Source: Bacteroidales bacterium (GTDB taxonomy: Bacteria > Bacteroidota > Bacteroidia > Bacteroidales > Tenuifilaceae). From it: a DNA stretch of 55,399 bases. Positions 1-55,399 of this stretch are shown piece after piece. Within the stretch, counting starts at the first letter, position 1, and every line of letters begins with the position of its first letter. The position numbers were made by a program, and so were the translations under genes. Location: NCBI GenBank assembly GCA_013141385.1, contig JABFRB010000039.1, positions 1-55,399 of the forward strand, in the 5' to 3' direction. Under the pieces are notes generated by a model. It was not told the DNA's origin and searched no databases. It saw nothing but the letters and a program-made list of their open reading frames with translations.

Positions 1-2
1 AA

Positions 3-25
3 GGGTAGCTGCAATTGAGCTACCC
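3..25. terminator. Short hairpin at the window edge
   Basis: An 8-bp perfect inverted repeat (gggtagct / agctaccc) encloses a 7-nt loop. It could end a gene to the left of the window. There is no clear T-run on either side within view, so the terminator reading is weak. Confidence 0.35.
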
Positions 26-140
26 CTAGATAACCTTTGGCTTAACTTTTGCCGTCGGTCGTTATTTGGCAACACAAAAATAATTATTCTATTTTACTTG
101 CATATGTCTTAGAATGCTGAGCTCACTGCGTTCGGTTTGC

Positions 141-226
141 TAGCTCGGTTCCATTGATTCAAATAAAACAAATTGATTGATATATAGATTAATACATTGT
201 TTCTTACGTCGAGCTGACGTTAATTT
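141..226 (+). repeat. Dispersed repeat, copy 1 (partner at 51521-51617)
   Basis: This stretch shares a 28-bp exact block (177-204) and several shorter blocks, in the same order and orientation, with 51521-51617 about 51 kb away. Shared pieces include agctcggttcca at the left and acgttaa at the right. Neither copy codes for protein. The spacing between blocks differs by about 17 nt, so these are diverged copies of one element and not a recent duplication. Confidence 0.75.
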
Positions 227-250
227 AGAATAGTTTCTGAGTAAAGAACT

Positions 251-286
251 AATATCGTCTAGATTGTTACCAATCTAAACGATATT
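251..286 (-). terminator. Predicted terminator of the glucan-utilisation operon
   Basis: The arms 251-266 and 271-286 are 16 bp long with one mismatch and a 4-nt loop. Read on the minus strand the odd pair becomes a G-U wobble, so the stem is fully paired in the minus-strand transcript. It begins 117 nt after the stop codon of the last gene of the locus. The following T-run is weak. Confidence 0.55.
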
Positions 287-402
287 GCACCTTTTAACCT
301 AAAACCTAACTCTTGAATCAAACTGAAACTCTCAGTTTTTAACCTGCTGACTTGAAAATCAAAGTCATTATATATTTTCTAATACTTAATTTTGTTCAAC
401 TT

Positions 403-3400
403 TTATGTTGTTATTTTAATAATATTTTCTTGATTATTTAACATCGATAAAAATTGATCTGTTGGGATAACTGCTCCTCCCGAACGATATTTATTATACT
501 CAAGTGTAAATTTAATCCCCTTTCCATTAATTGATATGGCTTTAGGGCCAAAATTGCTAACTTTTATTTCGTATTTAAATGTAAGGGGATAACACATATA
601 ATCAATTGAGGTAAATAGACCATTCAGGGAATTTGGAATAACTGGATCTATTATTGTGTTTCCAAATTCGGTTCGTAGGCCAAGTAAACGGGAAATAATT
701 ATGCCAATATAAATACCTGGCCCACTGGAGTAAACTCTCCATCCACCTCTTAGAGTTAAGCTTCCTGTTTTAATTTCATCGTAATGTTCATCGGCCTCGT
801 AACGGTTTTTGAAAGCAACATCAGAGCTGCTATAATAACAATTTGATTGGCGGATATCCCCACAGGTTACAATATCTCTGTATGCAACAGGATTTGTCTG
901 GCGTAATGCTTTTACAAAATCATCGGCTTTGCCCATAATCGCTAGTGATTCAGCGTATCGAATATGTTCATGTACATACATTAGACCTATTTCACGACCA
1001 AAGAATGTACTACTTTCTGCTCTCTGAAAGATTGTTTGGATGCCCCCTTTGTATTTAAGAGGACGATCCATCAATCTAGCACCATCAGGGCCTTTTAAAT
1101 GTTGCTCAATGATTTCTTGATGTTGAAGTGCTTGCTCTTTTGTAAATATTTCGCTTATAATACCACGATCCATTGGCAGTATGCTGTAGTGTATGCTGGT
1201 TTTGGTATCACTTGGGTGGAGCAGCACGCTGATACTTCGATCTTCTTCAACAAGGCCATAACCCGCTACAACACCATCCTTTATTAAGTGTTTGTTAAAA
1301 TCTGATTTAATCCTTTCACAAATATTTTGTAGGTCTGTTGCCTTTTTAGTATTTCCAACCAGTTCATATACCCTTTGATACTGAGTGAAGGCTTGATAGT
1401 TCATTTCAACTGTCCAACTCGAAATCATGCGTTGCGCTAACTCTTTGCTAACAGGTTGAAGAGAATCGTTCCAGTCGCCACCGCCAAAGGGAACAAACGC
1501 AGTATCAGGAATAAATGAGTTGATTATCATCCGAATAAGTCTGTCTACATGTTCACTAATTGGTTTTTTCTCGACTTCAGTGTTATTTTTTTCCTGATAG
1601 AAGGGCAAAACTTCATCTAGAATTGTAAGATCTCCAGTTACTTTGATATAGTTGCTAAGCGCAATAATCACCCAATAAACTACATCACCATGAGAATCAC
1701 CTGCTCGAATATTCGAGTAGCTATCGAACATCCACCATTGTGGCCATCCGCCATTTGTATTCTGATTGGAGAATATAATTTGCAGTACTTGTTTGGCAGA
1801 ATCATACTTTTCCATGCACAGTAGTAGGTCAAATGGCCCCTGAGATACATCGCGTGTTCCCCATGCAGCTCCACCAAATTGTTCTAACCCATGCGGTGTT
1901 AGAAAATGGGTGATTGCATTCATTCCAAGCCATGGCAAAATTTCCTGAATAGCCGCTAAATCTGTACTATCACTTTTAAGGGAAAGGTTTAAACATAGAT
2001 CTTTCCAGTTCGATTGAGCATCAAGGCAATCAGCTGCAAATTGTTTGTTGATATCTTTAATCTTGTCAGATTTGGATGGACTACAAACCTCCCCAATAAA
2101 ACTCATGCAAAACTCAGCCGTTTCATCAACATCGAGAACGAAAAATGGGTCACCATGATTTTGGCTATTGGTATAGAGAGTTTCGGCTCCACAAGCATTA
2201 TACCCAAAATTACTGTTCACGATGATTCGGAATTGTGCATGTGGAAATTTGCTAGCAATCAGACTATCTATTTTTGGTTTGAAAACCAAGTCATTAGAAA
2301 CTTTTGTCCAACCATTACTTTCATCGAAATGATGCGTAACAAGCAATTTAACATTTTTCCCGCTAATGACTTTGAAATCGAGGTTGATTCGTGGAGATGT
2401 TTTAGATGTCCATGTACGAACCTGAAAGCAGTAATTGCGATATTTATAAATCCAACGGCAATGGTTAAGGCCGATCTCAAAAGCAGATGGTATGCCAAGT
2501 AAGTATTTACTACCCTCAATCTCAACAAAAATTCTTTGACCTGTTTCAGGCGATTGGTTAAACTGACTAGTGCAGACGGATAGGAAGATATTGAAATTGG
2601 TGTTGCCCTGCGTCAGATGAGAATTAAAAACACCAAAGGCGAACGATGTTGTAGATACAATGTTTTCATCGGGAATATACCCTGCTTTGGCTTGCATAAT
2701 GTGTCCATGTGGGCGGTCGGACATTAATTCTTTGACACGCAACATCACATGGTTATTTGTACCATAAAAGAATGATAATAGCTTTCCGTTTTCTATTTCA
2801 CTATGTCGTCTATCGTTATCAAAAAAGAGTTTGAGATCTTCGTCATCTAAATCATCAACAGGTAGGAGTGGAGAGGTATTGAAAATATTTTTATTGGGAG
2901 CTTGTAATTCAATCGAATTTTGATTAGGAATTTCTGCATTGAACTCCTGCATCAGATTTGGTATTTGCTTTAAATCCAATTCTGATGTTGCGTTAGGATG
3001 ATTTTGTAAATAGGAACCCACAAAAGCACTCTTATGTTTATTGCCAACAAGCAGTTTAAAAGGCTTTTCCTGAATGGCAACTATTGAAGATTCACCAGAA
3101 TATTCGCCTCCCAGTCTATCCGCAAGTAGACCTTCTGGGATTCCCTTTTCACGGAATGATTTGCCAAGAAACTGCATTCCATCTGTACTTGCAGAGTTTG
3201 CCATGATTTTAGAAGCAACCATTAGCCAAGGATTACCAACCGATTCCTTTGTATTCTGCCGACAACAAACTACTGAACCATACTGATAATCTTCAAGAAT
3301 AAGTCGTTCAAGATACTGGCTAACATAGTATTCGTTGACTAAACCGCCTGATATTTGCTTTAGCCCAACATCTTGTACATAAATTATGTCAAGTTCAACA

Positions 3401-3750
3401 TTGCCTGCTGAGATATTTGTAATTTCAATACTCCATTGCCAGCTTAAACTTTTCTGCGAAAATTGAAGAATACAAGTATAATCAAGGCCATCCCAGTTGC
3501 CTTTGGCAATAAAAGCATTTTGTTTAATCTGGAAATGACTATTGCTTTCTGGGCCTAATAGGGCTTTAAATTCAAAGGGATTTGTCCTTTTCCTAAGGTA
3601 AAGGTTTGCTCCCGATTTGGAATATGGGGTTGCAGATTTAAGGCTTATTCTGATAGGATCAACCTCAATATGCTGAATTGATCCGTTTTCTAAGAAATCG
3701 AATGAAAGACCGAGGGCATTTTTGACATTCAGTTTTTTAGATATCGACAT
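403..3750 (-). CDS. GH94 phosphorylase, probable 1,2-beta-oligoglucan phosphorylase
   Basis: The protein has 1115 residues and no signal peptide, so it should act in the cytoplasm. The C-terminal half is a GH94 (alpha/alpha)6 barrel: GGAAWGTRDVSQGP lies at 626-639 and GGGDWND at 756-762, and the family catalytic acid is the Asp of the WND triplet (D762). Cellobiose and chitobiose phosphorylases are about 800 residues. About 1100 residues with a long N-terminal beta region fits the 1,2-beta-oligoglucan phosphorylase group (EC 2.4.1.333, typified by Listeria innocua Lin1839). Such enzymes release alpha-glucose 1-phosphate from beta-1,2-glucooligosaccharides. It is the last gene of a locus with two GH144-type enzymes, which supports this substrate. 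The family call is firm; the exact linkage is inferred from length and context. Confidence 0.85.
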   Translation of the reverse strand: MSISKKLNVKNALGLSFDFLENGSIQHIEVDPIRISLKSATPYSKSGANLYLRKRTNPFEFKALLGPESNSHFQIKQNAFIAKGNWDGLDYTCILQFSQKSLSWQWSIEITNISAGNVELDIIYVQDVGLKQISGGLVNEYYVSQYLERLILEDYQYGSVVCCRQNTKESVGNPWLMVASKIMANSASTDGMQFLGKSFREKGIPEGLLADRLGGEYSGESSIVAIQEKPFKLLVGNKHKSAFVGSYLQNHPNATSELDLKQIPNLMQEFNAEIPNQNSIELQAPNKNIFNTSPLLPVDDLDDEDLKLFFDNDRRHSEIENGKLLSFFYGTNNHVMLRVKELMSDRPHGHIMQAKAGYIPDENIVSTTSFAFGVFNSHLTQGNTNFNIFLSVCTSQFNQSPETGQRIFVEIEGSKYLLGIPSAFEIGLNHCRWIYKYRNYCFQVRTWTSKTSPRINLDFKVISGKNVKLLVTHHFDESNGWTKVSNDLVFKPKIDSLIASKFPHAQFRIIVNSNFGYNACGAETLYTNSQNHGDPFFVLDVDETAEFCMSFIGEVCSPSKSDKIKDINKQFAADCLDAQSNWKDLCLNLSLKSDSTDLAAIQEILPWLGMNAITHFLTPHGLEQFGGAAWGTRDVSQGPFDLLLCMEKYDSAKQVLQIIFSNQNTNGGWPQWWMFDSYSNIRAGDSHGDVVYWVIIALSNYIKVTGDLTILDEVLPFYQEKNNTEVEKKPISEHVDRLIRMIINSFIPDTAFVPFGGGDWNDSLQPVSKELAQRMISSWTVEMNYQAFTQYQRVYELVGNTKKATDLQNICERIKSDFNKHLIKDGVVAGYGLVEEDRSISVLLHPSDTKTSIHYSILPMDRGIISEIFTKEQALQHQEIIEQHLKGPDGARLMDRPLKYKGGIQTIFQRAESSTFFGREIGLMYVHEHIRYAESLAIMGKADDFVKALRQTNPVAYRDIVTCGDIRQSNCYYSSSDVAFKNRYEADEHYDEIKTGSLTLRGGWRVYSSGPGIYIGIIISRLLGLRTEFGNTIIDPVIPNSLNGLFTSIDYMCYPLTFKYEIKVSNFGPKAISINGKGIKFTLEYNKYRSGGAVIPTDQFLSMLNNQENIIKITT

Positions 3751-3957
3751 CTTTATTTGGTTCTAACATTAATATTGTTGTTTAGTTGGAAGTCGGAAGA
3801 CGGAAGTCCGAAGATGGAAGTTTGACAAAATGAATCTATTCATTTCTTAAGTATAAATTTATCAGATAATTATTGTTTCTAAATGTTTCTTAAAATTATA
3901 CTCTTCTGACTTCCATCTTCCAACTTCCGTCTTCGGACAGACTTTAACGCAAACCTG
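3751..3957. repeat. Intergenic inverted repeat made of ggaag-rich units
   Basis: The arms 3792-3821 and 3909-3938 match at 27 of 30 positions in inverted orientation around an 87-nt AT-rich loop. Each arm consists of near-repeats of a ggaag(a/t) unit of 6-8 nt. The element sits between the GH35 and GH94 genes. It resembles in style, though not in sequence, the element at 52757-53123. A role as processing site or partial terminator is possible but not shown. Confidence 0.7.
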
Positions 3958-6405
3958 TTAATTCGAGATAATAGCGTTTATTTTAACACTAATAATCATT
4001 TCACTTCTATGTTTATGGCTATAAATGAATGCAATCCGCTTATCATCTGCTACCATTTGAACATCTACTCCAGCAATTGTTGCAGACTTTATTTTTTTCA
4101 CCTGTTTGCCTTCAAAAACAATTTCCCCAGCCAAATCACGATCGCCATACAGGGTAATTTCTAGTTGATCATTCAACTGCTTAACATTTAGAATATCTGA
4201 AGTGCTGTGTAAAATCCTTAACCCATCTGAAATGGGGAGACATATTGGGCTTAAAACGCTATACAGAGCAGGCCACAAAATCTCACCTTTTAGGTAAGGG
4301 ATTGTTATTGATTCGCTACTTTCAGGATGAGTATAGGTTACATTGCCTGTGTGCTCTTCGTTGTAGTAATTTCCAACAAAAAGCATTGCTGAATGTGCAC
4401 TTGTGAAACGTTCCCTAACGTTGATATGATAATTGTTGCTACTTCCTTGTCTTAATTTTGCTGCTGATTTATTCAGGATTGCTTCGTAAACTGGTTTTTG
4501 CCCTTCGGTATCAAATCCGATCCAAGTACCAAGGTGAATTAATGAACCTTTTCCAAGAGGCTTCGAGAAGCCACAAATATCGCCATTAATGGTGCGAGCA
4601 ATAATTTCTGCTCCAGAAAGTGATTTTTCATCATATACAACTTGTGGATTAGCACATTTGATATCTTTCAAATTATATATATCAATCAACGGAGAATCAA
4701 TTGTTACGGTTCTTGATGGGGTAATTGAAAGGGCATCGCGAATTATGGTACATGGTTTTTGCGACATTTCCCGATCAGGTAGATATGGGAAAATAAACGT
4801 ATTACCACTGGCTTTAGTATAGTCAACAATGGTTTGCTGTTCCCTTGCATTCATCTCATCGGTACAGAATGCCCAAACTTGCTTGTATTTAAGCAGAGAA
4901 TCAACGGTAGCCTTATTCAAATCCACCATATCATAGTCGATATTAAGAACCTGAAGAACTTTAAGCAATCCATCGAAATAGGCAGGTCTACGGATGGCAG
5001 AATATGAGAATGTAAGTTCACATTCACTTCCAACAGGCCTCTCAAGTTCAGTTGAATAGTATGGAGGATAAAAAAGAACGCAGACTTCAGCCTTGCGCTT
5101 TGCTTCAACAATAAGGCTTTCGGAGGTATTTATAATTTTGTTCATCCGTTTAACCAGTGGAAAAGCACTGGTCTGCTCACCTTCCGGGGTGAGCGGATTG
5201 AACCAGTAGAATGTTTCTCCTGAATAGCCTTTGTGCCTTGGATTACGACCCTGCGAAAACATGTAGTAGTTCCAACCAACCAAACCATTGGCAACACTTG
5301 CTTTGTAGAAGAGCTCCATTTCACGAGGATTTGTCTCCACGTGATGTTCGCGTGAGCCACATTGGAATTCGGCAGCAAACAGTGGTTTATTGCCCTGCAT
5401 GGCAAGGGTAATATCATTTATAATCCGATCGTCATGTAGGTTACGATACGAAACGAATTCAGGGATATGATCAACACCAAATATTATCTCACTCTTATCT
5501 TCGAAAAGATCTTCGTACATGGTGATATTCACTGGGAATTCATAACCATTTCCATAAATCCAACCAGGAAGATTGTGATACAAAGGAAGGGTTACGCCTC
5601 TTTCCCTTGCCCACTTGGTCAACATTCTTAAATAATCACCATAATAGGTTCTCCAGAAAAGGTGCCATTCGTAATCACGAGCACGGTCGGGTTTCGAGGT
5701 ATATGCATTCCTCCCATCGGGCGGAAGTTCAACGGATGTGAAATCCTTAAAGTTGGTATCCCACAATCTATTCACTTCTGAAATGCTAGAAAATTTTTGC
5801 GATAGGTACGAAATGAATCGATCTTTTACCTCTTCACAGTAGTCAGCCTGATGCGCCAGCCATGAGAAAACGCCTATTTCATTGCAAATTTGCATCATGA
5901 TAATTGGGCCACCATTGGATATTTGGCGTTTGCTGATGAAAGGCATAATCTGATCATACCACAGGGCGACCTTTTCCAGATATATTTTGTTGAAAAGGCT
6001 AACCCCGTCACTTGCAACGATTCCGCCTTTGCTGTTGTGCATTTTAACCTCGTTGTAATACTGATCCATAAACCAATCGGGCAATCCAGCACCACGATAT
6101 TCTGCCAGAATAAATGGCCCTGGTTTAACGATGCAATTCAGCCCATGAGCCTGACATCGTTGTAACCAACCTTGGAGATCTCTTTCTGGGCATGATGACC
6201 CGTCAAAATCAAAAACTTTTTCTTCGTATTCGTGCCACGCCCAAGGAACATAGGTGCTAACGGTGGTCAAACCAGCCTCTTTGGCTGCATCCAAGTGCTT
6301 ATCCCACAGTTCACGCTTTATTCTGAAATAATGTATCTCTCCCGAATTGAGAAATACCTTTTTGTTACTGAGATAAAAGCTATCGTTTTTGATACTAAAA
6401 GTCAT
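3958..6405 (-). CDS. GH35-family protein, possible beta-1,2-glucosyltransferase
   Basis: The 815-residue protein begins directly with the GH35 barrel (SGEIHYFR at 21-28, STYVPWAWHE at 50-59) and has no signal peptide. The acid/base is likely E176 in MQICNEIG and the nucleophile E346 in LFAAEFQCG. A beta-rich C-terminal part follows from about residue 410. Most studied GH35 enzymes are beta-galactosidases, but nothing else here points to galactosides. The Ignavibacterium album GH35 protein IALB_1185, also encoded beside endo-beta-1,2-glucanase homologues, is known to transfer glucosyl units between beta-1,2-glucooligosaccharides. Location between a sugar symporter and a GH94 phosphorylase suggests a cytoplasmic role on the same oligosaccharides. 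The family is clear; the activity is inference. Confidence 0.8.
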   Translation of the reverse strand: MTFSIKNDSFYLSNKKVFLNSGEIHYFRIKRELWDKHLDAAKEAGLTTVSTYVPWAWHEYEEKVFDFDGSSCPERDLQGWLQRCQAHGLNCIVKPGPFILAEYRGAGLPDWFMDQYYNEVKMHNSKGGIVASDGVSLFNKIYLEKVALWYDQIMPFISKRQISNGGPIIMMQICNEIGVFSWLAHQADYCEEVKDRFISYLSQKFSSISEVNRLWDTNFKDFTSVELPPDGRNAYTSKPDRARDYEWHLFWRTYYGDYLRMLTKWARERGVTLPLYHNLPGWIYGNGYEFPVNITMYEDLFEDKSEIIFGVDHIPEFVSYRNLHDDRIINDITLAMQGNKPLFAAEFQCGSREHHVETNPREMELFYKASVANGLVGWNYYMFSQGRNPRHKGYSGETFYWFNPLTPEGEQTSAFPLVKRMNKIINTSESLIVEAKRKAEVCVLFYPPYYSTELERPVGSECELTFSYSAIRRPAYFDGLLKVLQVLNIDYDMVDLNKATVDSLLKYKQVWAFCTDEMNAREQQTIVDYTKASGNTFIFPYLPDREMSQKPCTIIRDALSITPSRTVTIDSPLIDIYNLKDIKCANPQVVYDEKSLSGAEIIARTINGDICGFSKPLGKGSLIHLGTWIGFDTEGQKPVYEAILNKSAAKLRQGSSNNYHINVRERFTSAHSAMLFVGNYYNEEHTGNVTYTHPESSESITIPYLKGEILWPALYSVLSPICLPISDGLRILHSTSDILNVKQLNDQLEITLYGDRDLAGEIVFEGKQVKKIKSATIAGVDVQMVADDKRIAFIYSHKHRSEMIISVKINAIISN

Positions 6406-6423
6406 TCTATTTTTAATTTCTCG

Positions 6424-8532
6424 TTAAACTATTGATGGTTCAATTTCACTATTTTCTCCATTAGAACGTTCCGAATTCCTTTGCTTGAGAAGTTCCTTAA
6501 TTTCATGTGATCGTTTTTCGGTAAGAGAATACTTGAGCACAAAGAAAATAGATACTAAACTCAATAAGAATGGCAGCCCGATCTCTACAATACGCATCAT
6601 CAGAAGAGTATAGGGAGTCTGCTGTGTTAATGGCATAATTTCTTTTTCGATGATTCCAAGATCTTTGTCTAATGAAGCCAATGAGGAAGTGGTCTGGATA
6701 TCGGCAATTCGATCTCTAACACCAGTAATCTCTTGCATGATAAGATTATAGTGCTTATCTGTCTCTTCTTTTTTAATTAATTTGGATTCCAGTGATTTGG
6801 AATTCAAGTGCGAAATGAGTTCAAATGAATTCATCTTGGCCTTCTCAAATTTCGTTTGAAGTGTGAGTGATACTGCTTCATTTGAAAGTCGAATAACGGC
6901 GGAATCAGAAGGCTGAGATCCTAGCGTTTCTAGTTGTGACTGGATGTGTTCAAGCCCAAAGACTGTAGACTTTGTGATAGTTAGCGCATTCTGTAACGCT
7001 GATTTCCTGTCGATTTGATATTTGGCAATATTTTGATTTGATTCGTTTTCCTTCTTAATAGATTCTTTTTCAAGGAAATTCACATATATTTTTGATTCAT
7101 CTAGCGCATCAGCACACTGCTTTTTGGTAGTTTCAAGCAGAGATGCAGTTGTTCCCTTAAAACCATGATCGCCATTCCAGATTTGAACTTTACTCCGAAG
7201 TTCTCTGATATTACCCTGCAAACTATCGACTTTTGTAACCTGTGCTTCGTCAAACATGGTGAAAACGATGAGCGCACCTGCAACAAAACTGGCTAGTGCG
7301 GTTCCCATCTTTATAAACCACCAGAATATTGCATAATAGCTTCCCTCGGAGCGTTTGCCTGTGTTTAGTTCGTCTTCATCACAGATATCGCCTACCATCG
7401 AAGAGCCAAGGGTAAAGAAGAACAGCATACCTGCCGATAGTAAAACTGTAGGTATTACAATTAAGTAAGGATAGTGCGGATTGTAACAAACTATTTTGGA
7501 AAGTTGAGCTAGGCTCATAAGAACCATGGCAATAATAAGGGTATTCCGCTTACCCAATTTAGGACTTATCCAATTGAGAGGGAATACAGCAAGAACTCCT
7601 GTAATAGCCCATACTGTTCCATTGATTCCAAGCATTGTTGCCCCAGCAACTTTATCGCCACCAAAAACATAAAAGATTGGTATATATGAGCCAAGTAGTT
7701 GCACGAAGTTGAAGCCCATTGCAAGTGTGAAAACTGTCAATGTTAGCATTACGAAGTTTCTATTGGAAACTACTAACTTCATATCTTTCCAGAAGTGCGT
7801 TTTTTCCTGTTTCGAAACTTTTTGAAATCCCGGCTCGCGTAATTTGAAAAACCACCAGAAAGAGAGTGGAATAAGAATAGCTGCTATCATCAGGGATACG
7901 TAACGCATTCCATCGGCCTCATTTCCTCCAGGTCCTTTGAAAACCTCCATTGTGGCAATGGCGAAAAGCCAAGGTGTGCTCATGGCAAACAGATTTCCAA
8001 CAAAACTTTTTGCGCTGAATAGGCGTGTTCGAGCATGGTAATCGGTAGTCATCTCCATTCCAAGGGCTCCATGAGGAATCTCGAAGATATTTACAGCAGT
8101 GAAAAATAGAAGAAGTGTAAAAAGAATATAGACTAATTGAAATGCATGGTAGCTCGACTCAGTTGGGAACCATGCTTGCACCATTTCGCCTTTAGGAATC
8201 CACCACATTATCACAAAAGTGATTGAGACCAGAATTCCACCTACAAGCAAATAGGGGCGACGCCGTCCCCAGCGGGTTCTTGTGTTATCTGAAATATGAC
8301 CAATGATAGGGTCGGAGAGGGCATCCCATATTCGAGGGATAATCAGGATGAATCCTAACCAAAAAGCACTCAAACCAAGGCTTATATTGCCCATCAATCC
8401 TACAAGTATTCCAGCTACATTGAAAAGTGCTATTGGAATAATACCTCCGGCACCATAGGCCGCTAGCTGCGTAAAGGGTATATATCCTTCTGCTCTTATG
8501 TTTTGATTCGAACTATTTTTCGGCTCTTTCAT
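6424..8532 (-). CDS. GPH-family sugar:cation symporter with coiled-coil insertion
   Basis: The 702-residue protein is a major-facilitator transporter of the glycoside-pentoside-hexuronide (MelB-like) type, seen in the loop SDPIIGHISDNTRTRWGRRR at 73-92 and about 11 hydrophobic segments up to residue 427. Family members are usually 450-500 residues. Here residues about 428-640 are hydrophilic, charged and heptad-like, and sit between the eleventh segment and a final membrane helix (about 641-667). The tail after that helix is also charged. Gene position, just before the two signal-less enzymes, suggests it brings beta-1,2-glucooligosaccharides or sophorose across the inner membrane. The stop lies 18 nt before the GH35 start codon. 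The transporter call is strong; substrate is inferred. Confidence 0.87.
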   Translation of the reverse strand: MKEPKNSSNQNIRAEGYIPFTQLAAYGAGGIIPIALFNVAGILVGLMGNISLGLSAFWLGFILIIPRIWDALSDPIIGHISDNTRTRWGRRRPYLLVGGILVSITFVIMWWIPKGEMVQAWFPTESSYHAFQLVYILFTLLLFFTAVNIFEIPHGALGMEMTTDYHARTRLFSAKSFVGNLFAMSTPWLFAIATMEVFKGPGGNEADGMRYVSLMIAAILIPLSFWWFFKLREPGFQKVSKQEKTHFWKDMKLVVSNRNFVMLTLTVFTLAMGFNFVQLLGSYIPIFYVFGGDKVAGATMLGINGTVWAITGVLAVFPLNWISPKLGKRNTLIIAMVLMSLAQLSKIVCYNPHYPYLIVIPTVLLSAGMLFFFTLGSSMVGDICDEDELNTGKRSEGSYYAIFWWFIKMGTALASFVAGALIVFTMFDEAQVTKVDSLQGNIRELRSKVQIWNGDHGFKGTTASLLETTKKQCADALDESKIYVNFLEKESIKKENESNQNIAKYQIDRKSALQNALTITKSTVFGLEHIQSQLETLGSQPSDSAVIRLSNEAVSLTLQTKFEKAKMNSFELISHLNSKSLESKLIKKEETDKHYNLIMQEITGVRDRIADIQTTSSLASLDKDLGIIEKEIMPLTQQTPYTLLMMRIVEIGLPFLLSLVSIFFVLKYSLTEKRSHEIKELLKQRNSERSNGENSEIEPSIV

Positions 8533-8572
8533 TATGGTACTCTTGAATTAGAATAATCTTATAAAATACTGA

Positions 8573-11500
8573 TTAATAATAAATAACAACCTCTGCTGGT
8601 AGTTCTTTCACTGAAATTTCTTTTTCATTAAAATCCTTAATTTCTTTTCCATTTACGGTCACTCTTTTAGGAAATTTTGACCTATTAAAGTTTTTTATCT
8701 TCATACCATTAGCCGGAAGTTCTACATTGCCTGATATTGAAAAACGGTATTTATCGATATCCTTCTTAATTGAATATGAAATCTCTCCGTAATATGTTGG
8801 TAGATTCTGAACAGACATTCCTATAGGAGCATCAATCCAATCCTGATAAAGTGCTGAGCCCAAAACAAGCGATTGATCGTACTCGTTTTCATAAACAAAC
8901 ATGGATCGTATTGCATTGATAAAATCACTGCCAACCCAAGTGTGAGGCATATCGCCAATGTAACCCGGATAGCGATAATCTTTCCACACAACCTCAGCCC
9001 AGTGATTCCATCCTTGCGGGCGCTGATCGTTCAGGAAAAAATCAATTAATTCATGCGCTCTTTCAGGTTGGTCAAGCATAATGAATGAGCCAATCAATCG
9101 GTTTTCATAAGGTGTGTAGTTAATCCAATCTACTTTACCATCTCTCCTGTTTTTGAAAAACTCGAAGTATTTATCAAAGGTGTTGTAAACATGAGGTTTT
9201 GGTAGATTTTTCAGCTCGTTACAAGGAGTTAAAGCGATAGTTGTTGATGTTGCATCAAAATCACCAAGTTCAACACAACCGGGGATATAGTTGATTTTCC
9301 TTAGTTTCATTGCGAGTTGCAATGAACTATAAAGATTTTCACTAAACGTATCACGGATCTTCTTTAGCCTTTCATAGTTTGATGTTTCTCCAAGAATTCT
9401 TTGAATTTCGGTGGCATCTTTCAGCCCTTTCATAGTAAAGAAATCATCCCAGTAGGAGTGCATGGGTTTGGCGGAATAGCCCTCGTGGCTTATTGATTCG
9501 GGCATTAGACCGTAAAATGCGTGCAGACTATCGTTTCCGTTTTTATAGTTATCTGTGGATCTCTGGGCAATCATCGATTCGATGTAATCAACTGCCTTAA
9601 GAACACTGCTGTTTTTTGATTTGAGAAAAGCCGTATCATGCGTAAAATTGAAATATTCGCGGATCAGATAGATCATTTCCCCATGGCTATCGTTTTCGGG
9701 AACTGGGTCGGGTCCTCGGTGATCAACAACGCAAGGGACTTTCCCATTTTCATATTGATTGGTTGTGTACCAGTCAATAAAATCTTTGACTTCGGTTACA
9801 ATACCTGATTTTAAAAGTGCCGATGAAGTTAAAGCACCATCGCGAATCCAACTTCTTTCGTACGAACGTGAACCGGGCTGTATTCCTACTATATCCCTGT
9901 TAACTAATATATAAGCAAGGTTTGATTTGTACGTATTAACAATTCTATTTGCAGATTCTGGCAAATTAAATCTGATATGCTCAACCTTTGATTTCCAAAA
10001 TTCGGATGACTTGGTAAATTCATCTGCAACGTTGATATTTTCTAGTTTTTCATCAGATGAATTTTTGCCATAGAAAGGAACAACAACGTAGAATCCAGTA
10101 GATTCTCCCGGATTCAGGTGTAATGAGTATTTTATCACACCATTTGCAAGGCTGCTTCGATCAATTGCTGATTTATTTAGAGGCATTTTCCCTTTGCGAA
10201 TAAAATCAACAATATTTCCTTCATCAAAAGCACATGCACCAAACGAATCATACTTTTTCTGAGGCAGTATAACCTTTTCATCTACTGATATGAAATTACC
10301 CTCTTCTTTGATTGATTTTATTTTTCCAACACCTCCTGCTAGATTTAGAAATTGGTAGTACGGATTAACCTGATAAGGTCTTATTAACAAGTAGAACTCA
10401 AGATCTTTGGGCTGGTTGGAGAGATTCTTGAACGAGTAACGAATATCCAATTTTGAATTCTTATTTGCCTCTCCAGTTGCTGTAATCCCAGTTACAAACT
10501 TAAGATCGTTACAGTTCCAAGTTACTGATGGTATAAAATTGAAATCACGCTTATCTTCTGAATTACCAAGTGATTGAATCGTTTTAACATTGCTCCAGTT
10601 GTAAAGTGAATCACCCATTTTTATCATCGGCTCAATTGAAAAAAGGACTTTATCGACTTCAACCATTCCATCCTCATTGATCAGTGCTTCTTTTACATCG
10701 TTATTTACGCCAGTAATAGTCCAATATGAGGCTTGTTCTGAAAAGTATCGTGGGTAATTACCGGCAAGAGAGTTTTTGGATGTGTAAATTAGAAAATCGT
10801 TTTTTGTAAGCGAACTATTAACATCAAGGAACTTAATTTCATTTACACCAAACCCTTTATCTGAATTGCTTTCATTAAGTTTAATTTTAATGAGATTTGC
10901 TTCAGTTTCGGGTAACCTTATAAAACTCTTTTCGCTTTGATTTGATTTAACGGAATACGCATTCTCCCAATTTTTGCCATCTTCTGAGAGCAAAATATCG
11001 AAGGTTCTTGGGGTTAATTCCTTTTGCCAATTGATTTGTAATCCGCCAAATTCACGTCGGGTTCTGAAATCGACTAAAAGGTACTCATTCTTATTTTCTT
11101 TGCTTTGCCAATATGTTTTACCCGAATTATCGCTTATGAGGTTTGCGGAATAGCCCTTTAATTCTGATGATGCAGATATTTGCGGTTGAGGATAATTGTT
11201 GATTTCGGGCTTAAGGGGCTCGAACTTAAGATCGTCAATCCAAATTGTTCCTTTGCCACCAACAAACGAAGAGATGGTTAACTCAATCCTATCGATCCGA
11301 TTTAAATTCTTATCATTTGTTGGCCCCCAAGCAAAAGAAATATGCCTTTTTTTGATGCGAATCTTTTTCCATTCTTTTGGAAAATCGTAGTTTCGGTTGA
11401 TAACCCACCAAACATTGCTTCCAGTACTATCAATAAATTTTATCTCAAAATTATTTGCAGGAGATTCGGCTTTAACGTTAAAAGTAAATTCGTAATTATC

Positions 11501-11755
11501 AGGTAGATCTATCGGAAAAAGTTTTTGTATTCCCCCATAACCTGTCCCTTTGGTAAAATCGTAATCAAAACGAATTGCATTGCCTGTTAATCCTTTTTCA
11601 GGTGTTAGCTTAAGATTTACCCCGTCGGATTTGATAAAATTCCAGCCATTTTTGTTTTCAAATTCATCCAATGTTTTGATTTGAGCAATGCTAATAGTTA
11701 CAGGAAGAAAGTTCAAAGCGAGCAATACGTATAAATTCTTAAAAAGATTTTTCAT
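8573..11755 (-). CDS. Secreted multidomain (alpha/alpha)6 glycosidase-like protein, family not identified
   Basis: A signal peptide covers residues 1-24. Next come a beta-sandwich resembling carbohydrate-binding domains of the CBM11/CIA30 type (about 27-180), an F5/8 type C (CBM32-like) domain (about 190-312), a further beta-rich region (320-590), and a helical region (595-985) with six-hairpin glycosidase features such as ERSWIRDGALTSS (633-645), ENDSHGEMIYL (687-697) and MPHTWVGSDF (936-945). Likely acidic candidates are D639, E687/D689 and the acids in MPESISHEG (751-759). I cannot assign a CAZy family. It lies between the exo-type GH144 candidate and the symporter, so a periplasmic role on beta-1,2-glucan fragments, perhaps branched or substituted ones, is plausible. 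Carbohydrate-active is likely; the specific reaction is unknown. Confidence 0.7.
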   Translation of the reverse strand: MKNLFKNLYVLLALNFLPVTISIAQIKTLDEFENKNGWNFIKSDGVNLKLTPEKGLTGNAIRFDYDFTKGTGYGGIQKLFPIDLPDNYEFTFNVKAESPANNFEIKFIDSTGSNVWWVINRNYDFPKEWKKIRIKKRHISFAWGPTNDKNLNRIDRIELTISSFVGGKGTIWIDDLKFEPLKPEINNYPQPQISASSELKGYSANLISDNSGKTYWQSKENKNEYLLVDFRTRREFGGLQINWQKELTPRTFDILLSEDGKNWENAYSVKSNQSEKSFIRLPETEANLIKIKLNESNSDKGFGVNEIKFLDVNSSLTKNDFLIYTSKNSLAGNYPRYFSEQASYWTITGVNNDVKEALINEDGMVEVDKVLFSIEPMIKMGDSLYNWSNVKTIQSLGNSEDKRDFNFIPSVTWNCNDLKFVTGITATGEANKNSKLDIRYSFKNLSNQPKDLEFYLLIRPYQVNPYYQFLNLAGGVGKIKSIKEEGNFISVDEKVILPQKKYDSFGACAFDEGNIVDFIRKGKMPLNKSAIDRSSLANGVIKYSLHLNPGESTGFYVVVPFYGKNSSDEKLENINVADEFTKSSEFWKSKVEHIRFNLPESANRIVNTYKSNLAYILVNRDIVGIQPGSRSYERSWIRDGALTSSALLKSGIVTEVKDFIDWYTTNQYENGKVPCVVDHRGPDPVPENDSHGEMIYLIREYFNFTHDTAFLKSKNSSVLKAVDYIESMIAQRSTDNYKNGNDSLHAFYGLMPESISHEGYSAKPMHSYWDDFFTMKGLKDATEIQRILGETSNYERLKKIRDTFSENLYSSLQLAMKLRKINYIPGCVELGDFDATSTTIALTPCNELKNLPKPHVYNTFDKYFEFFKNRRDGKVDWINYTPYENRLIGSFIMLDQPERAHELIDFFLNDQRPQGWNHWAEVVWKDYRYPGYIGDMPHTWVGSDFINAIRSMFVYENEYDQSLVLGSALYQDWIDAPIGMSVQNLPTYYGEISYSIKKDIDKYRFSISGNVELPANGMKIKNFNRSKFPKRVTVNGKEIKDFNEKEISVKELPAEVVIYY

Positions 11756-11813
11756 AGATTTAATTCAAATAAATTGACAAAGCATGAAAATTTAGAAATA
11801 TATATTCAGACAT

Positions 11814-13205
11814 CTAAATATGATTTTCCAGCCATCCTCCTTTAAATCCAGCCTTTTTTAAACCGTTCACTATATACTTGTTCTTTTTCATTAGATTCCA
11901 AATTAACCCAGTTTGATAGTTTTCTATCTGGATTACAATTGGACCCTGATCAAGACCTATATAATCTTTATCGAACCATCCTTGTGGAAATTCATCTGTA
12001 ATGTATGAGGGGTTAAAAGCATCTTTAAATCCATATTGCTGGTAAAGCTTTTCTCCATAAGTTTTTTTCATAGCCATTAGTGCCTGCAAACTTTCATCAG
12101 GAGTAAATGGGATGGAGCCTCCCGCTGCGGTGGGGGCAATACTTCCGTCATCAACTATTGCTTGGATGGATGCTCCTCTAGCTCTATACGTGTAAAATTG
12201 AACTTTATTACCTTTGAAGGGCAATTGACTATCTATAGGACCATCGCAAGCAGTAAGTCCCCAAATAGAATCTGAGTAAGCGTTGAAGTTCATAGGATTT
12301 TTAATACAATAAGCTCTATTTGCCAATGTTGCCCGACGAGAGTTTTCAAAATAATCTATTCCTTTTTGTTGTATGTAAGGATCGTAAATTTCTCTAAAAT
12401 CGATAAACATGTGGGAATATTGGTGACCAAATAAAGGCTCAAAATTTAGATGCTGATATCCATAGAAGTCTGCCCATTTATAATTTTTACAATACGAATT
12501 CCAAGTCGAATCAGGCGTAGCATGTGTTGGTGAGCCTAATGACAGGATCATAAGCATCATAGCTTCGCTGTAACCTAGATAATGTGCATTAATGAACCCA
12601 TCTTCGGGGTGCCAACCCATAGACATAAATTCTTGTCCATTCATAGCCCAATTCCAATCTACTCTTAAATATAATGAATCGGCCAGATTACGTATCTGTT
12701 TTTCCTCCTCAGTATTTCCGTCAAAATAGGATTGACAGGTTAATATCCCAGCCATCAACCATCCCGTATCTATAGTTGAAAGTTCTACATTTTTGTATCT
12801 TAATCCCTGTTTGTAGGTCAAGAAATGATAATAAAAACCCTTATATCCAGTTGCTCCAGTGCTGTCTGATCCTTGAACTGAATTATGAAGCCATTTAATT
12901 GTATTTAAAACCCTTTCAACCCCCTGCTGCCTGCTTATATATTTGTTTTCAATGCCAACAATATAAGCAGCTAATCCAAAACCAGTTGCTGCAATACTTG
13001 TAAAGATTTTGGTAGGGTAACGATCTGGAGTTTGCCAGGTAATACTATCGTGCAAATCCCAAAAATAATTGAACGTTCTATGTTTAAGGTCGTTTAAAAA
13101 GGTATCTTTTTCTTGAACAGTTACTGTAGTATTACAAGCATTGATAACATTATTTGAGTTACCCCAAAAAATTATCCCTAATATTATTAATGTTATTCCT
13201 TTCAT
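11814..13205 (-). CDS. GH144-type beta-1,2-glucanase, candidate exo-acting form
   Basis: The 463-residue protein has an N-terminal export signal (cleavage or lipidation near C24, but VINAC is not an ideal lipobox). The rest is a PF10091/GH144 (alpha/alpha)6 domain: TSIAATGFGLAAY at 69-81, LGYSEAMMLM at 210-219 with conserved E214, and YIGLDQGPIVIQIENYQTG at 415-433. GH144 includes endo-beta-1,2-glucanases (Chitinophaga) and an exo enzyme that releases sophorose (Parabacteroides distasonis BDI_3064). With no accessory domain and no clear surface signal, this copy is the better candidate for periplasmic trimming. It starts 17 nt after the GH3 gene ends. Endo versus exo cannot be decided from the sequence alone. 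Confidence 0.82.
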   Translation of the reverse strand: MKGITLIILGIIFWGNSNNVINACNTTVTVQEKDTFLNDLKHRTFNYFWDLHDSITWQTPDRYPTKIFTSIAATGFGLAAYIVGIENKYISRQQGVERVLNTIKWLHNSVQGSDSTGATGYKGFYYHFLTYKQGLRYKNVELSTIDTGWLMAGILTCQSYFDGNTEEEKQIRNLADSLYLRVDWNWAMNGQEFMSMGWHPEDGFINAHYLGYSEAMMLMILSLGSPTHATPDSTWNSYCKNYKWADFYGYQHLNFEPLFGHQYSHMFIDFREIYDPYIQQKGIDYFENSRRATLANRAYCIKNPMNFNAYSDSIWGLTACDGPIDSQLPFKGNKVQFYTYRARGASIQAIVDDGSIAPTAAGGSIPFTPDESLQALMAMKKTYGEKLYQQYGFKDAFNPSYITDEFPQGWFDKDYIGLDQGPIVIQIENYQTGLIWNLMKKNKYIVNGLKKAGFKGGWLENHI

Positions 13206-13222
13206 TTTATTTGAAATTAATT

Positions 13223-15454
13223 TTAAAATTTAAAATCTCCTTCGATCAAATCCATTGAATTACCACCAACAAGAACTTTAAATTGTCCTGGTTCAGCAAG
13301 GAATTTCATACTTGAATTGTAAAACCTTAAATCATTTTCGGTTATTGAAAAAGAGAATTCTTTTTGCTCGCCTGATTTCAGGAATACTTTTTTAAACCCC
13401 TTAAGCTCTTTAACAGGGCGAGTTACACTACCCACCAGATCCCTGATATAGAATTGAGCAACCTCCTCACCATCATATTTTCCAGTATTTTTCAGAGTAA
13501 AAGTTACTGTTAAAGGTTCAGAATTTTTAATGATTGGTTTACTCAATCTTAAGTTTGAATATTCAAAAGAGGTGTAACTCAAACCGTAACCAAATGGATA
13601 GAGTGGTTCATTTGAAATATCTAAATATTTACTAGTGTATGAATTGGTTGCATTGAAAGGCCTTCCAGTATTTTTAGCACAATAAAAAATAGGCACTTGA
13701 CCAATACTTCGTGGAAATGTCATTACTAATTTTGCCGAAGGGTTATAATCACCACTCAAAACTTCTGCAACTGCATCACCTGCTCTCGTTCCTAAATGCC
13801 CTGTAAAAAGAATTGCGTTTACATTCTTTGATAGCCATTCAATAGTTAAAGGCCTTCCTGCCATAACTATTGCAATTATTGGTTTTCCTGTTTTCACTAG
13901 TTCTTCAATCAATTCCTGTTGACCGCAAGGTAAGCCAATATCAGAACGACTTGCTGCTTCACCACTTTGTTCACGACTTTCTCCTATAGCACAGATTACA
14001 ATATCTGATTTATTTGCAAGTGATTTTGCTAAGTTAAACCCTGATTTATCTTTCCCTTCAAAATCAGCACCTTTTGTAAACTCTATAATTGCTTCGGGGT
14101 ATTTACTCTTTAACCCTTCAATTATAGTAGTTACTTTATTTTTGTCGCCTTGGGCATTCCATGTGCCCAACATATCTTTCTTATTATCAGCTAGTGGACC
14201 TATAAGGGCTATTCTTTTTACTGATTTACCCAGAGGAAGTAATTTATATCCTTTATAATCGGTGTTTTTAAGTAAAACAATAGATTCTTTTGCTGATAAT
14301 AACGCATGATCCAAATGCCGTTTCGAATAGGTAACCTCTTTCTCACGGTTATTGTCGAGATAGAGATACGGATTTGCAAATAATCCCAGATTATATTTAA
14401 GTTTCAGGATTCTTCGTACCGATTCATTAATTTGCTCTACAGATACTTTACCCTCATCGAGGGATTTTTTTAAATAATTGAAGTAAACGGCACCTTGCAT
14501 ATCCATATCTAACCCAGCATTCAAAGCTAATTCTCCTGCTTGTTTTTCGTCTGCTGCATAACCATGGTTTACCATCTCATTTATTGATGTCCAATCAGAA
14601 ACAACAAATCCTTTGAATTCCCATTCGTTTCTTAATATTTGAGTTAGCAGATATTTGTTTCCAGTGCTTGGCACTCCATCCAGTTCATTAAAAGAGCTCA
14701 TTACTGTTGCAGCTCCAGTTTCAATTGCTGCTTTGTAGGGTGGGAGATAGGTTTCACGTAGCACCCTATCCGACATGTCTACAGTATTGTAATCTCTACC
14801 TGCAATAGGTGCACCGTAGGCTGCAAAGTGTTTAACGCAGGCTGCTATAGTAAAAGGATCGTTCAGTTTTTCCCCTTGGTAGCCAATTACTCTTGCTTTA
14901 GCAATCAGAGAAGCAAGGTAGCTATCCTCTCCAGATCCTTCAGCAACTCGTCCCCAGCGTGGATCACGTGCAATATCAACCATTGGGCTAAAAGTCCAAT
15001 TTAAACCAGCGGCACATGCTTCTTCTGCGGATAATCTGGCTGTTTTTTCGATAAGTTCAATATCCCAGCTACAGGCTTCAGCCAAAGGAATAGGAAAAAT
15101 AGTTTTAAATCCATGAATAACATCGTAACCGAATAGCAAGGGTATTCTTAAACGGGTGTTGTTAATTGCTAATTCTTGTAGTTTTCTAACTTGTTCAACT
15201 CCATAGACGTTTAGAATTGCACCAACCCGTCCATCTTTAATATCTTTTTCGTATTCTCTATTAATATTTGGCCCTGTTTGATCCATATTGCCAGCAATCA
15301 AATTGAGTTGACCAATTTTTTCATCTAAAGTCATTAGTGCAAGAATCGAATCGACCTTGGTTTCAAGTTTATCATTATTATTGGTATTCAGTTTTTTACA
15401 CGATATACCGAACAAAATCAAACTAGCAAACAGGATAAGTTTTAGTTTTTTCAT
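13223..15454 (-). CDS. GH3 beta-glucosidase lipoprotein, probably acting on beta-1,2-glucooligosaccharides
   Basis: The 743-residue protein has a lipoprotein signal ending in FGISC (C19). A GH3 N-terminal barrel follows, with WTFSPMVDIARDPRWGR at 153-169, KHF at 208-210 and the nucleophile D287 in GFVVSDWTS. After it come the GH3 C-terminal domain (GESREQSGEAASR region, a likely acid/base loop) and a fibronectin-III-like end domain (FTLKNTGKYDGEEVAQFY). Bacteroides thetaiotaomicron BT_3567, a GH3 enzyme, is known to prefer beta-1,2-glucooligosaccharides, and the GH144 genes on both sides suggest the same role here. The Cys is followed by KKLN and not by acidic residues, so the periplasm is more likely than the surface. 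Confidence 0.9.
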   Translation of the reverse strand: MKKLKLILFASLILFGISCKKLNTNNNDKLETKVDSILALMTLDEKIGQLNLIAGNMDQTGPNINREYEKDIKDGRVGAILNVYGVEQVRKLQELAINNTRLRIPLLFGYDVIHGFKTIFPIPLAEACSWDIELIEKTARLSAEEACAAGLNWTFSPMVDIARDPRWGRVAEGSGEDSYLASLIAKARVIGYQGEKLNDPFTIAACVKHFAAYGAPIAGRDYNTVDMSDRVLRETYLPPYKAAIETGAATVMSSFNELDGVPSTGNKYLLTQILRNEWEFKGFVVSDWTSINEMVNHGYAADEKQAGELALNAGLDMDMQGAVYFNYLKKSLDEGKVSVEQINESVRRILKLKYNLGLFANPYLYLDNNREKEVTYSKRHLDHALLSAKESIVLLKNTDYKGYKLLPLGKSVKRIALIGPLADNKKDMLGTWNAQGDKNKVTTIIEGLKSKYPEAIIEFTKGADFEGKDKSGFNLAKSLANKSDIVICAIGESREQSGEAASRSDIGLPCGQQELIEELVKTGKPIIAIVMAGRPLTIEWLSKNVNAILFTGHLGTRAGDAVAEVLSGDYNPSAKLVMTFPRSIGQVPIFYCAKNTGRPFNATNSYTSKYLDISNEPLYPFGYGLSYTSFEYSNLRLSKPIIKNSEPLTVTFTLKNTGKYDGEEVAQFYIRDLVGSVTRPVKELKGFKKVFLKSGEQKEFSFSITENDLRFYNSSMKFLAEPGQFKVLVGGNSMDLIEGDFKF

Positions 15455-15535
15455 TTCTAGTTGATTTATTATTTCGATTTAAGAGATATATGTTGATTTA
15501 TATTGATTTCTGTTCCAAAATATTTACTTGATTTA

Positions 15536-17218
15536 TTAGTAGTTAAAACCAAGTTTTGTAAGACCAGCCTTAACCTCTGGAGCCGACATGAAAAGATTCC
15601 AAAGCAATGCTGTACGATAGTTTTCGATCATGCAAACCTCAGGTCCCTGATCAATTGACAAATATGCAGATGACCACCAAGCTTCGTTCAAATCAAAAGA
15701 ATCATAGAAACCATAATCGCCCCAAAGTTTATCACCTAAAGTGTAGTAGAAAAAGCGAATAGCATTCATTGATTGCGTAGGAGTATAAGCAATTGCCGAA
15801 ACTGCTGCGGTTGGCGAAATAACACCTAAATCATTGGTAGGTGAGTGTGCGGCGTAGCCCCATGGGTTGTCGGTAGCTGTTAGCCCCCAGCAATTCTCGC
15901 TATAGCCCATATAGTTTCTTGGATTGGTTTTGCAATATGTGAAGTTGATGAGCGAATGGTTTACATTCTGCTCCCAATAATTAGCATAAATATCACTCAA
16001 ATTCCTTGGATCAAGACCAAGATACGAATACTGACTGAAGAATAGCGATCCACCATAGGGTTCTCCAATTGGAAGTTTAATGTTATAGTAGGTATTGCCA
16101 TTCACTATCGCTCCGCTTTTTGCGTATCCCTGCTGATAAACCTCCTTTGTAATGGGATGTATAGTTGATGTTGCAGCAACTACGTAGGTAATTAGGGTCT
16201 CATTGTAACCTTCTATCCTAAAATTCATTTGCCAACCGTAGGTTGGTGACCAGTGCCAAAAAAGTGAATTCTGTCCACCGTTTCTGAACCAATCGTATTC
16301 AACGGCACTGCAAAGTGCATTGATTCTATTAATTAACTCATTCTCTGTTGCATCACCTGAGTTTAAGTATTGACGCATAGTGATCAACCCTTGAACCATA
16401 TATGATGTTTCGACTAAATCGCCGCCATCATCGTACTGGGTGAAGGGTACAGTTTTGCCAGTGTTTCCGTTTAGCCAATGTGGCCAGGCACCGTGGAAAC
16501 GGTCACAAGTTTCTAGAAATGTCAAAATTTTGTTCAATTGGACAATACCCTGACTACGAGTAATAAAGCCCCGTTCAATCCCGACTATTAGGGACATCAC
16601 TCCAAAGCCTGAACCACCTGTGGTAACTACATCACCAGATATATTTCGTTCTCTAGCCATGCCACAGGATGGATGTGCAAAATCGTAGAAGTATTTGAAT
16701 GTTTGTTGCTGGATTTTTGTTAACAGTTGATCGTCACTAATACGAGGAAACTTATCGATGCTATCGATTTGAGTAATAATTTTTACTTTACTCTCACTGA
16801 CAAGAGAACTTCCTCGTTTTGAAGTAAGTGCAGCTTTTAGGGATAAATTATATCTTGATAGTGAATTTAATTGCGAAAGGACTTGAAGATGTATTATACT
16901 ATCCTTATTTTCAAATGATATAGTTAAAGGTAACGTTATACCGCCCTTTGTGGAAAATATAATTGATTTTTTAACACTAGAAGTATCAACTGGTGCAGAA
17001 AGAATAACTCGGCAATCAAACGATAATGACGCATTATAGTAGTTATAGGTTCCTGTTTGATCATTAACATAAATTTTTGTTATATGAAAATCCTCTGGGG
17101 AGAGAGGGAGATCATCCTTTTTACACGATGTTATAAATACCAATAATATCATAAATGATTTGCATAGAGCCAAACCTAGATTGATATATTTTCTTTTTCT
17201 GCTAATACTTCTATTCAT
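15536..17218 (-). CDS. GH144-type endo-beta-1,2-glucanase, surface lipoprotein
   Basis: I place the start at 17218, giving 560 residues with a lipoprotein signal ending at C32 (FITSCKKDD). A longer frame would start at 17254 in the loop of a hairpin, so it is rejected. After an Ig-like domain (about 42-160), the PF10091/GH144 domain follows with GGSGFGVMSLIVGIERG, RIEGYNETLI (E340) and LSIDQGPEVCMIENYRT. E340 aligns with E214 of the other GH144 protein. The CKKDD start matches the acidic lipoprotein export signals that send Bacteroidota lipoproteins to the cell surface. Being first after SusC, SusD and the lectin, it is the likely depolymerising enzyme that opens the chain outside the cell. 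Confidence 0.85.
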   Translation of the reverse strand: MNRSISRKRKYINLGLALCKSFMILLVFITSCKKDDLPLSPEDFHITKIYVNDQTGTYNYYNASLSFDCRVILSAPVDTSSVKKSIIFSTKGGITLPLTISFENKDSIIHLQVLSQLNSLSRYNLSLKAALTSKRGSSLVSESKVKIITQIDSIDKFPRISDDQLLTKIQQQTFKYFYDFAHPSCGMARERNISGDVVTTGGSGFGVMSLIVGIERGFITRSQGIVQLNKILTFLETCDRFHGAWPHWLNGNTGKTVPFTQYDDGGDLVETSYMVQGLITMRQYLNSGDATENELINRINALCSAVEYDWFRNGGQNSLFWHWSPTYGWQMNFRIEGYNETLITYVVAATSTIHPITKEVYQQGYAKSGAIVNGNTYYNIKLPIGEPYGGSLFFSQYSYLGLDPRNLSDIYANYWEQNVNHSLINFTYCKTNPRNYMGYSENCWGLTATDNPWGYAAHSPTNDLGVISPTAAVSAIAYTPTQSMNAIRFFYYTLGDKLWGDYGFYDSFDLNEAWWSSAYLSIDQGPEVCMIENYRTALLWNLFMSAPEVKAGLTKLGFNY

Positions 17219-17235
17219 AGCTAATAAGGTTTGAT

Positions 17236-17268
17236 TAAAAGGGCTTAGAAACATTCTAAGCCCTTTTA
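17236..17268 (-). terminator. Perfect hairpin between capture genes and enzyme genes
   Basis: The arms 17236-17250 and 17254-17268 form a perfect 15-bp stem around a 3-nt loop (aca). Read on the minus strand it lies 75 nt after the LamG gene stop and 18 nt before the GH144 start, and ends in a short T-run (tttta). It looks like an intrinsic terminator or attenuator that lowers transcription of the downstream enzymes relative to susCD. Confidence 0.75.
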
Positions 17269-17343
17269 TCTTGTCATACTATAATCAAAGCCAATAATAA
17301 TACTAGTTTGATTATTTGATCTAATTGGCTTAAATATAAACTG

Positions 17344-18246
17344 TTATCTGCCTGCAAGACCTAGGTTATACAAAGCAGAAACTTCGGCTTGAGAAAGAGT
17401 TGTGCTAAAAACACGAGCATCATCAATTGATGCTGTTGCCCAAGGAGCCCATGTTTGTTGCGCTGGTGCGCCTGCGAATCCAATATCACTAGATGCTATG
17501 CTTCCGAATACTGCTTGAACAGGTACTGCCATAATTTCTTCGGCTGTTGTACCTCTATCATTCCATGCTCCGCATGAAACAGCATTTCCGTAAATTAGGA
17601 ATTGATGTGTACTTGCATTCCATGTCATTACATAATGTGACCATACTTTTGCTCCCATAAACCAAGCACCATTTCCAGCATCATTCAATTGTGCCACATT
17701 ATCCTGCAAACTATTACCACCACCAACTGGGTGAGTGTTAAGTAAATTCTTTAACTCAAGAGTATCTGATGATGGAAGGTGACGAGATGTTTCTGCGTTT
17801 GCCATTATATCGCCCCAAATATCGGTAGTACCTGTTGGGATAATAGCGAAAAATGAAGTAAATCCAGCGTCAGCAGTTTTTTTATTACCAGATACTTTAA
17901 CCCATAAACTAACAGAGAAATTGTTTAACGCATTAGCCGTGTTAATGTTAGCAATGCCAGGGAAAACTATTGCTCCTTTTGTTAGTTTTAAAGCTTTACC
18001 AATTTGACCTGCCTCAAAACCATAAGTACCATACTTATTTGATGGAGCAGTAGCAGAAATAGCTTCATTGTAGGTATCATCAAAGGTCCAATGAGCTTTA
18101 AGGTAGGTTGAAGCTACCTGATTAGAATTGTCGTAGCCATTAATTTGAGGAAGTTTATCATCCTTCTTGCAAGAGTTAATGGTAACTATTCCTAGTATCA
18201 TTAAAGCTGAAACTAAGAATAACGAAATCTTTGTAATCTTTTTCAT
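17344..18246 (-). CDS. LamG/concanavalin-like surface glycan-binding lipoprotein
   Basis: The 300-residue protein has a lipoprotein signal ending at C26 (INSCKKDD), again an acidic surface-export start. Residues about 48-300 form one LamG/ConA-like jelly roll, seen in LKAHWTFDDTYNEA, the GYGFEAGQIGKALKL-like strand run, ALNNFSVSLWVKV and the closing SIDDARVFSTTLSQAEVSAL. The SusE/SusF position right after SusD suggests it binds the polysaccharide at the cell surface. No catalytic residues are apparent. The function is inferred from the fold and gene order; a structural role is possible. Confidence 0.75.
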   Translation of the reverse strand: MKKITKISLFLVSALMILGIVTINSCKKDDKLPQINGYDNSNQVASTYLKAHWTFDDTYNEAISATAPSNKYGTYGFEAGQIGKALKLTKGAIVFPGIANINTANALNNFSVSLWVKVSGNKKTADAGFTSFFAIIPTGTTDIWGDIMANAETSRHLPSSDTLELKNLLNTHPVGGGNSLQDNVAQLNDAGNGAWFMGAKVWSHYVMTWNASTHQFLIYGNAVSCGAWNDRGTTAEEIMAVPVQAVFGSIASSDIGFAGAPAQQTWAPWATASIDDARVFSTTLSQAEVSALYNLGLAGR

Positions 18247-18326
18247 AAGGTAATTGTTTAAAGGTTAGAATTATTTGAATTGAGAGTTAATAATTTCATT
18301 GTTAATTGGTTAATATGATGGTATGA

Positions 18327-19820
18327 TTAATAACCGTAATTTTGGGTAAGCTTTCCTCCGCTGAGCTGGATTTGTGAATTTGGAATTGGCAGCAGTTCAT
18401 GAGTACCTGCCACAAAATGTTTACCTACCGCATTCAGAACCTGACTGGCTCTTCCTTGTCGAACGAGATCCCAAAATCTATCATGTTCAAGAGCTAATTC
18501 AAGTCTACGCTCCTTCCAAATTGCATCTAAGGTTGGAGCTACATCAAGTAAACCTGCACGCTGGCGGATCAGATGTAAAGGAGTACTTACATCTCCTCCA
18601 ACATGGTAGGCTGCCTCAGCGTTCATAAGGAGTACATCAGCATAGCGCAGAATTTTTATATTCTTGGGTCTATCCTTGTCATCAGTACTGGTAAAGATCT
18701 CCTTAGTGGCACTGGCGTAAGCTTTGTAGTTATAGTAAAGACTTTGTACTGAATCTTTACTTGGAATCCTGAATCCATCCCAAAGAATGGTTCCTTTATG
18801 TGTACCAGAATTATCAATAAAAATGATAGTAGCATCTTTTCGTTTGTCGCCGGGTTCATAAGCATTGATAAGGTTAGTGGTAGGAGTACAGAATCCCCAA
18901 CCTAGATCGTTCCAACCACCCATTCCTCCAACTCTTACACCTTGACTAACGGTATAGTTACTTACTCCAAGATTGGAATTATTGTAAGAACCAGTTTCTA
19001 TTTCAAAAATGGATTCATTGCAATTGTCACCTGCCTGTCGCCAAAGTATTGAATAGTCAACAAGTCCATATTTAGCTGAAAGTATGACATCCTGAGTAAG
19101 ATCGTATACTTTCTGCCAATCTTGGAGATACATATAAACCTTTGCTAGCATTGATTCAGCGGCTCCTTTATTAGCATGACCAACAGGATAGGCTGATTTT
19201 AGCGGTAGATTATCTACTGCAAACTGTAAATCAGAAACAATTGAATCGTAAACAATCTGCTTATCGGCTCGGGTTTGAAATGCTGGATCATTATTGGCAT
19301 CAGTTTGATTTTTTGGAACGCGCATTACTAAAGGAACATCACCATACATCCTTACAAGATTGAAGTATAAATAACCTCTTAAGAACCTTACTTCTCCAAT
19401 CAACCTATTTTTGGTTTGGCTAGCAATATTTGCTGTACTTAATGCCAGCAATGCCTGATTAGCTGTACCAATGGCATTATAATGACCACTCCAAAGGGTT
19501 TCGGCAAATTTATTTGTTGCTGTGAGATTGAAATCATCAATGTCGCCTACAGGAACTTTCTGATCATCAAGAGTGCTTCCTTTGTCGGCATCGTCCGATG
19601 CAATATCGGTGACCGAAACAAAGGCAAACCCATGAACATCACCATTTCCCCATGAATCACCTTGTAATAAGCTATTGTAGGTTCCTGTGACCAGTTTCTG
19701 AGCTAAATCGGGGTCGGATGAAGTGGTTGCTCCTCCCTGAATTGGTACATCTAGAAAAGATTCTGAACATGATATTAGCACAATTGCTATCAGAAAAAGT
19801 GAAATATAGAGTGTTTTCAT
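18327..19820 (-). CDS. susD: SusD/RagB-type glycan-binding outer-membrane lipoprotein
   Basis: The 497-residue protein has a lipoprotein signal ending at C18 (LISCSESFLD). Typical SusD features follow: FAETLWSGHYNAIGTANQAL, the TPR-like LIGEVRFLRGYLYFNLVRMY segment and the C-terminal ERRLELALEHDRFWDLVR motif. SusD forms the lid of the SusC channel and binds oligosaccharide at the cell surface. It starts 18 nt after the SusC stop, so the two are co-transcribed. Confidence 0.95.
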   Translation of the reverse strand: MKTLYISLFLIAIVLISCSESFLDVPIQGGATTSSDPDLAQKLVTGTYNSLLQGDSWGNGDVHGFAFVSVTDIASDDADKGSTLDDQKVPVGDIDDFNLTATNKFAETLWSGHYNAIGTANQALLALSTANIASQTKNRLIGEVRFLRGYLYFNLVRMYGDVPLVMRVPKNQTDANNDPAFQTRADKQIVYDSIVSDLQFAVDNLPLKSAYPVGHANKGAAESMLAKVYMYLQDWQKVYDLTQDVILSAKYGLVDYSILWRQAGDNCNESIFEIETGSYNNSNLGVSNYTVSQGVRVGGMGGWNDLGWGFCTPTTNLINAYEPGDKRKDATIIFIDNSGTHKGTILWDGFRIPSKDSVQSLYYNYKAYASATKEIFTSTDDKDRPKNIKILRYADVLLMNAEAAYHVGGDVSTPLHLIRQRAGLLDVAPTLDAIWKERRLELALEHDRFWDLVRQGRASQVLNAVGKHFVAGTHELLPIPNSQIQLSGGKLTQNYGY

Positions 19821-19838
19821 AATTCTATCGATTTAAGG

Positions 19839-22800
19839 TTAAAAATTAAGATTTATCCCTAAGGCAATTGTCCGTGTAGTAGGGTAGGTACTCAATTCAA
19901 TACCTGAATCTAAAGGACTTCCGGGTAATTCGGAGGTAAAGCCAGAATATTTTTTGAGTGTCAACAAATTCTGTGATGTCACATAAACTCGTAGACTACT
20001 AATATTTAATTTCTTTAGGAAAGGATCTGGAAAAGTGTAGCCAACTGTTAGGTTATTTATTCTATAGAAATCTCCTGATTCCACGAAGTAATCGGAAGCT
20101 AATAGGTTACCTGTGTTTGCGCCCGGTTGTGTTTGACTTGGATTTTGACTTCCATTCCAGCGGTTATAAACCAGAGCCGATTCAATGTTATCTTTTCCGT
20201 TTATTCTAATAGCTCGTTTTCCATTATACACCTTGTTCCCTACATTTCCGTAAATATCCATACTGAAGTCCCATTTCCTGTAATAAACATTGATATTTAC
20301 TCCGAAATATGCTTTGGGTTGATAGGAGCCAGCAAAATCACGGTCTTTGTCATCAATTTTACCATCATCATTCTTATCCCAATATTTAAATCCACCAGGC
20401 TTTGCTGTAGGCTGAATAATTGTACCATCGCTACTTTTATAATTTAAAATTTCAGGATCGTCCTGGAAAACACCAAGAACCTTAAGAACATAGAAACTTC
20501 CAATTGCATGGCTATTATCCGTTAAGGTGGTAAATCCTTGAGCTGCGCCAATATTACCTCCCCAAATAGGTTCGCCTCCATTTAATCCCACAACTTTGTT
20601 TTTGTTCAGTGTTACATTGGCTCCAATGCTGTATGATAGGTTTTTGTTCACATTGCTTTTCCATTTCAACATCACTTCAACACCTGTATTTTGTATGGAT
20701 GTTGCATTGGTTAAGATCTGATGGTCGGCATCGCCAACGGTAGATGGAATGTTTACATTAATTAGGGCATTATCTACCTTTTTATTGTAGTAATTCAATT
20801 CGCCACTTAGTTTATTTTCTAACATTCCAAATTCGAGGGCAAAGTCATACTCTGCTGTGCTTTCCCATTTAATGTTAGGATCCTTTATTTGATTTATTTG
20901 ACTCCCATTCGAAGCACCCGATGAGATACCACTGAAAGGATATGCTAGGTTAGGTATAACAGTATTAGTATACGCATCGGTTGAGATTTGATCGTTTCCA
21001 ACTACACCCCAACTTGCACGTACTCGAAGCACGTCAAATAGGTGTTGAGATTTCATAAAACCCTCTTTATTGATATTCCATGCTAGGCCAACTGAAGGGA
21101 ATGTACCCCATCTATTTTTCTTAGGAAAACGGGAACTTCCATCACGCCTTAAAGTTGCAGTCAGCATATAGCGGTCGTTATAACTATAATTCAGACGACT
21201 CATGTATGAATTCCTTGTCCAAATATCTCCTTTACCATCATTCTGGGAACTATTGGCAAGTCCATTGTACAAATACCAAAGGTCAGAATCTGCCGGAACA
21301 TCTTTTCTACTTCCGCTAAGCCAAGTTTCCTGAAATTTTTCAGCAGTTGTTCCAACCATCAACTTGAAATCGTGTTTTCCAAATTTTTCCGAAAAAGTGA
21401 AGTAATTATCCCAAACCCATTTAAAATTTTGAACATTTTTATTTGATAGATAGCTAACGGAATTCAGCTGATTCCCACCAGCAACATCGAAAGTACTTTC
21501 ATCGTTAAGAAACTTGTAATCATATAATCTTGCTTGTCGGAATAATATATCTGTACCGATACTTGAGTGGTAACTTAGGAATGAAAAGGGATTTATATCT
21601 AGATACCCAGCCGCTTGAATACGATTCGCTGCCACTCTAACTCTATTGTTCTCAATATCAAGCAATGGATTACCTACTTGACCATTAAAAGCAGAAACGT
21701 TGCCGTATTTATCTCCTACTTTAGGAGATATTATGGGAGCAGCCCGATAGGCATCGTTAAAAGCTGACCCAATATTTCCATTTTCATTAATATCCAAATT
21801 ATTGAACCCATTCTCATTAATGGCATTAGCATAGGATGTTTGAAATCCTGTTTTAATGTACTTCGAGATGTTGAAATCGATATTAGAACGTAGAGTTATT
21901 CGTTTGAAGTTATTCTTAAAGACAATTCCCTGATCGTTTAGGTAGCTAGTGCTGAAAAAGTACATTGCTTTTTCGGAGCCACCTGAAATAGAAATATTTT
22001 GACTCTGTTCGAAGGCATTTCGTAGAATGGTTTTGTACCAGTTAGTGTTAGCCGTTGGACCTGAAATTGCAATTCCAGTAGCTGCTTGATAATAGTTTTT
22101 ATATTCGGAGGCATTAGCCATTTTTACAAGATTTGAAGCCTGCCTTATACCTATGTTAGAATTATAATTGATATTCAGCTTGCCCCCGCTACTGCTTCCT
22201 TTCTTAGTTGTAATTATTATAACGCCATTTGCCCCCCTTGAGCCATAGATTGCCGAAGAGGAGGCATCCTTTAATATGTTCATATCCACAATATCCGAGG
22301 AGTTAACGTTGGTAATATCATCGGTAAGAACTCCATCAACAACGTAGAGTACATGGGTGCCTCCCAGCATTGTTCCCGTTCCCCTTATTCTCATTTGAGG
22401 CGTTGATCCTGGGCTTCCTGAGCTAATGATCTGAACACCTGATACTTTTCCCTGCATAGCCTGTGTTGCAGTTAGTACAGGTTGTTTTGATAATTCTGTT
22501 CCTTTAAGTTGTATAGTTGCCCCGGTAATATCGCTTTTCTTTTGTACTCCATATCCTATTACAACCAACTCATCAATTGCAGTATTTTTGGACTTAAGTG
22601 TTACATTTAATACAGTTTGATTTCCAATTTCGACTTCCTGATCCTCGTACCCTATAAATGAGAAAACAAGAACCTTTTCTTCAAGTTTTAATTCAAGGGA
22701 GTAAAAACCATCGAAATTTGTAACGGTTCCATGATTGGTACCTTTAACAATAACATTTACCCCTGGCAGACTTTCTCCATTATCAGAGGCTTTGACCGTA

Positions 22801-22904
22801 CCCTTAATAATCTGCTGACTTAGGCCTATTGTTGGTAAAGATATTAATAGTAAAGCCGTTAGCAGATACTTAAAGATTTTTCTTATCAAAGATTGTATAT
22901 GCAT
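19839..22904 (-). CDS. susC: SusC/RagA-type TonB-dependent oligosaccharide importer
   Basis: The 1021-residue protein has a signal peptide (1-29), a CarboxypepD_reg-like domain (IIKGTVKASDNGESLPG), the SusC marker DELVVIGYGVQKKSDITG, a plug domain (QAMQGKVSGVQIISSGSPG, then MRIRGTGTM and IYGSRGANGVIIITTKKG) and a beta barrel ending in LGINLNF. There is no N-terminal STN signalling domain, so it is unlikely to signal through an anti-sigma factor. This agrees with the nearby regulator being of another type. It should import beta-1,2-glucan fragments across the outer membrane with TonB energy. It is the first gene of the locus after the regulator. Confidence 0.96.
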   Translation of the reverse strand: MHIQSLIRKIFKYLLTALLLISLPTIGLSQQIIKGTVKASDNGESLPGVNVIVKGTNHGTVTNFDGFYSLELKLEEKVLVFSFIGYEDQEVEIGNQTVLNVTLKSKNTAIDELVVIGYGVQKKSDITGATIQLKGTELSKQPVLTATQAMQGKVSGVQIISSGSPGSTPQMRIRGTGTMLGGTHVLYVVDGVLTDDITNVNSSDIVDMNILKDASSSAIYGSRGANGVIIITTKKGSSSGGKLNINYNSNIGIRQASNLVKMANASEYKNYYQAATGIAISGPTANTNWYKTILRNAFEQSQNISISGGSEKAMYFFSTSYLNDQGIVFKNNFKRITLRSNIDFNISKYIKTGFQTSYANAINENGFNNLDINENGNIGSAFNDAYRAAPIISPKVGDKYGNVSAFNGQVGNPLLDIENNRVRVAANRIQAAGYLDINPFSFLSYHSSIGTDILFRQARLYDYKFLNDESTFDVAGGNQLNSVSYLSNKNVQNFKWVWDNYFTFSEKFGKHDFKLMVGTTAEKFQETWLSGSRKDVPADSDLWYLYNGLANSSQNDGKGDIWTRNSYMSRLNYSYNDRYMLTATLRRDGSSRFPKKNRWGTFPSVGLAWNINKEGFMKSQHLFDVLRVRASWGVVGNDQISTDAYTNTVIPNLAYPFSGISSGASNGSQINQIKDPNIKWESTAEYDFALEFGMLENKLSGELNYYNKKVDNALINVNIPSTVGDADHQILTNATSIQNTGVEVMLKWKSNVNKNLSYSIGANVTLNKNKVVGLNGGEPIWGGNIGAAQGFTTLTDNSHAIGSFYVLKVLGVFQDDPEILNYKSSDGTIIQPTAKPGGFKYWDKNDDGKIDDKDRDFAGSYQPKAYFGVNINVYYRKWDFSMDIYGNVGNKVYNGKRAIRINGKDNIESALVYNRWNGSQNPSQTQPGANTGNLLASDYFVESGDFYRINNLTVGYTFPDPFLKKLNISSLRVYVTSQNLLTLKKYSGFTSELPGSPLDSGIELSTYPTTRTIALGINLNF

Positions 22905-22981
22905 ACGAATGTGGTTTAGGTGAGTGCTTTATGGTTTAAAGTTTGGTTTCAGTAATTTGATAGAGTTAGCACTATCGGAAT

Positions 22982-23000
22982 ATAATGGTGGTACCATTAT
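22982..23000. promoter_or_regulatory. Palindrome upstream of susC, candidate operator
   Basis: ataatggt and accattat form a perfect 8-bp inverted repeat around ggt. A second pair (actatc at 22971-22976, gatagt at 23002-23007) flanks it with an offset of 4 nt. It lies 78-96 bp before the susC start codon. It could bind the LuxR-type regulator or form an RNA hairpin in the leader. Confidence 0.4.
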
Positions 23001-23092
23001 TGATAGTATAGGATATTGCTGAATAAAAATAGAACGAAAATGTTTAATTTGAGCCATTTACAGTAAAAATAATGTAAAAATATTCCTTGGTA

Positions 23093-23126
23093 CTCAAACC
23101 CCTCAAACCCCTCAAACCCCTCAAAA
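23093..23126. repeat. 9-bp tandem repeat upstream of susC
   Basis: The unit ctcaaaccc is repeated three times exactly, followed by a partial fourth copy (ctcaaaa). The partial copy overlaps the candidate -7 element at 23122-23129. Such a run could change copy number by slippage. Confidence 0.8.
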
Positions 23127-23360
23127 TTATCAACAGTTGATGTATATCTTAAATGTAAATTTATGTCTTAGAATTGTTGAAGTCCATTTTTAATTCACAT
23201 CAAAAATACTACATACGATAATGTGGATAAAAAAATTGCCCCTTAATACTACATCATTTGATAAATTATTGTGTAGAATAGCCTATTTAATAGATAGTTT
23301 CACAATGGAGTTTTATAAGAAAATCGAAATTAATTTTCTAAAAAAAACTTAAAATGATGA

Positions 23361-26213
23361 TTAAAAACCTAAGATAAAATCGGTAAGATTTTGATCGGAT
23401 AAGAGGTTTAGACGTTTTCTTAAACGGTATCTACGCTCCTCAACACCCCTTGTTGTTATGTTAATTAGCGGAGCGATTTCCTTTGATGATAGATTTAAAC
23501 GCAAATAGGCACAAAGTCTTAAATCGCTTGGTGTGAGATCAGTGTATTCTGTTTTTAATCGCTTGAAAAAGTTTTCATGAGCTTGGTCGAAAAGTTTTTC
23601 GAACATAACCCAATCGTGTTCACTAGTAATATTATGCTCTATGAGTAAATATATATTATCGTAATATTTATTGGGAATTCTATAACCTAAATCTTTCTTA
23701 AGTTTTTCCAGCTGCTCCTTAATTTCGATTAGTAGTTCATTCTTCTTAATTAACGATACTGTGTTGTTCGCTAGCTGGGAGTTTGCATGTGATATTTCAG
23801 CTTGAAGTTTTTCGTTTGCCAATCTTATTATTTCTTGGTTAGCCTTTTCTTTCTGAACTCTAATTTTTTCCTGCTCTTTTTCCAAAAGAATTATTTGTTG
23901 CCTTATAAATCGTCTTTTAATATAATATCTTAAATAAAAAGCAGAAGTCACTAAGATGCCAATATACAATAGATAAGCATACAATGATAAAAACCACGGT
24001 GGTTTAATTCGAAAAACAAATTTAGCGGGTTGTGTCTTTATTCCCTTTGAATTAACCGTTTGAATTAAGAATGTATAATTTCCATAGGGTAACCGGGTGT
24101 ATGTAACTTCGGAACTATACGACCAGTCGCTCCAGGTATTATCTATTCCCACAAGTTTATACTGATAAAATTTTCTTTGCCCAACTGATTCTTTTGAAGT
24201 AAACGAAATGGATATATTATTATATTTATTTGGTATCAGAATCTTTGATTCGTTTCTATAATCAAACTTGTTTGTTTTACCCTTTCGAGTCCAAAATAAA
24301 ACATCCTTAATGGTTGGTGGTTGATTGACCTCTTTTAGTTGATTCATCAAGTAGATATTCAGAATGGCAAACCCATTATCGAGGCATATTAAATTTAGAC
24401 TATCATTTAGCGAAACAATGTTCTCATAATTTTCAACTAGATTCAAACCGTACATTTGAGGAATTAGCCTATAAAGAAGTTTTGCTTTGCCAAATAGAAC
24501 TTCAAACATGCCAATCTCATTTTTCTTGATAAACCAATACCTATTATTAGGATTGGCAACTATGGAGTTTGACGATTTAAATTCTTCAAGTTGCTGGTTT
24601 AGCTCATTATATGGAATAAGTTTACTGGTTAAGTCATCCCATCGGTAAAGTTGATTTCTAGCGGGGATTACTATTCTGTTATCTATCTTAAAAACTTTAT
24701 TTGTGTTTTCTAATAGTCCTTCGTTACTGCCAATTTGTTTTACTACTATTGTTGAGTCAATATTCTTGGATGGTTGTACCATAAATAGCCCCTTTATAGA
24801 ATGACCCAACCAAAGGTTTCCCATAAAATCGACTTCTAGATATCGGCATGGAGCAATTAGGCCTTTCATGGTATGGTTTTTTGTCCATACATCCTTACTT
24901 TGACCATATAGTACAATAGAATTATATGTGCTTTGGATAAGATACTCCTTTTCTTGCCATGTAATTTTTTTCAAATTATATCCCCCGCTAACATTGCTAA
25001 CGAGTTTTAATTGATGATCCTCAATTAAATAGGTTCCATCGTTAAGACCGCAATAAAGTTTATTATCAATAATTTTTATAAACCAAACCTGACCTTGAGA
25101 GTTCTTCAAAAGATGCTTATTTTCAAACTTTCCATCGTCGTTTAGCGAATAGATATATACTCCCTGATTGGTTCCTAAGTACAACTCTTTTTTAAATAAA
25201 CAAGCTCCATAAACTGTTCCAGAGTTCATCTCTTTATTTTCATAAATATCTATTGGAGAATTAAAAGATATATAATCAATACCCTTATCCATGCCTACCC
25301 ATAGATTACCCGTTTGATCTCCTTGTAATGCCAGTATTGTGTTGTTTTGCAGAGAGGTGTTGCTTGTAATGTGATTTAGGAGTTTCCCTTTTAGATTAAA
25401 AACGTAAATACCCTTTAGTATTGTACCAAAAACTATTTTATCGTTTAATCGAATACCATTATTTATTTTTGATTCTTTAATATCTTCTGAGACTTCATTT
25501 TTCCATTCTGAAAAGGAGTTCCCGTCATATTTATAAATCCCTTTTGAGCTAGTGCCAATAAGGAATTCATTACCATTTAATGATGTAATTGTCTTTATTT
25601 CTGTGCCTTGAAAGATATTACTTCCTGTGATAAATACTAAGTTCTGATCAACAAGTTCATATAATCCACCATTAATTTGCTGAACAAATAGACGGTCATT
25701 TGATTTTAAAAGGAATAATATAGAGTTGGGGATTTTAATTGGTTTTATAGTTTTATAATTGTAAGCCAGAATAGTTCCAAAGCTTTGAAAGTAGATACAA
25801 TCCTTGTGCTTTACGATTTTCCAAAACTCATCATTATGTAGTTTTATATCGCCGAGTAAAGGGATTAACGAAATGTATTTCCATTCCCTAGTTGAGTCCA
25901 CTTCCCAGTAACCAAATTCTTCAAAGGAACCTGTATAAATCCTATTATTATCGGAGGTTACAGACCTAATTATAGTATTGACAGGGAGTTTTAACAGCTG
26001 CCATTTTGCTCCATCGAATGCTAGCAATCCATTATTATTGGCTATATATACATTTCCTTTTCTGTCGAGTGTAATATCCCAGTTCTGGTTACCGCCATTA
26101 TATTCGTTTTTATTATAATTGGTTATATGTACTATGTTTTGAGATTTAACAACGTATCCACAATTAAATAGCAGTAAAAGAATAATATATCTAACAATGT
26201 TACCCTCGTACAT
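23361..26213 (-). CDS. Membrane-anchored transcription regulator (propeller, Y_Y_Y, LuxR-type HTH)
   Basis: The start at 26213 gives a signal peptide (MYEGNIVRYIILLLLF); an alternative start is at 26234. A long periplasmic part of beta-propeller repeats (for example LALQGDQTGNLWVGMDKGIDY) comes first. Then a Y_Y_Y domain (YQYKLVGIDNTWSDWSYSS and LPYGNYTFLIQTVNSKG) and one membrane helix (SLYAYLLYIGILVTSAFYL). A coiled coil follows, and the last about 60 residues are a LuxR-like HTH (LTPSDLRLCAYLRLNLSSKE, then ITTRGVEERRYRLRKRLNL). There is no histidine kinase or receiver domain. It therefore resembles a hybrid two-component sensor but binds DNA directly from the membrane. It most likely senses a glucan fragment and controls susC. 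The ligand is inferred. Confidence 0.87.
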   Translation of the reverse strand: MYEGNIVRYIILLLLFNCGYVVKSQNIVHITNYNKNEYNGGNQNWDITLDRKGNVYIANNNGLLAFDGAKWQLLKLPVNTIIRSVTSDNNRIYTGSFEEFGYWEVDSTREWKYISLIPLLGDIKLHNDEFWKIVKHKDCIYFQSFGTILAYNYKTIKPIKIPNSILFLLKSNDRLFVQQINGGLYELVDQNLVFITGSNIFQGTEIKTITSLNGNEFLIGTSSKGIYKYDGNSFSEWKNEVSEDIKESKINNGIRLNDKIVFGTILKGIYVFNLKGKLLNHITSNTSLQNNTILALQGDQTGNLWVGMDKGIDYISFNSPIDIYENKEMNSGTVYGACLFKKELYLGTNQGVYIYSLNDDGKFENKHLLKNSQGQVWFIKIIDNKLYCGLNDGTYLIEDHQLKLVSNVSGGYNLKKITWQEKEYLIQSTYNSIVLYGQSKDVWTKNHTMKGLIAPCRYLEVDFMGNLWLGHSIKGLFMVQPSKNIDSTIVVKQIGSNEGLLENTNKVFKIDNRIVIPARNQLYRWDDLTSKLIPYNELNQQLEEFKSSNSIVANPNNRYWFIKKNEIGMFEVLFGKAKLLYRLIPQMYGLNLVENYENIVSLNDSLNLICLDNGFAILNIYLMNQLKEVNQPPTIKDVLFWTRKGKTNKFDYRNESKILIPNKYNNISISFTSKESVGQRKFYQYKLVGIDNTWSDWSYSSEVTYTRLPYGNYTFLIQTVNSKGIKTQPAKFVFRIKPPWFLSLYAYLLYIGILVTSAFYLRYYIKRRFIRQQIILLEKEQEKIRVQKEKANQEIIRLANEKLQAEISHANSQLANNTVSLIKKNELLIEIKEQLEKLKKDLGYRIPNKYYDNIYLLIEHNITSEHDWVMFEKLFDQAHENFFKRLKTEYTDLTPSDLRLCAYLRLNLSSKEIAPLINITTRGVEERRYRLRKRLNLLSDQNLTDFILGF

Positions 26214-26234
26214 TTTGGAAATTGCTTTATACAT

Positions 26235-26549
26235 TTTTTTAGATACTACTGTTTTTCTTTTGATGGACTAAATATAGTGACTTTCTATGAAGTCATTTAA
26301 AAAAGTATAATTGTTTTTAAATTGGATCTCCGCACAGATATCAAGAAATTAGATTTTTCTGAATAGAATCGAATTTAAACCATCCTCATTTTCATCGGCT
26401 TAGTATGAGCAGTTAAAGTCAAAGTTACACGATATAGAGAATGGTTTGGTCGGATACAAAGAACTACAGCGTTGGATAGAATCGGAAATGAGCTAAGAAT
26501 ACACCAACTATATTTGGCATCATAAAAGAAAATAATGGAGTAACAGATT
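26235..26549. other. Gene-free stretch before the regulator gene
   Basis: No real gene is seen. A minus-strand TAACTTTG at 26420-26427 fits the TAnnTTTG -7 consensus and could serve the regulator gene. The nearest upstream -33-like sequence is about 29 nt away, which is too far, so the promoter call is weak. Confidence 0.3.
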
Positions 26550-27695
26550 TTATTTAACCCTTTCCAAATACAATGCTTCATGCTTCTGTATAAAATTATT
26601 AAAAGAATATTTCTCAAGGATCAGTTCATACCCTTTTTTTCCTAAATTTTCGGAAAGGGTTTTGTCCTGCAAAAGCAAAATAATATTTTCTGCCACATTC
26701 TTAAAGTCATGTTGAGGAGATGTAAGGCCGTTGTGTCGGTTAATAACCACCGTTTCACCTTCAGAGCCTGTTGCAATAATAGGTTTTTTGTAGTGCATAG
26801 CCTCCAAAAATACATAAGGGAGTCCTTCCCACAAAGATGTGTTTACAAATACATCAATAATACCGTAAATTTTATAAATTTCAATTACATATCCTGTTAA
26901 AATAATGTTACGCTGTAGCCCAAGTTCAGCAATCAGCAGTTCTAAGTTGATGCGTAATTCTCCTTCGCCAACAATTAAAAAAACAACATTCGGATAGGTT
27001 TTTATTACTTCATTTGCTGCATATATATATGTAATCCAATCCTTCTGGGTGGTTAACCTGCCAATAGCCCCCACAACCAAAGAATCTGATGAAATTCCTA
27101 GCTGATGCTTGGCTTCATTTACATTAACCGTTGGGTTGTATTCGTTAAAATCAATGGCATTATTAATATTATATGCTTTTGAGGGTGATACAATTTTATT
27201 CCGCAGTAAATGCAACATCTCTGCATCTGAAACAATAATTCCTGTGGTGATTTTTCCCATAAGTTTTTCGATCTTTATGAAAAACCATTTACTAAATCCC
27301 GATTGCGATTGAAAATAAAAACAATGGGGTGTATAATAAACTTTCGGAGTACGGGCAAGCCAGGATGCTATTCGAAATAAAGCACCAGCCTTTGAACTAT
27401 GGGCATGTACAATATGAAATTTGTGAGTGTATATGTAGTACCAGATTTTTGATAGCGCTATCAAGTCGTTTATGGGACGTATATTCCGGTGGATAGGTAT
27501 AAAAATGACTTTTGCACCGGCACATTGCATTTTTTTGATTTCGTTTTCTGCGTTTTCCAGCCTTAAATTCGAGAGCATAACGGTTATATCGAAGAGTTCG
27601 GGGTTTAAGCGGGTAACTATGTATACCAGATGCTTTAACGCCCCACCTCCTGCGGCTTCAAGTCCATATAAAATTTTTATTTTACACTCGCTCAT
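26550..27695 (-). CDS. GT4 glycosyltransferase, exopolysaccharide cluster
   Basis: The 381-residue protein has a two-Rossmann GT-B fold. The N-terminal acceptor domain starts with KILYGLEAAGGGALKHLVY, and the donor domain has VVGAIGRLTTQKDW and VNTSLWEGLPYVFLEAM, with the retaining E-x7-E motif (EGLPYVFLE). No signal peptide is present, so it acts at the cytoplasmic side of the membrane. It is the last gene of a cluster of four GT4 enzymes with a flippase. It probably adds a sugar to a lipid-linked repeat unit. Donor and acceptor cannot be read from the sequence. Confidence 0.88.
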   Translation of the reverse strand: MSECKIKILYGLEAAGGGALKHLVYIVTRLNPELFDITVMLSNLRLENAENEIKKMQCAGAKVIFIPIHRNIRPINDLIALSKIWYYIYTHKFHIVHAHSSKAGALFRIASWLARTPKVYYTPHCFYFQSQSGFSKWFFIKIEKLMGKITTGIIVSDAEMLHLLRNKIVSPSKAYNINNAIDFNEYNPTVNVNEAKHQLGISSDSLVVGAIGRLTTQKDWITYIYAANEVIKTYPNVVFLIVGEGELRINLELLIAELGLQRNIILTGYVIEIYKIYGIIDVFVNTSLWEGLPYVFLEAMHYKKPIIATGSEGETVVINRHNGLTSPQHDFKNVAENIILLLQDKTLSENLGKKGYELILEKYSFNNFIQKHEALYLERVK

Positions 27696-27746
27696 GAAGT
27701 TTCAAGTTCGGAATTTTTAAGCCATTTTAATTAACTAAACAAAGCA

Positions 27747-29054
27747 TTATGAAATTGATGCTTTACTTTTAAAATCTTTTTTATTGATGATATGTTTTTC
27801 AAAAATTGCTACTAATTTATTGGTAGATATTTCAATATCAAAGTTATCTTTTACTTTTCGCTTTCCGTTTTCTGCTATTCTATTGTACAATTGATTATCA
27901 TTATTAAGTCTCAGGATAGCATCAGCTAAAGCGGTTTCGTCTTTTTCAGGGATCAACAATCCTGTTTTCTCATTCTCTATTAATTCAGGAATGGCTGAAA
28001 TATTGGTAGAAATTACAGGAATGCCCATTGCCATTGCTTCCAATAATACGTTGGGCAAGCCATCCCTGTCGCCATTTTTTGCCATGATACAAGGCAATAC
28101 AAAAATATCGGAATCAGCTATTCGCTGTTTTACTTCTTTCTGTGAAATTAAACCTTTTAAACGAACGCAATGAGTTAAGTTGTTCTTTGTAATAAATCTT
28201 TTCAACTGTTTTTGTAAGGGGCCATTGCCGATAATTGTACAACGAATTTTTGTTCCATTACTTGTTAAAAGTCGGGTTGCTTTTAACAGGTGAATTAATC
28301 CCTTCTTTTCCACCAATCGCGCCACAGATACAATTTCTATGTTATCGTTTTTATTCCCACTGTTCGGAATCTCGGACTTCTTCCATCTTGAAATATCAAT
28401 CCCATGATAAATGGTATGTAATTTTGCAGCGTATTGGCTTTTTGTAAGTTTATTAAGAAAAGCCCGGTTATATTCTGTGCAGGTAATAACAAAAGAAGCA
28501 TCCGCAACTTCTTGCTCAATATTTGTTTGATTGAGATAAATATCCTGTGCATGGAGTGTAAAACTGTAGGTTACATTCATAAGCCGGGAGAGGATTTTGG
28601 CGATATCGGTAGCAATAAAACCAAAATGGGCATGAATGTGGTGTACCTGCCTATTTTTGAGTTGAGCAGCAAAATACTTGCTAATGCAATAGTTCCGAAG
28701 ATATTTTAGGAATGAGAAAGGGGAGTGAAGATAGAAGTAGGGAAATGGTAAAATGGAAAAAGGCGAACGGAAAAAGGGAAGAAATATGAATGGTAGATAA
28801 AAGTATATTTTTGGTAGATATATAATATGCGATTTCAGGTTTTTTATTTCAGAAATATCAAGGTACTGCCTTTGTTTTCGAAGAACAAGTAGGTATATTT
28901 CAAATCCTCTTTTCTCTAATGCAAGGATTTCATTTAGGATAAAATATTCGGAAGGGGAGGGGAACTTTTCAACAATATAGGTAATACGAAAAGGAGCTTG
29001 GTAATGAAGCCCAGAAGTTGACTTTATCGTATTATTCTCTTGCAACTTGTCCAC
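27747..29054 (-). CDS. GT4 glycosyltransferase, WcaL-like
   Basis: The 435-residue protein is a GT-B retaining glycosyltransferase. Markers are FPSPSEYFILNEILALEKRG near the N-terminus, HIHAHFGFIATDIAK, a nucleotide-sugar region VSVARLVEKKGLIHLL, and GLPNVLLEAMAMGIPVIST. The N-terminal pattern and the EKTGLLIPEKD segment resemble WcaL-type transferases of colanic-acid-like pathways. It starts 7 nt after the flippase gene ends, so translation is probably coupled. The donor sugar is unknown. Confidence 0.87.
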   Translation of the reverse strand: MDKLQENNTIKSTSGLHYQAPFRITYIVEKFPSPSEYFILNEILALEKRGFEIYLLVLRKQRQYLDISEIKNLKSHIIYLPKIYFYLPFIFLPFFRSPFSILPFPYFYLHSPFSFLKYLRNYCISKYFAAQLKNRQVHHIHAHFGFIATDIAKILSRLMNVTYSFTLHAQDIYLNQTNIEQEVADASFVITCTEYNRAFLNKLTKSQYAAKLHTIYHGIDISRWKKSEIPNSGNKNDNIEIVSVARLVEKKGLIHLLKATRLLTSNGTKIRCTIIGNGPLQKQLKRFITKNNLTHCVRLKGLISQKEVKQRIADSDIFVLPCIMAKNGDRDGLPNVLLEAMAMGIPVISTNISAIPELIENEKTGLLIPEKDETALADAILRLNNDNQLYNRIAENGKRKVKDNFDIEISTNKLVAIFEKHIINKKDFKSKASIS

Positions 29055-29061
29055 TGCTTAT

Positions 29062-30570
29062 TTATTTGAAAACACCTGCAAAGCGCAATCCTATAAAATA
29101 GACAGTACTTCCTACTATAAAGCTCGTTCCCATGTATGTCATTTTTATTAAAAGACCCATATTGCTCCAGTTATTCATGAAGTTTCTTGAAAAGAATATT
29201 ACCAAAGTAAAGACGGCCACCGGAAATGCTACTTTAAACAAGAAACTACGAATTTTTTTGACATCGAATGTTATCTTATTTTTCAAAAGTCTCAGTAAAA
29301 CCAAGTTTTTCACTGTTTTTTGAATTACAAAAGCAATAGCTATTCCAATATACCCTATCCATCCAATAAAAATCCAGGTCAACGCAATATGAAGCAATAC
29401 GCACCCTATTCCCACAAAAACTGGAGTTTTGGCATCGGCATTGGCATAGTAAAAGATAACAAGTATGGTTTCGATGGCAAAGAACACCATCCCCAATGAA
29501 TAAACCATTAATGGAGTAGAAGTAAGCAACGTGGAGGTTTTATCGAAAGCACCATGCTGAAAGATTATTTCGATAATGGACGTTGAGTAAACAAAGAAAA
29601 ATGACGCAATGGGAAGAAAGGCTATTACAATCCATTTTAAAGAATCTGCCAATAATTTTTTGAGTTTTTCTTGCTGTTTTTCAATGGCAAGTTGCGAAAA
29701 ATAGGGGAAAACAACTATACTCAAAACATAAGGGAAAATAATTACGGGAAGTTCCACCACCTTTTTTGCATAACTTAAGGCGGCAATAGCACCTTCTTGT
29801 AAATACGAGGCAAAAATATTATCGACTAAGCTGCTTACTTGGGAAAAGCTAACGCCCAAAAGCAAAGGCCAAGTGAGCATCCATGCTTTTTTTGCATAGC
29901 TTTTGTCGACCGAAGTTTTGCGGAAACTGATTTTATCGTATAATTTCACCAAATGAACGGCGAACCGGCCTATGGATCCTGCTATGATACCTATAATAGC
30001 TCCAACAATCCCCAACTCCCGGTAAAATACCACAATTCCAAGCAAAATAAAACCTTTAAAAGCAAGTTCGCCTGATGCGGGTAGTACAAATAATTTTATT
30101 CCGTTCAGAGTAATGCTTGTTAGCGTGGATAAAGCTAAAAATATAAATGCGGGAACTGCTATTTGAAGAAGTTTTACTGAGAGTACCCATTTGTTCCCTT
30201 CAAAGCCGGGAGCAAAAATATTCATAATACTTTCAGGAAATAGAAATGCCAGCAAAGCAATTGGTATCGTTATTGCCAAAATAATACGGATGCCTTTGTT
30301 AAACAGATGCCATGCCCCTGATTCGTCACCCTTACTTTTTGCTTCGAGAAAAATATTCAGAAACCCTGGCTCTACAACCTCTCTGGAAAAATAAAACAGG
30401 CTTAACACAATGGTTAAAATAACAGTATAAACATCAACCTCGTAGCTTGTGCCATAGTAGTATGCCAATACCAATTTCTCGGCATAGCCTAGCACTTTAA
30501 CAAGCAATGTGATAATTAATAATCCAGCTGAGGACTTGATTATGTTGTTTTGTAGTAATTTTTTTAACAT
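29062..30570 (-). CDS. MurJ/MviN-like lipid-linked oligosaccharide flippase
   Basis: The 502-residue protein has about 12-14 membrane helices spread over its whole length. Family signs are LLVKVLGYAEKLVLAYYYGTSYEVDVY near the N-terminus and the charged loop FQHGAFDKTSTLLTSTPL, typical of MviN/MurJ. Inside a glycosyltransferase cluster it more likely turns an exopolysaccharide intermediate across the inner membrane than lipid II for the cell wall. It overlaps the preceding GT4 gene by 7 nt. Use in peptidoglycan synthesis cannot be excluded. Confidence 0.85.
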   Translation of the reverse strand: MLKKLLQNNIIKSSAGLLIITLLVKVLGYAEKLVLAYYYGTSYEVDVYTVILTIVLSLFYFSREVVEPGFLNIFLEAKSKGDESGAWHLFNKGIRIILAITIPIALLAFLFPESIMNIFAPGFEGNKWVLSVKLLQIAVPAFIFLALSTLTSITLNGIKLFVLPASGELAFKGFILLGIVVFYRELGIVGAIIGIIAGSIGRFAVHLVKLYDKISFRKTSVDKSYAKKAWMLTWPLLLGVSFSQVSSLVDNIFASYLQEGAIAALSYAKKVVELPVIIFPYVLSIVVFPYFSQLAIEKQQEKLKKLLADSLKWIVIAFLPIASFFFVYSTSIIEIIFQHGAFDKTSTLLTSTPLMVYSLGMVFFAIETILVIFYYANADAKTPVFVGIGCVLLHIALTWIFIGWIGYIGIAIAFVIQKTVKNLVLLRLLKNKITFDVKKIRSFLFKVAFPVAVFTLVIFFSRNFMNNWSNMGLLIKMTYMGTSFIVGSTVYFIGLRFAGVFK

Positions 30571-31682
30571 CCCAATATTGTTTTATAAACACATACAGTT
30601 TCTTTTGCTGCCCGTTCCCATGTAAACTGTTTTACCCATTCTCTACCTTCGGATATTAGTTTTTGTTTCAGTCCTGTATTTGTAATTAATTGATACATTC
30701 CTTCTGCCAGTTGATTTACATCATATGGGTCTACCTGAAGGCACTTTCCGCCAGTAATCTCAGGCAAGGCTCCTCTGTCGGAAACCAGTGCTGGTAAGCC
30801 ACAAGCCATTGCTTCCAAAGGAGGGAAGCCAAAACCTTCATATAAGGAAGGGAATGCAAACAAATCGGCCAATGAATAAAAACAAGGCAATTCCTCTTTG
30901 GGAACATAGCCGGGAAATAGTACTTCGTTTTCCAAACGTGATTTTTTAACGATATCGAATACATGTCTGTATTTCCATCCCTTTTTACCGACTATAACCA
31001 GCTTATGCTTGATAAGTGTTTCTTTTTTTAGTTTACAGAATGCAGCTACTAACCTTTCGAGGTTCTTTTTGGGTTCTATATTCCCTACAAATAGGATAAA
31101 TTGTTCTGGCAAACGGTACTTACGGATAACATTGCTCAATAATTCCGGATCGGTTATCTTCTTGAAATTACTGCTGATCCCATGATAAACAACTTCTATT
31201 TTTTCAGGGGGAGTTTTGAAATGCCGTATTATATCTTCTTTCACCTTGTGGGAAACGGCGATAATTTTGCTAACTTTTTTGATGGATCTAGGCAAAAATA
31301 AACGAAAATAAAACACTGATTCTGTTTGGCATAACTCAGGATAATCGAGAGTGATTAAATCGTGGATAGTTACAACGGAAGGAAAAGGACATCTAAACGG
31401 CAGAAGGTAGTTTGGGGAATGGTATAAATCGAATTTTTGATTAAGAAAATATTTTGGTAGCATAAAATTTTCGTAAAAAATCCGTCTAACGCGACTTTCT
31501 TTTAGATTAATAAAATGAATATTTATTAGATCATTAGCACTAAAATTATTCTTGTAATTTTTAGAAACTAAGAAATCAAAATGTTTATTTTGCTTTTGAT
31601 ATTCATGCAATAAATTCTCGGTATAGTATTGGACTCCTGTATTTAAGTTACCTAATTGGAGGCCATTTATCAATATTTTCAT
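30564..31682 (-). CDS. GT4 glycosyltransferase, mannosyltransferase-like
   Basis: The 372-residue protein has the GT4 pattern found in many mannosyl/rhamnosyl transferases: SPNYLLPFRCPFPSVVTIHD in the acceptor domain, FILFVGNIEPKKNLERLV and FAFPSLYEGFGFPPLEAM in the donor domain, and LVSDRGALPEITGG at the end of the site. Its stop overlaps the flippase start by 7 nt. Donor specificity is a guess from motif resemblance only. Confidence 0.88.
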   Translation of the reverse strand: MKILINGLQLGNLNTGVQYYTENLLHEYQKQNKHFDFLVSKNYKNNFSANDLINIHFINLKESRVRRIFYENFMLPKYFLNQKFDLYHSPNYLLPFRCPFPSVVTIHDLITLDYPELCQTESVFYFRLFLPRSIKKVSKIIAVSHKVKEDIIRHFKTPPEKIEVVYHGISSNFKKITDPELLSNVIRKYRLPEQFILFVGNIEPKKNLERLVAAFCKLKKETLIKHKLVIVGKKGWKYRHVFDIVKKSRLENEVLFPGYVPKEELPCFYSLADLFAFPSLYEGFGFPPLEAMACGLPALVSDRGALPEITGGKCLQVDPYDVNQLAEGMYQLITNTGLKQKLISEGREWVKQFTWERAAKETVCVYKTILGC

Positions 31683-31720
31683 TTAATAATGCTTTCAAAA
31701 TTTGCTCCGTTTATATGATA

Positions 31721-32860
31721 TCAGAGAGTGTCAATAACTTCTTCAATCTTAATTATCGAGTTTTGTAAATTAAAGCAGTTCAAAACTCTTTCCCTACTAG
31801 CTTTCCCCATCTGAAATCTCAATTCGTTATTTGTTAGTAAATTAATTGCCTTTTGTGCAATGCCATTAATATCCCCAGGCTCTAATGTATAGCCAGTTAC
31901 ATTGTCTAAAATTATTTCTGATGGCCCTCCCGACCTGTATGCAATAACTGGTTTTCCCAATGACATGGCTTCAATAATAACCCTGCCAAATGGTTCATTA
32001 ATTGCGGTATGTATTAAAATATCAGCCATTGAAATCACTTCCCTTATATTTTCCTGAAAATCTATTATACTGAAAAAATCTGATACTCCTTCAACCTTAA
32101 CGCATTCATTTAAAAACTCTAAATATGATTGATCTGCTTTATTTATAGGTTGACCGATAATTGCCATATGTGAATTGATTACTCTTTCATGAATTAGTTT
32201 TGAAACTTTAATAAAATCAATATGATTTTTCCATTGGGTTATCTGACTAACCATAATAATTAAACGTTTATCTGATGAGATATTCACCTGCTTTCGCATG
32301 TATATCTCAGATATACTGTTACTTTCTTTCCAGAAATGAGTATCAATCCCATTATATATTGTAACCGTTTTGTCCCTTTCTTTACCTTCAAATTGTTTAT
32401 TGATAAAATCAGAGACACATATTAGCCGATCACTTTGGTTTAACATTATACTTTTAATTATTCCTGATGTGGTGTAATCTCTGACATGTAAAATTATTTT
32501 TGTTCGAGTAAAGGTCTTTATAAATAATACATAAGGAAAGGCCTTATAGGTGTTCACATAAACAATATCTATTTTTTTATTTATAGCATAAATTAGTAGT
32601 TTTATAGAGTAATAGACAATATTAAAAAAGTACGAACCAACCTTAAATATATTAAAGGTTTTAACAAAGTTCAATAAGCTGTATTCCTTAATAAAAACAC
32701 TATTATTTATTAATTTATGATAATTATTATTAGATGGTAATATAAGAGTGATTTCGTATTTGTTTTTATCGATTGAGTTTATAATATCTACCATGCTTTG
32801 CTCTGCACCACTCAGCATGATAGAATTACTAATGAATAAAATTTTATTTTCTTTTCCCAC
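31721..32860 (-). CDS. GT4 glycosyltransferase
   Basis: The 379-residue protein has a GT-B fold with SNSIMLSGAEQSMVDIINSI at the N-terminus, VYVNTYKAFPYVLFIK, a donor site with LIIMVSQITQWKNHIDFIK, and INEPFGRVIIEAMSLGKP holding the E-x7-E pattern. The region is markedly AT-rich and Ile/Asn-rich compared with its neighbours, as is common for glycan-assembly genes that move between strains. It lies 38 nt upstream of the next GT4 gene. Confidence 0.87.
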   Translation of the reverse strand: MGKENKILFISNSIMLSGAEQSMVDIINSIDKNKYEITLILPSNNNYHKLINNSVFIKEYSLLNFVKTFNIFKVGSYFFNIVYYSIKLLIYAINKKIDIVYVNTYKAFPYVLFIKTFTRTKIILHVRDYTTSGIIKSIMLNQSDRLICVSDFINKQFEGKERDKTVTIYNGIDTHFWKESNSISEIYMRKQVNISSDKRLIIMVSQITQWKNHIDFIKVSKLIHERVINSHMAIIGQPINKADQSYLEFLNECVKVEGVSDFFSIIDFQENIREVISMADILIHTAINEPFGRVIIEAMSLGKPVIAYRSGGPSEIILDNVTGYTLEPGDINGIAQKAINLLTNNELRFQMGKASRERVLNCFNLQNSIIKIEEVIDTL

Positions 32861-33004
32861 TAATCGTATTTTTCGGAAAGGTAATGTAATATGAAATTCC
32901 TAAATAATAAATACTATCAAATTTAACCTGTAATACTTTTTAAGGATTAATCTCAAGGCAAAGACTTGAATTTTTTGGGAAGTTGGATTTAATTATAGTT
33001 AAGG

Positions 33005-33910
33005 CTATATGGAGGTTAATACTTCTTTGGCTTCAAATTCTAGAGAATAATTTTTTATCATCCAGTTTCTAATTATATTAAAGATTTCCATTTCCCATTC
33101 AACGGAATAGAAACTATGGTTTGCTCCCATAATTATATGCTTATGATATCCTATTCCATATTTTTCTAATAAAGATGTGATTTGTTGTAGTGTAACATCT
33201 GTTTCAGGATCTTTCTCCCCATGTATTAGTAAAAAAGGAGTACCCGAATAATTTTTAAAGGAAGAATCTGTCGTTATAACCTTCTTTTGAGGGGCAGGGG
33301 CAGATTTGTTTGGTTTGAAACGATCAACAATAGAATGGGATAAAAAAGATACATAACGAAATGGAACTTCTATTAATTTTCTAAATTTCACTTCCCCTGT
33401 GGTAAGTTTAATCAATTTCTCTTTATTTAAGTAATTGAGAATGCTATTTTTCTTTTTATTTATTTGGGTTTGAGCGACTGAATCAACTCGTAACAAGGAA
33501 CTTGACATTTCTATTACACCATCTATTTTTTGTTTCCCAGCTTTGGCGTAATAAATTGCAAGTTTTGCCCCAGAACAAATTCCAAAAAGGATTATTTTGT
33601 GGTATTTAATATTGGCATTTAAATATGAAATTACTTGCTCCAAATCAAAAAGCATGGTTGTATTGCTTGTTTCAAACCTCCTACCTGCGCTATACCCTCT
33701 ACCCCTAAAATCAAAACGGATGCTATAATAGCCCATCTCAGAGAACTGACGGGCGTATTTTACAAACATCTGGTGTGGTCCAATGCGGTAGCCTGCCCAC
33801 CCATGCATAAATACTATTACTGTTTTTTCCTCTTTTTCAATAGATGGCGTGTGTAGAATACACGAAATCCTTTCGTCTTTTTCTCCTATGTTTATAGCTT
33901 GTTCGGGCAT
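33005..33910 (-). CDS. Alpha/beta-hydrolase, resembles exosortase-associated hydrolase 1
   Basis: I prefer the start at 33910 (MPEQAINIGEKDERI); an upstream start at 33937 adds nine residues. The fold is alpha/beta-hydrolase: oxyanion region VFMHGWAGYRIGPHQMFV, nucleophile elbow ILFGICSGAKLA with Ser, acid in LLIHGEKDPETD and His in MGANHSFYSVEWE. The pattern recalls the hydrolase type found with exosortase and exopolysaccharide genes. The paired gene downstream in this map (34003-34803) fits that pattern too. All triad residues are present, so it should be active. A substrate, perhaps an acyl or ester group on the polysaccharide or its carrier, is not known. Confidence 0.78.
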   Translation of the reverse strand: MPEQAINIGEKDERISCILHTPSIEKEEKTVIVFMHGWAGYRIGPHQMFVKYARQFSEMGYYSIRFDFRGRGYSAGRRFETSNTTMLFDLEQVISYLNANIKYHKIILFGICSGAKLAIYYAKAGKQKIDGVIEMSSSLLRVDSVAQTQINKKKNSILNYLNKEKLIKLTTGEVKFRKLIEVPFRYVSFLSHSIVDRFKPNKSAPAPQKKVITTDSSFKNYSGTPFLLIHGEKDPETDVTLQQITSLLEKYGIGYHKHIIMGANHSFYSVEWEMEIFNIIRNWMIKNYSLEFEAKEVLTSI

Positions 33911-34002
33911 TGCATATATTTTTTTGGTGCAAAACAAACGACTTTATTTGTTATACTAATGTTGGTAAAATATTTCTGTATAATTAAAAATTACAACTCC
34001 AT

Positions 34003-34803
34003 TTATAGATTGTTAACTATCAACTCCTTAAGTTCACTAATATCTGGTGAAGATTCTATCCTGTCCCAGAATGGTTCCAATTTTATAGTTGTAAAGTTTT
34101 CTTCTTTTAGATGCCCTGCTTCTACCAATCGTTGATATTCCTTTGAGGTTCTTCCTGTTATTGAAACATTCACAACAAAAGTATTGACTGCTTTTACTTT
34201 ATTAAAATCGTCCTTATGTTTTACAATACTCCTATAAAATGGTGCTCCAATTTCATGCCCGTCAAAATCCAACGATTTATCCTCTTTCAGTTCTTCAATT
34301 AACTCATTTCGTTTTGAGCTAATGTTGCCCTGGGTCAACAATTCTTTAAAAAGCTTACTTTTGAGTATCTTCCTGAAATATTCTTCGGGATTTATAACAG
34401 GTTCCAGCATGATTGTTTTACCACTGTATTCTGTTTTGCTGCAATAAACACCTGCGATTAAAGAGCCAAGTCTTAATCCTAAATAATGTACCTTGTTTAA
34501 TGAATAATTAGTTTTGAAATAATCGCTAACATATCCCAATTCATCAAACCAATCATCCAGAGTTGCCTTCAATAAGCTTCCCTCACTATCGCCGCACCCA
34601 TAAAAATCGAACATTAACACATAATACCCTTGCTGTGTTATTGATTCCGCAATTTCAAACAATATCCTGTGAGCACTTTTTTTCTCTTCGGCAAAAGGAG
34701 GGACAATTACATAACCTTCCTGTTTATCTGTAAATTCAGGTTTCAATAGGGTTGTATAAAGTGCGTTACCCTTATAATTCAAAAAAAGTTGTTCTACATT
34801 CAT
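34003..34803 (-). CDS. Alpha/beta-hydrolase-like protein lacking the nucleophile Ser, exosortase-associated hydrolase 2 type
   Basis: The 266-residue protein has an alpha/beta-hydrolase core with GYVIVPPFAEEKKSAHR, the PPFAEE pattern known from the second hydrolase of exosortase (type 1) loci, and VLMFDFYGCGDSEG. At the nucleophile elbow, where G-x-S-x-G is expected, the sequence is HYLGLRLGSLIAG, so Arg replaces Ser. A similar GLR-x-G elbow occurs in that family as I remember it. It may be non-catalytic or use another residue. It lies 65 nt before the first hydrolase gene, so the two form a pair. Confidence 0.72.
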   Translation of the reverse strand: MNVEQLFLNYKGNALYTTLLKPEFTDKQEGYVIVPPFAEEKKSAHRILFEIAESITQQGYYVLMFDFYGCGDSEGSLLKATLDDWFDELGYVSDYFKTNYSLNKVHYLGLRLGSLIAGVYCSKTEYSGKTIMLEPVINPEEYFRKILKSKLFKELLTQGNISSKRNELIEELKEDKSLDFDGHEIGAPFYRSIVKHKDDFNKVKAVNTFVVNVSITGRTSKEYQRLVEAGHLKEENFTTIKLEPFWDRIESSPDISELKELIVNNL

Positions 34804-34928
34804 TTTTTTACATTTTCACACTCCTCATCGCAGTTCTATATCATAATCCCGTGTTTCTCTATGAAACAAATTATTATGCAGAGTTTGAAAGAGGAGTATA
34901 GAGTTTCACTGATTTTTTTGAAAAAAGC

Positions 34929-36635
34929 CTATTCAATTTGGTTTTTAAAAAGCGAATAATAAAAGCCTTTGGTTTCGATTAACGCTTCATGCGAACCTTG
35001 CTCTACAACTTGCCCCTTGTCCATGCATATTATTTCATCAACTTCTTTAATTGCACTTAATCGATGGCTAACCAATATCATGGTTTTGCCTTTATAAATA
35101 TCTCGCAAGTTGTTGAAAATTTGTTTTTCACTTTCCGAATCTAACGCCGAGGTAGCTTCATCGAGTATCACTACGTCAGATTTTTTCAACAATGCCCTTG
35201 CAATGGCAATGCGTTGCTTTTGTCCTCCTGATAATTTTGTACCCTTATCCCCAACAACCGAATCGAATTTATCGTCAATGGTCATAATATGGTCGTAAAT
35301 CCCAGTGGTTTTGGCTGATTTTGTTATCTCATCTTCAGGGGCTGTTTCGTTTCCGTATTTTATGTTTTCCCAAATTGTATCGTGAAACAATTGATTATCC
35401 TGAGTAATCAGGGCTATTTTTTTTCGTAACGAATTTATTCCAATATGCTCCAACTCCTGTCCATCAATAAAAATCTGACCCGATTCCTTTTCGTAAAATC
35501 TACATAATAAATTAATTATTGTGCTTTTGCCGCAACCACTGGTTCCAACTATAGCGTAAACTTTTCCTGCTTTAAATTCTAGACTCAATTTATTCAATAC
35601 CAAATTACTGTCGTAGCTAAAAGTGACATCTTTAAATTCGATGGATTTATGAATGATTAAACTATTGGAACTGTCTGTTTCTGATAACTCCTGCGATAAT
35701 TCAAAAAACTCATAAATACGTCTCATCGAAACCGACGACCTTACAATATCTATGTATAAACTCATCATGTCGCGCAATGGGTCGTAAAGCCTGTTAAGGT
35801 ATTGAATAAATGCCACTAATGAGCCAATGGTCAAGGCATCCTTCATTACCAATCCACCTCCCCAATAAAAGATCAAAATGGGAGTAAAAGAAATTAATAA
35901 TGTAGAAAATCCTTTTGTGGTTGATGATATCACCACATTTCTTAAATTAAAATGGATCCATTCATTTATTTTGCCAGTAAGTTTATTATTCTCATAAACA
36001 TACTTAGTGTAAATTTTAATGAGTTTGACATTTTCAAGCCTTTCAATAAGATACGAGAGAATATCGGCATCTTTTTCCCTCGATTTTTTTATAAGCCTTC
36101 GTATTTTCGGTTGAAAGTAAAGAGTGTTTATAAAAATAAATGGAATGGTTATTAGCGATATCAGGAACAATTTGTAATTTAACAGACACAATGCTACGCC
36201 GAGGCCAGTAATCATTAAAATACCGTTAATGAAACGTAACATGCTGCCTGTTAAAAGGCTTTGTATTGTATTCACCTCGCTGTTTATCCTGTGTATCATA
36301 TCCCCCGTTTTGTTTTTGTCGAAAAAACTCATGGGCAGACGTATCATATGGCTAAATAAGTCCTTACGAATATCGAGCATAATATGGTTGCTCACCCATT
36401 CGAATAGGTAATCGGAACAAAAGGAAATTAAGATACGGGCTATGTTTATTGAAAAGAGTATCAGTAATATCTTGACAAGTAAATGAAAATCCTTTGATGG
36501 GAAAACTTTATCTATAATTACTTTTAAAATATAAGGCGATGCAAGCGAGGCTACACTGCTCAATGCCATCAGAAAAAGGATTAATACTTCCTTCTTCCAG
36601 TAGGGCCTTAGGTATTTTATAAATCGGAGGTACAT
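34929..36635 (-). CDS. MsbA-like ABC exporter (fused permease and ATPase)
   Basis: The 568-residue half-transporter has six membrane helices (about 15-300) and a C-terminal ATPase with Walker A GTSGCGKST at 364-372, signature LSGGQKQR at 468-475, Walker B VVILDE at 488-493 and switch His in LVSHRLSA. It should act as a homodimer in the inner membrane. Its place among glycosyltransferases suggests export of a lipid-linked glycan or lipid. A flippase of another type is encoded in the same cluster, so the cluster has two candidate translocators. The substrate is unproven. Confidence 0.9.
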   Translation of the reverse strand: MYLRFIKYLRPYWKKEVLILFLMALSSVASLASPYILKVIIDKVFPSKDFHLLVKILLILFSINIARILISFCSDYLFEWVSNHIMLDIRKDLFSHMIRLPMSFFDKNKTGDMIHRINSEVNTIQSLLTGSMLRFINGILMITGLGVALCLLNYKLFLISLITIPFIFINTLYFQPKIRRLIKKSREKDADILSYLIERLENVKLIKIYTKYVYENNKLTGKINEWIHFNLRNVVISSTTKGFSTLLISFTPILIFYWGGGLVMKDALTIGSLVAFIQYLNRLYDPLRDMMSLYIDIVRSSVSMRRIYEFFELSQELSETDSSNSLIIHKSIEFKDVTFSYDSNLVLNKLSLEFKAGKVYAIVGTSGCGKSTIINLLCRFYEKESGQIFIDGQELEHIGINSLRKKIALITQDNQLFHDTIWENIKYGNETAPEDEITKSAKTTGIYDHIMTIDDKFDSVVGDKGTKLSGGQKQRIAIARALLKKSDVVILDEATSALDSESEKQIFNNLRDIYKGKTMILVSHRLSAIKEVDEIICMDKGQVVEQGSHEALIETKGFYYSLFKNQIE

Positions 36636-36658
36636 CTTTGAGGTTTTATTGCAGGGTA

Positions 36659-37339
36659 TTAATTTTGTAATTTAATTTTTCCAAATTTTATATTTCCACT
36701 CCACGATAATCTTGCCGAATTGGGCATCCACGAAATGGAGGTTTCTCGTTCCATCATCATTCCTGAGTTAGGAGGGTAAGGATTATCATTATCATTTATT
36801 TCAATATTAAAGTCAATTAAATCACTGGTATTTTTGATATTTAATGCTTTAAGTGGAATAGAAATTTCAAGTTTATAACCATTTGCATCGCTAACAAGTT
36901 TATAATCTAGGTGTATTTTGCTTAACACGCTATCGCATTTAGAAATAAATGAGAATACTTGTAATTGTTTCTTCTTATCTTTTTGTATCGAAGGGGTTTT
37001 GAAGTAAAATTCGATATCGTCATTATCATACGGTTGCAGTAATCCAGATACATCTCCGAATCTTATATCATCGATAACACTAATGAAAAAGTACAAATTG
37101 TTATTGTCCCAAGCACATCTGAAAGATGCAGTTAAATCAGTAGAATCTTTCATGTAAAGATCACCTATAATATCTCCGTTGATAAGTGCTGGCTTTGCAT
37201 TTAACCACATACTATCCATAGTACCATCTATTACAGGAGGTTGTGCAAAATGAATGGCCGAATAATTCACATGATTTTTGTCTTTACAACTGGCAATTAC
37301 AACCAGCAGGATTATAAATAAATTATTTTTTAGGTTCAT
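36659..37339 (-). CDS. CBM9-like carbohydrate-binding lipoprotein
   Basis: The 226-residue protein has a lipoprotein signal ending at C18 (VIASCKDKN). The rest is a single CBM9-type beta sandwich: PPVIDGTMDSMWLNAKPALI, FRCAWDNNNLYFFISVIDD and PYDNDDIEFYF, with NIEINDNDNPY near the end. Such domains bind sugars or sit in front of secreted enzymes; here it stands alone. It overlaps the SGNH-like gene by 17 nt and lies 23 nt before the ABC exporter. It may hold or sense the exported polysaccharide at the outer membrane. Confidence 0.75.
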   Translation of the reverse strand: MNLKNNLFIILLVVIASCKDKNHVNYSAIHFAQPPVIDGTMDSMWLNAKPALINGDIIGDLYMKDSTDLTASFRCAWDNNNLYFFISVIDDIRFGDVSGLLQPYDNDDIEFYFKTPSIQKDKKKQLQVFSFISKCDSVLSKIHLDYKLVSDANGYKLEISIPLKALNIKNTSDLIDFNIEINDNDNPYPPNSGMMMERETSISWMPNSARLSWSGNIKFGKIKLQN

Positions 37340-38345
37340 AATGATAATATTTTGGAGGAATTATTTTTATTAATTGCTCATAAAAAATATCTGTAAGCAG
37401 GAGGGTTCCTTTATAGTTATAATGTTCATCTTTATGATAATGTGTGGTTTCATCGAAATTACCACATACTGGAAGTACTGGAATGGATTTAAAACTAGTT
37501 GCTTTGGTACATTTGAAAATGAATAAATATAGTTTTATGTTTTCATTTTTTAATTTATCGTTTTCTTCAATAAGTAATTGTGTGGTTTTATTTTTGGTAA
37601 ACAAAACCTTGGGACCATATACACTAACTTTATCTTCAACAATAAATTTGCAATACTCACCTAATTTGTTAGTATTATATTCGCCATAGTATCTTACCAG
37701 TGCTCTAACAGTTTCGACATTTTTAACAATTTTTCTTAAAAATGAATATGGATAAAACTCATCAACCAATTTTTTAACATGTTCTTTGGCTTTTGTATTA
37801 CCATACGGATATTCAATAATATTATTCCTATATACTTCTTTTACTATCTTATCATCACTAAATACACCGGAGAATTCAAATAAAACCATATCCGGTTTAA
37901 ATTGCACCACATCTTTTTCAATAGATTTAAATAAGGAATAAGAACGGTTAGCACCTCCAACCCCAAAATTTAGGATTTCAACATTATATCCATTTTGTTG
38001 AAATTTATCTTGTAACATAAGAGGAAAACTTGAACTGTGCCCCTTAATATGTATCCCTCCAGCTACAGGGCATGCCCCTATAATGGCAATCCTAAAAAAA
38101 TTATGGGGTTTTGCTAATGGCCAATCTTCTCCAATATATCCATATTTATTTATATGCATTTCCTTTCCACCTTTAGTAAAAGTTGCATTAGCAAGATACT
38201 TATAACTCAATACCGAATCTATTTGGTAAATAGGCGGATGTTCCATTGTGGTATCTTTGTGAACAATCCTGTAGACAATTTCCACTAATAGGAATAATAC
38301 CATTAAAGAAATTGCGATTTTTAAACCTAATTTTAAAAGTTTCAT
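37323..38345 (-). CDS. Membrane-anchored SGNH/GDSL-like protein with altered active site
   Basis: The 340-residue protein starts with a membrane anchor (residues about 8-28). The SGNH fold is seen in FRIAIIGACPVAGGI (block I), ILNFGVGGANRSYSL (block II) and HKDEHYNYKGTLLLTD (block V, D-x-H). The block I Ser of the usual GGS motif is Cys here (GAC), and block III shows EFSGVFSDD without the expected G-x-N-D. Similar proteins occur in exopolysaccharide clusters, where active members act on acetyl groups. This copy may be inactive or use Cys. It is the first gene of the cluster. Confidence 0.65.
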   Translation of the reverse strand: MKLLKLGLKIAISLMVLFLLVEIVYRIVHKDTTMEHPPIYQIDSVLSYKYLANATFTKGGKEMHINKYGYIGEDWPLAKPHNFFRIAIIGACPVAGGIHIKGHSSSFPLMLQDKFQQNGYNVEILNFGVGGANRSYSLFKSIEKDVVQFKPDMVLFEFSGVFSDDKIVKEVYRNNIIEYPYGNTKAKEHVKKLVDEFYPYSFLRKIVKNVETVRALVRYYGEYNTNKLGEYCKFIVEDKVSVYGPKVLFTKNKTTQLLIEENDKLKNENIKLYLFIFKCTKATSFKSIPVLPVCGNFDETTHYHKDEHYNYKGTLLLTDIFYEQLIKIIPPKYYHYEPKK

Positions 38346-38914
38346 TTTTTTGATAGTTTTTTGGTAAAACCTATAGTGACTTTTATTTCCTACTTGGGCA
38401 ATATCGGTTGGTATCTTTTTGTTTTAAATAAATACGACTTCGTTTGGTCAATTAGCATGAAAATCTTACTAACTAACAAATACTTAACTCGTTCTTAGGA
38501 CATTTTCAGGCTAGAACGAAAACACTTGATGATTTATGGAAATAACTTCTTGTTGAACTAAATAATAATTAACGAACCATCTGCTGGGAATTGTTAACAA
38601 TTATCGTCATTCTGAGTTTATTTACCTTATATCAAATAAAACTTAATTTGACTAAGTTTAATTTGATAATAACAAACCTAATAATTTTTGAGTAAAAAAC
38701 TATTTTTATATGTTATTTTTCTTTATAAAACTTTATAACTTATTATTCTATAAATTGTGTCTGTTTGTAATACGATAAGATGTCATTGTTTGAAATATTT
38801 GAAGAGTATTGTTAATGATATTCAGAAATCAAATCAATCTGAAAGCTTGTTAAGAGATGGTTGCTATTTATTAAAATGATAATAAGAGACCTATTAAAAA
38901 ACAAAATGTTACAA
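38346..38914. other. Gene-free stretch of about 570 bp
   Basis: I see no gene. It holds a strong inverted repeat (38630-38668, separate entry) and a perfect 14-bp palindrome aattgttaacaatt at 38589-38602. A minus-strand TAGGTTTG at 38673-38680 fits TAnnTTTG but has no clear -33 partner. Confidence 0.5.
38630..38668. terminator. 16-bp inverted repeat downstream of the OmpA gene
   Basis: The arms 38630-38645 and 38653-38668 pair over 16 bp with one mismatch around a 7-nt loop. The stem is very AT-rich and lies about 250 nt beyond the stop of the OmpA-family gene on the minus strand. It could be a terminator, or an operator before the exopolysaccharide genes. Confidence 0.45.
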
Positions 38915-40837
38915 CTATACCCCCGTTATTTTAACCTCAGTTCTTCTATTTAAGGAGCGACCCTCTTCTGTTTTATTATCAGCAATGGGTTTTGTTTCGC
39001 CATACCCAACCCATTTTACTCTTTCCGGATCTACTTGATGGGCTATAAGATAATCGACAACCGATTTTGCTCTGTTTTTGGATAGTTTCTGATTATACGC
39101 ATCATCTCCTTGATTATCGGTATGACCTCCAACCTCTATGCGAATAGTTTTGTTAGATATTAAAAGATTTAGCAGCTTGTTTAGCTCAACCTTTGATTCT
39201 GGTTTAAGTTCATAGGAATCGGTTCCAAAGAAGATATTTCGCATCTGCATAATTTGGTTTACCTTGATTGGATCAAGGGCGATGTCTTTCCTAAATGGTT
39301 TATCGATTGAATGAGTACCCTTTAGCTCAAAATGATCGGAGAAGAATAGATAGCCTGTGGCAGATGCATAAAAGGCATAGTTTTTTTCTGTTGGGATACA
39401 AACCAGAAAACTACCATCATCGGATGAAAGGGATTTCATTATTTCATGTTCAGTATTGAGATCTACAAGTGAAAAGTTGGCTTTTAGGGGTTTTCCATTT
39501 TCAGAATCTTTGATAGTTCCTGTTAAATATGATGCTGGGATTGGTTGAATTGAAGGATCTAGGTTAAACGTGAATATATCTCTTCCGCGTTTAGTATCCC
39601 GATCGGATGAGTAATAGGCTGTTGTACCCCGTGCATTGACAATAAGCCCATCCTCATCACGATAGGTATTAATCGGATATCCAAGGTTTTTGGGGGTAGA
39701 CCATGTGCTATCAGCGGATAATCTGGAAACAAATAAATCTAAACCTCCCATTCCGATATGACCATCGGAGGCGAAGTAAAGGGTTTGATTATCAAAATGA
39801 ACAAAGGGGGATTGCTCTTCACCTTCGGTATTAATGGTGTTTCCAAGATTTTCGGGTATTGCCCACGAACCATCATCCTTTAGAGTTGTTTTGTAAATAT
39901 CAAATCCACCGTAACCACCTAGTCTATTGCTAACAAAGTATAACGTTCTCCCATCGGGTGAGATTGAAGGTTGTTTATTCGAAAATTTGTTGCTGTTAAT
40001 GGTCGATAGGCGGGTAGGTGCACTCCAAGTTCCATCAGGGGTTAATTCTGAACTAAAGATATTACAAACCCCACGGCAAACGGTATAGTACATTTTTTTT
40101 CCATCGGAGGTAATGGATTGAGCGCCCTCATTAAACATAGTATTTAAGGGCTTCCCAACAGATTTTATGGGTTCCCATTTCCCTTCCAAATTTCGATGGG
40201 TAATAAAGAAATCTTCTTGCCTATTATGAATAATTTGGTTTAATGATGAATCTTTAGGAATATTAGCCGTTATCACCAAAGTATTTTCATCTGCCGAAAG
40301 GCTAGGCCAATACTCATCAATGGATGAATTAACATTTAATCCAAGGTTAATGGGGTTAAATGGGACAGGGTTTTGAATTGCCTTAATGGCAAATTCACAG
40401 GTTGCTTTACGTTTTTCTGCAACCCCTTTTATTTGAGACTTAATGGTTTGATAACCTAAAAACTTATTGAAATTTGATAATGATGTTTCATACTCTCCCT
40501 TAAATAGGAAAAGGTTACCAAGATTGAAGTAGATATTTGGGAAGAAATCTGGATTGATAGCAATAGCTTTATTTGCAGCATCTATGGCGTTATCAGCTAA
40601 ACGCATCTCCTGATAAATCTGCGAGAGAATTAGGTATGCCTCAATAAACTTTGAATCTTTTTCAATGCTCTGTTTCAGATATTGAATGGCAGACTCGGTG
40701 TCGTATCTCTGGTAAGATTCTGTAGCCTTTTGATATAGCTCAATTGCTCTTTTGTTCGAAGTTGAAAGTTTACCAGTTTGAGCATCAACCTGCAAAACAA
40801 TAAGGAATATAAGTATTGATAAAGCAAGTTTATTCAT
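38915..40837 (-). CDS. OmpA-family envelope protein with TPR and PD40 repeats
   Basis: The 640-residue protein has a signal peptide (1-19), TPR repeats (about 25-150), PD40/WD40-like repeats (for example KFSNKQPSISPDGRTLYFVS and GGFDIYKTTLKDDGSW, about 170-430), a carboxypeptidase-regulatory-like domain (about 436-520) and a C-terminal OmpA domain (IEVGGHTDNQGDDAYNQKLS and the closing SLNRRTEVKI). The OmpA domain binds peptidoglycan from the periplasm. This layout is common in Bacteroidota, including gliding and type IX secretion proteins. No other such genes are near, so a structural role is the safer call. Confidence 0.9.
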   Translation of the reverse strand: MNKLALSILIFLIVLQVDAQTGKLSTSNKRAIELYQKATESYQRYDTESAIQYLKQSIEKDSKFIEAYLILSQIYQEMRLADNAIDAANKAIAINPDFFPNIYFNLGNLFLFKGEYETSLSNFNKFLGYQTIKSQIKGVAEKRKATCEFAIKAIQNPVPFNPINLGLNVNSSIDEYWPSLSADENTLVITANIPKDSSLNQIIHNRQEDFFITHRNLEGKWEPIKSVGKPLNTMFNEGAQSITSDGKKMYYTVCRGVCNIFSSELTPDGTWSAPTRLSTINSNKFSNKQPSISPDGRTLYFVSNRLGGYGGFDIYKTTLKDDGSWAIPENLGNTINTEGEEQSPFVHFDNQTLYFASDGHIGMGGLDLFVSRLSADSTWSTPKNLGYPINTYRDEDGLIVNARGTTAYYSSDRDTKRGRDIFTFNLDPSIQPIPASYLTGTIKDSENGKPLKANFSLVDLNTEHEIMKSLSSDDGSFLVCIPTEKNYAFYASATGYLFFSDHFELKGTHSIDKPFRKDIALDPIKVNQIMQMRNIFFGTDSYELKPESKVELNKLLNLLISNKTIRIEVGGHTDNQGDDAYNQKLSKNRAKSVVDYLIAHQVDPERVKWVGYGETKPIADNKTEEGRSLNRRTEVKITGV

Positions 40838-40854
40838 TTTGATATGTTTTGAGT

Positions 40855-41490
40855 CTATGGAATGTGCATAAATTTATGCGATTGTAAAGATATTTTCCAT
40901 TTGGGATTATTCATAACATAATCAACAAGCCAAGGAATAATAGTTTTAAACTTACTCCATTCGGGTTGTAGGTATAGCTGACAGCTGGATTTAACAAGGT
41001 TGGAATTCTCTTCGGCCCAATTGATATCATCAGGTTCTGATATAATGACTTTTAGTTCATCGGCTTTTAGGTGAATACCATCGGCTGGAGGTTGTTGACG
41101 TTTGGGCGAAAGACAAATCCAGTCCCAATGCCCTGTTAAGTTATATGCACCAGATGTTTCAATGAAGGTCTGAAATCCTTTCTTTTTAAACTCCGAGCAT
41201 AAGTAATCGAGAGGGTATAGGCTAGGTTCTCCTCCTGTAACAACTATTGCCCTTGCTGGGTACGATTCGGCATTGGCAAGAATGTTATCAACGAGAACTG
41301 GAGGAAATATCTCGGGATTCCATGATAGTTTGGAATCGCACCATTTACAACCAACATCACAACCTCCAATACGGATGAAGTAAGCCGCCTTACCAGTATG
41401 ATAACCTTCACCCTGAAGTGTGTAAAACTCTTCCACCAATGGAAGGAGTTTCCCAGAATCAAACTGTTTTACAAACTCGCTTAGTTCCAT
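40855..41490 (-). CDS. queE: 7-carboxy-7-deazaguanine synthase QueE
   Basis: The 211-residue radical SAM enzyme has the marker EEFYTLQGEGYHTGKAAYFI followed by GGCDVGCKWCD, where the three Cys (C-x3-C-x2-C) hold the iron-sulfur cluster. VVTGGEPSLYPLDYL binds SAM. QueE makes 7-carboxy-7-deazaguanine from 6-carboxytetrahydropterin on the path to queuosine. Length is normal for the family. No other que gene is nearby, and the gene follows 64 nt after the phosphoesterase start region without clear co-function. Confidence 0.94.
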   Translation of the reverse strand: MELSEFVKQFDSGKLLPLVEEFYTLQGEGYHTGKAAYFIRIGGCDVGCKWCDSKLSWNPEIFPPVLVDNILANAESYPARAIVVTGGEPSLYPLDYLCSEFKKKGFQTFIETSGAYNLTGHWDWICLSPKRQQPPADGIHLKADELKVIISEPDDINWAEENSNLVKSSCQLYLQPEWSKFKTIIPWLVDYVMNNPKWKISLQSHKFMHIP

Positions 41491-41556
41491 TATATTTTAC
41501 CCACAATTTCAAATTTTTAATCCTACTAAACACTAGAAACTAAAAACTAATTACTG

Positions 41557-43335
41557 CTATTCTTGCTTACTTCCAAACATCAAGTCCCTATCACGCTCTG
41601 TTGCAACTTTAACCCAATCGGCAGGAATTACATTCCATAGGTTTAAAGATTTTGGGGTTACAACCTTCTGCGCTTCAATCCATTTAAGTAAGTAGTATCT
41701 GATATCCTTATCGGTTGAATGTACAAGCCTTGAGTTGAGTTGATCCGCAGGGATTCCACAACCTTGAATCAAATGTCCACCACCACCATTACCACGGAAT
41801 GAGCTGGTTGCAATCCTATAGGTTTTATTAAGATCGAAGGGTGAGCCATCGGCCATTGATGTTATGGTTACTTTATCGCCTTCGGGTTTTGAAACATCAA
41901 CAGTATAAAATATCCCAGCTGCGGAATCAAAGTTATAGTAGTTATTATCGAGTTGTACTTTACCATCTTTCCTAAGTTCAAGGGTTTGATCTTTACCAAG
42001 TTTAAATTTGATAAGATGATCATCACTACTTGTCATGGTATTGAACCAATGGCTATAGGAGTACTCAAGGTAACTGTCAATCTCTTTACCTGTAAGATTC
42101 ATAACGTAAAGAAAGTTCTCAAACTTATAGAGTTTGAACATATCGCGAACATAAACTGGCCCTTTTTTAATTGAGGTGCTATAGGATAGAGGCGCAGCAA
42201 AAGAGATATCAGCTTTGCTAATACTCAACTGTGAACTATGAATAAAATCAATGAATGATGAGGATCCAAAATATGAATCTTGGGTTGAGGTTGATTCGGT
42301 AAAGTCAGCAATTTTACGATTTACAAAGGTTTCAATGTTTTTTGTACAATCTTTAAACTTATCCATAAACAGTGAATCAGGTTTAATGGTCTTTGTTTCA
42401 ATTAATTTGCCTGTTATCTTCTTTCCTAAAACCTTACCTTTTATGTCGATATTTACCTTAATTGTTGCTTCGGAGATAAAACGTGCAGCTGATGTAGGAT
42501 CGAGGATAAGAACAGAGTCTCCGTTGGTGTTTAGGAACTTCTTATTTAATTCATCGTGGTCGTGCCCTATTAGGATAACATCAAAGCCGGGAACTTTCTG
42601 GGCAATGGTTTGAGAGGAGTTCTCGTTCATTACATCATTAGGGTCTTGATCCCCGTATTTAGCATCGTGACCTGAGTGAAATAGACCAATGATAATATCA
42701 GGTTTTTCTGTCTTCTTAATTTGATCTACCCAATATTTAGCAGTGGAGAGCATGCTTTCAAAGCGCATATCGGGCCAAAGTACTTTAGGTAACCAATGAG
42801 GAATGCCAGGGGTTATAAGACCGATAACAACAATCTTCACACCTTCCTTTTGAAATGTTGTGTAGGGTAAAAAGTATGGTTTTCCATCCGATTCGTTTAC
42901 TGCATTTGCAGCCATCCAAGGGAATTTCAATTCATCTCGCATTTTATTGTAAACCTTTGGACCTGCTTCAATATCATGATTTCCTAATGTTGCAGCATCG
43001 TAACCCATGAAGTTAAATACCTGCGATACAATATTCTGGTTGGTTGTATCAATAAAATTTGAGTAATACACTGTTGGTTGACCTTGTAGTATATCACCAT
43101 TATCAAATAGTAAAACATTTTGATCTTTTTTAGCACGCTCCTGCTTTACATACGAGTAAACTTGAGATAAGCTAGATTGTGCAGGTCGGTTATTGATATA
43201 ATCGAACGGGAATATTGAACCATGAACGTCGCTTGTTTCAAGTATTTTTATGGTAACTGTTTTTTGTGCAAATCCTGTGATAGTAGTTAAAAGGAGAAGA
43301 GTGAGGTAGATGCATTTGTAGTTTATCGTTTTCAT
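41557..43335 (-). CDS. Secreted 5'-nucleotidase / 2',3'-cyclic phosphodiesterase-type metallophosphoesterase
   Basis: The 592-residue protein has a signal peptide (about 1-23, ending TGFAQ). The metallophosphoesterase domain shows ILETSDVHGSIFPFDY, LFDNGDILQGQP, ATLGNHDIEAG and VILIGHDHDEL, all metal-binding motifs. A 5'-nucleotidase C-terminal domain follows (SYFGSSSFIDFIHSSQLSIS and SSFRGNGGGGHLIQG). It should release nucleosides and phosphate from nucleotides in the periplasm. Whether cyclic nucleotides are preferred cannot be told. Confidence 0.92.
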   Translation of the reverse strand: MKTINYKCIYLTLLLLTTITGFAQKTVTIKILETSDVHGSIFPFDYINNRPAQSSLSQVYSYVKQERAKKDQNVLLFDNGDILQGQPTVYYSNFIDTTNQNIVSQVFNFMGYDAATLGNHDIEAGPKVYNKMRDELKFPWMAANAVNESDGKPYFLPYTTFQKEGVKIVVIGLITPGIPHWLPKVLWPDMRFESMLSTAKYWVDQIKKTEKPDIIIGLFHSGHDAKYGDQDPNDVMNENSSQTIAQKVPGFDVILIGHDHDELNKKFLNTNGDSVLILDPTSAARFISEATIKVNIDIKGKVLGKKITGKLIETKTIKPDSLFMDKFKDCTKNIETFVNRKIADFTESTSTQDSYFGSSSFIDFIHSSQLSISKADISFAAPLSYSTSIKKGPVYVRDMFKLYKFENFLYVMNLTGKEIDSYLEYSYSHWFNTMTSSDDHLIKFKLGKDQTLELRKDGKVQLDNNYYNFDSAAGIFYTVDVSKPEGDKVTITSMADGSPFDLNKTYRIATSSFRGNGGGGHLIQGCGIPADQLNSRLVHSTDKDIRYYLLKWIEAQKVVTPKSLNLWNVIPADWVKVATERDRDLMFGSKQE

Positions 43336-43789
43336 ACAAATTATTTTTTCGCAAAGTTAGATTAAATAACAGTTCTAACGCATAATTGTTTGTTCCAAAC
43401 ACATCCAATTATTAAGCCACTTTTTCTAATAAAATAGGATGTTTAAAGATCTATTCTTCGAAAAACGTCATTGCTAGCGAAGTAAAGAAATCGGAGTGAA
43501 GTGGAGTTCACCGTAAGTAATCTGTTTCTAATTAGCAGATAGCTTCAGTTGTTTCTTTTCATCAATGACGATTGCATAAACTTATTGGAAACCCTCATAT
43601 TCGTTAGAGTTTGCATTTAAAGTAGGATTATTTAGATTTAAGAACAAGGATCAACGATTTATGATTTCTGATGTTTACGTAATCAGCTTGTTTTCAGGAA
43701 TCTTCTAAAATCGTTGATCCTTGTTCGATATTCAATTTGGAATTAAATCTTACTATTTGGATATACACTAGTTATTTTGCCAAATAAAC
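43336..43789. other. Gene-free stretch of about 450 bp
   Basis: It contains no gene that I can support. The main structure is a long inverted repeat at 43642-43726, listed separately. The remainder is AT-rich with no clear promoter element. Confidence 0.5.
43642..43726. repeat. 19-bp perfect inverted repeat with partly paired loop
   Basis: The arms 43642-43660 and 43708-43726 are exact inverted copies of 19 bp around a 47-nt loop. Inside the loop gatttctga (43663-43671) can pair with tcaggaatc with one G-U, extending the structure. It lies 64 nt past the stop of the Tricorn-like gene, so it may serve as its terminator. The length suggests a small palindromic dispersed element. Confidence 0.8.
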
Positions 43790-46700
43790 CTATTTCGATT
43801 TATCAGGATCGACTGGAATAGGAGGTAAGCTCTTGAAGTTTTTTAGCTTGTCTTTAATCACCTCAATTGCTTTACTTAGCTGGTCATCGATACCAATGTA
43901 CTCTTTATAGGAATCGTTATCAATAACAATGTCTGGATCAACCCCATGACCTTCAATAATCCACTTGCTTGCTTCGGAGCTAAAGCTGGCAAACTCTGGT
44001 TTACGAAGTTCTCCTCCATCAACAAAAGGTAATGAACTCGTAATTCCTACAACTCCACCCCATGATCGTGTTCCAATTGTTACTCCAAGTCCAAGTTTTT
44101 GGAAACCATAAGGGAATAAATCGCCATCGGATGCGGAGTATCTATTTAGGAGTAAAACCTTAGGACCAACATGCGTTTGGGCAGGGATTGTTGATGCATA
44201 GGGTGTGCCTCTCCTCATTGTTTGTCTATAAACCACACGGCTTAAGCGTTCGAGGATCATTGGTGAAACATTTCCACCTCCATTCCCTCTATCATCAATG
44301 ATTAAGGCTTTTTTGGTTAGCTGAGGGTAGAAGTATTTAACAAACTCATTCAAGCCTTCAACTCCCATATCGGGAATATGGATATAACCAACTTCGCCAT
44401 TGGTTGCCTCAGTCACCTTTTTGATATTATTTTGAACCCATGTGTAGTAGTATAGGCTTGATTCATTTGCAATAGGAGTAACCAAAACTTTCCGGCTACC
44501 TGCAAGTTCTGGCTTACTATTGACCACTAGTTCTACAGTTTTATCCGCCTTATCAATAAGCGTTGTGTAGATATCGTTAATGTTTTGTAGGTTTTGACCA
44601 TCAACGGCTAATATAAAATCACCCTTACTAACATTTACGCCAACTTCACGTAGCGGAGAACTAAGAGATTTATTCCATGTAACCCCATCGAGTATTTGGT
44701 TAATTTGGAAGTATCCACTTGAATGTTTACTAAGTTTTGCACCAAGTAAACCAAGTTTGATACGTTCTGGTTCAGGTTTTTCGCCACTATTTACGTAGGC
44801 GTGACCAACATTTAGCTCACCAATCAGCTCACCAATTACGTAGGTTAAATCTGCACGATGGTTAACATATGGAATTAACGCATCATACTTTTTATGCATT
44901 GCTTTCCAATCCAACCCATGCATATTCTCTACGTAAAAGAAATCTCTCATCTGACGCCAGCTCTCATCATATATTTGCTTCCATTCCTTGTGATAATCAA
45001 CCCAAACCTTCATATTACTCAAATCCATTGTTTTTTCGAGGTTGATTTTTGATGTGGGAAGATCGATTACGCTATAGTCCGAATCTTTTTGAACCAACAT
45101 CTTTTTACCATTAGAGGATATTGTGAAGGTGATTGAATCGGCAAGTTCCGTTTCGGTTTTCTTAGCTAGATCGTAAAGTTTTGCAACTTGTTTTACAGTG
45201 CTATATTGATTGAAGTATACTTTACCATCAATGCAATTAACATCCTCATAGGATGAAACATCAACAGGAAGTGCAATAATCCTTGAAAGGATGCCATCAA
45301 AATCGATTTTTACATTAACAGGCGTAACCTCTTTCTTTGGAGTATCCTTCAATTCTTTTTCTGTTTTACTATCGGATTGTTTGGTTGATTCTGTTTTATT
45401 GGCACCAACCTCGTTATTCTCAGGAGCGAATGGCGAAGGGGTTTCCTTTGAAAGCAATATCATATAGATTTTGCTCATATCCTTATAAGCATAGTTCCAT
45501 TCAACGGAGCTATAGATTGGATCGAAATCTCTATCGGAAACGAATAGGAGGTACTTGCCATCATTCGAAAATGTGGGTTGATCTGATTCATACCAATTAT
45601 CGGTTACAGCTTGTTTTGTAGCAGATTCAATATTGTAAACATTTATGATGTGGAATCTATTCATATCGGTAGCTGTATAGGTAACCCATTTACTATCGGG
45701 TGACCATGAATAGTCGTTGATTCGACCAAATTCACTTTTTTCAACTAGGGTTACCTTTTTTGTAGCAACATCAACATACTGTAGGCGACCCAACCTATCG
45801 TTAAATAGGATTTTCTTGCTATCGGGTGACCATGATATTCTAAAGATATAGTTATTGATTCCATCGGTTAGCTTAACTGCTTCGGTGGAGCCATCCTGCT
45901 GCTGCATATAAACTTCGTACTCACCAGATTTATCGGATAAATAGGCAATATATTTACCATCGGGTGACCATACCGCAGCACGATCATGGGCATTGGAGCT
46001 ATTTGTAAGGTTGCGGGTTATCCCTTTCTCTGCAGGAACGGTGTAGATATCACCACGTGCTGAAAATACAACTCGTTCGCCATTAGGAGCGATATCGCCG
46101 CTAAAGATATTCTTACTAGCATCCTTATATGATGGTCTGGAGTATGTGAAGTCATCAATAATGTTAATCGGGATTTTTTCTGATGATTTGGTTGCAACAT
46201 CGTACTTGTATATATAGCCACCGTTCTCAAAGACTATTGTTTTATCGCTAAACGAGGGGAATTTAATATCGTACTCGGTAAAGCTAGTTACCTTGGTTGT
46301 TTCGCCGCTTTTAGTGTTGTATGCGAACATATTCATTGTTCTGTCCCTATCGGATAGGAAGTAGATATTGTCACCAACCCACATTGGTACTATCTCCTGA
46401 GATACTGTATTGGTTATGTTCTTGATCTCTTTGGTATCAAAATCAAAAATTGAGATATCATCGGCCATACCGCCCTTGTAGTATTTCCAAGTTCTAAACT
46501 CACGGAAAACCTTGTTGAAGGCTAACTTTTTGCCATCGGGTGAGTAGGAACAGAAACCACCTGTCATTAATGGTAATTCTTCCGAGATACCACCGTTTAT
46601 TGATACTTTATAAAGTTGGCCTGTAAAGTCGTCGTAGGTTTGTTTTCTGGAGCGGTATATAATTGATTTTCCATCGGGTGTCCAGCTCATCACAATGTTG

Positions 46701-47056
46701 TTAGGGCCCATACGATCCGAAATATCATCGCGATTCAAAGTTGCCGTATAGGTTAACCTTTGAGGAACGCCCCCCTGCGATGGAATTGTGAATATTTCGG
46801 TATTCCCATCATATTGCCCAGTGAATGCAATTTTACTTCCATCGGGAGAGAAGTGGGCAAACATCTCGTAGCCAACGTTATTTGTTAGTTTTCTGGCAAT
46901 TCCACCAGTGAGAGGTACTGTGTATAGATCGCCTGCATAGGTGAAGACAACCTGATTGCCATTTACGGCGGGGAATCTTAATAGTTTTGATTCTTGGCTA
47001 AATGTATTACCAGCAAAAGCTACCAATACAAATATGATAATTACTATTTTCTTCAT
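43790..47056 (-). CDS. Tricorn-like S41 peptidase
   Basis: I place the start at 47056, giving 1088 residues with a signal peptide (MKKIVIIIFVLVAFAGNTFS). An upstream frame start at 47119 would put 21 residues before the signal. Two beta-propeller regions built of PD40-like units (AHFSPDGSKIAFTGQYDG, VWSPDGKYIAYLSDKSG) come first, then a helical linker, a PDZ domain (KGDFILAVDGQNLQNINDIY) and an S41 catalytic domain with DDRGNGGGN and NRYSASDGDLFPYGF, where the Ser of SASDGD is the nucleophile. Tricorn-type proteases degrade peptides passed through the propellers. Here it is exported, so it should act in the periplasm. Confidence 0.92.
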   Translation of the reverse strand: MKKIVIIIFVLVAFAGNTFSQESKLLRFPAVNGNQVVFTYAGDLYTVPLTGGIARKLTNNVGYEMFAHFSPDGSKIAFTGQYDGNTEIFTIPSQGGVPQRLTYTATLNRDDISDRMGPNNIVMSWTPDGKSIIYRSRKQTYDDFTGQLYKVSINGGISEELPLMTGGFCSYSPDGKKLAFNKVFREFRTWKYYKGGMADDISIFDFDTKEIKNITNTVSQEIVPMWVGDNIYFLSDRDRTMNMFAYNTKSGETTKVTSFTEYDIKFPSFSDKTIVFENGGYIYKYDVATKSSEKIPINIIDDFTYSRPSYKDASKNIFSGDIAPNGERVVFSARGDIYTVPAEKGITRNLTNSSNAHDRAAVWSPDGKYIAYLSDKSGEYEVYMQQQDGSTEAVKLTDGINNYIFRISWSPDSKKILFNDRLGRLQYVDVATKKVTLVEKSEFGRINDYSWSPDSKWVTYTATDMNRFHIINVYNIESATKQAVTDNWYESDQPTFSNDGKYLLFVSDRDFDPIYSSVEWNYAYKDMSKIYMILLSKETPSPFAPENNEVGANKTESTKQSDSKTEKELKDTPKKEVTPVNVKIDFDGILSRIIALPVDVSSYEDVNCIDGKVYFNQYSTVKQVAKLYDLAKKTETELADSITFTISSNGKKMLVQKDSDYSVIDLPTSKINLEKTMDLSNMKVWVDYHKEWKQIYDESWRQMRDFFYVENMHGLDWKAMHKKYDALIPYVNHRADLTYVIGELIGELNVGHAYVNSGEKPEPERIKLGLLGAKLSKHSSGYFQINQILDGVTWNKSLSSPLREVGVNVSKGDFILAVDGQNLQNINDIYTTLIDKADKTVELVVNSKPELAGSRKVLVTPIANESSLYYYTWVQNNIKKVTEATNGEVGYIHIPDMGVEGLNEFVKYFYPQLTKKALIIDDRGNGGGNVSPMILERLSRVVYRQTMRRGTPYASTIPAQTHVGPKVLLLNRYSASDGDLFPYGFQKLGLGVTIGTRSWGGVVGITSSLPFVDGGELRKPEFASFSSEASKWIIEGHGVDPDIVIDNDSYKEYIGIDDQLSKAIEVIKDKLKNFKSLPPIPVDPDKSK

Positions 47057-47830
47057 TTTTAAAACATTATTGAATGGTAAAATAAATATAAATCTCCGTT
47101 TTTTGACAATAGAAAGCAAGTAAGGTTTAGTGTTTTTTGAAATATCTTTAAACTTTCGGAGTGAACAAATGTTAAAGGTGTTTTGTTAAATATGATTTTG
47201 ATACTTTCCAAAGAAGGTTTTGAGCACTCAAAATAAACCTCAACCCCTTAAAATTGCTATAACAGGGCATTGCAGTGGTTTTTCATCTTTTTTTAATTTT
47301 AAGGAGGGTAGGGGTGGTGGTTTAAATGGTTTGACTCTAATAATGCCATCGAAGGCTGCCTGTATGTCATCATCTAATCGCAAAGCGTGATACAATTATC
47401 GCAAAATGTGATAATTTTGCATTGCAATGCCACCTGTGAATGATACTATACCATAAATTGATTGTACAATAATCACTCCTCCTTTTTAAGGAGGAGCAGG
47501 GGAGGTTTCCTGTTACTTTTTACAGCTAATATAATACTAGCATTAAAACAGAAAATTATGTGCAAGTATCAGCTATAAATCCTCATTAAAAAAATCGCAA
47601 AAAGCTGAGTTTTTTTCATTGAATATTATACAAGCAATACTTTCAAGAAAAGAAAAAATGAGGTAGGGGCCCAGTTTAACGGTGTTTTTTTTATGGAGTT
47701 TGGTACGATCTGGAGACAGCAATTTAAAGAGGACGTAGATACGCTGCACTAACCGAGCGTATTTTGCGAGTTCGCTGAGAGTAATCTACGTTGAACTGGG
47801 GAATTAAGAATCAAAAAAAGAAATACCGCC
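47057..47830. other. Gene-free stretch with dispersed repeat fragments
   Basis: No gene is supported. A perfect 9-bp hairpin (47476-47496), with an aaggagggtagggg block near 47301, belongs to a purine-rich repeat type. A weaker inverted pair (acgtagatac near 47733 and gtaatctacgt near 47791) forms a further long hairpin. These look like non-coding repeats and not regulatory sites. Confidence 0.5.
47476..47496. repeat. Palindromic repeat ctcctcctt-ttt-aaggaggag
   Basis: Two 9-bp arms pair perfectly around ttt, and gcaggggaggtt follows. The same purine-rich phrase (aaggagg...aggggtgg) occurs at about 47301-47320, so there is a related partial copy nearby. Confidence 0.65.
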
Positions 47831-48037
47831 CTAAAAAAATAGCGGATAAAAATCTTTCGAATCTTCCTTGATCTTTTTAAACATTTCGGCTTGTTCCCTT
47901 TTTTCTTCAATTGGGCTGTTTACAATGCTCCATTCTGTGGTATAATCGTTGATTTTTTCCTTATTAATGGAAACTGAAATATTGGTCGATGGTATAGGTT
48001 CCAACTGTTCTATCATGGAAATTCTCTTTTCTCTCAT
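47831..48037 (-). CDS. Small hypothetical protein, glycogen gene group
   Basis: The 68-residue frame lies 27 nt past the stop of the glycogen-synthase-like gene on the same strand. A second possible start is Met8 (48016, MIEQLEPIPSTNISV). The product is charged and soluble, with a Lys/Glu-rich helix (EEKREQAEMFKKIKEDSKDF) near the end. There is no signal peptide and no domain I recognise. Position suggests co-transcription; the function is unknown and the frame could be spurious. Confidence 0.5.
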   Translation of the reverse strand: MREKRISMIEQLEPIPSTNISVSINKEKINDYTTEWSIVNSPIEEKREQAEMFKKIKEDSKDFYPLFF

Positions 48038-48064
48038 AGTTGTAAGTATTAATTTTTTTTAGCG

Positions 48065-49351
48065 TTATGCCACCTGATAGTATACTTCTTTGATTTTTGC
48101 CGCTGCATCAACCCATTTAAGGTTATCTACCTCTTGCTTGCCATTTCTTCTTAAGTGGCTTGCCAATGCATCATAGCTTAATACTCCATATATGGCATCT
48201 GCCATGGCATCAATATCCCAGAAATTAATTTTTATGGCGTGTCTAATCACTTCCGATACACCCGACTGTTTTGATATAATGACTGGAACGTGGCTTTGCA
48301 TTGCCTCAAGTGGCGAAATTCCAAACGGTTCAGAGACAGAGGGCATAACATATAAGTCGCTCATCCGAAACATACTAAACACATCATCCCCTTTTAAGAA
48401 ACCTGTAAAATGGAAGTTTTTTGATATCCGTAACATTGCAGCCATTTTTACCATTTTTATCATTAAATCGCCACTCCCTGCCATAATAAAGTTAACGTCA
48501 GACTTTTTTTTTAAAACCATATTAGCCGCTTCTATAAAATACTCAGGTCCTTTCTGCATGGTGATTCTTCCGAGGAATGTTACAATCTTTCTATTCGTTT
48601 TCCCTCTGCTAAGCTGCTTAATCTCATAATTATTGGCATCCTCAACGGCGTTATGTATGGTTACTATTTTGGAAGGATGTATCCCATACTTCTGAATTAC
48701 AATGTTTCGTGTGAGATTACTAACCGTTATTACCTTATCGGCTACCTCCATCCCTCTTCGCTCAATTTCATACACCCTTTGGTTAATGTTTTCGCCACTT
48801 CGGTCATATTCCGTGGCGTGTACATGAATCACCAGGGGTTTCCCCGAAACCTTTTTGGCTTCGATCCCCGCTGGATAGGTCAACCAATCATGCGCATGAA
48901 TAACATCATGTGGTTCATTCCTCGCAATATTTGATGCAACAACTGCGTATCGGGATATTTCATCGAATAAGCTGGTTCCATAATTACCTGTAAACGTCAG
49001 CTTATTCGTTGGCGTATTTGAATCTTCATTTTTTAACCGCTCTTGTCGCTCAACGGATATCTGCTCAAATTGCTCCGGTGTTATATAAGCAGAAACATGC
49101 TCTCGAAATTCAAAGAACATTTTCTCTTCAAATTCTTTCTGCATTCTTACCGTTTTCCTTGTAAGCTCCACATCGCTGGCACCTATCAGCTTCATGTCGG
49201 GTTTGTGTTCATCTCCATAAACCTTGGGAACAACAAAGATTAAATCAATATCATTAAAGGAGGATAACCCTTTTGTTAAACCATAACAAGCAGTACCAAG
49301 ACCACCTGAAATATGAGGGGGAAACTCCCATCCGAACATAAGTATTCTCAT
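48065..49351 (-). CDS. Glycogen-synthase-like glycosyltransferase (GT4/GT5 type)
   Basis: I use the start at 49351 (MRILMFGWEFPPHISGG), which begins right at the GT-B domain; a longer frame from 49396 adds 15 residues with no match to the fold. The acceptor-side loop HISGGLGTACYGLTKGL, then DVIHAHDWLTYPAGIEAKKV, TFLGRITMQKGPEYFIEAA and PSVSEPFGISPLEAMQSHVP give the starch/glycogen synthase pattern with E-x7-E. It should extend an alpha-1,4-glucan in the cytoplasm. A CBM48 protein is encoded just upstream, which supports the glycogen reading. A related GT4 function on another glycan is possible. Confidence 0.82.
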   Translation of the reverse strand: MRILMFGWEFPPHISGGLGTACYGLTKGLSSFNDIDLIFVVPKVYGDEHKPDMKLIGASDVELTRKTVRMQKEFEEKMFFEFREHVSAYITPEQFEQISVERQERLKNEDSNTPTNKLTFTGNYGTSLFDEISRYAVVASNIARNEPHDVIHAHDWLTYPAGIEAKKVSGKPLVIHVHATEYDRSGENINQRVYEIERRGMEVADKVITVSNLTRNIVIQKYGIHPSKIVTIHNAVEDANNYEIKQLSRGKTNRKIVTFLGRITMQKGPEYFIEAANMVLKKKSDVNFIMAGSGDLMIKMVKMAAMLRISKNFHFTGFLKGDDVFSMFRMSDLYVMPSVSEPFGISPLEAMQSHVPVIISKQSGVSEVIRHAIKINFWDIDAMADAIYGVLSYDALASHLRRNGKQEVDNLKWVDAAAKIKEVYYQVA

Positions 49352-49554
49352 TAATATCTCATTTAATATTATGTGATAGATGTATTTGTGTTGCATGTTG
49401 TACTCTTTATATAACTGTGCAAATTAAGGGTTTGGTTAATATGCTGCTAAACCACATAGGTTGCTAAGTTGATGTAAAGATCTATGGAAAGCCTTTGTGT
49501 TCTTTTGGAGAGTTTCACGGCTGTTACTAAATCGGTTCGCTTCACCAGTAAAAT

Positions 49555-49582
49555 AGTTCCTCGCAGCAAGTTGCAAGGAACT
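49555..49582 (-). terminator. Hairpin after the CBM48 gene
   Basis: agttcct (49555-49561) pairs with aggaact (49576-49582), with three more bp inside. It begins 18 nt past the CBM48 stop and is followed on the minus strand by attttac. It may reduce readthrough into the glycogen synthase gene. Confidence 0.45.
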
Positions 49583-49599
49583 TCAATAAATGGACTAAG

Positions 49600-49908
49600 T
49601 TATAGCATAATTGATGAATTGTATGTGTCCTTATAAGGTGTTGCAACTAACCCATCGTTATCCCAATCGTTTTCCCAGCGGGTATCATCGAGCAGGTAGC
49701 GGTACTGATACTCTTTCCCTAATGGAAGTTCAACAGTACACTTGAATTTTCCATCTTTGTTTTTTTTCATTGGATGTTTTTCGGAGCTCCAGTTATTAAA
49801 ATCGCCGACCACAGCAACCTTTTTTGAAGTATTAGTAATCGATTCTGGTAAAACAAAGGTAATCTGGCAAACACCCTTGTCGGTTAAAAAACGTTTCTGA
49901 ATGCTCAT
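49600..49908 (-). CDS. Free-standing CBM48 (AMPK glycogen-binding) protein
   Basis: The start at 49908 gives 102 residues (MSIQKRFLTDKGVCQITFVL); a longer frame from 49941 adds 11. The whole protein is one E-set/CBM48 sandwich: KKVAVVGDFNNWSSEKHPMK, the glycogen-binding turn, then KYEYRYLLDDTRW-like strands and WDNDGLVATPYKDTYNSS. Such domains are usually fused to branching or debranching enzymes or AMPK beta subunits. Here the domain stands alone next to a glycogen synthase gene. It may bring the polymer to the enzyme. Confidence 0.85.
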   Translation of the reverse strand: MSIQKRFLTDKGVCQITFVLPESITNTSKKVAVVGDFNNWSSEKHPMKKNKDGKFKCTVELPLGKEYQYRYLLDDTRWENDWDNDGLVATPYKDTYNSSIML

Positions 49909-50047
49909 AACAATACATTTAAAGGTTAATACTAATTGCATAAAAGTGTCTTAATTATTCTTTTCTTTCATGCGAAAATCAAAGGGAGAACAAACTTATG
50001 AATATTGGAGGGCAATATCAAGTTAATGCATTGTTAAATACCTGATA

Positions 50048-50061
50048 ATGATTTAAATCAT
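50048..50061. promoter_or_regulatory. FNR/CRP-like palindrome atgatttaaatcat
   Basis: The 14-bp perfect palindrome contains TGAT-n4-ATCA, close to the FNR-type box TTGAT-n4-ATCAA. It lies 140 bp before the CBM48 start. It could be a Crp/Fnr-family operator for the glycogen genes, but one site in AT-rich DNA is weak evidence. Confidence 0.3.
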
Positions 50062-50670
50062 CGTTGCCTATTATTTTAAGATTAACTTTAAATCAAAGAG
50101 TTTTCTAATGGTTTGAAAGAGAATAGCAACATTTCAAGGAGATTAAAACAAAAAGTAAAAATTCAAAAAGAGGATTTAACTTAAAGTCCATGAGAGGAAA
50201 AAGAAAAAAGAGAAATGGCAAAAACGAACCGAACTTGCGAACCCTCCGATGGTAAAAGAGAAAAACATGAAAAGTGAGATTAAGTTAATCGGGCAAAGTT
50301 TAGGGCTTCAGTGAGGCAAGAAATTAACTTTGCTTAGCATACTTTAGTTCCTTTACTTCTAAAGGCTGCTATTATAAACTGAAAAAGAATTGTAATAAGT
50401 TACAAGTGTAATAGCAAGTAAATTAGCAAGTAAAATTACTTTAACCCTTTAATGCTATTTTTTGAGGAGGGTGTTGTTTTCAATTTCTTTCCTTCAATTT
50501 TAATGGTATTTAACTATAACAATCGGATAAGCGAGTGCGGTAGGAAGAAAAGTTGTGTATAGTAGCGAAGGGAGGCTTGCAAGGAAAGAGCTAACATACT
50601 CTGTTTTTACTCGCAAAGTTCGTGGGTTCGCTACTCTCTATTCACACTAGTTAAAATAAATTCCCCCTAT

Positions 50671-50705
50671 TTTGATCCTTCAATCCAAAATATAGTATAA
50701 ATTTG
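50671..50705 (+). promoter_or_regulatory. Candidate arsR promoter
   Basis: TAAATTTG at 50698-50705 matches the Bacteroidota -7 consensus TAnnTTTG, and TTTG at 50671-50674 is a -33 candidate with a 23-nt gap, slightly longer than usual. The -7 element touches the operator-like palindrome at 50705-50724. Confidence 0.5.
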
Positions 50706-50724
50706 TTTCGGGAAAATACGAAAT
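50705..50724. promoter_or_regulatory. Candidate ArsR operator, site 1
   Basis: gtttcgggaaaatacgaaat has the same 8-4-8 layout as the perfect site at 51062-51081, sharing TTTCGGG on the left and CGAAAT on the right. It overlaps the arsR start codon and abuts the -7 element, where binding would block transcription. Confidence 0.6.
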
Positions 50725-51043
50725 GAATTTTACTATGTTGGAAAAGGAAAAAGGTTATACGCAGAATCAGGAAAAGTTGGCAAGGTATGGGAAGGCTCTT
50801 TCGAATCCTGTTCGTGTTTTTATTCTGGATTTTTTGCTTACCAATTCAAGCAAGTGTTGCTATAGCGGCGATATGGCGGAGGAGCTGCCTATTGCCCGTT
50901 CTACGCTGTCGGAGCATTTAAAGGAGCTTAAGAATGCTGGGCTTATACAGGGTGAAATTAACCCTCCGTATATTAAGTATTGTATAAATCGTGAGAATTG
51001 GGAGGAGGCAAAGGTTTTGTTTGCTAACTTTTTTAAACGGTAA
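50723..51043 (+). CDS. arsR: ArsR-family transcriptional repressor
   Basis: The 106-residue protein is a winged-helix ArsR/SmtB regulator: KLARYGKALSNPVRVFILDF as the first helices, ARSTLSEHLKELKNAGLI (58-75) as the recognition helix and INPPYIKYCINRENW as the wing. A Cys pair (C45-C46 in SSKCCYSGD) may sense As(III) or another thiophilic ligand; the classical C-V-C motif is absent. Met5 is another possible start. It heads the plus-strand cluster, and palindromic sites at its own start and right after its stop suggest autoregulation. Confidence 0.88.
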   Translation: MNFTMLEKEKGYTQNQEKLARYGKALSNPVRVFILDFLLTNSSKCCYSGDMAEELPIARSTLSEHLKELKNAGLIQGEINPPYIKYCINRENWEEAKVLFANFFKR

Positions 51044-51061
51044 AAAAATTTAACTAAATAT

Positions 51062-51081
51062 TTCGGGTATTCCCGAAATGA
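51062..51081. promoter_or_regulatory. Candidate ArsR operator, site 2
   Basis: atttcgggtattcccgaaat has two perfect 8-bp arms around a 4-nt spacer. It lies 18 nt after the arsR stop and 16 nt before the redox gene start. Its agreement with site 1 at 50705-50724 makes it the best operator candidate in the window. Confidence 0.65.
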
Positions 51082-51097
51082 TATAACTAATAAGCGT

Positions 51098-51334
51098 ATG
51101 CATATAAAAATTTTAGGCACTGGCTGTGCCAAGTGTAAAACACTCGAAAAGCTTACCCGCGATGTGGTTGCTGAGAACGGTATTGATGCCACTATTACCA
51201 AGGTGGAGGATATAACCGAGATTATGAAGTACAATATTATGGCTACTCCCGCCCTTGTGGTTAACGAGAAGGTGGAGATTAAGGGACGTGTGCCTTCGGC
51301 TGCGGAGATAAAAGAGGTGTTGGCTAGGTATTAA
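51098..51334 (+). CDS. Small thioredoxin-fold redox protein (TM0996/MTH895 type)
   Basis: The 78-residue protein begins HIKILGTGCAKCKTLEKL, with the redox pair C10-A-K-C13, and continues with IMATPALVVNEKVEIKGRVP, which contains the cis-Pro loop (TP) of thioredoxin folds. Length and pattern match the small redox-active disulfide proteins often encoded beside ArsP-type permeases. It has no signal peptide, so it works in the cytoplasm, possibly reducing a metalloid or a Cys pair of the permease. The role is inferred from gene company. Confidence 0.9.
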   Translation: MHIKILGTGCAKCKTLEKLTRDVVAENGIDATITKVEDITEIMKYNIMATPALVVNEKVEIKGRVPSAAEIKEVLARY

Positions 51335-51423
51335 CAAACGTGAGTTTGATTTAAAAAAATGATGATAATTTTATTTACAATGATGTATTGTTATTTAGTG
51401 TGGCAATGGAAGGTTGGAATGAT

Positions 51424-51548
51424 GGAATAATGGAACTGGAGCGAAGCGGAACTCGACGAAGTCAAAACAAGAGGTTAGATTTTTGCTTGTATCTTCCATT
51501 TTTGACTTCGCCGAACTCGTAAGCTCGGTTCCAAACTTCTATTATTCC
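51424..51548. repeat. Large imperfect hairpin, dispersed element
   Basis: The outer arms ggaataat / attattcc, middle ggaac / gttcc and inner cgaagtcaaaa (51457-51467) / ttttgacttcg (51500-51510) pair in order to give one long hairpin. It occupies the 295-bp gap between the redox gene and the ArsF-like gene. The right part runs into the dispersed repeat at 51521-51617. Confidence 0.7.
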
Positions 51549-51617
51549 ATTAATTCAAGTAAAATAAATTGATATATAGATTAATACATTGTTTCTCATG
51601 ACTAACTCACGTTAAAT
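51521..51617 (+). repeat. Dispersed repeat, copy 2 (partner at 141-226)
   Basis: The 28-bp exact block is at 51569-51596, and the flanking blocks agctcggttcca and acgttaa match copy 1 in order. The right end lies 13 nt before the start of the ArsF-like gene, so in this copy the element forms that gene's leader and could contribute promoter sequence. Confidence 0.75.
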
Positions 51618-51629
51618 TAAAACATAACT

Positions 51630-52055
51630 ATGAAACAAATTACAATTTTCAGCTTTGTGGTGCTTATGGTATTAAGCAGTATATCATGTAATGTACAAGG
51701 TGGTAAAAAGGAGAGTACACAAAGATCTATTTCAGCTAAGGTTGAGGTTTACTACTTTCATCTTGCCCGTAGGTGCAAAACCTGTTTGTCGGTTGAAGAG
51801 ACTGCTAGAAAAGCCGTTGAAGTGCTTTACCCCGAAATGGTAAAAACTGGCGAATACGTATTTAAGGCTATAAATCTTGATGAATCCGAAAACAAAGTTT
51901 TTGCCGAGGAGCTGGGCATTGGCGGTCAAACTTTATTAGTTGTAAGCGGAAAAAATAGGCTTGATATAACCGATAAGGGCTTTTTGAACGCCCACGATCT
52001 TGAAAAGATGAAAGAGGAGATTCAGAAAGCTGTTGATCAGGCTCTAAAAGGTTAG
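51630..52055 (+). CDS. ArsF-like thioredoxin-fold lipoprotein
   Basis: The 141-residue protein has a lipoprotein signal ending at C20 (SSISC). The mature part resembles a thioredoxin fold with VEVYYFHLARRCKTCLSVEE, holding the pair C49-x-x-C52, and GIGGQTLLVVSGKNRLD. The pattern matches the ArsF family (also named as a nitrophenyl nitroreductase subunit), which occurs with the ArsG permease in arsenical-resistance loci of gut Bacteroidota. It starts 5 nt before the ArsG-like gene ends its own leader, so the two form a unit. It should work on the periplasmic side. Confidence 0.8.
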   Translation: MKQITIFSFVVLMVLSSISCNVQGGKKESTQRSISAKVEVYYFHLARRCKTCLSVEETARKAVEVLYPEMVKTGEYVFKAINLDESENKVFAEELGIGGQTLLVVSGKNRLDITDKGFLNAHDLEKMKEEIQKAVDQALKG

Positions 52056-52060
52056 TTCTT

Positions 52061-52756
52061 ATGGAATTTTTACGAAGCATACTTGATAGCACACAATACT
52101 CATTTGTAACAGCACTGATTCTGGGGCTGATGACAGCTATCAGCCCTTGCCCTTTGGCAACAAATATTTCGGCAATTGGATTTATTAGCCGCAATATTGA
52201 AGACCGAAGACGGGTATTTATCAGCGGTTTGGTTTACACCCTCGGGCGTGCCATTAGCTATACGGCATTAGCCGTAATTCTTTATTTTGGTGCAAGTAAA
52301 ATGCACGTTTCGATGCTGTTTCAGGGTTGGGGTGAAAAATTACTCGGCCCAGTGCTAATTGTGATTGGGTTGTTTATGCTCGATGTTATCAAAATCAACC
52401 TTCCTGCCTTATCTAATCTTACTCAAAAAATTGGCGAGAGGGGCAAAGGAAGTTATTGGAGTACACTTTTACTAGGAATTGTCTTTGCTCTTGCGTTTTG
52501 TCCGTATAGCGGGGTGCTTTATTTTGCTATGCTTATCCCTATTACAGTTGCAAGCGCAAGCGGGTTATATCTCCCTGTTGTGTTTGCCGTTGCTACAGGT
52601 TTACCTGTTATTCTGTTCGCATGGTTATTGGCTTATGCTGTAGGTAATGTGGGTAAACTATATAATCATATAAAGATATTTGAACTCTGGTTTAGGCGTG
52701 TGGTTGCCGTGATGTTTATTGGTGTTGGGGTGTATTATATTTTTGTAACAATTTGA
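52061..52756 (+). CDS. ArsG/CcdA-like membrane permease
   Basis: The 231-residue protein has six membrane helices in the CcdA/DsbD pattern. The two marker Cys-Pro sites are ISPCPLATNISAIGF (C30) and ALAFCPYSGVLYFAM. CcdA proteins carry electrons across the membrane through these Cys; the ArsG branch is proposed to export arsenicals. The gene follows ArsF after 5 nt. The pairing with a thioredoxin-fold lipoprotein suits either an electron-relay or an efflux role. I favour ArsG because of the cluster but cannot exclude plain CcdA. Confidence 0.85.
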   Translation: MEFLRSILDSTQYSFVTALILGLMTAISPCPLATNISAIGFISRNIEDRRRVFISGLVYTLGRAISYTALAVILYFGASKMHVSMLFQGWGEKLLGPVLIVIGLFMLDVIKINLPALSNLTQKIGERGKGSYWSTLLLGIVFALAFCPYSGVLYFAMLIPITVASASGLYLPVVFAVATGLPVILFAWLLAYAVGNVGKLYNHIKIFELWFRRVVAVMFIGVGVYYIFVTI

Positions 52757-53123
52757 CAAATTGACAAATTGACAATGAGACAGTGAAACAGTGAGACAAT
52801 GGGACAGTGGGGTAATTTGAGAATTTGAAAATGAAAAGAATAAAGATGAAAGTGAAAAGAGAAAAATGAAAAATGAAAAATGAAAAATGGAAAGGGGAAA
52901 GTGAAAAGGGGAAAGTAAAGGAATATGAAGAATAATAAGTATAAGTTGATTGGGGGTTTGAGGTTGGATTTTTTTGTTGAGTTTTTTAAGGATGCATATC
53001 ATATTCTCCAGATAAGCACTCAAATATTTCTCAAATTGTTCCATTGTCTTATTGTCTTATTGTCTCATTGTCTCATTGTCAAATTTTCAAATTGTCTCAT
53101 TCTCAAATTTTCAAATTAGTAAT
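52757..53123. repeat. Degenerate short-unit inverted repeat between permease genes
   Basis: The left arm (about 52752-52860) is built of near-repeats of gacaaattgacaatgagacagtg type; the right arm (about 53030-53119) has the inverse type, attgtctcattgtc and aaattttcaaatt. Between them lies a purine-rich run of aaaatgaaaaatg units (about 52855-52925). Frames read through it give low-complexity Ser/Leu/Phe strings and are not genes. Confidence 0.75.
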
Positions 53124-54155
53124 ATGAATCTTGGAATATTTAAATCGCGCAGCTTTCAAATAGTTTTACTGCTTTTACCTGTTTGGTATTTGGTTTATCG
53201 CAATTTGCAACCATTAACCGATTGGTTTATCGATACGGTTTTGGGATTGGAAAAGGGGACTCGATTTACTGAATCGTTGCGATTCTTTATTTTCGAGATG
53301 CCCAAAGTATTGATGCTGCTTACGCTTATTATATTTTTTGTGGGCATTATCCGCTCTTACTTTTCGGCCGAACGTACAAGGAAGATACTTGAAGGTAAAT
53401 CGACATTTACGGGTAACGTGCTGGCTTCGTTGCTTGGCATTGTTACACCGTTTTGTTCATGTTCTGCAATTCCTTTGTTTTTAGGATTTGTGGAATCGGG
53501 TGTGCCATTGGGTGTTACCTTTTCGTTTCTGATTGCTGCTCCTATGATTAACGAGGTTGCTGTAATCCTTTTGTTTGGATTATTTGGCTGGAAAACGGCT
53601 CTTATTTATGTTCTAACAGGTTTAATTATTGCCATTTTTTCGGGTTGGACAATTGGCAAGTTAAAGCTTGAGCATTGGGTAGAAGATTGGGTTTACAAAA
53701 CTCAATTAGGTAACGCAACCGATGATGAGGAAAAACAAACATTAGCCAACAGAATACGCTTTGGTTATGATGCTGTGAAGGAGATTGTTGGCAAGGTATG
53801 GATTTATGTTGCCATTGGTATTGCAGTGGGAGCAGGGGCACATGGATATGTACCGCAGGATTTTATGGCTTCAATTATGGGTAAATCGGTTTGGTATAGC
53901 GTGCCATTGTCCGTTCTGATTGGTGTTCCATTGTATTCCAATGCAGCCGGGATAATTCCTATTGTTTCGGTTTTGATTGAAAAAGGGGCTTCTCTTGGTA
54001 CCGCATTGGCTTTTATGATGGCTGTTATTGGGCTTTCGTTGCCCGAGATGATAATTCTTAAGAAAGTACTTAAACTCCCGTTGATATTAACCTTTATTGG
54101 TATTGTAGCATCGGGGATAATGGTAGTTGGTTATCTATTCAACTTTATTTTTTAA
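53124..54155 (+). CDS. arsP: ArsP-type permease (PF03773)
   Basis: I place the start at 53124 (MNLGIFKSRSF), giving 343 residues; the longer frame from 53052 only adds repeat-derived sequence. About eight to ten membrane helices are present, with the family motifs VTPFCSCSAIPLFLGF (C111 and C113) and IAAPMINEVAVIL, and the second-half VPLYSNAAGIIPIVSVL. ArsP is known to export trivalent organoarsenicals, and relatives move other metals. The Cys pair in the first motif suits a thiophilic substrate. The nearby ArsR, redox protein and ArsF/ArsG genes agree with a metalloid role. Confidence 0.88.
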   Translation: MNLGIFKSRSFQIVLLLLPVWYLVYRNLQPLTDWFIDTVLGLEKGTRFTESLRFFIFEMPKVLMLLTLIIFFVGIIRSYFSAERTRKILEGKSTFTGNVLASLLGIVTPFCSCSAIPLFLGFVESGVPLGVTFSFLIAAPMINEVAVILLFGLFGWKTALIYVLTGLIIAIFSGWTIGKLKLEHWVEDWVYKTQLGNATDDEEKQTLANRIRFGYDAVKEIVGKVWIYVAIGIAVGAGAHGYVPQDFMASIMGKSVWYSVPLSVLIGVPLYSNAAGIIPIVSVLIEKGASLGTALAFMMAVIGLSLPEMIILKKVLKLPLILTFIGIVASGIMVVGYLFNFIF

Positions 54156-54669
54156 CAATTTAGCAAAGAATTCTCACGCTAAGTCGCAAAACCTCAAAGA
54201 AATTACTTGGTAGAAGTTATTTGAAGGCGATGAATGTGAAAGGAAACCATATGAAAGGCAATTACAAAATATGTTTTATTGAAAAACTTGGGAAGTTAGT
54301 AATAACAACAATTAATCAGCGCAAAGGGAAAAAACTTTTAGTTTTTTCTTCTTAGCGAAATTGGCGGCTTTGCGAGAAATATTAGAACGATAATAGCATG
54401 TATAATTGACATTTTTTTACTTTGTTATCCGATGAAAATTTGAATGACATCTGTTTTAGAATGTTTATTAATATTACGCTGCTCTGCAGCTTTGATCTCT
54501 ATTTGTAAATTACTTACTACAAATATTTTGCTGCTCTGCAGCTTTTAAAGCGGTAGCACCGCGATAATATTTGTAGGAAAAATGATATATATATAAATAA
54601 GCCCTGTAGGGGTAATATATCTCAAAACCTTATTATGTAGTAATTATTAATTCTTAAAACATTTGCAAA
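54156..54669. other. Gene-free stretch with dispersed repeats
   Basis: No gene is supported. About 54178-54370 carries a loose inverted pair of the cgctaagtcgcaaa / ttgcgaga type. A palindromic element follows at 54478-54620 (separate entry). The last 50 nt before the DGC gene are plain AT-rich leader. Confidence 0.5.
54478..54620. repeat. Palindromic dispersed element with doubled gctgctctgcagcttt
   Basis: The 16-bp phrase gctgctctgcagcttt occurs at 54478-54493 and again at 54530-54545. An 11-bp inverted pair (ctacaaatatt at 54517-54527, aatatttgtag at 54566-54576) and the small palindromes gcggtagcaccgc and ccctgtaggg follow. The combination resembles extragenic repeats seen in many Bacteroidota genomes. 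Confidence 0.7.
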
Positions 54670-55044
54670 ATGGGAACAATTGCTGACGAAAAGGGCTGCC
54701 TTTGTGGTAGCGGTGAAAAGATTGTTATTGCCTGTTCTGGTGCTTGCGATTTAGGTCACATTACAGATCTTGTTGCCCGCAAGCTACGCGATAACAAGGT
54801 TTATAAGATGAATTGCCTTGCTGCGGTTGGTGCTGATATAAAACCAACTATTGAAGCGTTTAAAACGGCAAACCTTCTATTGCTCGATGGCTGTACAGTT
54901 GATTGCGGTAAAAAGATTCTGGACAAGGCTGGAATTACAAATTATCACTATTTGCGATTAACGGATCTTGGCTATGTAAAAGGGCAAACTCCTGTAACCG
55001 ATGAGGTAATTAAAGCGGTGTACGAAAAGGCCGAAGTGCTTTAG
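54670..55044 (+). CDS. DGC-domain Cys-rich protein, putative zinc-binding
   Basis: The 124-residue protein carries seven Cys in paired sets: GCLCG (C10, C12), ACSGACDLG (C22, C26), MNCLAAVG (C49) and LLLDGCTVDCGKK (D73-G74-C75, C79). The DGC triplet names its family (PF08859), whose members are annotated as putative zinc-binding proteins. No export signal is present. It lies after the ArsP-type permease, though 514 nt away past a repeat element, so it may have its own promoter. A role in holding a thiophilic metal or metalloid is plausible; the biochemistry of the family is not known to me. Confidence 0.85.
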   Translation: MGTIADEKGCLCGSGEKIVIACSGACDLGHITDLVARKLRDNKVYKMNCLAAVGADIKPTIEAFKTANLLLLDGCTVDCGKKILDKAGITNYHYLRLTDLGYVKGQTPVTDEVIKAVYEKAEVL

Positions 55045-55399
55045 AAAGTATTGTTTTTATGGAGCTTCGCATTAGGAGCGGGTATATTTAGATTCTTGGG
55101 ATTGATATAAGAACAAAGCTAGAGGGTGAGAAATCCTTCTAGAAAGTGTAAGTTGAGTATTCTCTTATTTTTAAAATAAGAACCCAACTTATGTGTCGGG
55201 TTCTTATGGGTATCAAGAATTATAACTTTAAATCTCAAATATTATCTACTTTAAACCTTTAGTTAAATATCCTAATTGAGGTGTTTATTTAAGCACTAAT
55301 TTTAACATTCTGATATGTAATGGGATCACCTTCAACCATTCGAACAATAAGTTTATGAAAAATGGTTTGCTTATGTATCGATCTGTTGATCCTAAAGCA
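55045..55399. other. Gene-free stretch at the right window edge
   Basis: It contains a terminator-like hairpin (55176-55207) and otherwise AT-rich DNA. No frame of useful length is visible. A minus-strand gene could begin or end just outside the window. Confidence 0.4.
55176..55207 (+). terminator. Hairpin after the DGC gene
   Basis: ataagaaccc (55176-55185) and gggttcttat (55198-55207) pair perfectly over 10 bp around a 12-nt loop. It lies 131 nt after the DGC stop. There is no T-run after it, so termination is likely but not certain. Confidence 0.5.

Follow-up and report, generated by a model that had tools for sequence, protein, structure and literature searches.

A putative beta-1,2-glucan utilisation locus of Bacteroidales and the secreted P1060 family that accompanies its GH144 enzymes

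Introduction

Beta-1,2-glucans take part in bacterial osmoregulation, symbiosis, and virulence, and the discovery of the enzymes that consume them is still under way. Among the known systems closest to the locus considered here is the cluster of the glucosyltransferase IaSGT in Ignavibacterium album (IALB_1177 to 1187), with which it shares two GH144 proteins, a GH94 protein, a GH35 glucosyltransferase, and a TonB-dependent transporter, the last being proposed in I. album (PMC8861115). According to the same source the I. album cluster imports oligosaccharides by an ABC transporter, while the present locus carries a GPH symporter together with a SusCD pair, a LamG protein, and a full-length SOGP; IALB_1184 and IALB_1186 are not mentioned in the main text of that paper.

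In Listeria innocua (Lin1839-1841) SOGP and a GH3 enzyme are clustered as they are here, while that cluster is Gram-positive with an ABC transporter, and the passages devoted to it describe no GH144, SGT, or P1060 (PMC12369401, PMC8861115). The SGL cluster of Bacteroides thetaiotaomicron with the GH3 enzyme BT_3567 is, like the present one, a Bacteroidota cluster of SGL and GH3; in contrast to the present one, no SOGP or SGT appears in the passages describing it (PMC8861115, PMC12369401).

The window analysed, that is, the whole stretch of DNA of 55,399 nt from a Bacteroidales bacterium, contains at 403-22904 what is very probably, judging from the sequence, a Bacteroidota polysaccharide utilisation locus (PUL) for beta-1,2-glucan, including the secreted protein P1060 as most likely an inverting glycosidase. 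Such a locus would represent a bacterial toolkit for consuming a rare glucose polymer.

Organisation of the Locus

The interval consists of ten tightly packed genes on the minus strand with intergenic gaps of 17-207 nt; a candidate regulator gene at 23361-26234 lies outside it.

403-3750, minus strand: GH94 protein, judged to be of SOGP type, 1115 aa; SOGP_N, SOGP_2nd, Glyco_hydro_94, and SOGP_4th all above cut-offs
3958-6405, minus strand: GH35 protein of predicted beta-1,2-glucosyltransferase type (IaSGT relative), 815 aa; by eye without signal peptide
6424-8532, minus strand: GPH/MFS_2 symporter, 702 aa; PF13347, E 8e-65
8573-11755, minus strand: P1060, secreted, uncharacterised, 1060 aa
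11814-13205, minus strand: GH144 beta-1,2-glucanase, XcSGL type, 463 aa; PF10091, E 2e-77
13223-15454, minus strand: GH3 beta-glucosidase; lipoprotein-like signal (...FGISC)
15536-17254, minus strand: GH144 beta-1,2-glucanase, CpSGL type; PF10091, E 2.5e-69; lipoprotein-like signal (...FITSCKKDD)
17344-18246, minus strand: LamG-like protein; lipoprotein-like signal (...INSCKKDD)
18327-19820, minus strand: SusD homologue, by family match
19839-22904, minus strand: SusC homologue, TonB-dependent transporter; TIGR04056, 807 bits
23361-26234, minus strand: candidate regulator; propeller, Y_Y_Y, membrane span, coiled coil, LuxR-like HTH

By gene order, a SusC-SusD pair and degradative enzymes form a single operon-like run, which is the arrangement of a Sus-type PUL. 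An earlier sequence-only reading had placed nine of these genes (SusC, SusD, LamG, two GH144, GH3, GPH symporter, GH35, and GH94) on one strand, and family matches confirm all of them in their places. The same reading called the locus complete; the nine genes stand as read, but this judgement relied on an incomplete gene list, because the conserved tenth gene at 8573-11755, which encodes P1060, was overlooked.

The symporter sequence contains a long hydrophilic insert preceding the final membrane span. The LamG-like protein, whose PF13385 match (E 4e-5, 24.2 bits) lies below the cut-off of 27.6, is a probable surface glycan-binding protein. The product of 23361-26234 probably regulates the locus: its GerE match (E 0.05) is below cut-off, and relatives 72-82% identical to it are located upstream of SusC in the related loci L077, L093, L095, L103, and L113. 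Rfam and tRNA scans found nothing.

Family and Residue Evidence for the Substrate

The GH94 protein matches LpSOGP over the full length (E 2e-174) and keeps 14 of the 14 residues compared, a set that lies apart from Y1004 and S1005 and includes R907 and Y141, which according to the LpSOGP paper account for the beta-1,2 binding mode. Assignment to the cellobiose type was rejected (5h3z, E 2e-174 vs 7e-9), and the SOGP type is supported by residue signature rather than by tree. The GH35 protein, whose presence had been read correctly, is by its sequence of the beta-1,2-glucosyltransferase (IaSGT) type and not a galactosidase, because all 16 IaSGT residues compared (catalytic, subsite -1, Arg349, and aglycone) are kept. 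It is closer to IaSGT than to GlmA or galactosidases: its best PDB match is 7vkw with E 1.4e-153, and the beta-galactosidase candidate was rejected on the distance from this value to the 5e-66 of the best non-IaSGT entry.

For both GH144 proteins the best structure matches are GH144 structures, and beyond these two genes the host genome yielded no PF10091 match. The XcSGL-type protein matches 8xul (XCC2207) with E 1.3e-144 and keeps four SGL-type positions (Glu at the E239 position, F286, Y367, and the base-candidate Asp), and the CpSGL-type protein keeps four of four CpSGL residues (D135, D139, E142, and E211), D400 being outside the compared set. In the PDB ranking of the GH3 protein the entries 3u48, 3u4a, 5tf0, and 9urf stand above 5xxl, which we take to be BT_3567, and Lin1840 is lower still; this protein would be periplasmic and would prefer sophorose.

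It is very doubtful that the locus targets some other glycan, such as a beta-1,3- or mixed beta-glucan or a galactoside, and merely resembles a beta-1,2-glucan locus. Lin1840 and BT_3567, the GH3 enzymes of beta-1,2-glucan loci, are described as also cleaving laminaribiose (PMC12369401), and the GH35 family is described as mainly galactosidase (PMC8861115); nevertheless, the residue signatures of SOGP, SGT, and both GH144 proteins independently indicate one linkage. The GH94 and GH144 matches support the proposal that one beta-1,2-glucan pathway leads from cleavage at the surface to phosphorolysis in the cytoplasm. Since the GH94 protein keeps the LpSOGP residues and the closest structures of the two GH144 proteins belong to GH144, neither a cellobiose-type GH94 nor outlying GH144 proteins were found, the GH94, GH35, and GH144 assignments all being based on residue signatures instead of trees.

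Proposed Pathway

From the families, residue signatures, gene order, and co-occurrence that were observed we infer the cell locations, the substrate, the order of steps, and the chemistry of P1060. At the surface two lipoproteins, the CpSGL-type GH144 and LamG, would bind and cut the glucan, whose fragments would be taken up by SusCD and trimmed in the periplasm by the XcSGL-type GH144, the GH3 enzyme, and secreted P1060. Sophorooligosaccharides may then enter the cytoplasm via the GPH symporter and be phosphorolysed by SOGP to glucose 1-phosphate, the reaction stopping at sophorose, and the residual sophorose may serve as donor for the GH35 glucosyltransferase. The likely part of P1060 would be to handle a feature of beta-1,2-glucan beyond the other enzymes, whether by an exo cut, at a beta-1,6 branch, or where cyclic glucans are closed by an alpha-1,6 bond.

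P1060: Domains, Fold, and Possible Activity

P1060 bears a signal peptide and comprises a CBM11-like domain (residues 27-179), a CBM32/F5_8C domain (~186-310), a supersandwich (~311-560), an (alpha/alpha)6 barrel (~576-955), and a C-terminal beta domain. Past these two binding domains lie 750 residues that the predicted structure assigns to supersandwich, barrel, and beta domain, and the candidate role of a carbohydrate-binding protein only was rejected. The supersandwich and barrel part has neither a Pfam or NCBIfam match above cut-off nor a match among PDB sequences, and CC-licensed PMC literature searched by title, abstract start, and term yielded no description of P1060 or activity assigned to it.

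The combination of a supersandwich with an (alpha/alpha)6 barrel and an R-D motif near the barrel start is common to P1060 and the GH94, GH15, and GH116 folds, while P1060 differs from them by identity of 10-13%, by the absence of catalytic Pfam or NCBIfam matches above cut-off, and by its own motifs (QPGSRSYxRSWxRDG, SISHEGY, GDFDxTST, TPYE, and GDMPHTWxGS). With regard to GH15, no PF00723 (GH15) Pfam match was found; of the two Glu residues that are candidates for the acid position, E753 is kept in 22 and E758 in all 23 of 23 diverse members (alignment A1). In the predicted structure several conserved loops have pLDDT <50.

Phosphorylases are known as cytoplasmic enzymes, and the signal peptide of P1060 speaks against its being a GH94-type glycoside phosphorylase. 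This role is very improbable, despite the fact that among the 50 Foldseek matches listed for the predicted structure GH94 comes first, with cellobiose and chitobiose phosphorylases at the top, followed by GH116 and GH15 (TM-scores ~0.5-0.6). The hhalign probability for GH94 was a weak 69, there was no PF17167 match, and members of the P1060 family do not conserve the GDWND acid motif: at its position P1060 has only N-D, where D742 aligns with the final Asp of the motif and is outside the acidic positions kept in the 23 members, and the THAAT histidine aligns with proline. A GH144-type enzyme was also rejected: neither PF10091 nor a PDB sequence match to SGL-clan enzymes was found, and the only SGL-clan entries among the 50 listed Foldseek matches are cyclic glucan synthase chains. 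These chains carry both an SGL-clan and a GH94 domain, either of which could underlie the match, and the fold evidence is to this extent less than fully exclusive.

The most likely role of P1060 is that of an inverting glycosidase of beta-1,2-glucan breakdown. In one possible form, to be held tentatively, it would be an exo-acting or debranching beta-glycosidase with a GH94/GH116-like fold, for example one removing beta-1,6 side glucoses from linear osmoregulated periplasmic glucans. Such branches on linear beta-1,2-glucans are described in several Gram-negative bacteria (PMC11842490), the top predicted-fold matches, GH94 and GH116, act on beta-glucosides, and P1060 is secreted and linked to GH144 rather than to the cytoplasmic genes; however, the fold scores at this identity are too weak to pick specificity, and the reduced GDWND site also argues against this role.

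A rather unlikely form is an alpha-1,6-acting enzyme opening alpha-1,6-cyclised beta-1,2-glucan and so giving access to GH144 and SOGP. Glucans cyclised in this way are described (PMC11228985; PMC11842490), the W-I-R-D motif of P1060 aligns with the GH15 W-L-R-D (SYERSWIRDG vs DYRFCWLRDA), E921 is paired with a Glu close to the C-terminus of GH15, residues 513-731 match NCBIfam oligosac_amyl below cut-off (E 2e-8, 33 bits vs 821), and the predicted-fold matches include glucodextranase and dextran dextrinase. Nevertheless, the GH15 profile behind the E921 alignment contains three sequences and reached an hhalign probability of only 36, GH94 is ahead in both fold and profile, and the ring may be cut by the endo-acting GH144 unaided.

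With the inverting glycosidase as the preferred reading, the chances appear even that P1060 founds a new GH family of beta-1,2-glucan breakdown, spread across Bacteroidota and overlooked beside the published IaSGT gene; in the boldest form it would be an opener of alpha-1,6-cyclised or a debrancher of beta-1,6-branched beta-1,2-glucans.

Conservation and Co-occurrence

The order SusC-SusD-(LamG)-GH144-(GH3)-GH144-P1060-MFS-GH35-GH94 recurs in related loci. As named loci we take the 80 closest among at least 585 relatives, so that their counts lean toward near kin; some of them lie on the same contigs as G loci. In the 44 of at least 20 kb, all P1060-bearing, GH144 was present in 44, GH35 in 40, MFS in 39, GH94 in 37, SusD in 29, SusC in 26, and GH3 in 17, and every GH94-bearing locus (37/37) contained GH35. 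The pairing of GH3 with GH94 had been considered notable, and both genes are present here, but GH3 is optional, being found alongside GH94 in 16 of these loci. The rare parts are SOGP, found in one of 395 phylum genomes (the host), and SGT, found in three, which the locus joins to Sus-type import.

Besides, the locus reveals P1060 as a secreted family accompanying GH144, which is found with it in 75 of the 80 named loci and in every one of the 20 phylum genomes with P1060, while in the whole phylum sample 136 of 395 genomes have GH144 (hypergeometric 2e-10, kinship ignored). In a search of 164 genomes, where the best match was 82% and I. album itself was apparently outside the sample, one Ignavibacteria order was represented by 16 genomes with IaSGT relatives (66-82% identical), and in 14 of them P1060 was situated immediately upstream of the relative, no P1060 being found at SGT in the other two; this neighbourhood resembles the co-occurrence of P1060 and GH35 here.

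The candidate view that P1060 cannot be separated from SOGP or SGT was rejected. In the 19 far-relative regions (L042-L060) P1060 occurs with GH144, while SGT is present in one and the symporter and a full-length SOGP match in none. P1060 is therefore not bound to the phosphorolytic branch; among the partners of GH144 it is the most constant one.

Locus organisation

Ten minus-strand ORFs with intergenic gaps of 17-207 nt occupy 403-22904, which the sequence-only reading had described as a beta-1,2-glucan utilisation locus. This description is upheld, with added residue-level support for the GH94, the GH35 and both GH144 proteins, and the families assigned were borne out by Pfam and NCBIfam for every gene listed, LamG being matched only below cut-off. 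The list itself was incomplete, as it omitted a secreted protein of 1060 aa, designated here as P1060, which is the most interesting gene of the locus.

403-3750, minus strand, GH94 protein of the 1,2-beta-oligoglucan phosphorylase (SOGP) type
3958-6405, minus strand, GH35 protein of the beta-1,2-glucosyltransferase (SGT) type
6424-8532, minus strand, GPH symporter
8573-11755, minus strand, P1060, between the second GH144 and symporter genes
11814-13205, minus strand, second-type GH144 (XcSGL kind)
15536-17254, minus strand, first-type GH144 (CpSGL kind)

In the symporter, a hydrophilic insert of about 200 residues (roughly 440-640) separates the MFS_2 match from the last membrane span.

Predicted phosphorylase and glucosyltransferase

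The GH94 protein matched all four SOGP-type Pfam domains above cut-off, and its best PDB match was the LpSOGP structure 5h3z (E 2.3e-174), followed by a cellobiose phosphorylase (E 7e-9). Pairwise alignment with LpSOGP, in which 5h3z chain positions run one ahead of the published numbering, covered 14 positions named in PMC5309861, leaving out Y1004 and S1005, and all 14 were identical (N138, Y141, Q621, G623, A626, R630, D631, W758, D760, R907, R916, E917, Y922, and H924). In the same paper the beta-1,2 mode of LpSOGP is explained through R907 and Y141.

A galactosidase role for the GH35 protein was rejected, its top PDB match being IaSGT (7vkw, E 1.4e-153), a beta-1,2-glucosyltransferase from Ignavibacterium album; the next best protein stood at 5e-66. 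All 16 residues compared with IaSGT were identical, including the catalytic E176/E343, subsite -1 and aglycone residues, and R349, the last being described as not conserved in many homologues (PMC8861115). According to PMC5309861 and PMC8861115, SOGP acts on substrates of DP 3 or more and sophorose is the preferred donor of IaSGT, so the SOGP-SGT pair is sensible as a cytoplasmic end-game, in which SGT would salvage sophorose at the cytoplasmic end of SOGP phosphorolysis.

Within a sample of 395 genomes of the phylum SOGP_N was found in the host genome only, a count that would overlook the classical-type GH94 proteins seen in far-relative loci, which may be other beta-1,2-acting phosphorylases, and SGT (E at most 1e-60) was found in three; judged by these counts, few members of the sample seem to use SOGP-type phosphorolysis on beta-1,2-glucan. 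Nonetheless, the same gene set recurs among uncultured Bacteroidales and their kin in the public-contig scan.

GH144 pair and accessory proteins

The host genome (5.5 Mb, 53 contigs) gave no PF10091 (GH144) match beyond the locus pair. The first-type protein matched 5gzh with E 3e-148, slightly outscored by entry 4gl3, and keeps D135, D139, E142, and E211. The second-type protein matched 8xul (XCC2207; E 1.3e-144). It shares with XcSGL, an enzyme placed in GH144 by its authors (PMC12102758), F286, Y367, the Asp that is the candidate base, and Glu at position E239, where the 8xul crystal chain itself carries Gln.

The signals of the first-type GH144 and LamG proteins end in CKKDD. The K-D-D motif after the lipid cysteine is a mark of surface lipoproteins in Bacteroidota, and the GH3 protein has a lipoprotein-like signal without it, which places GH3, with low certainty, as a predicted periplasmic protein; its preference for sophorose is putative.

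In L062, a region from a genome of the same genus, the second GH144 is 41% identical and the neighbouring genes are 85-96% identical; this gene looks to have been replaced. Regions L068 and L069 bear the window's second type (67% and 75% identical). The gene that precedes SusC in the window (23361-26234), and likewise in five of the relatives listed, has a product that contains a propeller, Y_Y_Y, a membrane span, a weakly matched LuxR-like HTH, and no kinase domains, and looks like a membrane-tethered one-component regulator.

Sequence and predicted fold of P1060

In P1060 a signal peptide is apparent by eye, and there are two binding domains, one CBM11-like (27-179) and the other of CBM32/F5_8C type (about 186-310). 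For the remaining 750 residues neither Pfam nor NCBIfam gave a match above cut-off (oligosac_amyl of NCBIfam reached E 2e-8 with P1060 but 33 bits, the cut-off being 821), and no PDB sequence was matched, even by a 23-sequence profile, whose significant PDB matches were confined to the two binding domains. The enzymes named for beta-1,2-glucans belong to GH1, GH3, GH35, GH94, GH144, GH162, GH186, GH189, and GH192-194 (PMC11842490, a 2025 review of beta-1,2-glucan cyclisation; PMC12102758, a 2025 family paper; PMC12369401, a GH1 paper; PMC8861115; PMC5309861; PMC11228985), and the available parts of openly licensed PMC papers on such enzymes yielded no description of a P1060-like protein.

AlphaFold2 gave mean pLDDT 83.3 and pTM 0.83 for whole P1060, and 83.1 and 0.87 for residues 311-1060; the model combines a supersandwich with an (alpha/alpha)6 part and a beta domain at the C-terminus, and several conserved loops are at pLDDT <50. 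GH94 cellobiose and chitobiose phosphorylases led the 50 Foldseek matches listed, at 10-12% identity and, for the catalytic part, a query-length TM of about 0.6; GH116 and GH15 enzymes came next, for example, dextran dextrinase and glucodextranase. Profile comparison gave probability 69 and E 4e-5 over 544 columns for GH94 and probability 36 and E 4e-4 over 279 columns for GH15.

At the position of the GH94 acid motif GDWND, P1060 has only N-D (D742), and the histidine of THAAT is aligned with proline; D742 is present in 37/37 members of the nearer set, yet it is absent from the acidic positions at least 95% kept in 23 diverse members. In the GH15 alignment SYERSWIRDG of P1060 falls on DYRFCWLRDA, and E921 on a Glu close to the C-terminus of GH15; in GH15 the R-D pair binds glucose at subsite -1, and the general base is presumably this Glu. 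The acidic residues kept without exception in the 23 diverse members as well as in the 37 nearer ones include D639, E758, D770, E829, D832, D834, E884, E921, and D935, while E753 is kept in 22/23 diverse members. P1060 is taken as a candidate inverting hydrolase-like enzyme, and it is a clearly defined candidate for founding a new GH family, a reading to which we give about even chances.

P1060 and GH144 across genomes

P1060 was found in 20 and GH144 in 136 of the 395 phylum genomes, GH144 being present in all 20 with P1060 (hypergeometric 2e-10, kinship ignored). GH144 was also seen in 33 of 34 regions fetched around P1060, the exception being a 6.3-kb contig ending inside P1060. The scan of public genome contigs gave at least 596 pattern matches and at least 585 relatives, the 80 best of which were retained as named loci; this selection favours near relatives, and some contigs appear both as loci from the sampled genomes and as named loci. 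Among these best 80 of at least 585, GH144 is present in 75 (P1060 runs off the contig edge in the other 5), a second-type GH144 gene lies at most 400 nt upstream of P1060 in 73, and the symporter lies at most 400 nt downstream in 63. All 37 of the longer loci showing GH94 also contain GH35.

Gene counts in the 44 named loci that reach 20 kb (among the best 80 of at least 585 relatives)
GH144: 44 (first-type GH144: 36)
GH35: 40
MFS: 39
GH94: 37
SusD: 29
SusC: 26
GH3: 17
Regulator: 13
LamG: 7

In 19 far-relative regions (L042-L060), with P1060 36-56% identical, SGT was found in one (L048), the GH94 probe matched in two at only 20-22%, and the window symporter was found in none. A scan of ten neighbour proteins, taken from eight of the 19 regions, identified two GH2 proteins, one ABC solute-binding protein, and four classical GH94 proteins (792-824 aa, one 1161 aa), which may be other beta-1,2-acting phosphorylases.

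L047, 4782-7157, classical-type GH94
L050, 13761-16196, classical-type GH94
L042, 12960-15431, classical-type GH94
L055, 11482-14964, classical-type GH94

An ABC solute-binding protein is present in L042, which has no match to the window GPH symporter. Proteins without any Pfam match lie near P1060 and GH144 in L044 (10023-13283, 1087 aa) and L114 (4063-7353, 1096 aa).

P1060 beside SGT

In one order, inferred to be of Ignavibacteria, 16 of the 164 genomes encode a relative of IaSGT, with 66-82% identity across as many as 405 residues. P1060 stands just upstream of SGT in 13 of 15 fetched genomes (at most about 0.8 kb between match ends) and beside it in 14/16, counting L048 from the sixteenth. 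Where P1060 is missing at SGT, G148 has none in the whole genome and the L177 contig is short.

The gene order of L114 is GH144, P1060, SGT, GH144, followed by three ORFs (434, 293, and 270 aa) that are similar in length to the binding protein and permeases of L042. In the I. album cluster IALB_1185 is SGT and IALB_1187 is a binding protein (PMC8861115); placed beside it, the L114 order suggests IALB_1184 as the putative P1060 gene of I. album, a gene that the main text of that paper, as available, does not name.

Other genes of the window

A same-strand run of four GT4-type glycosyltransferases and a MurJ/flippase-like protein (26550-32860) is probably a separate polysaccharide synthesis cluster. 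The 340-aa protein at 37323-38345, which has no significant Pfam match and a weak GDSL lipase trace (E 0.07), adjoins a CBM9-domain protein at 36659-37339.
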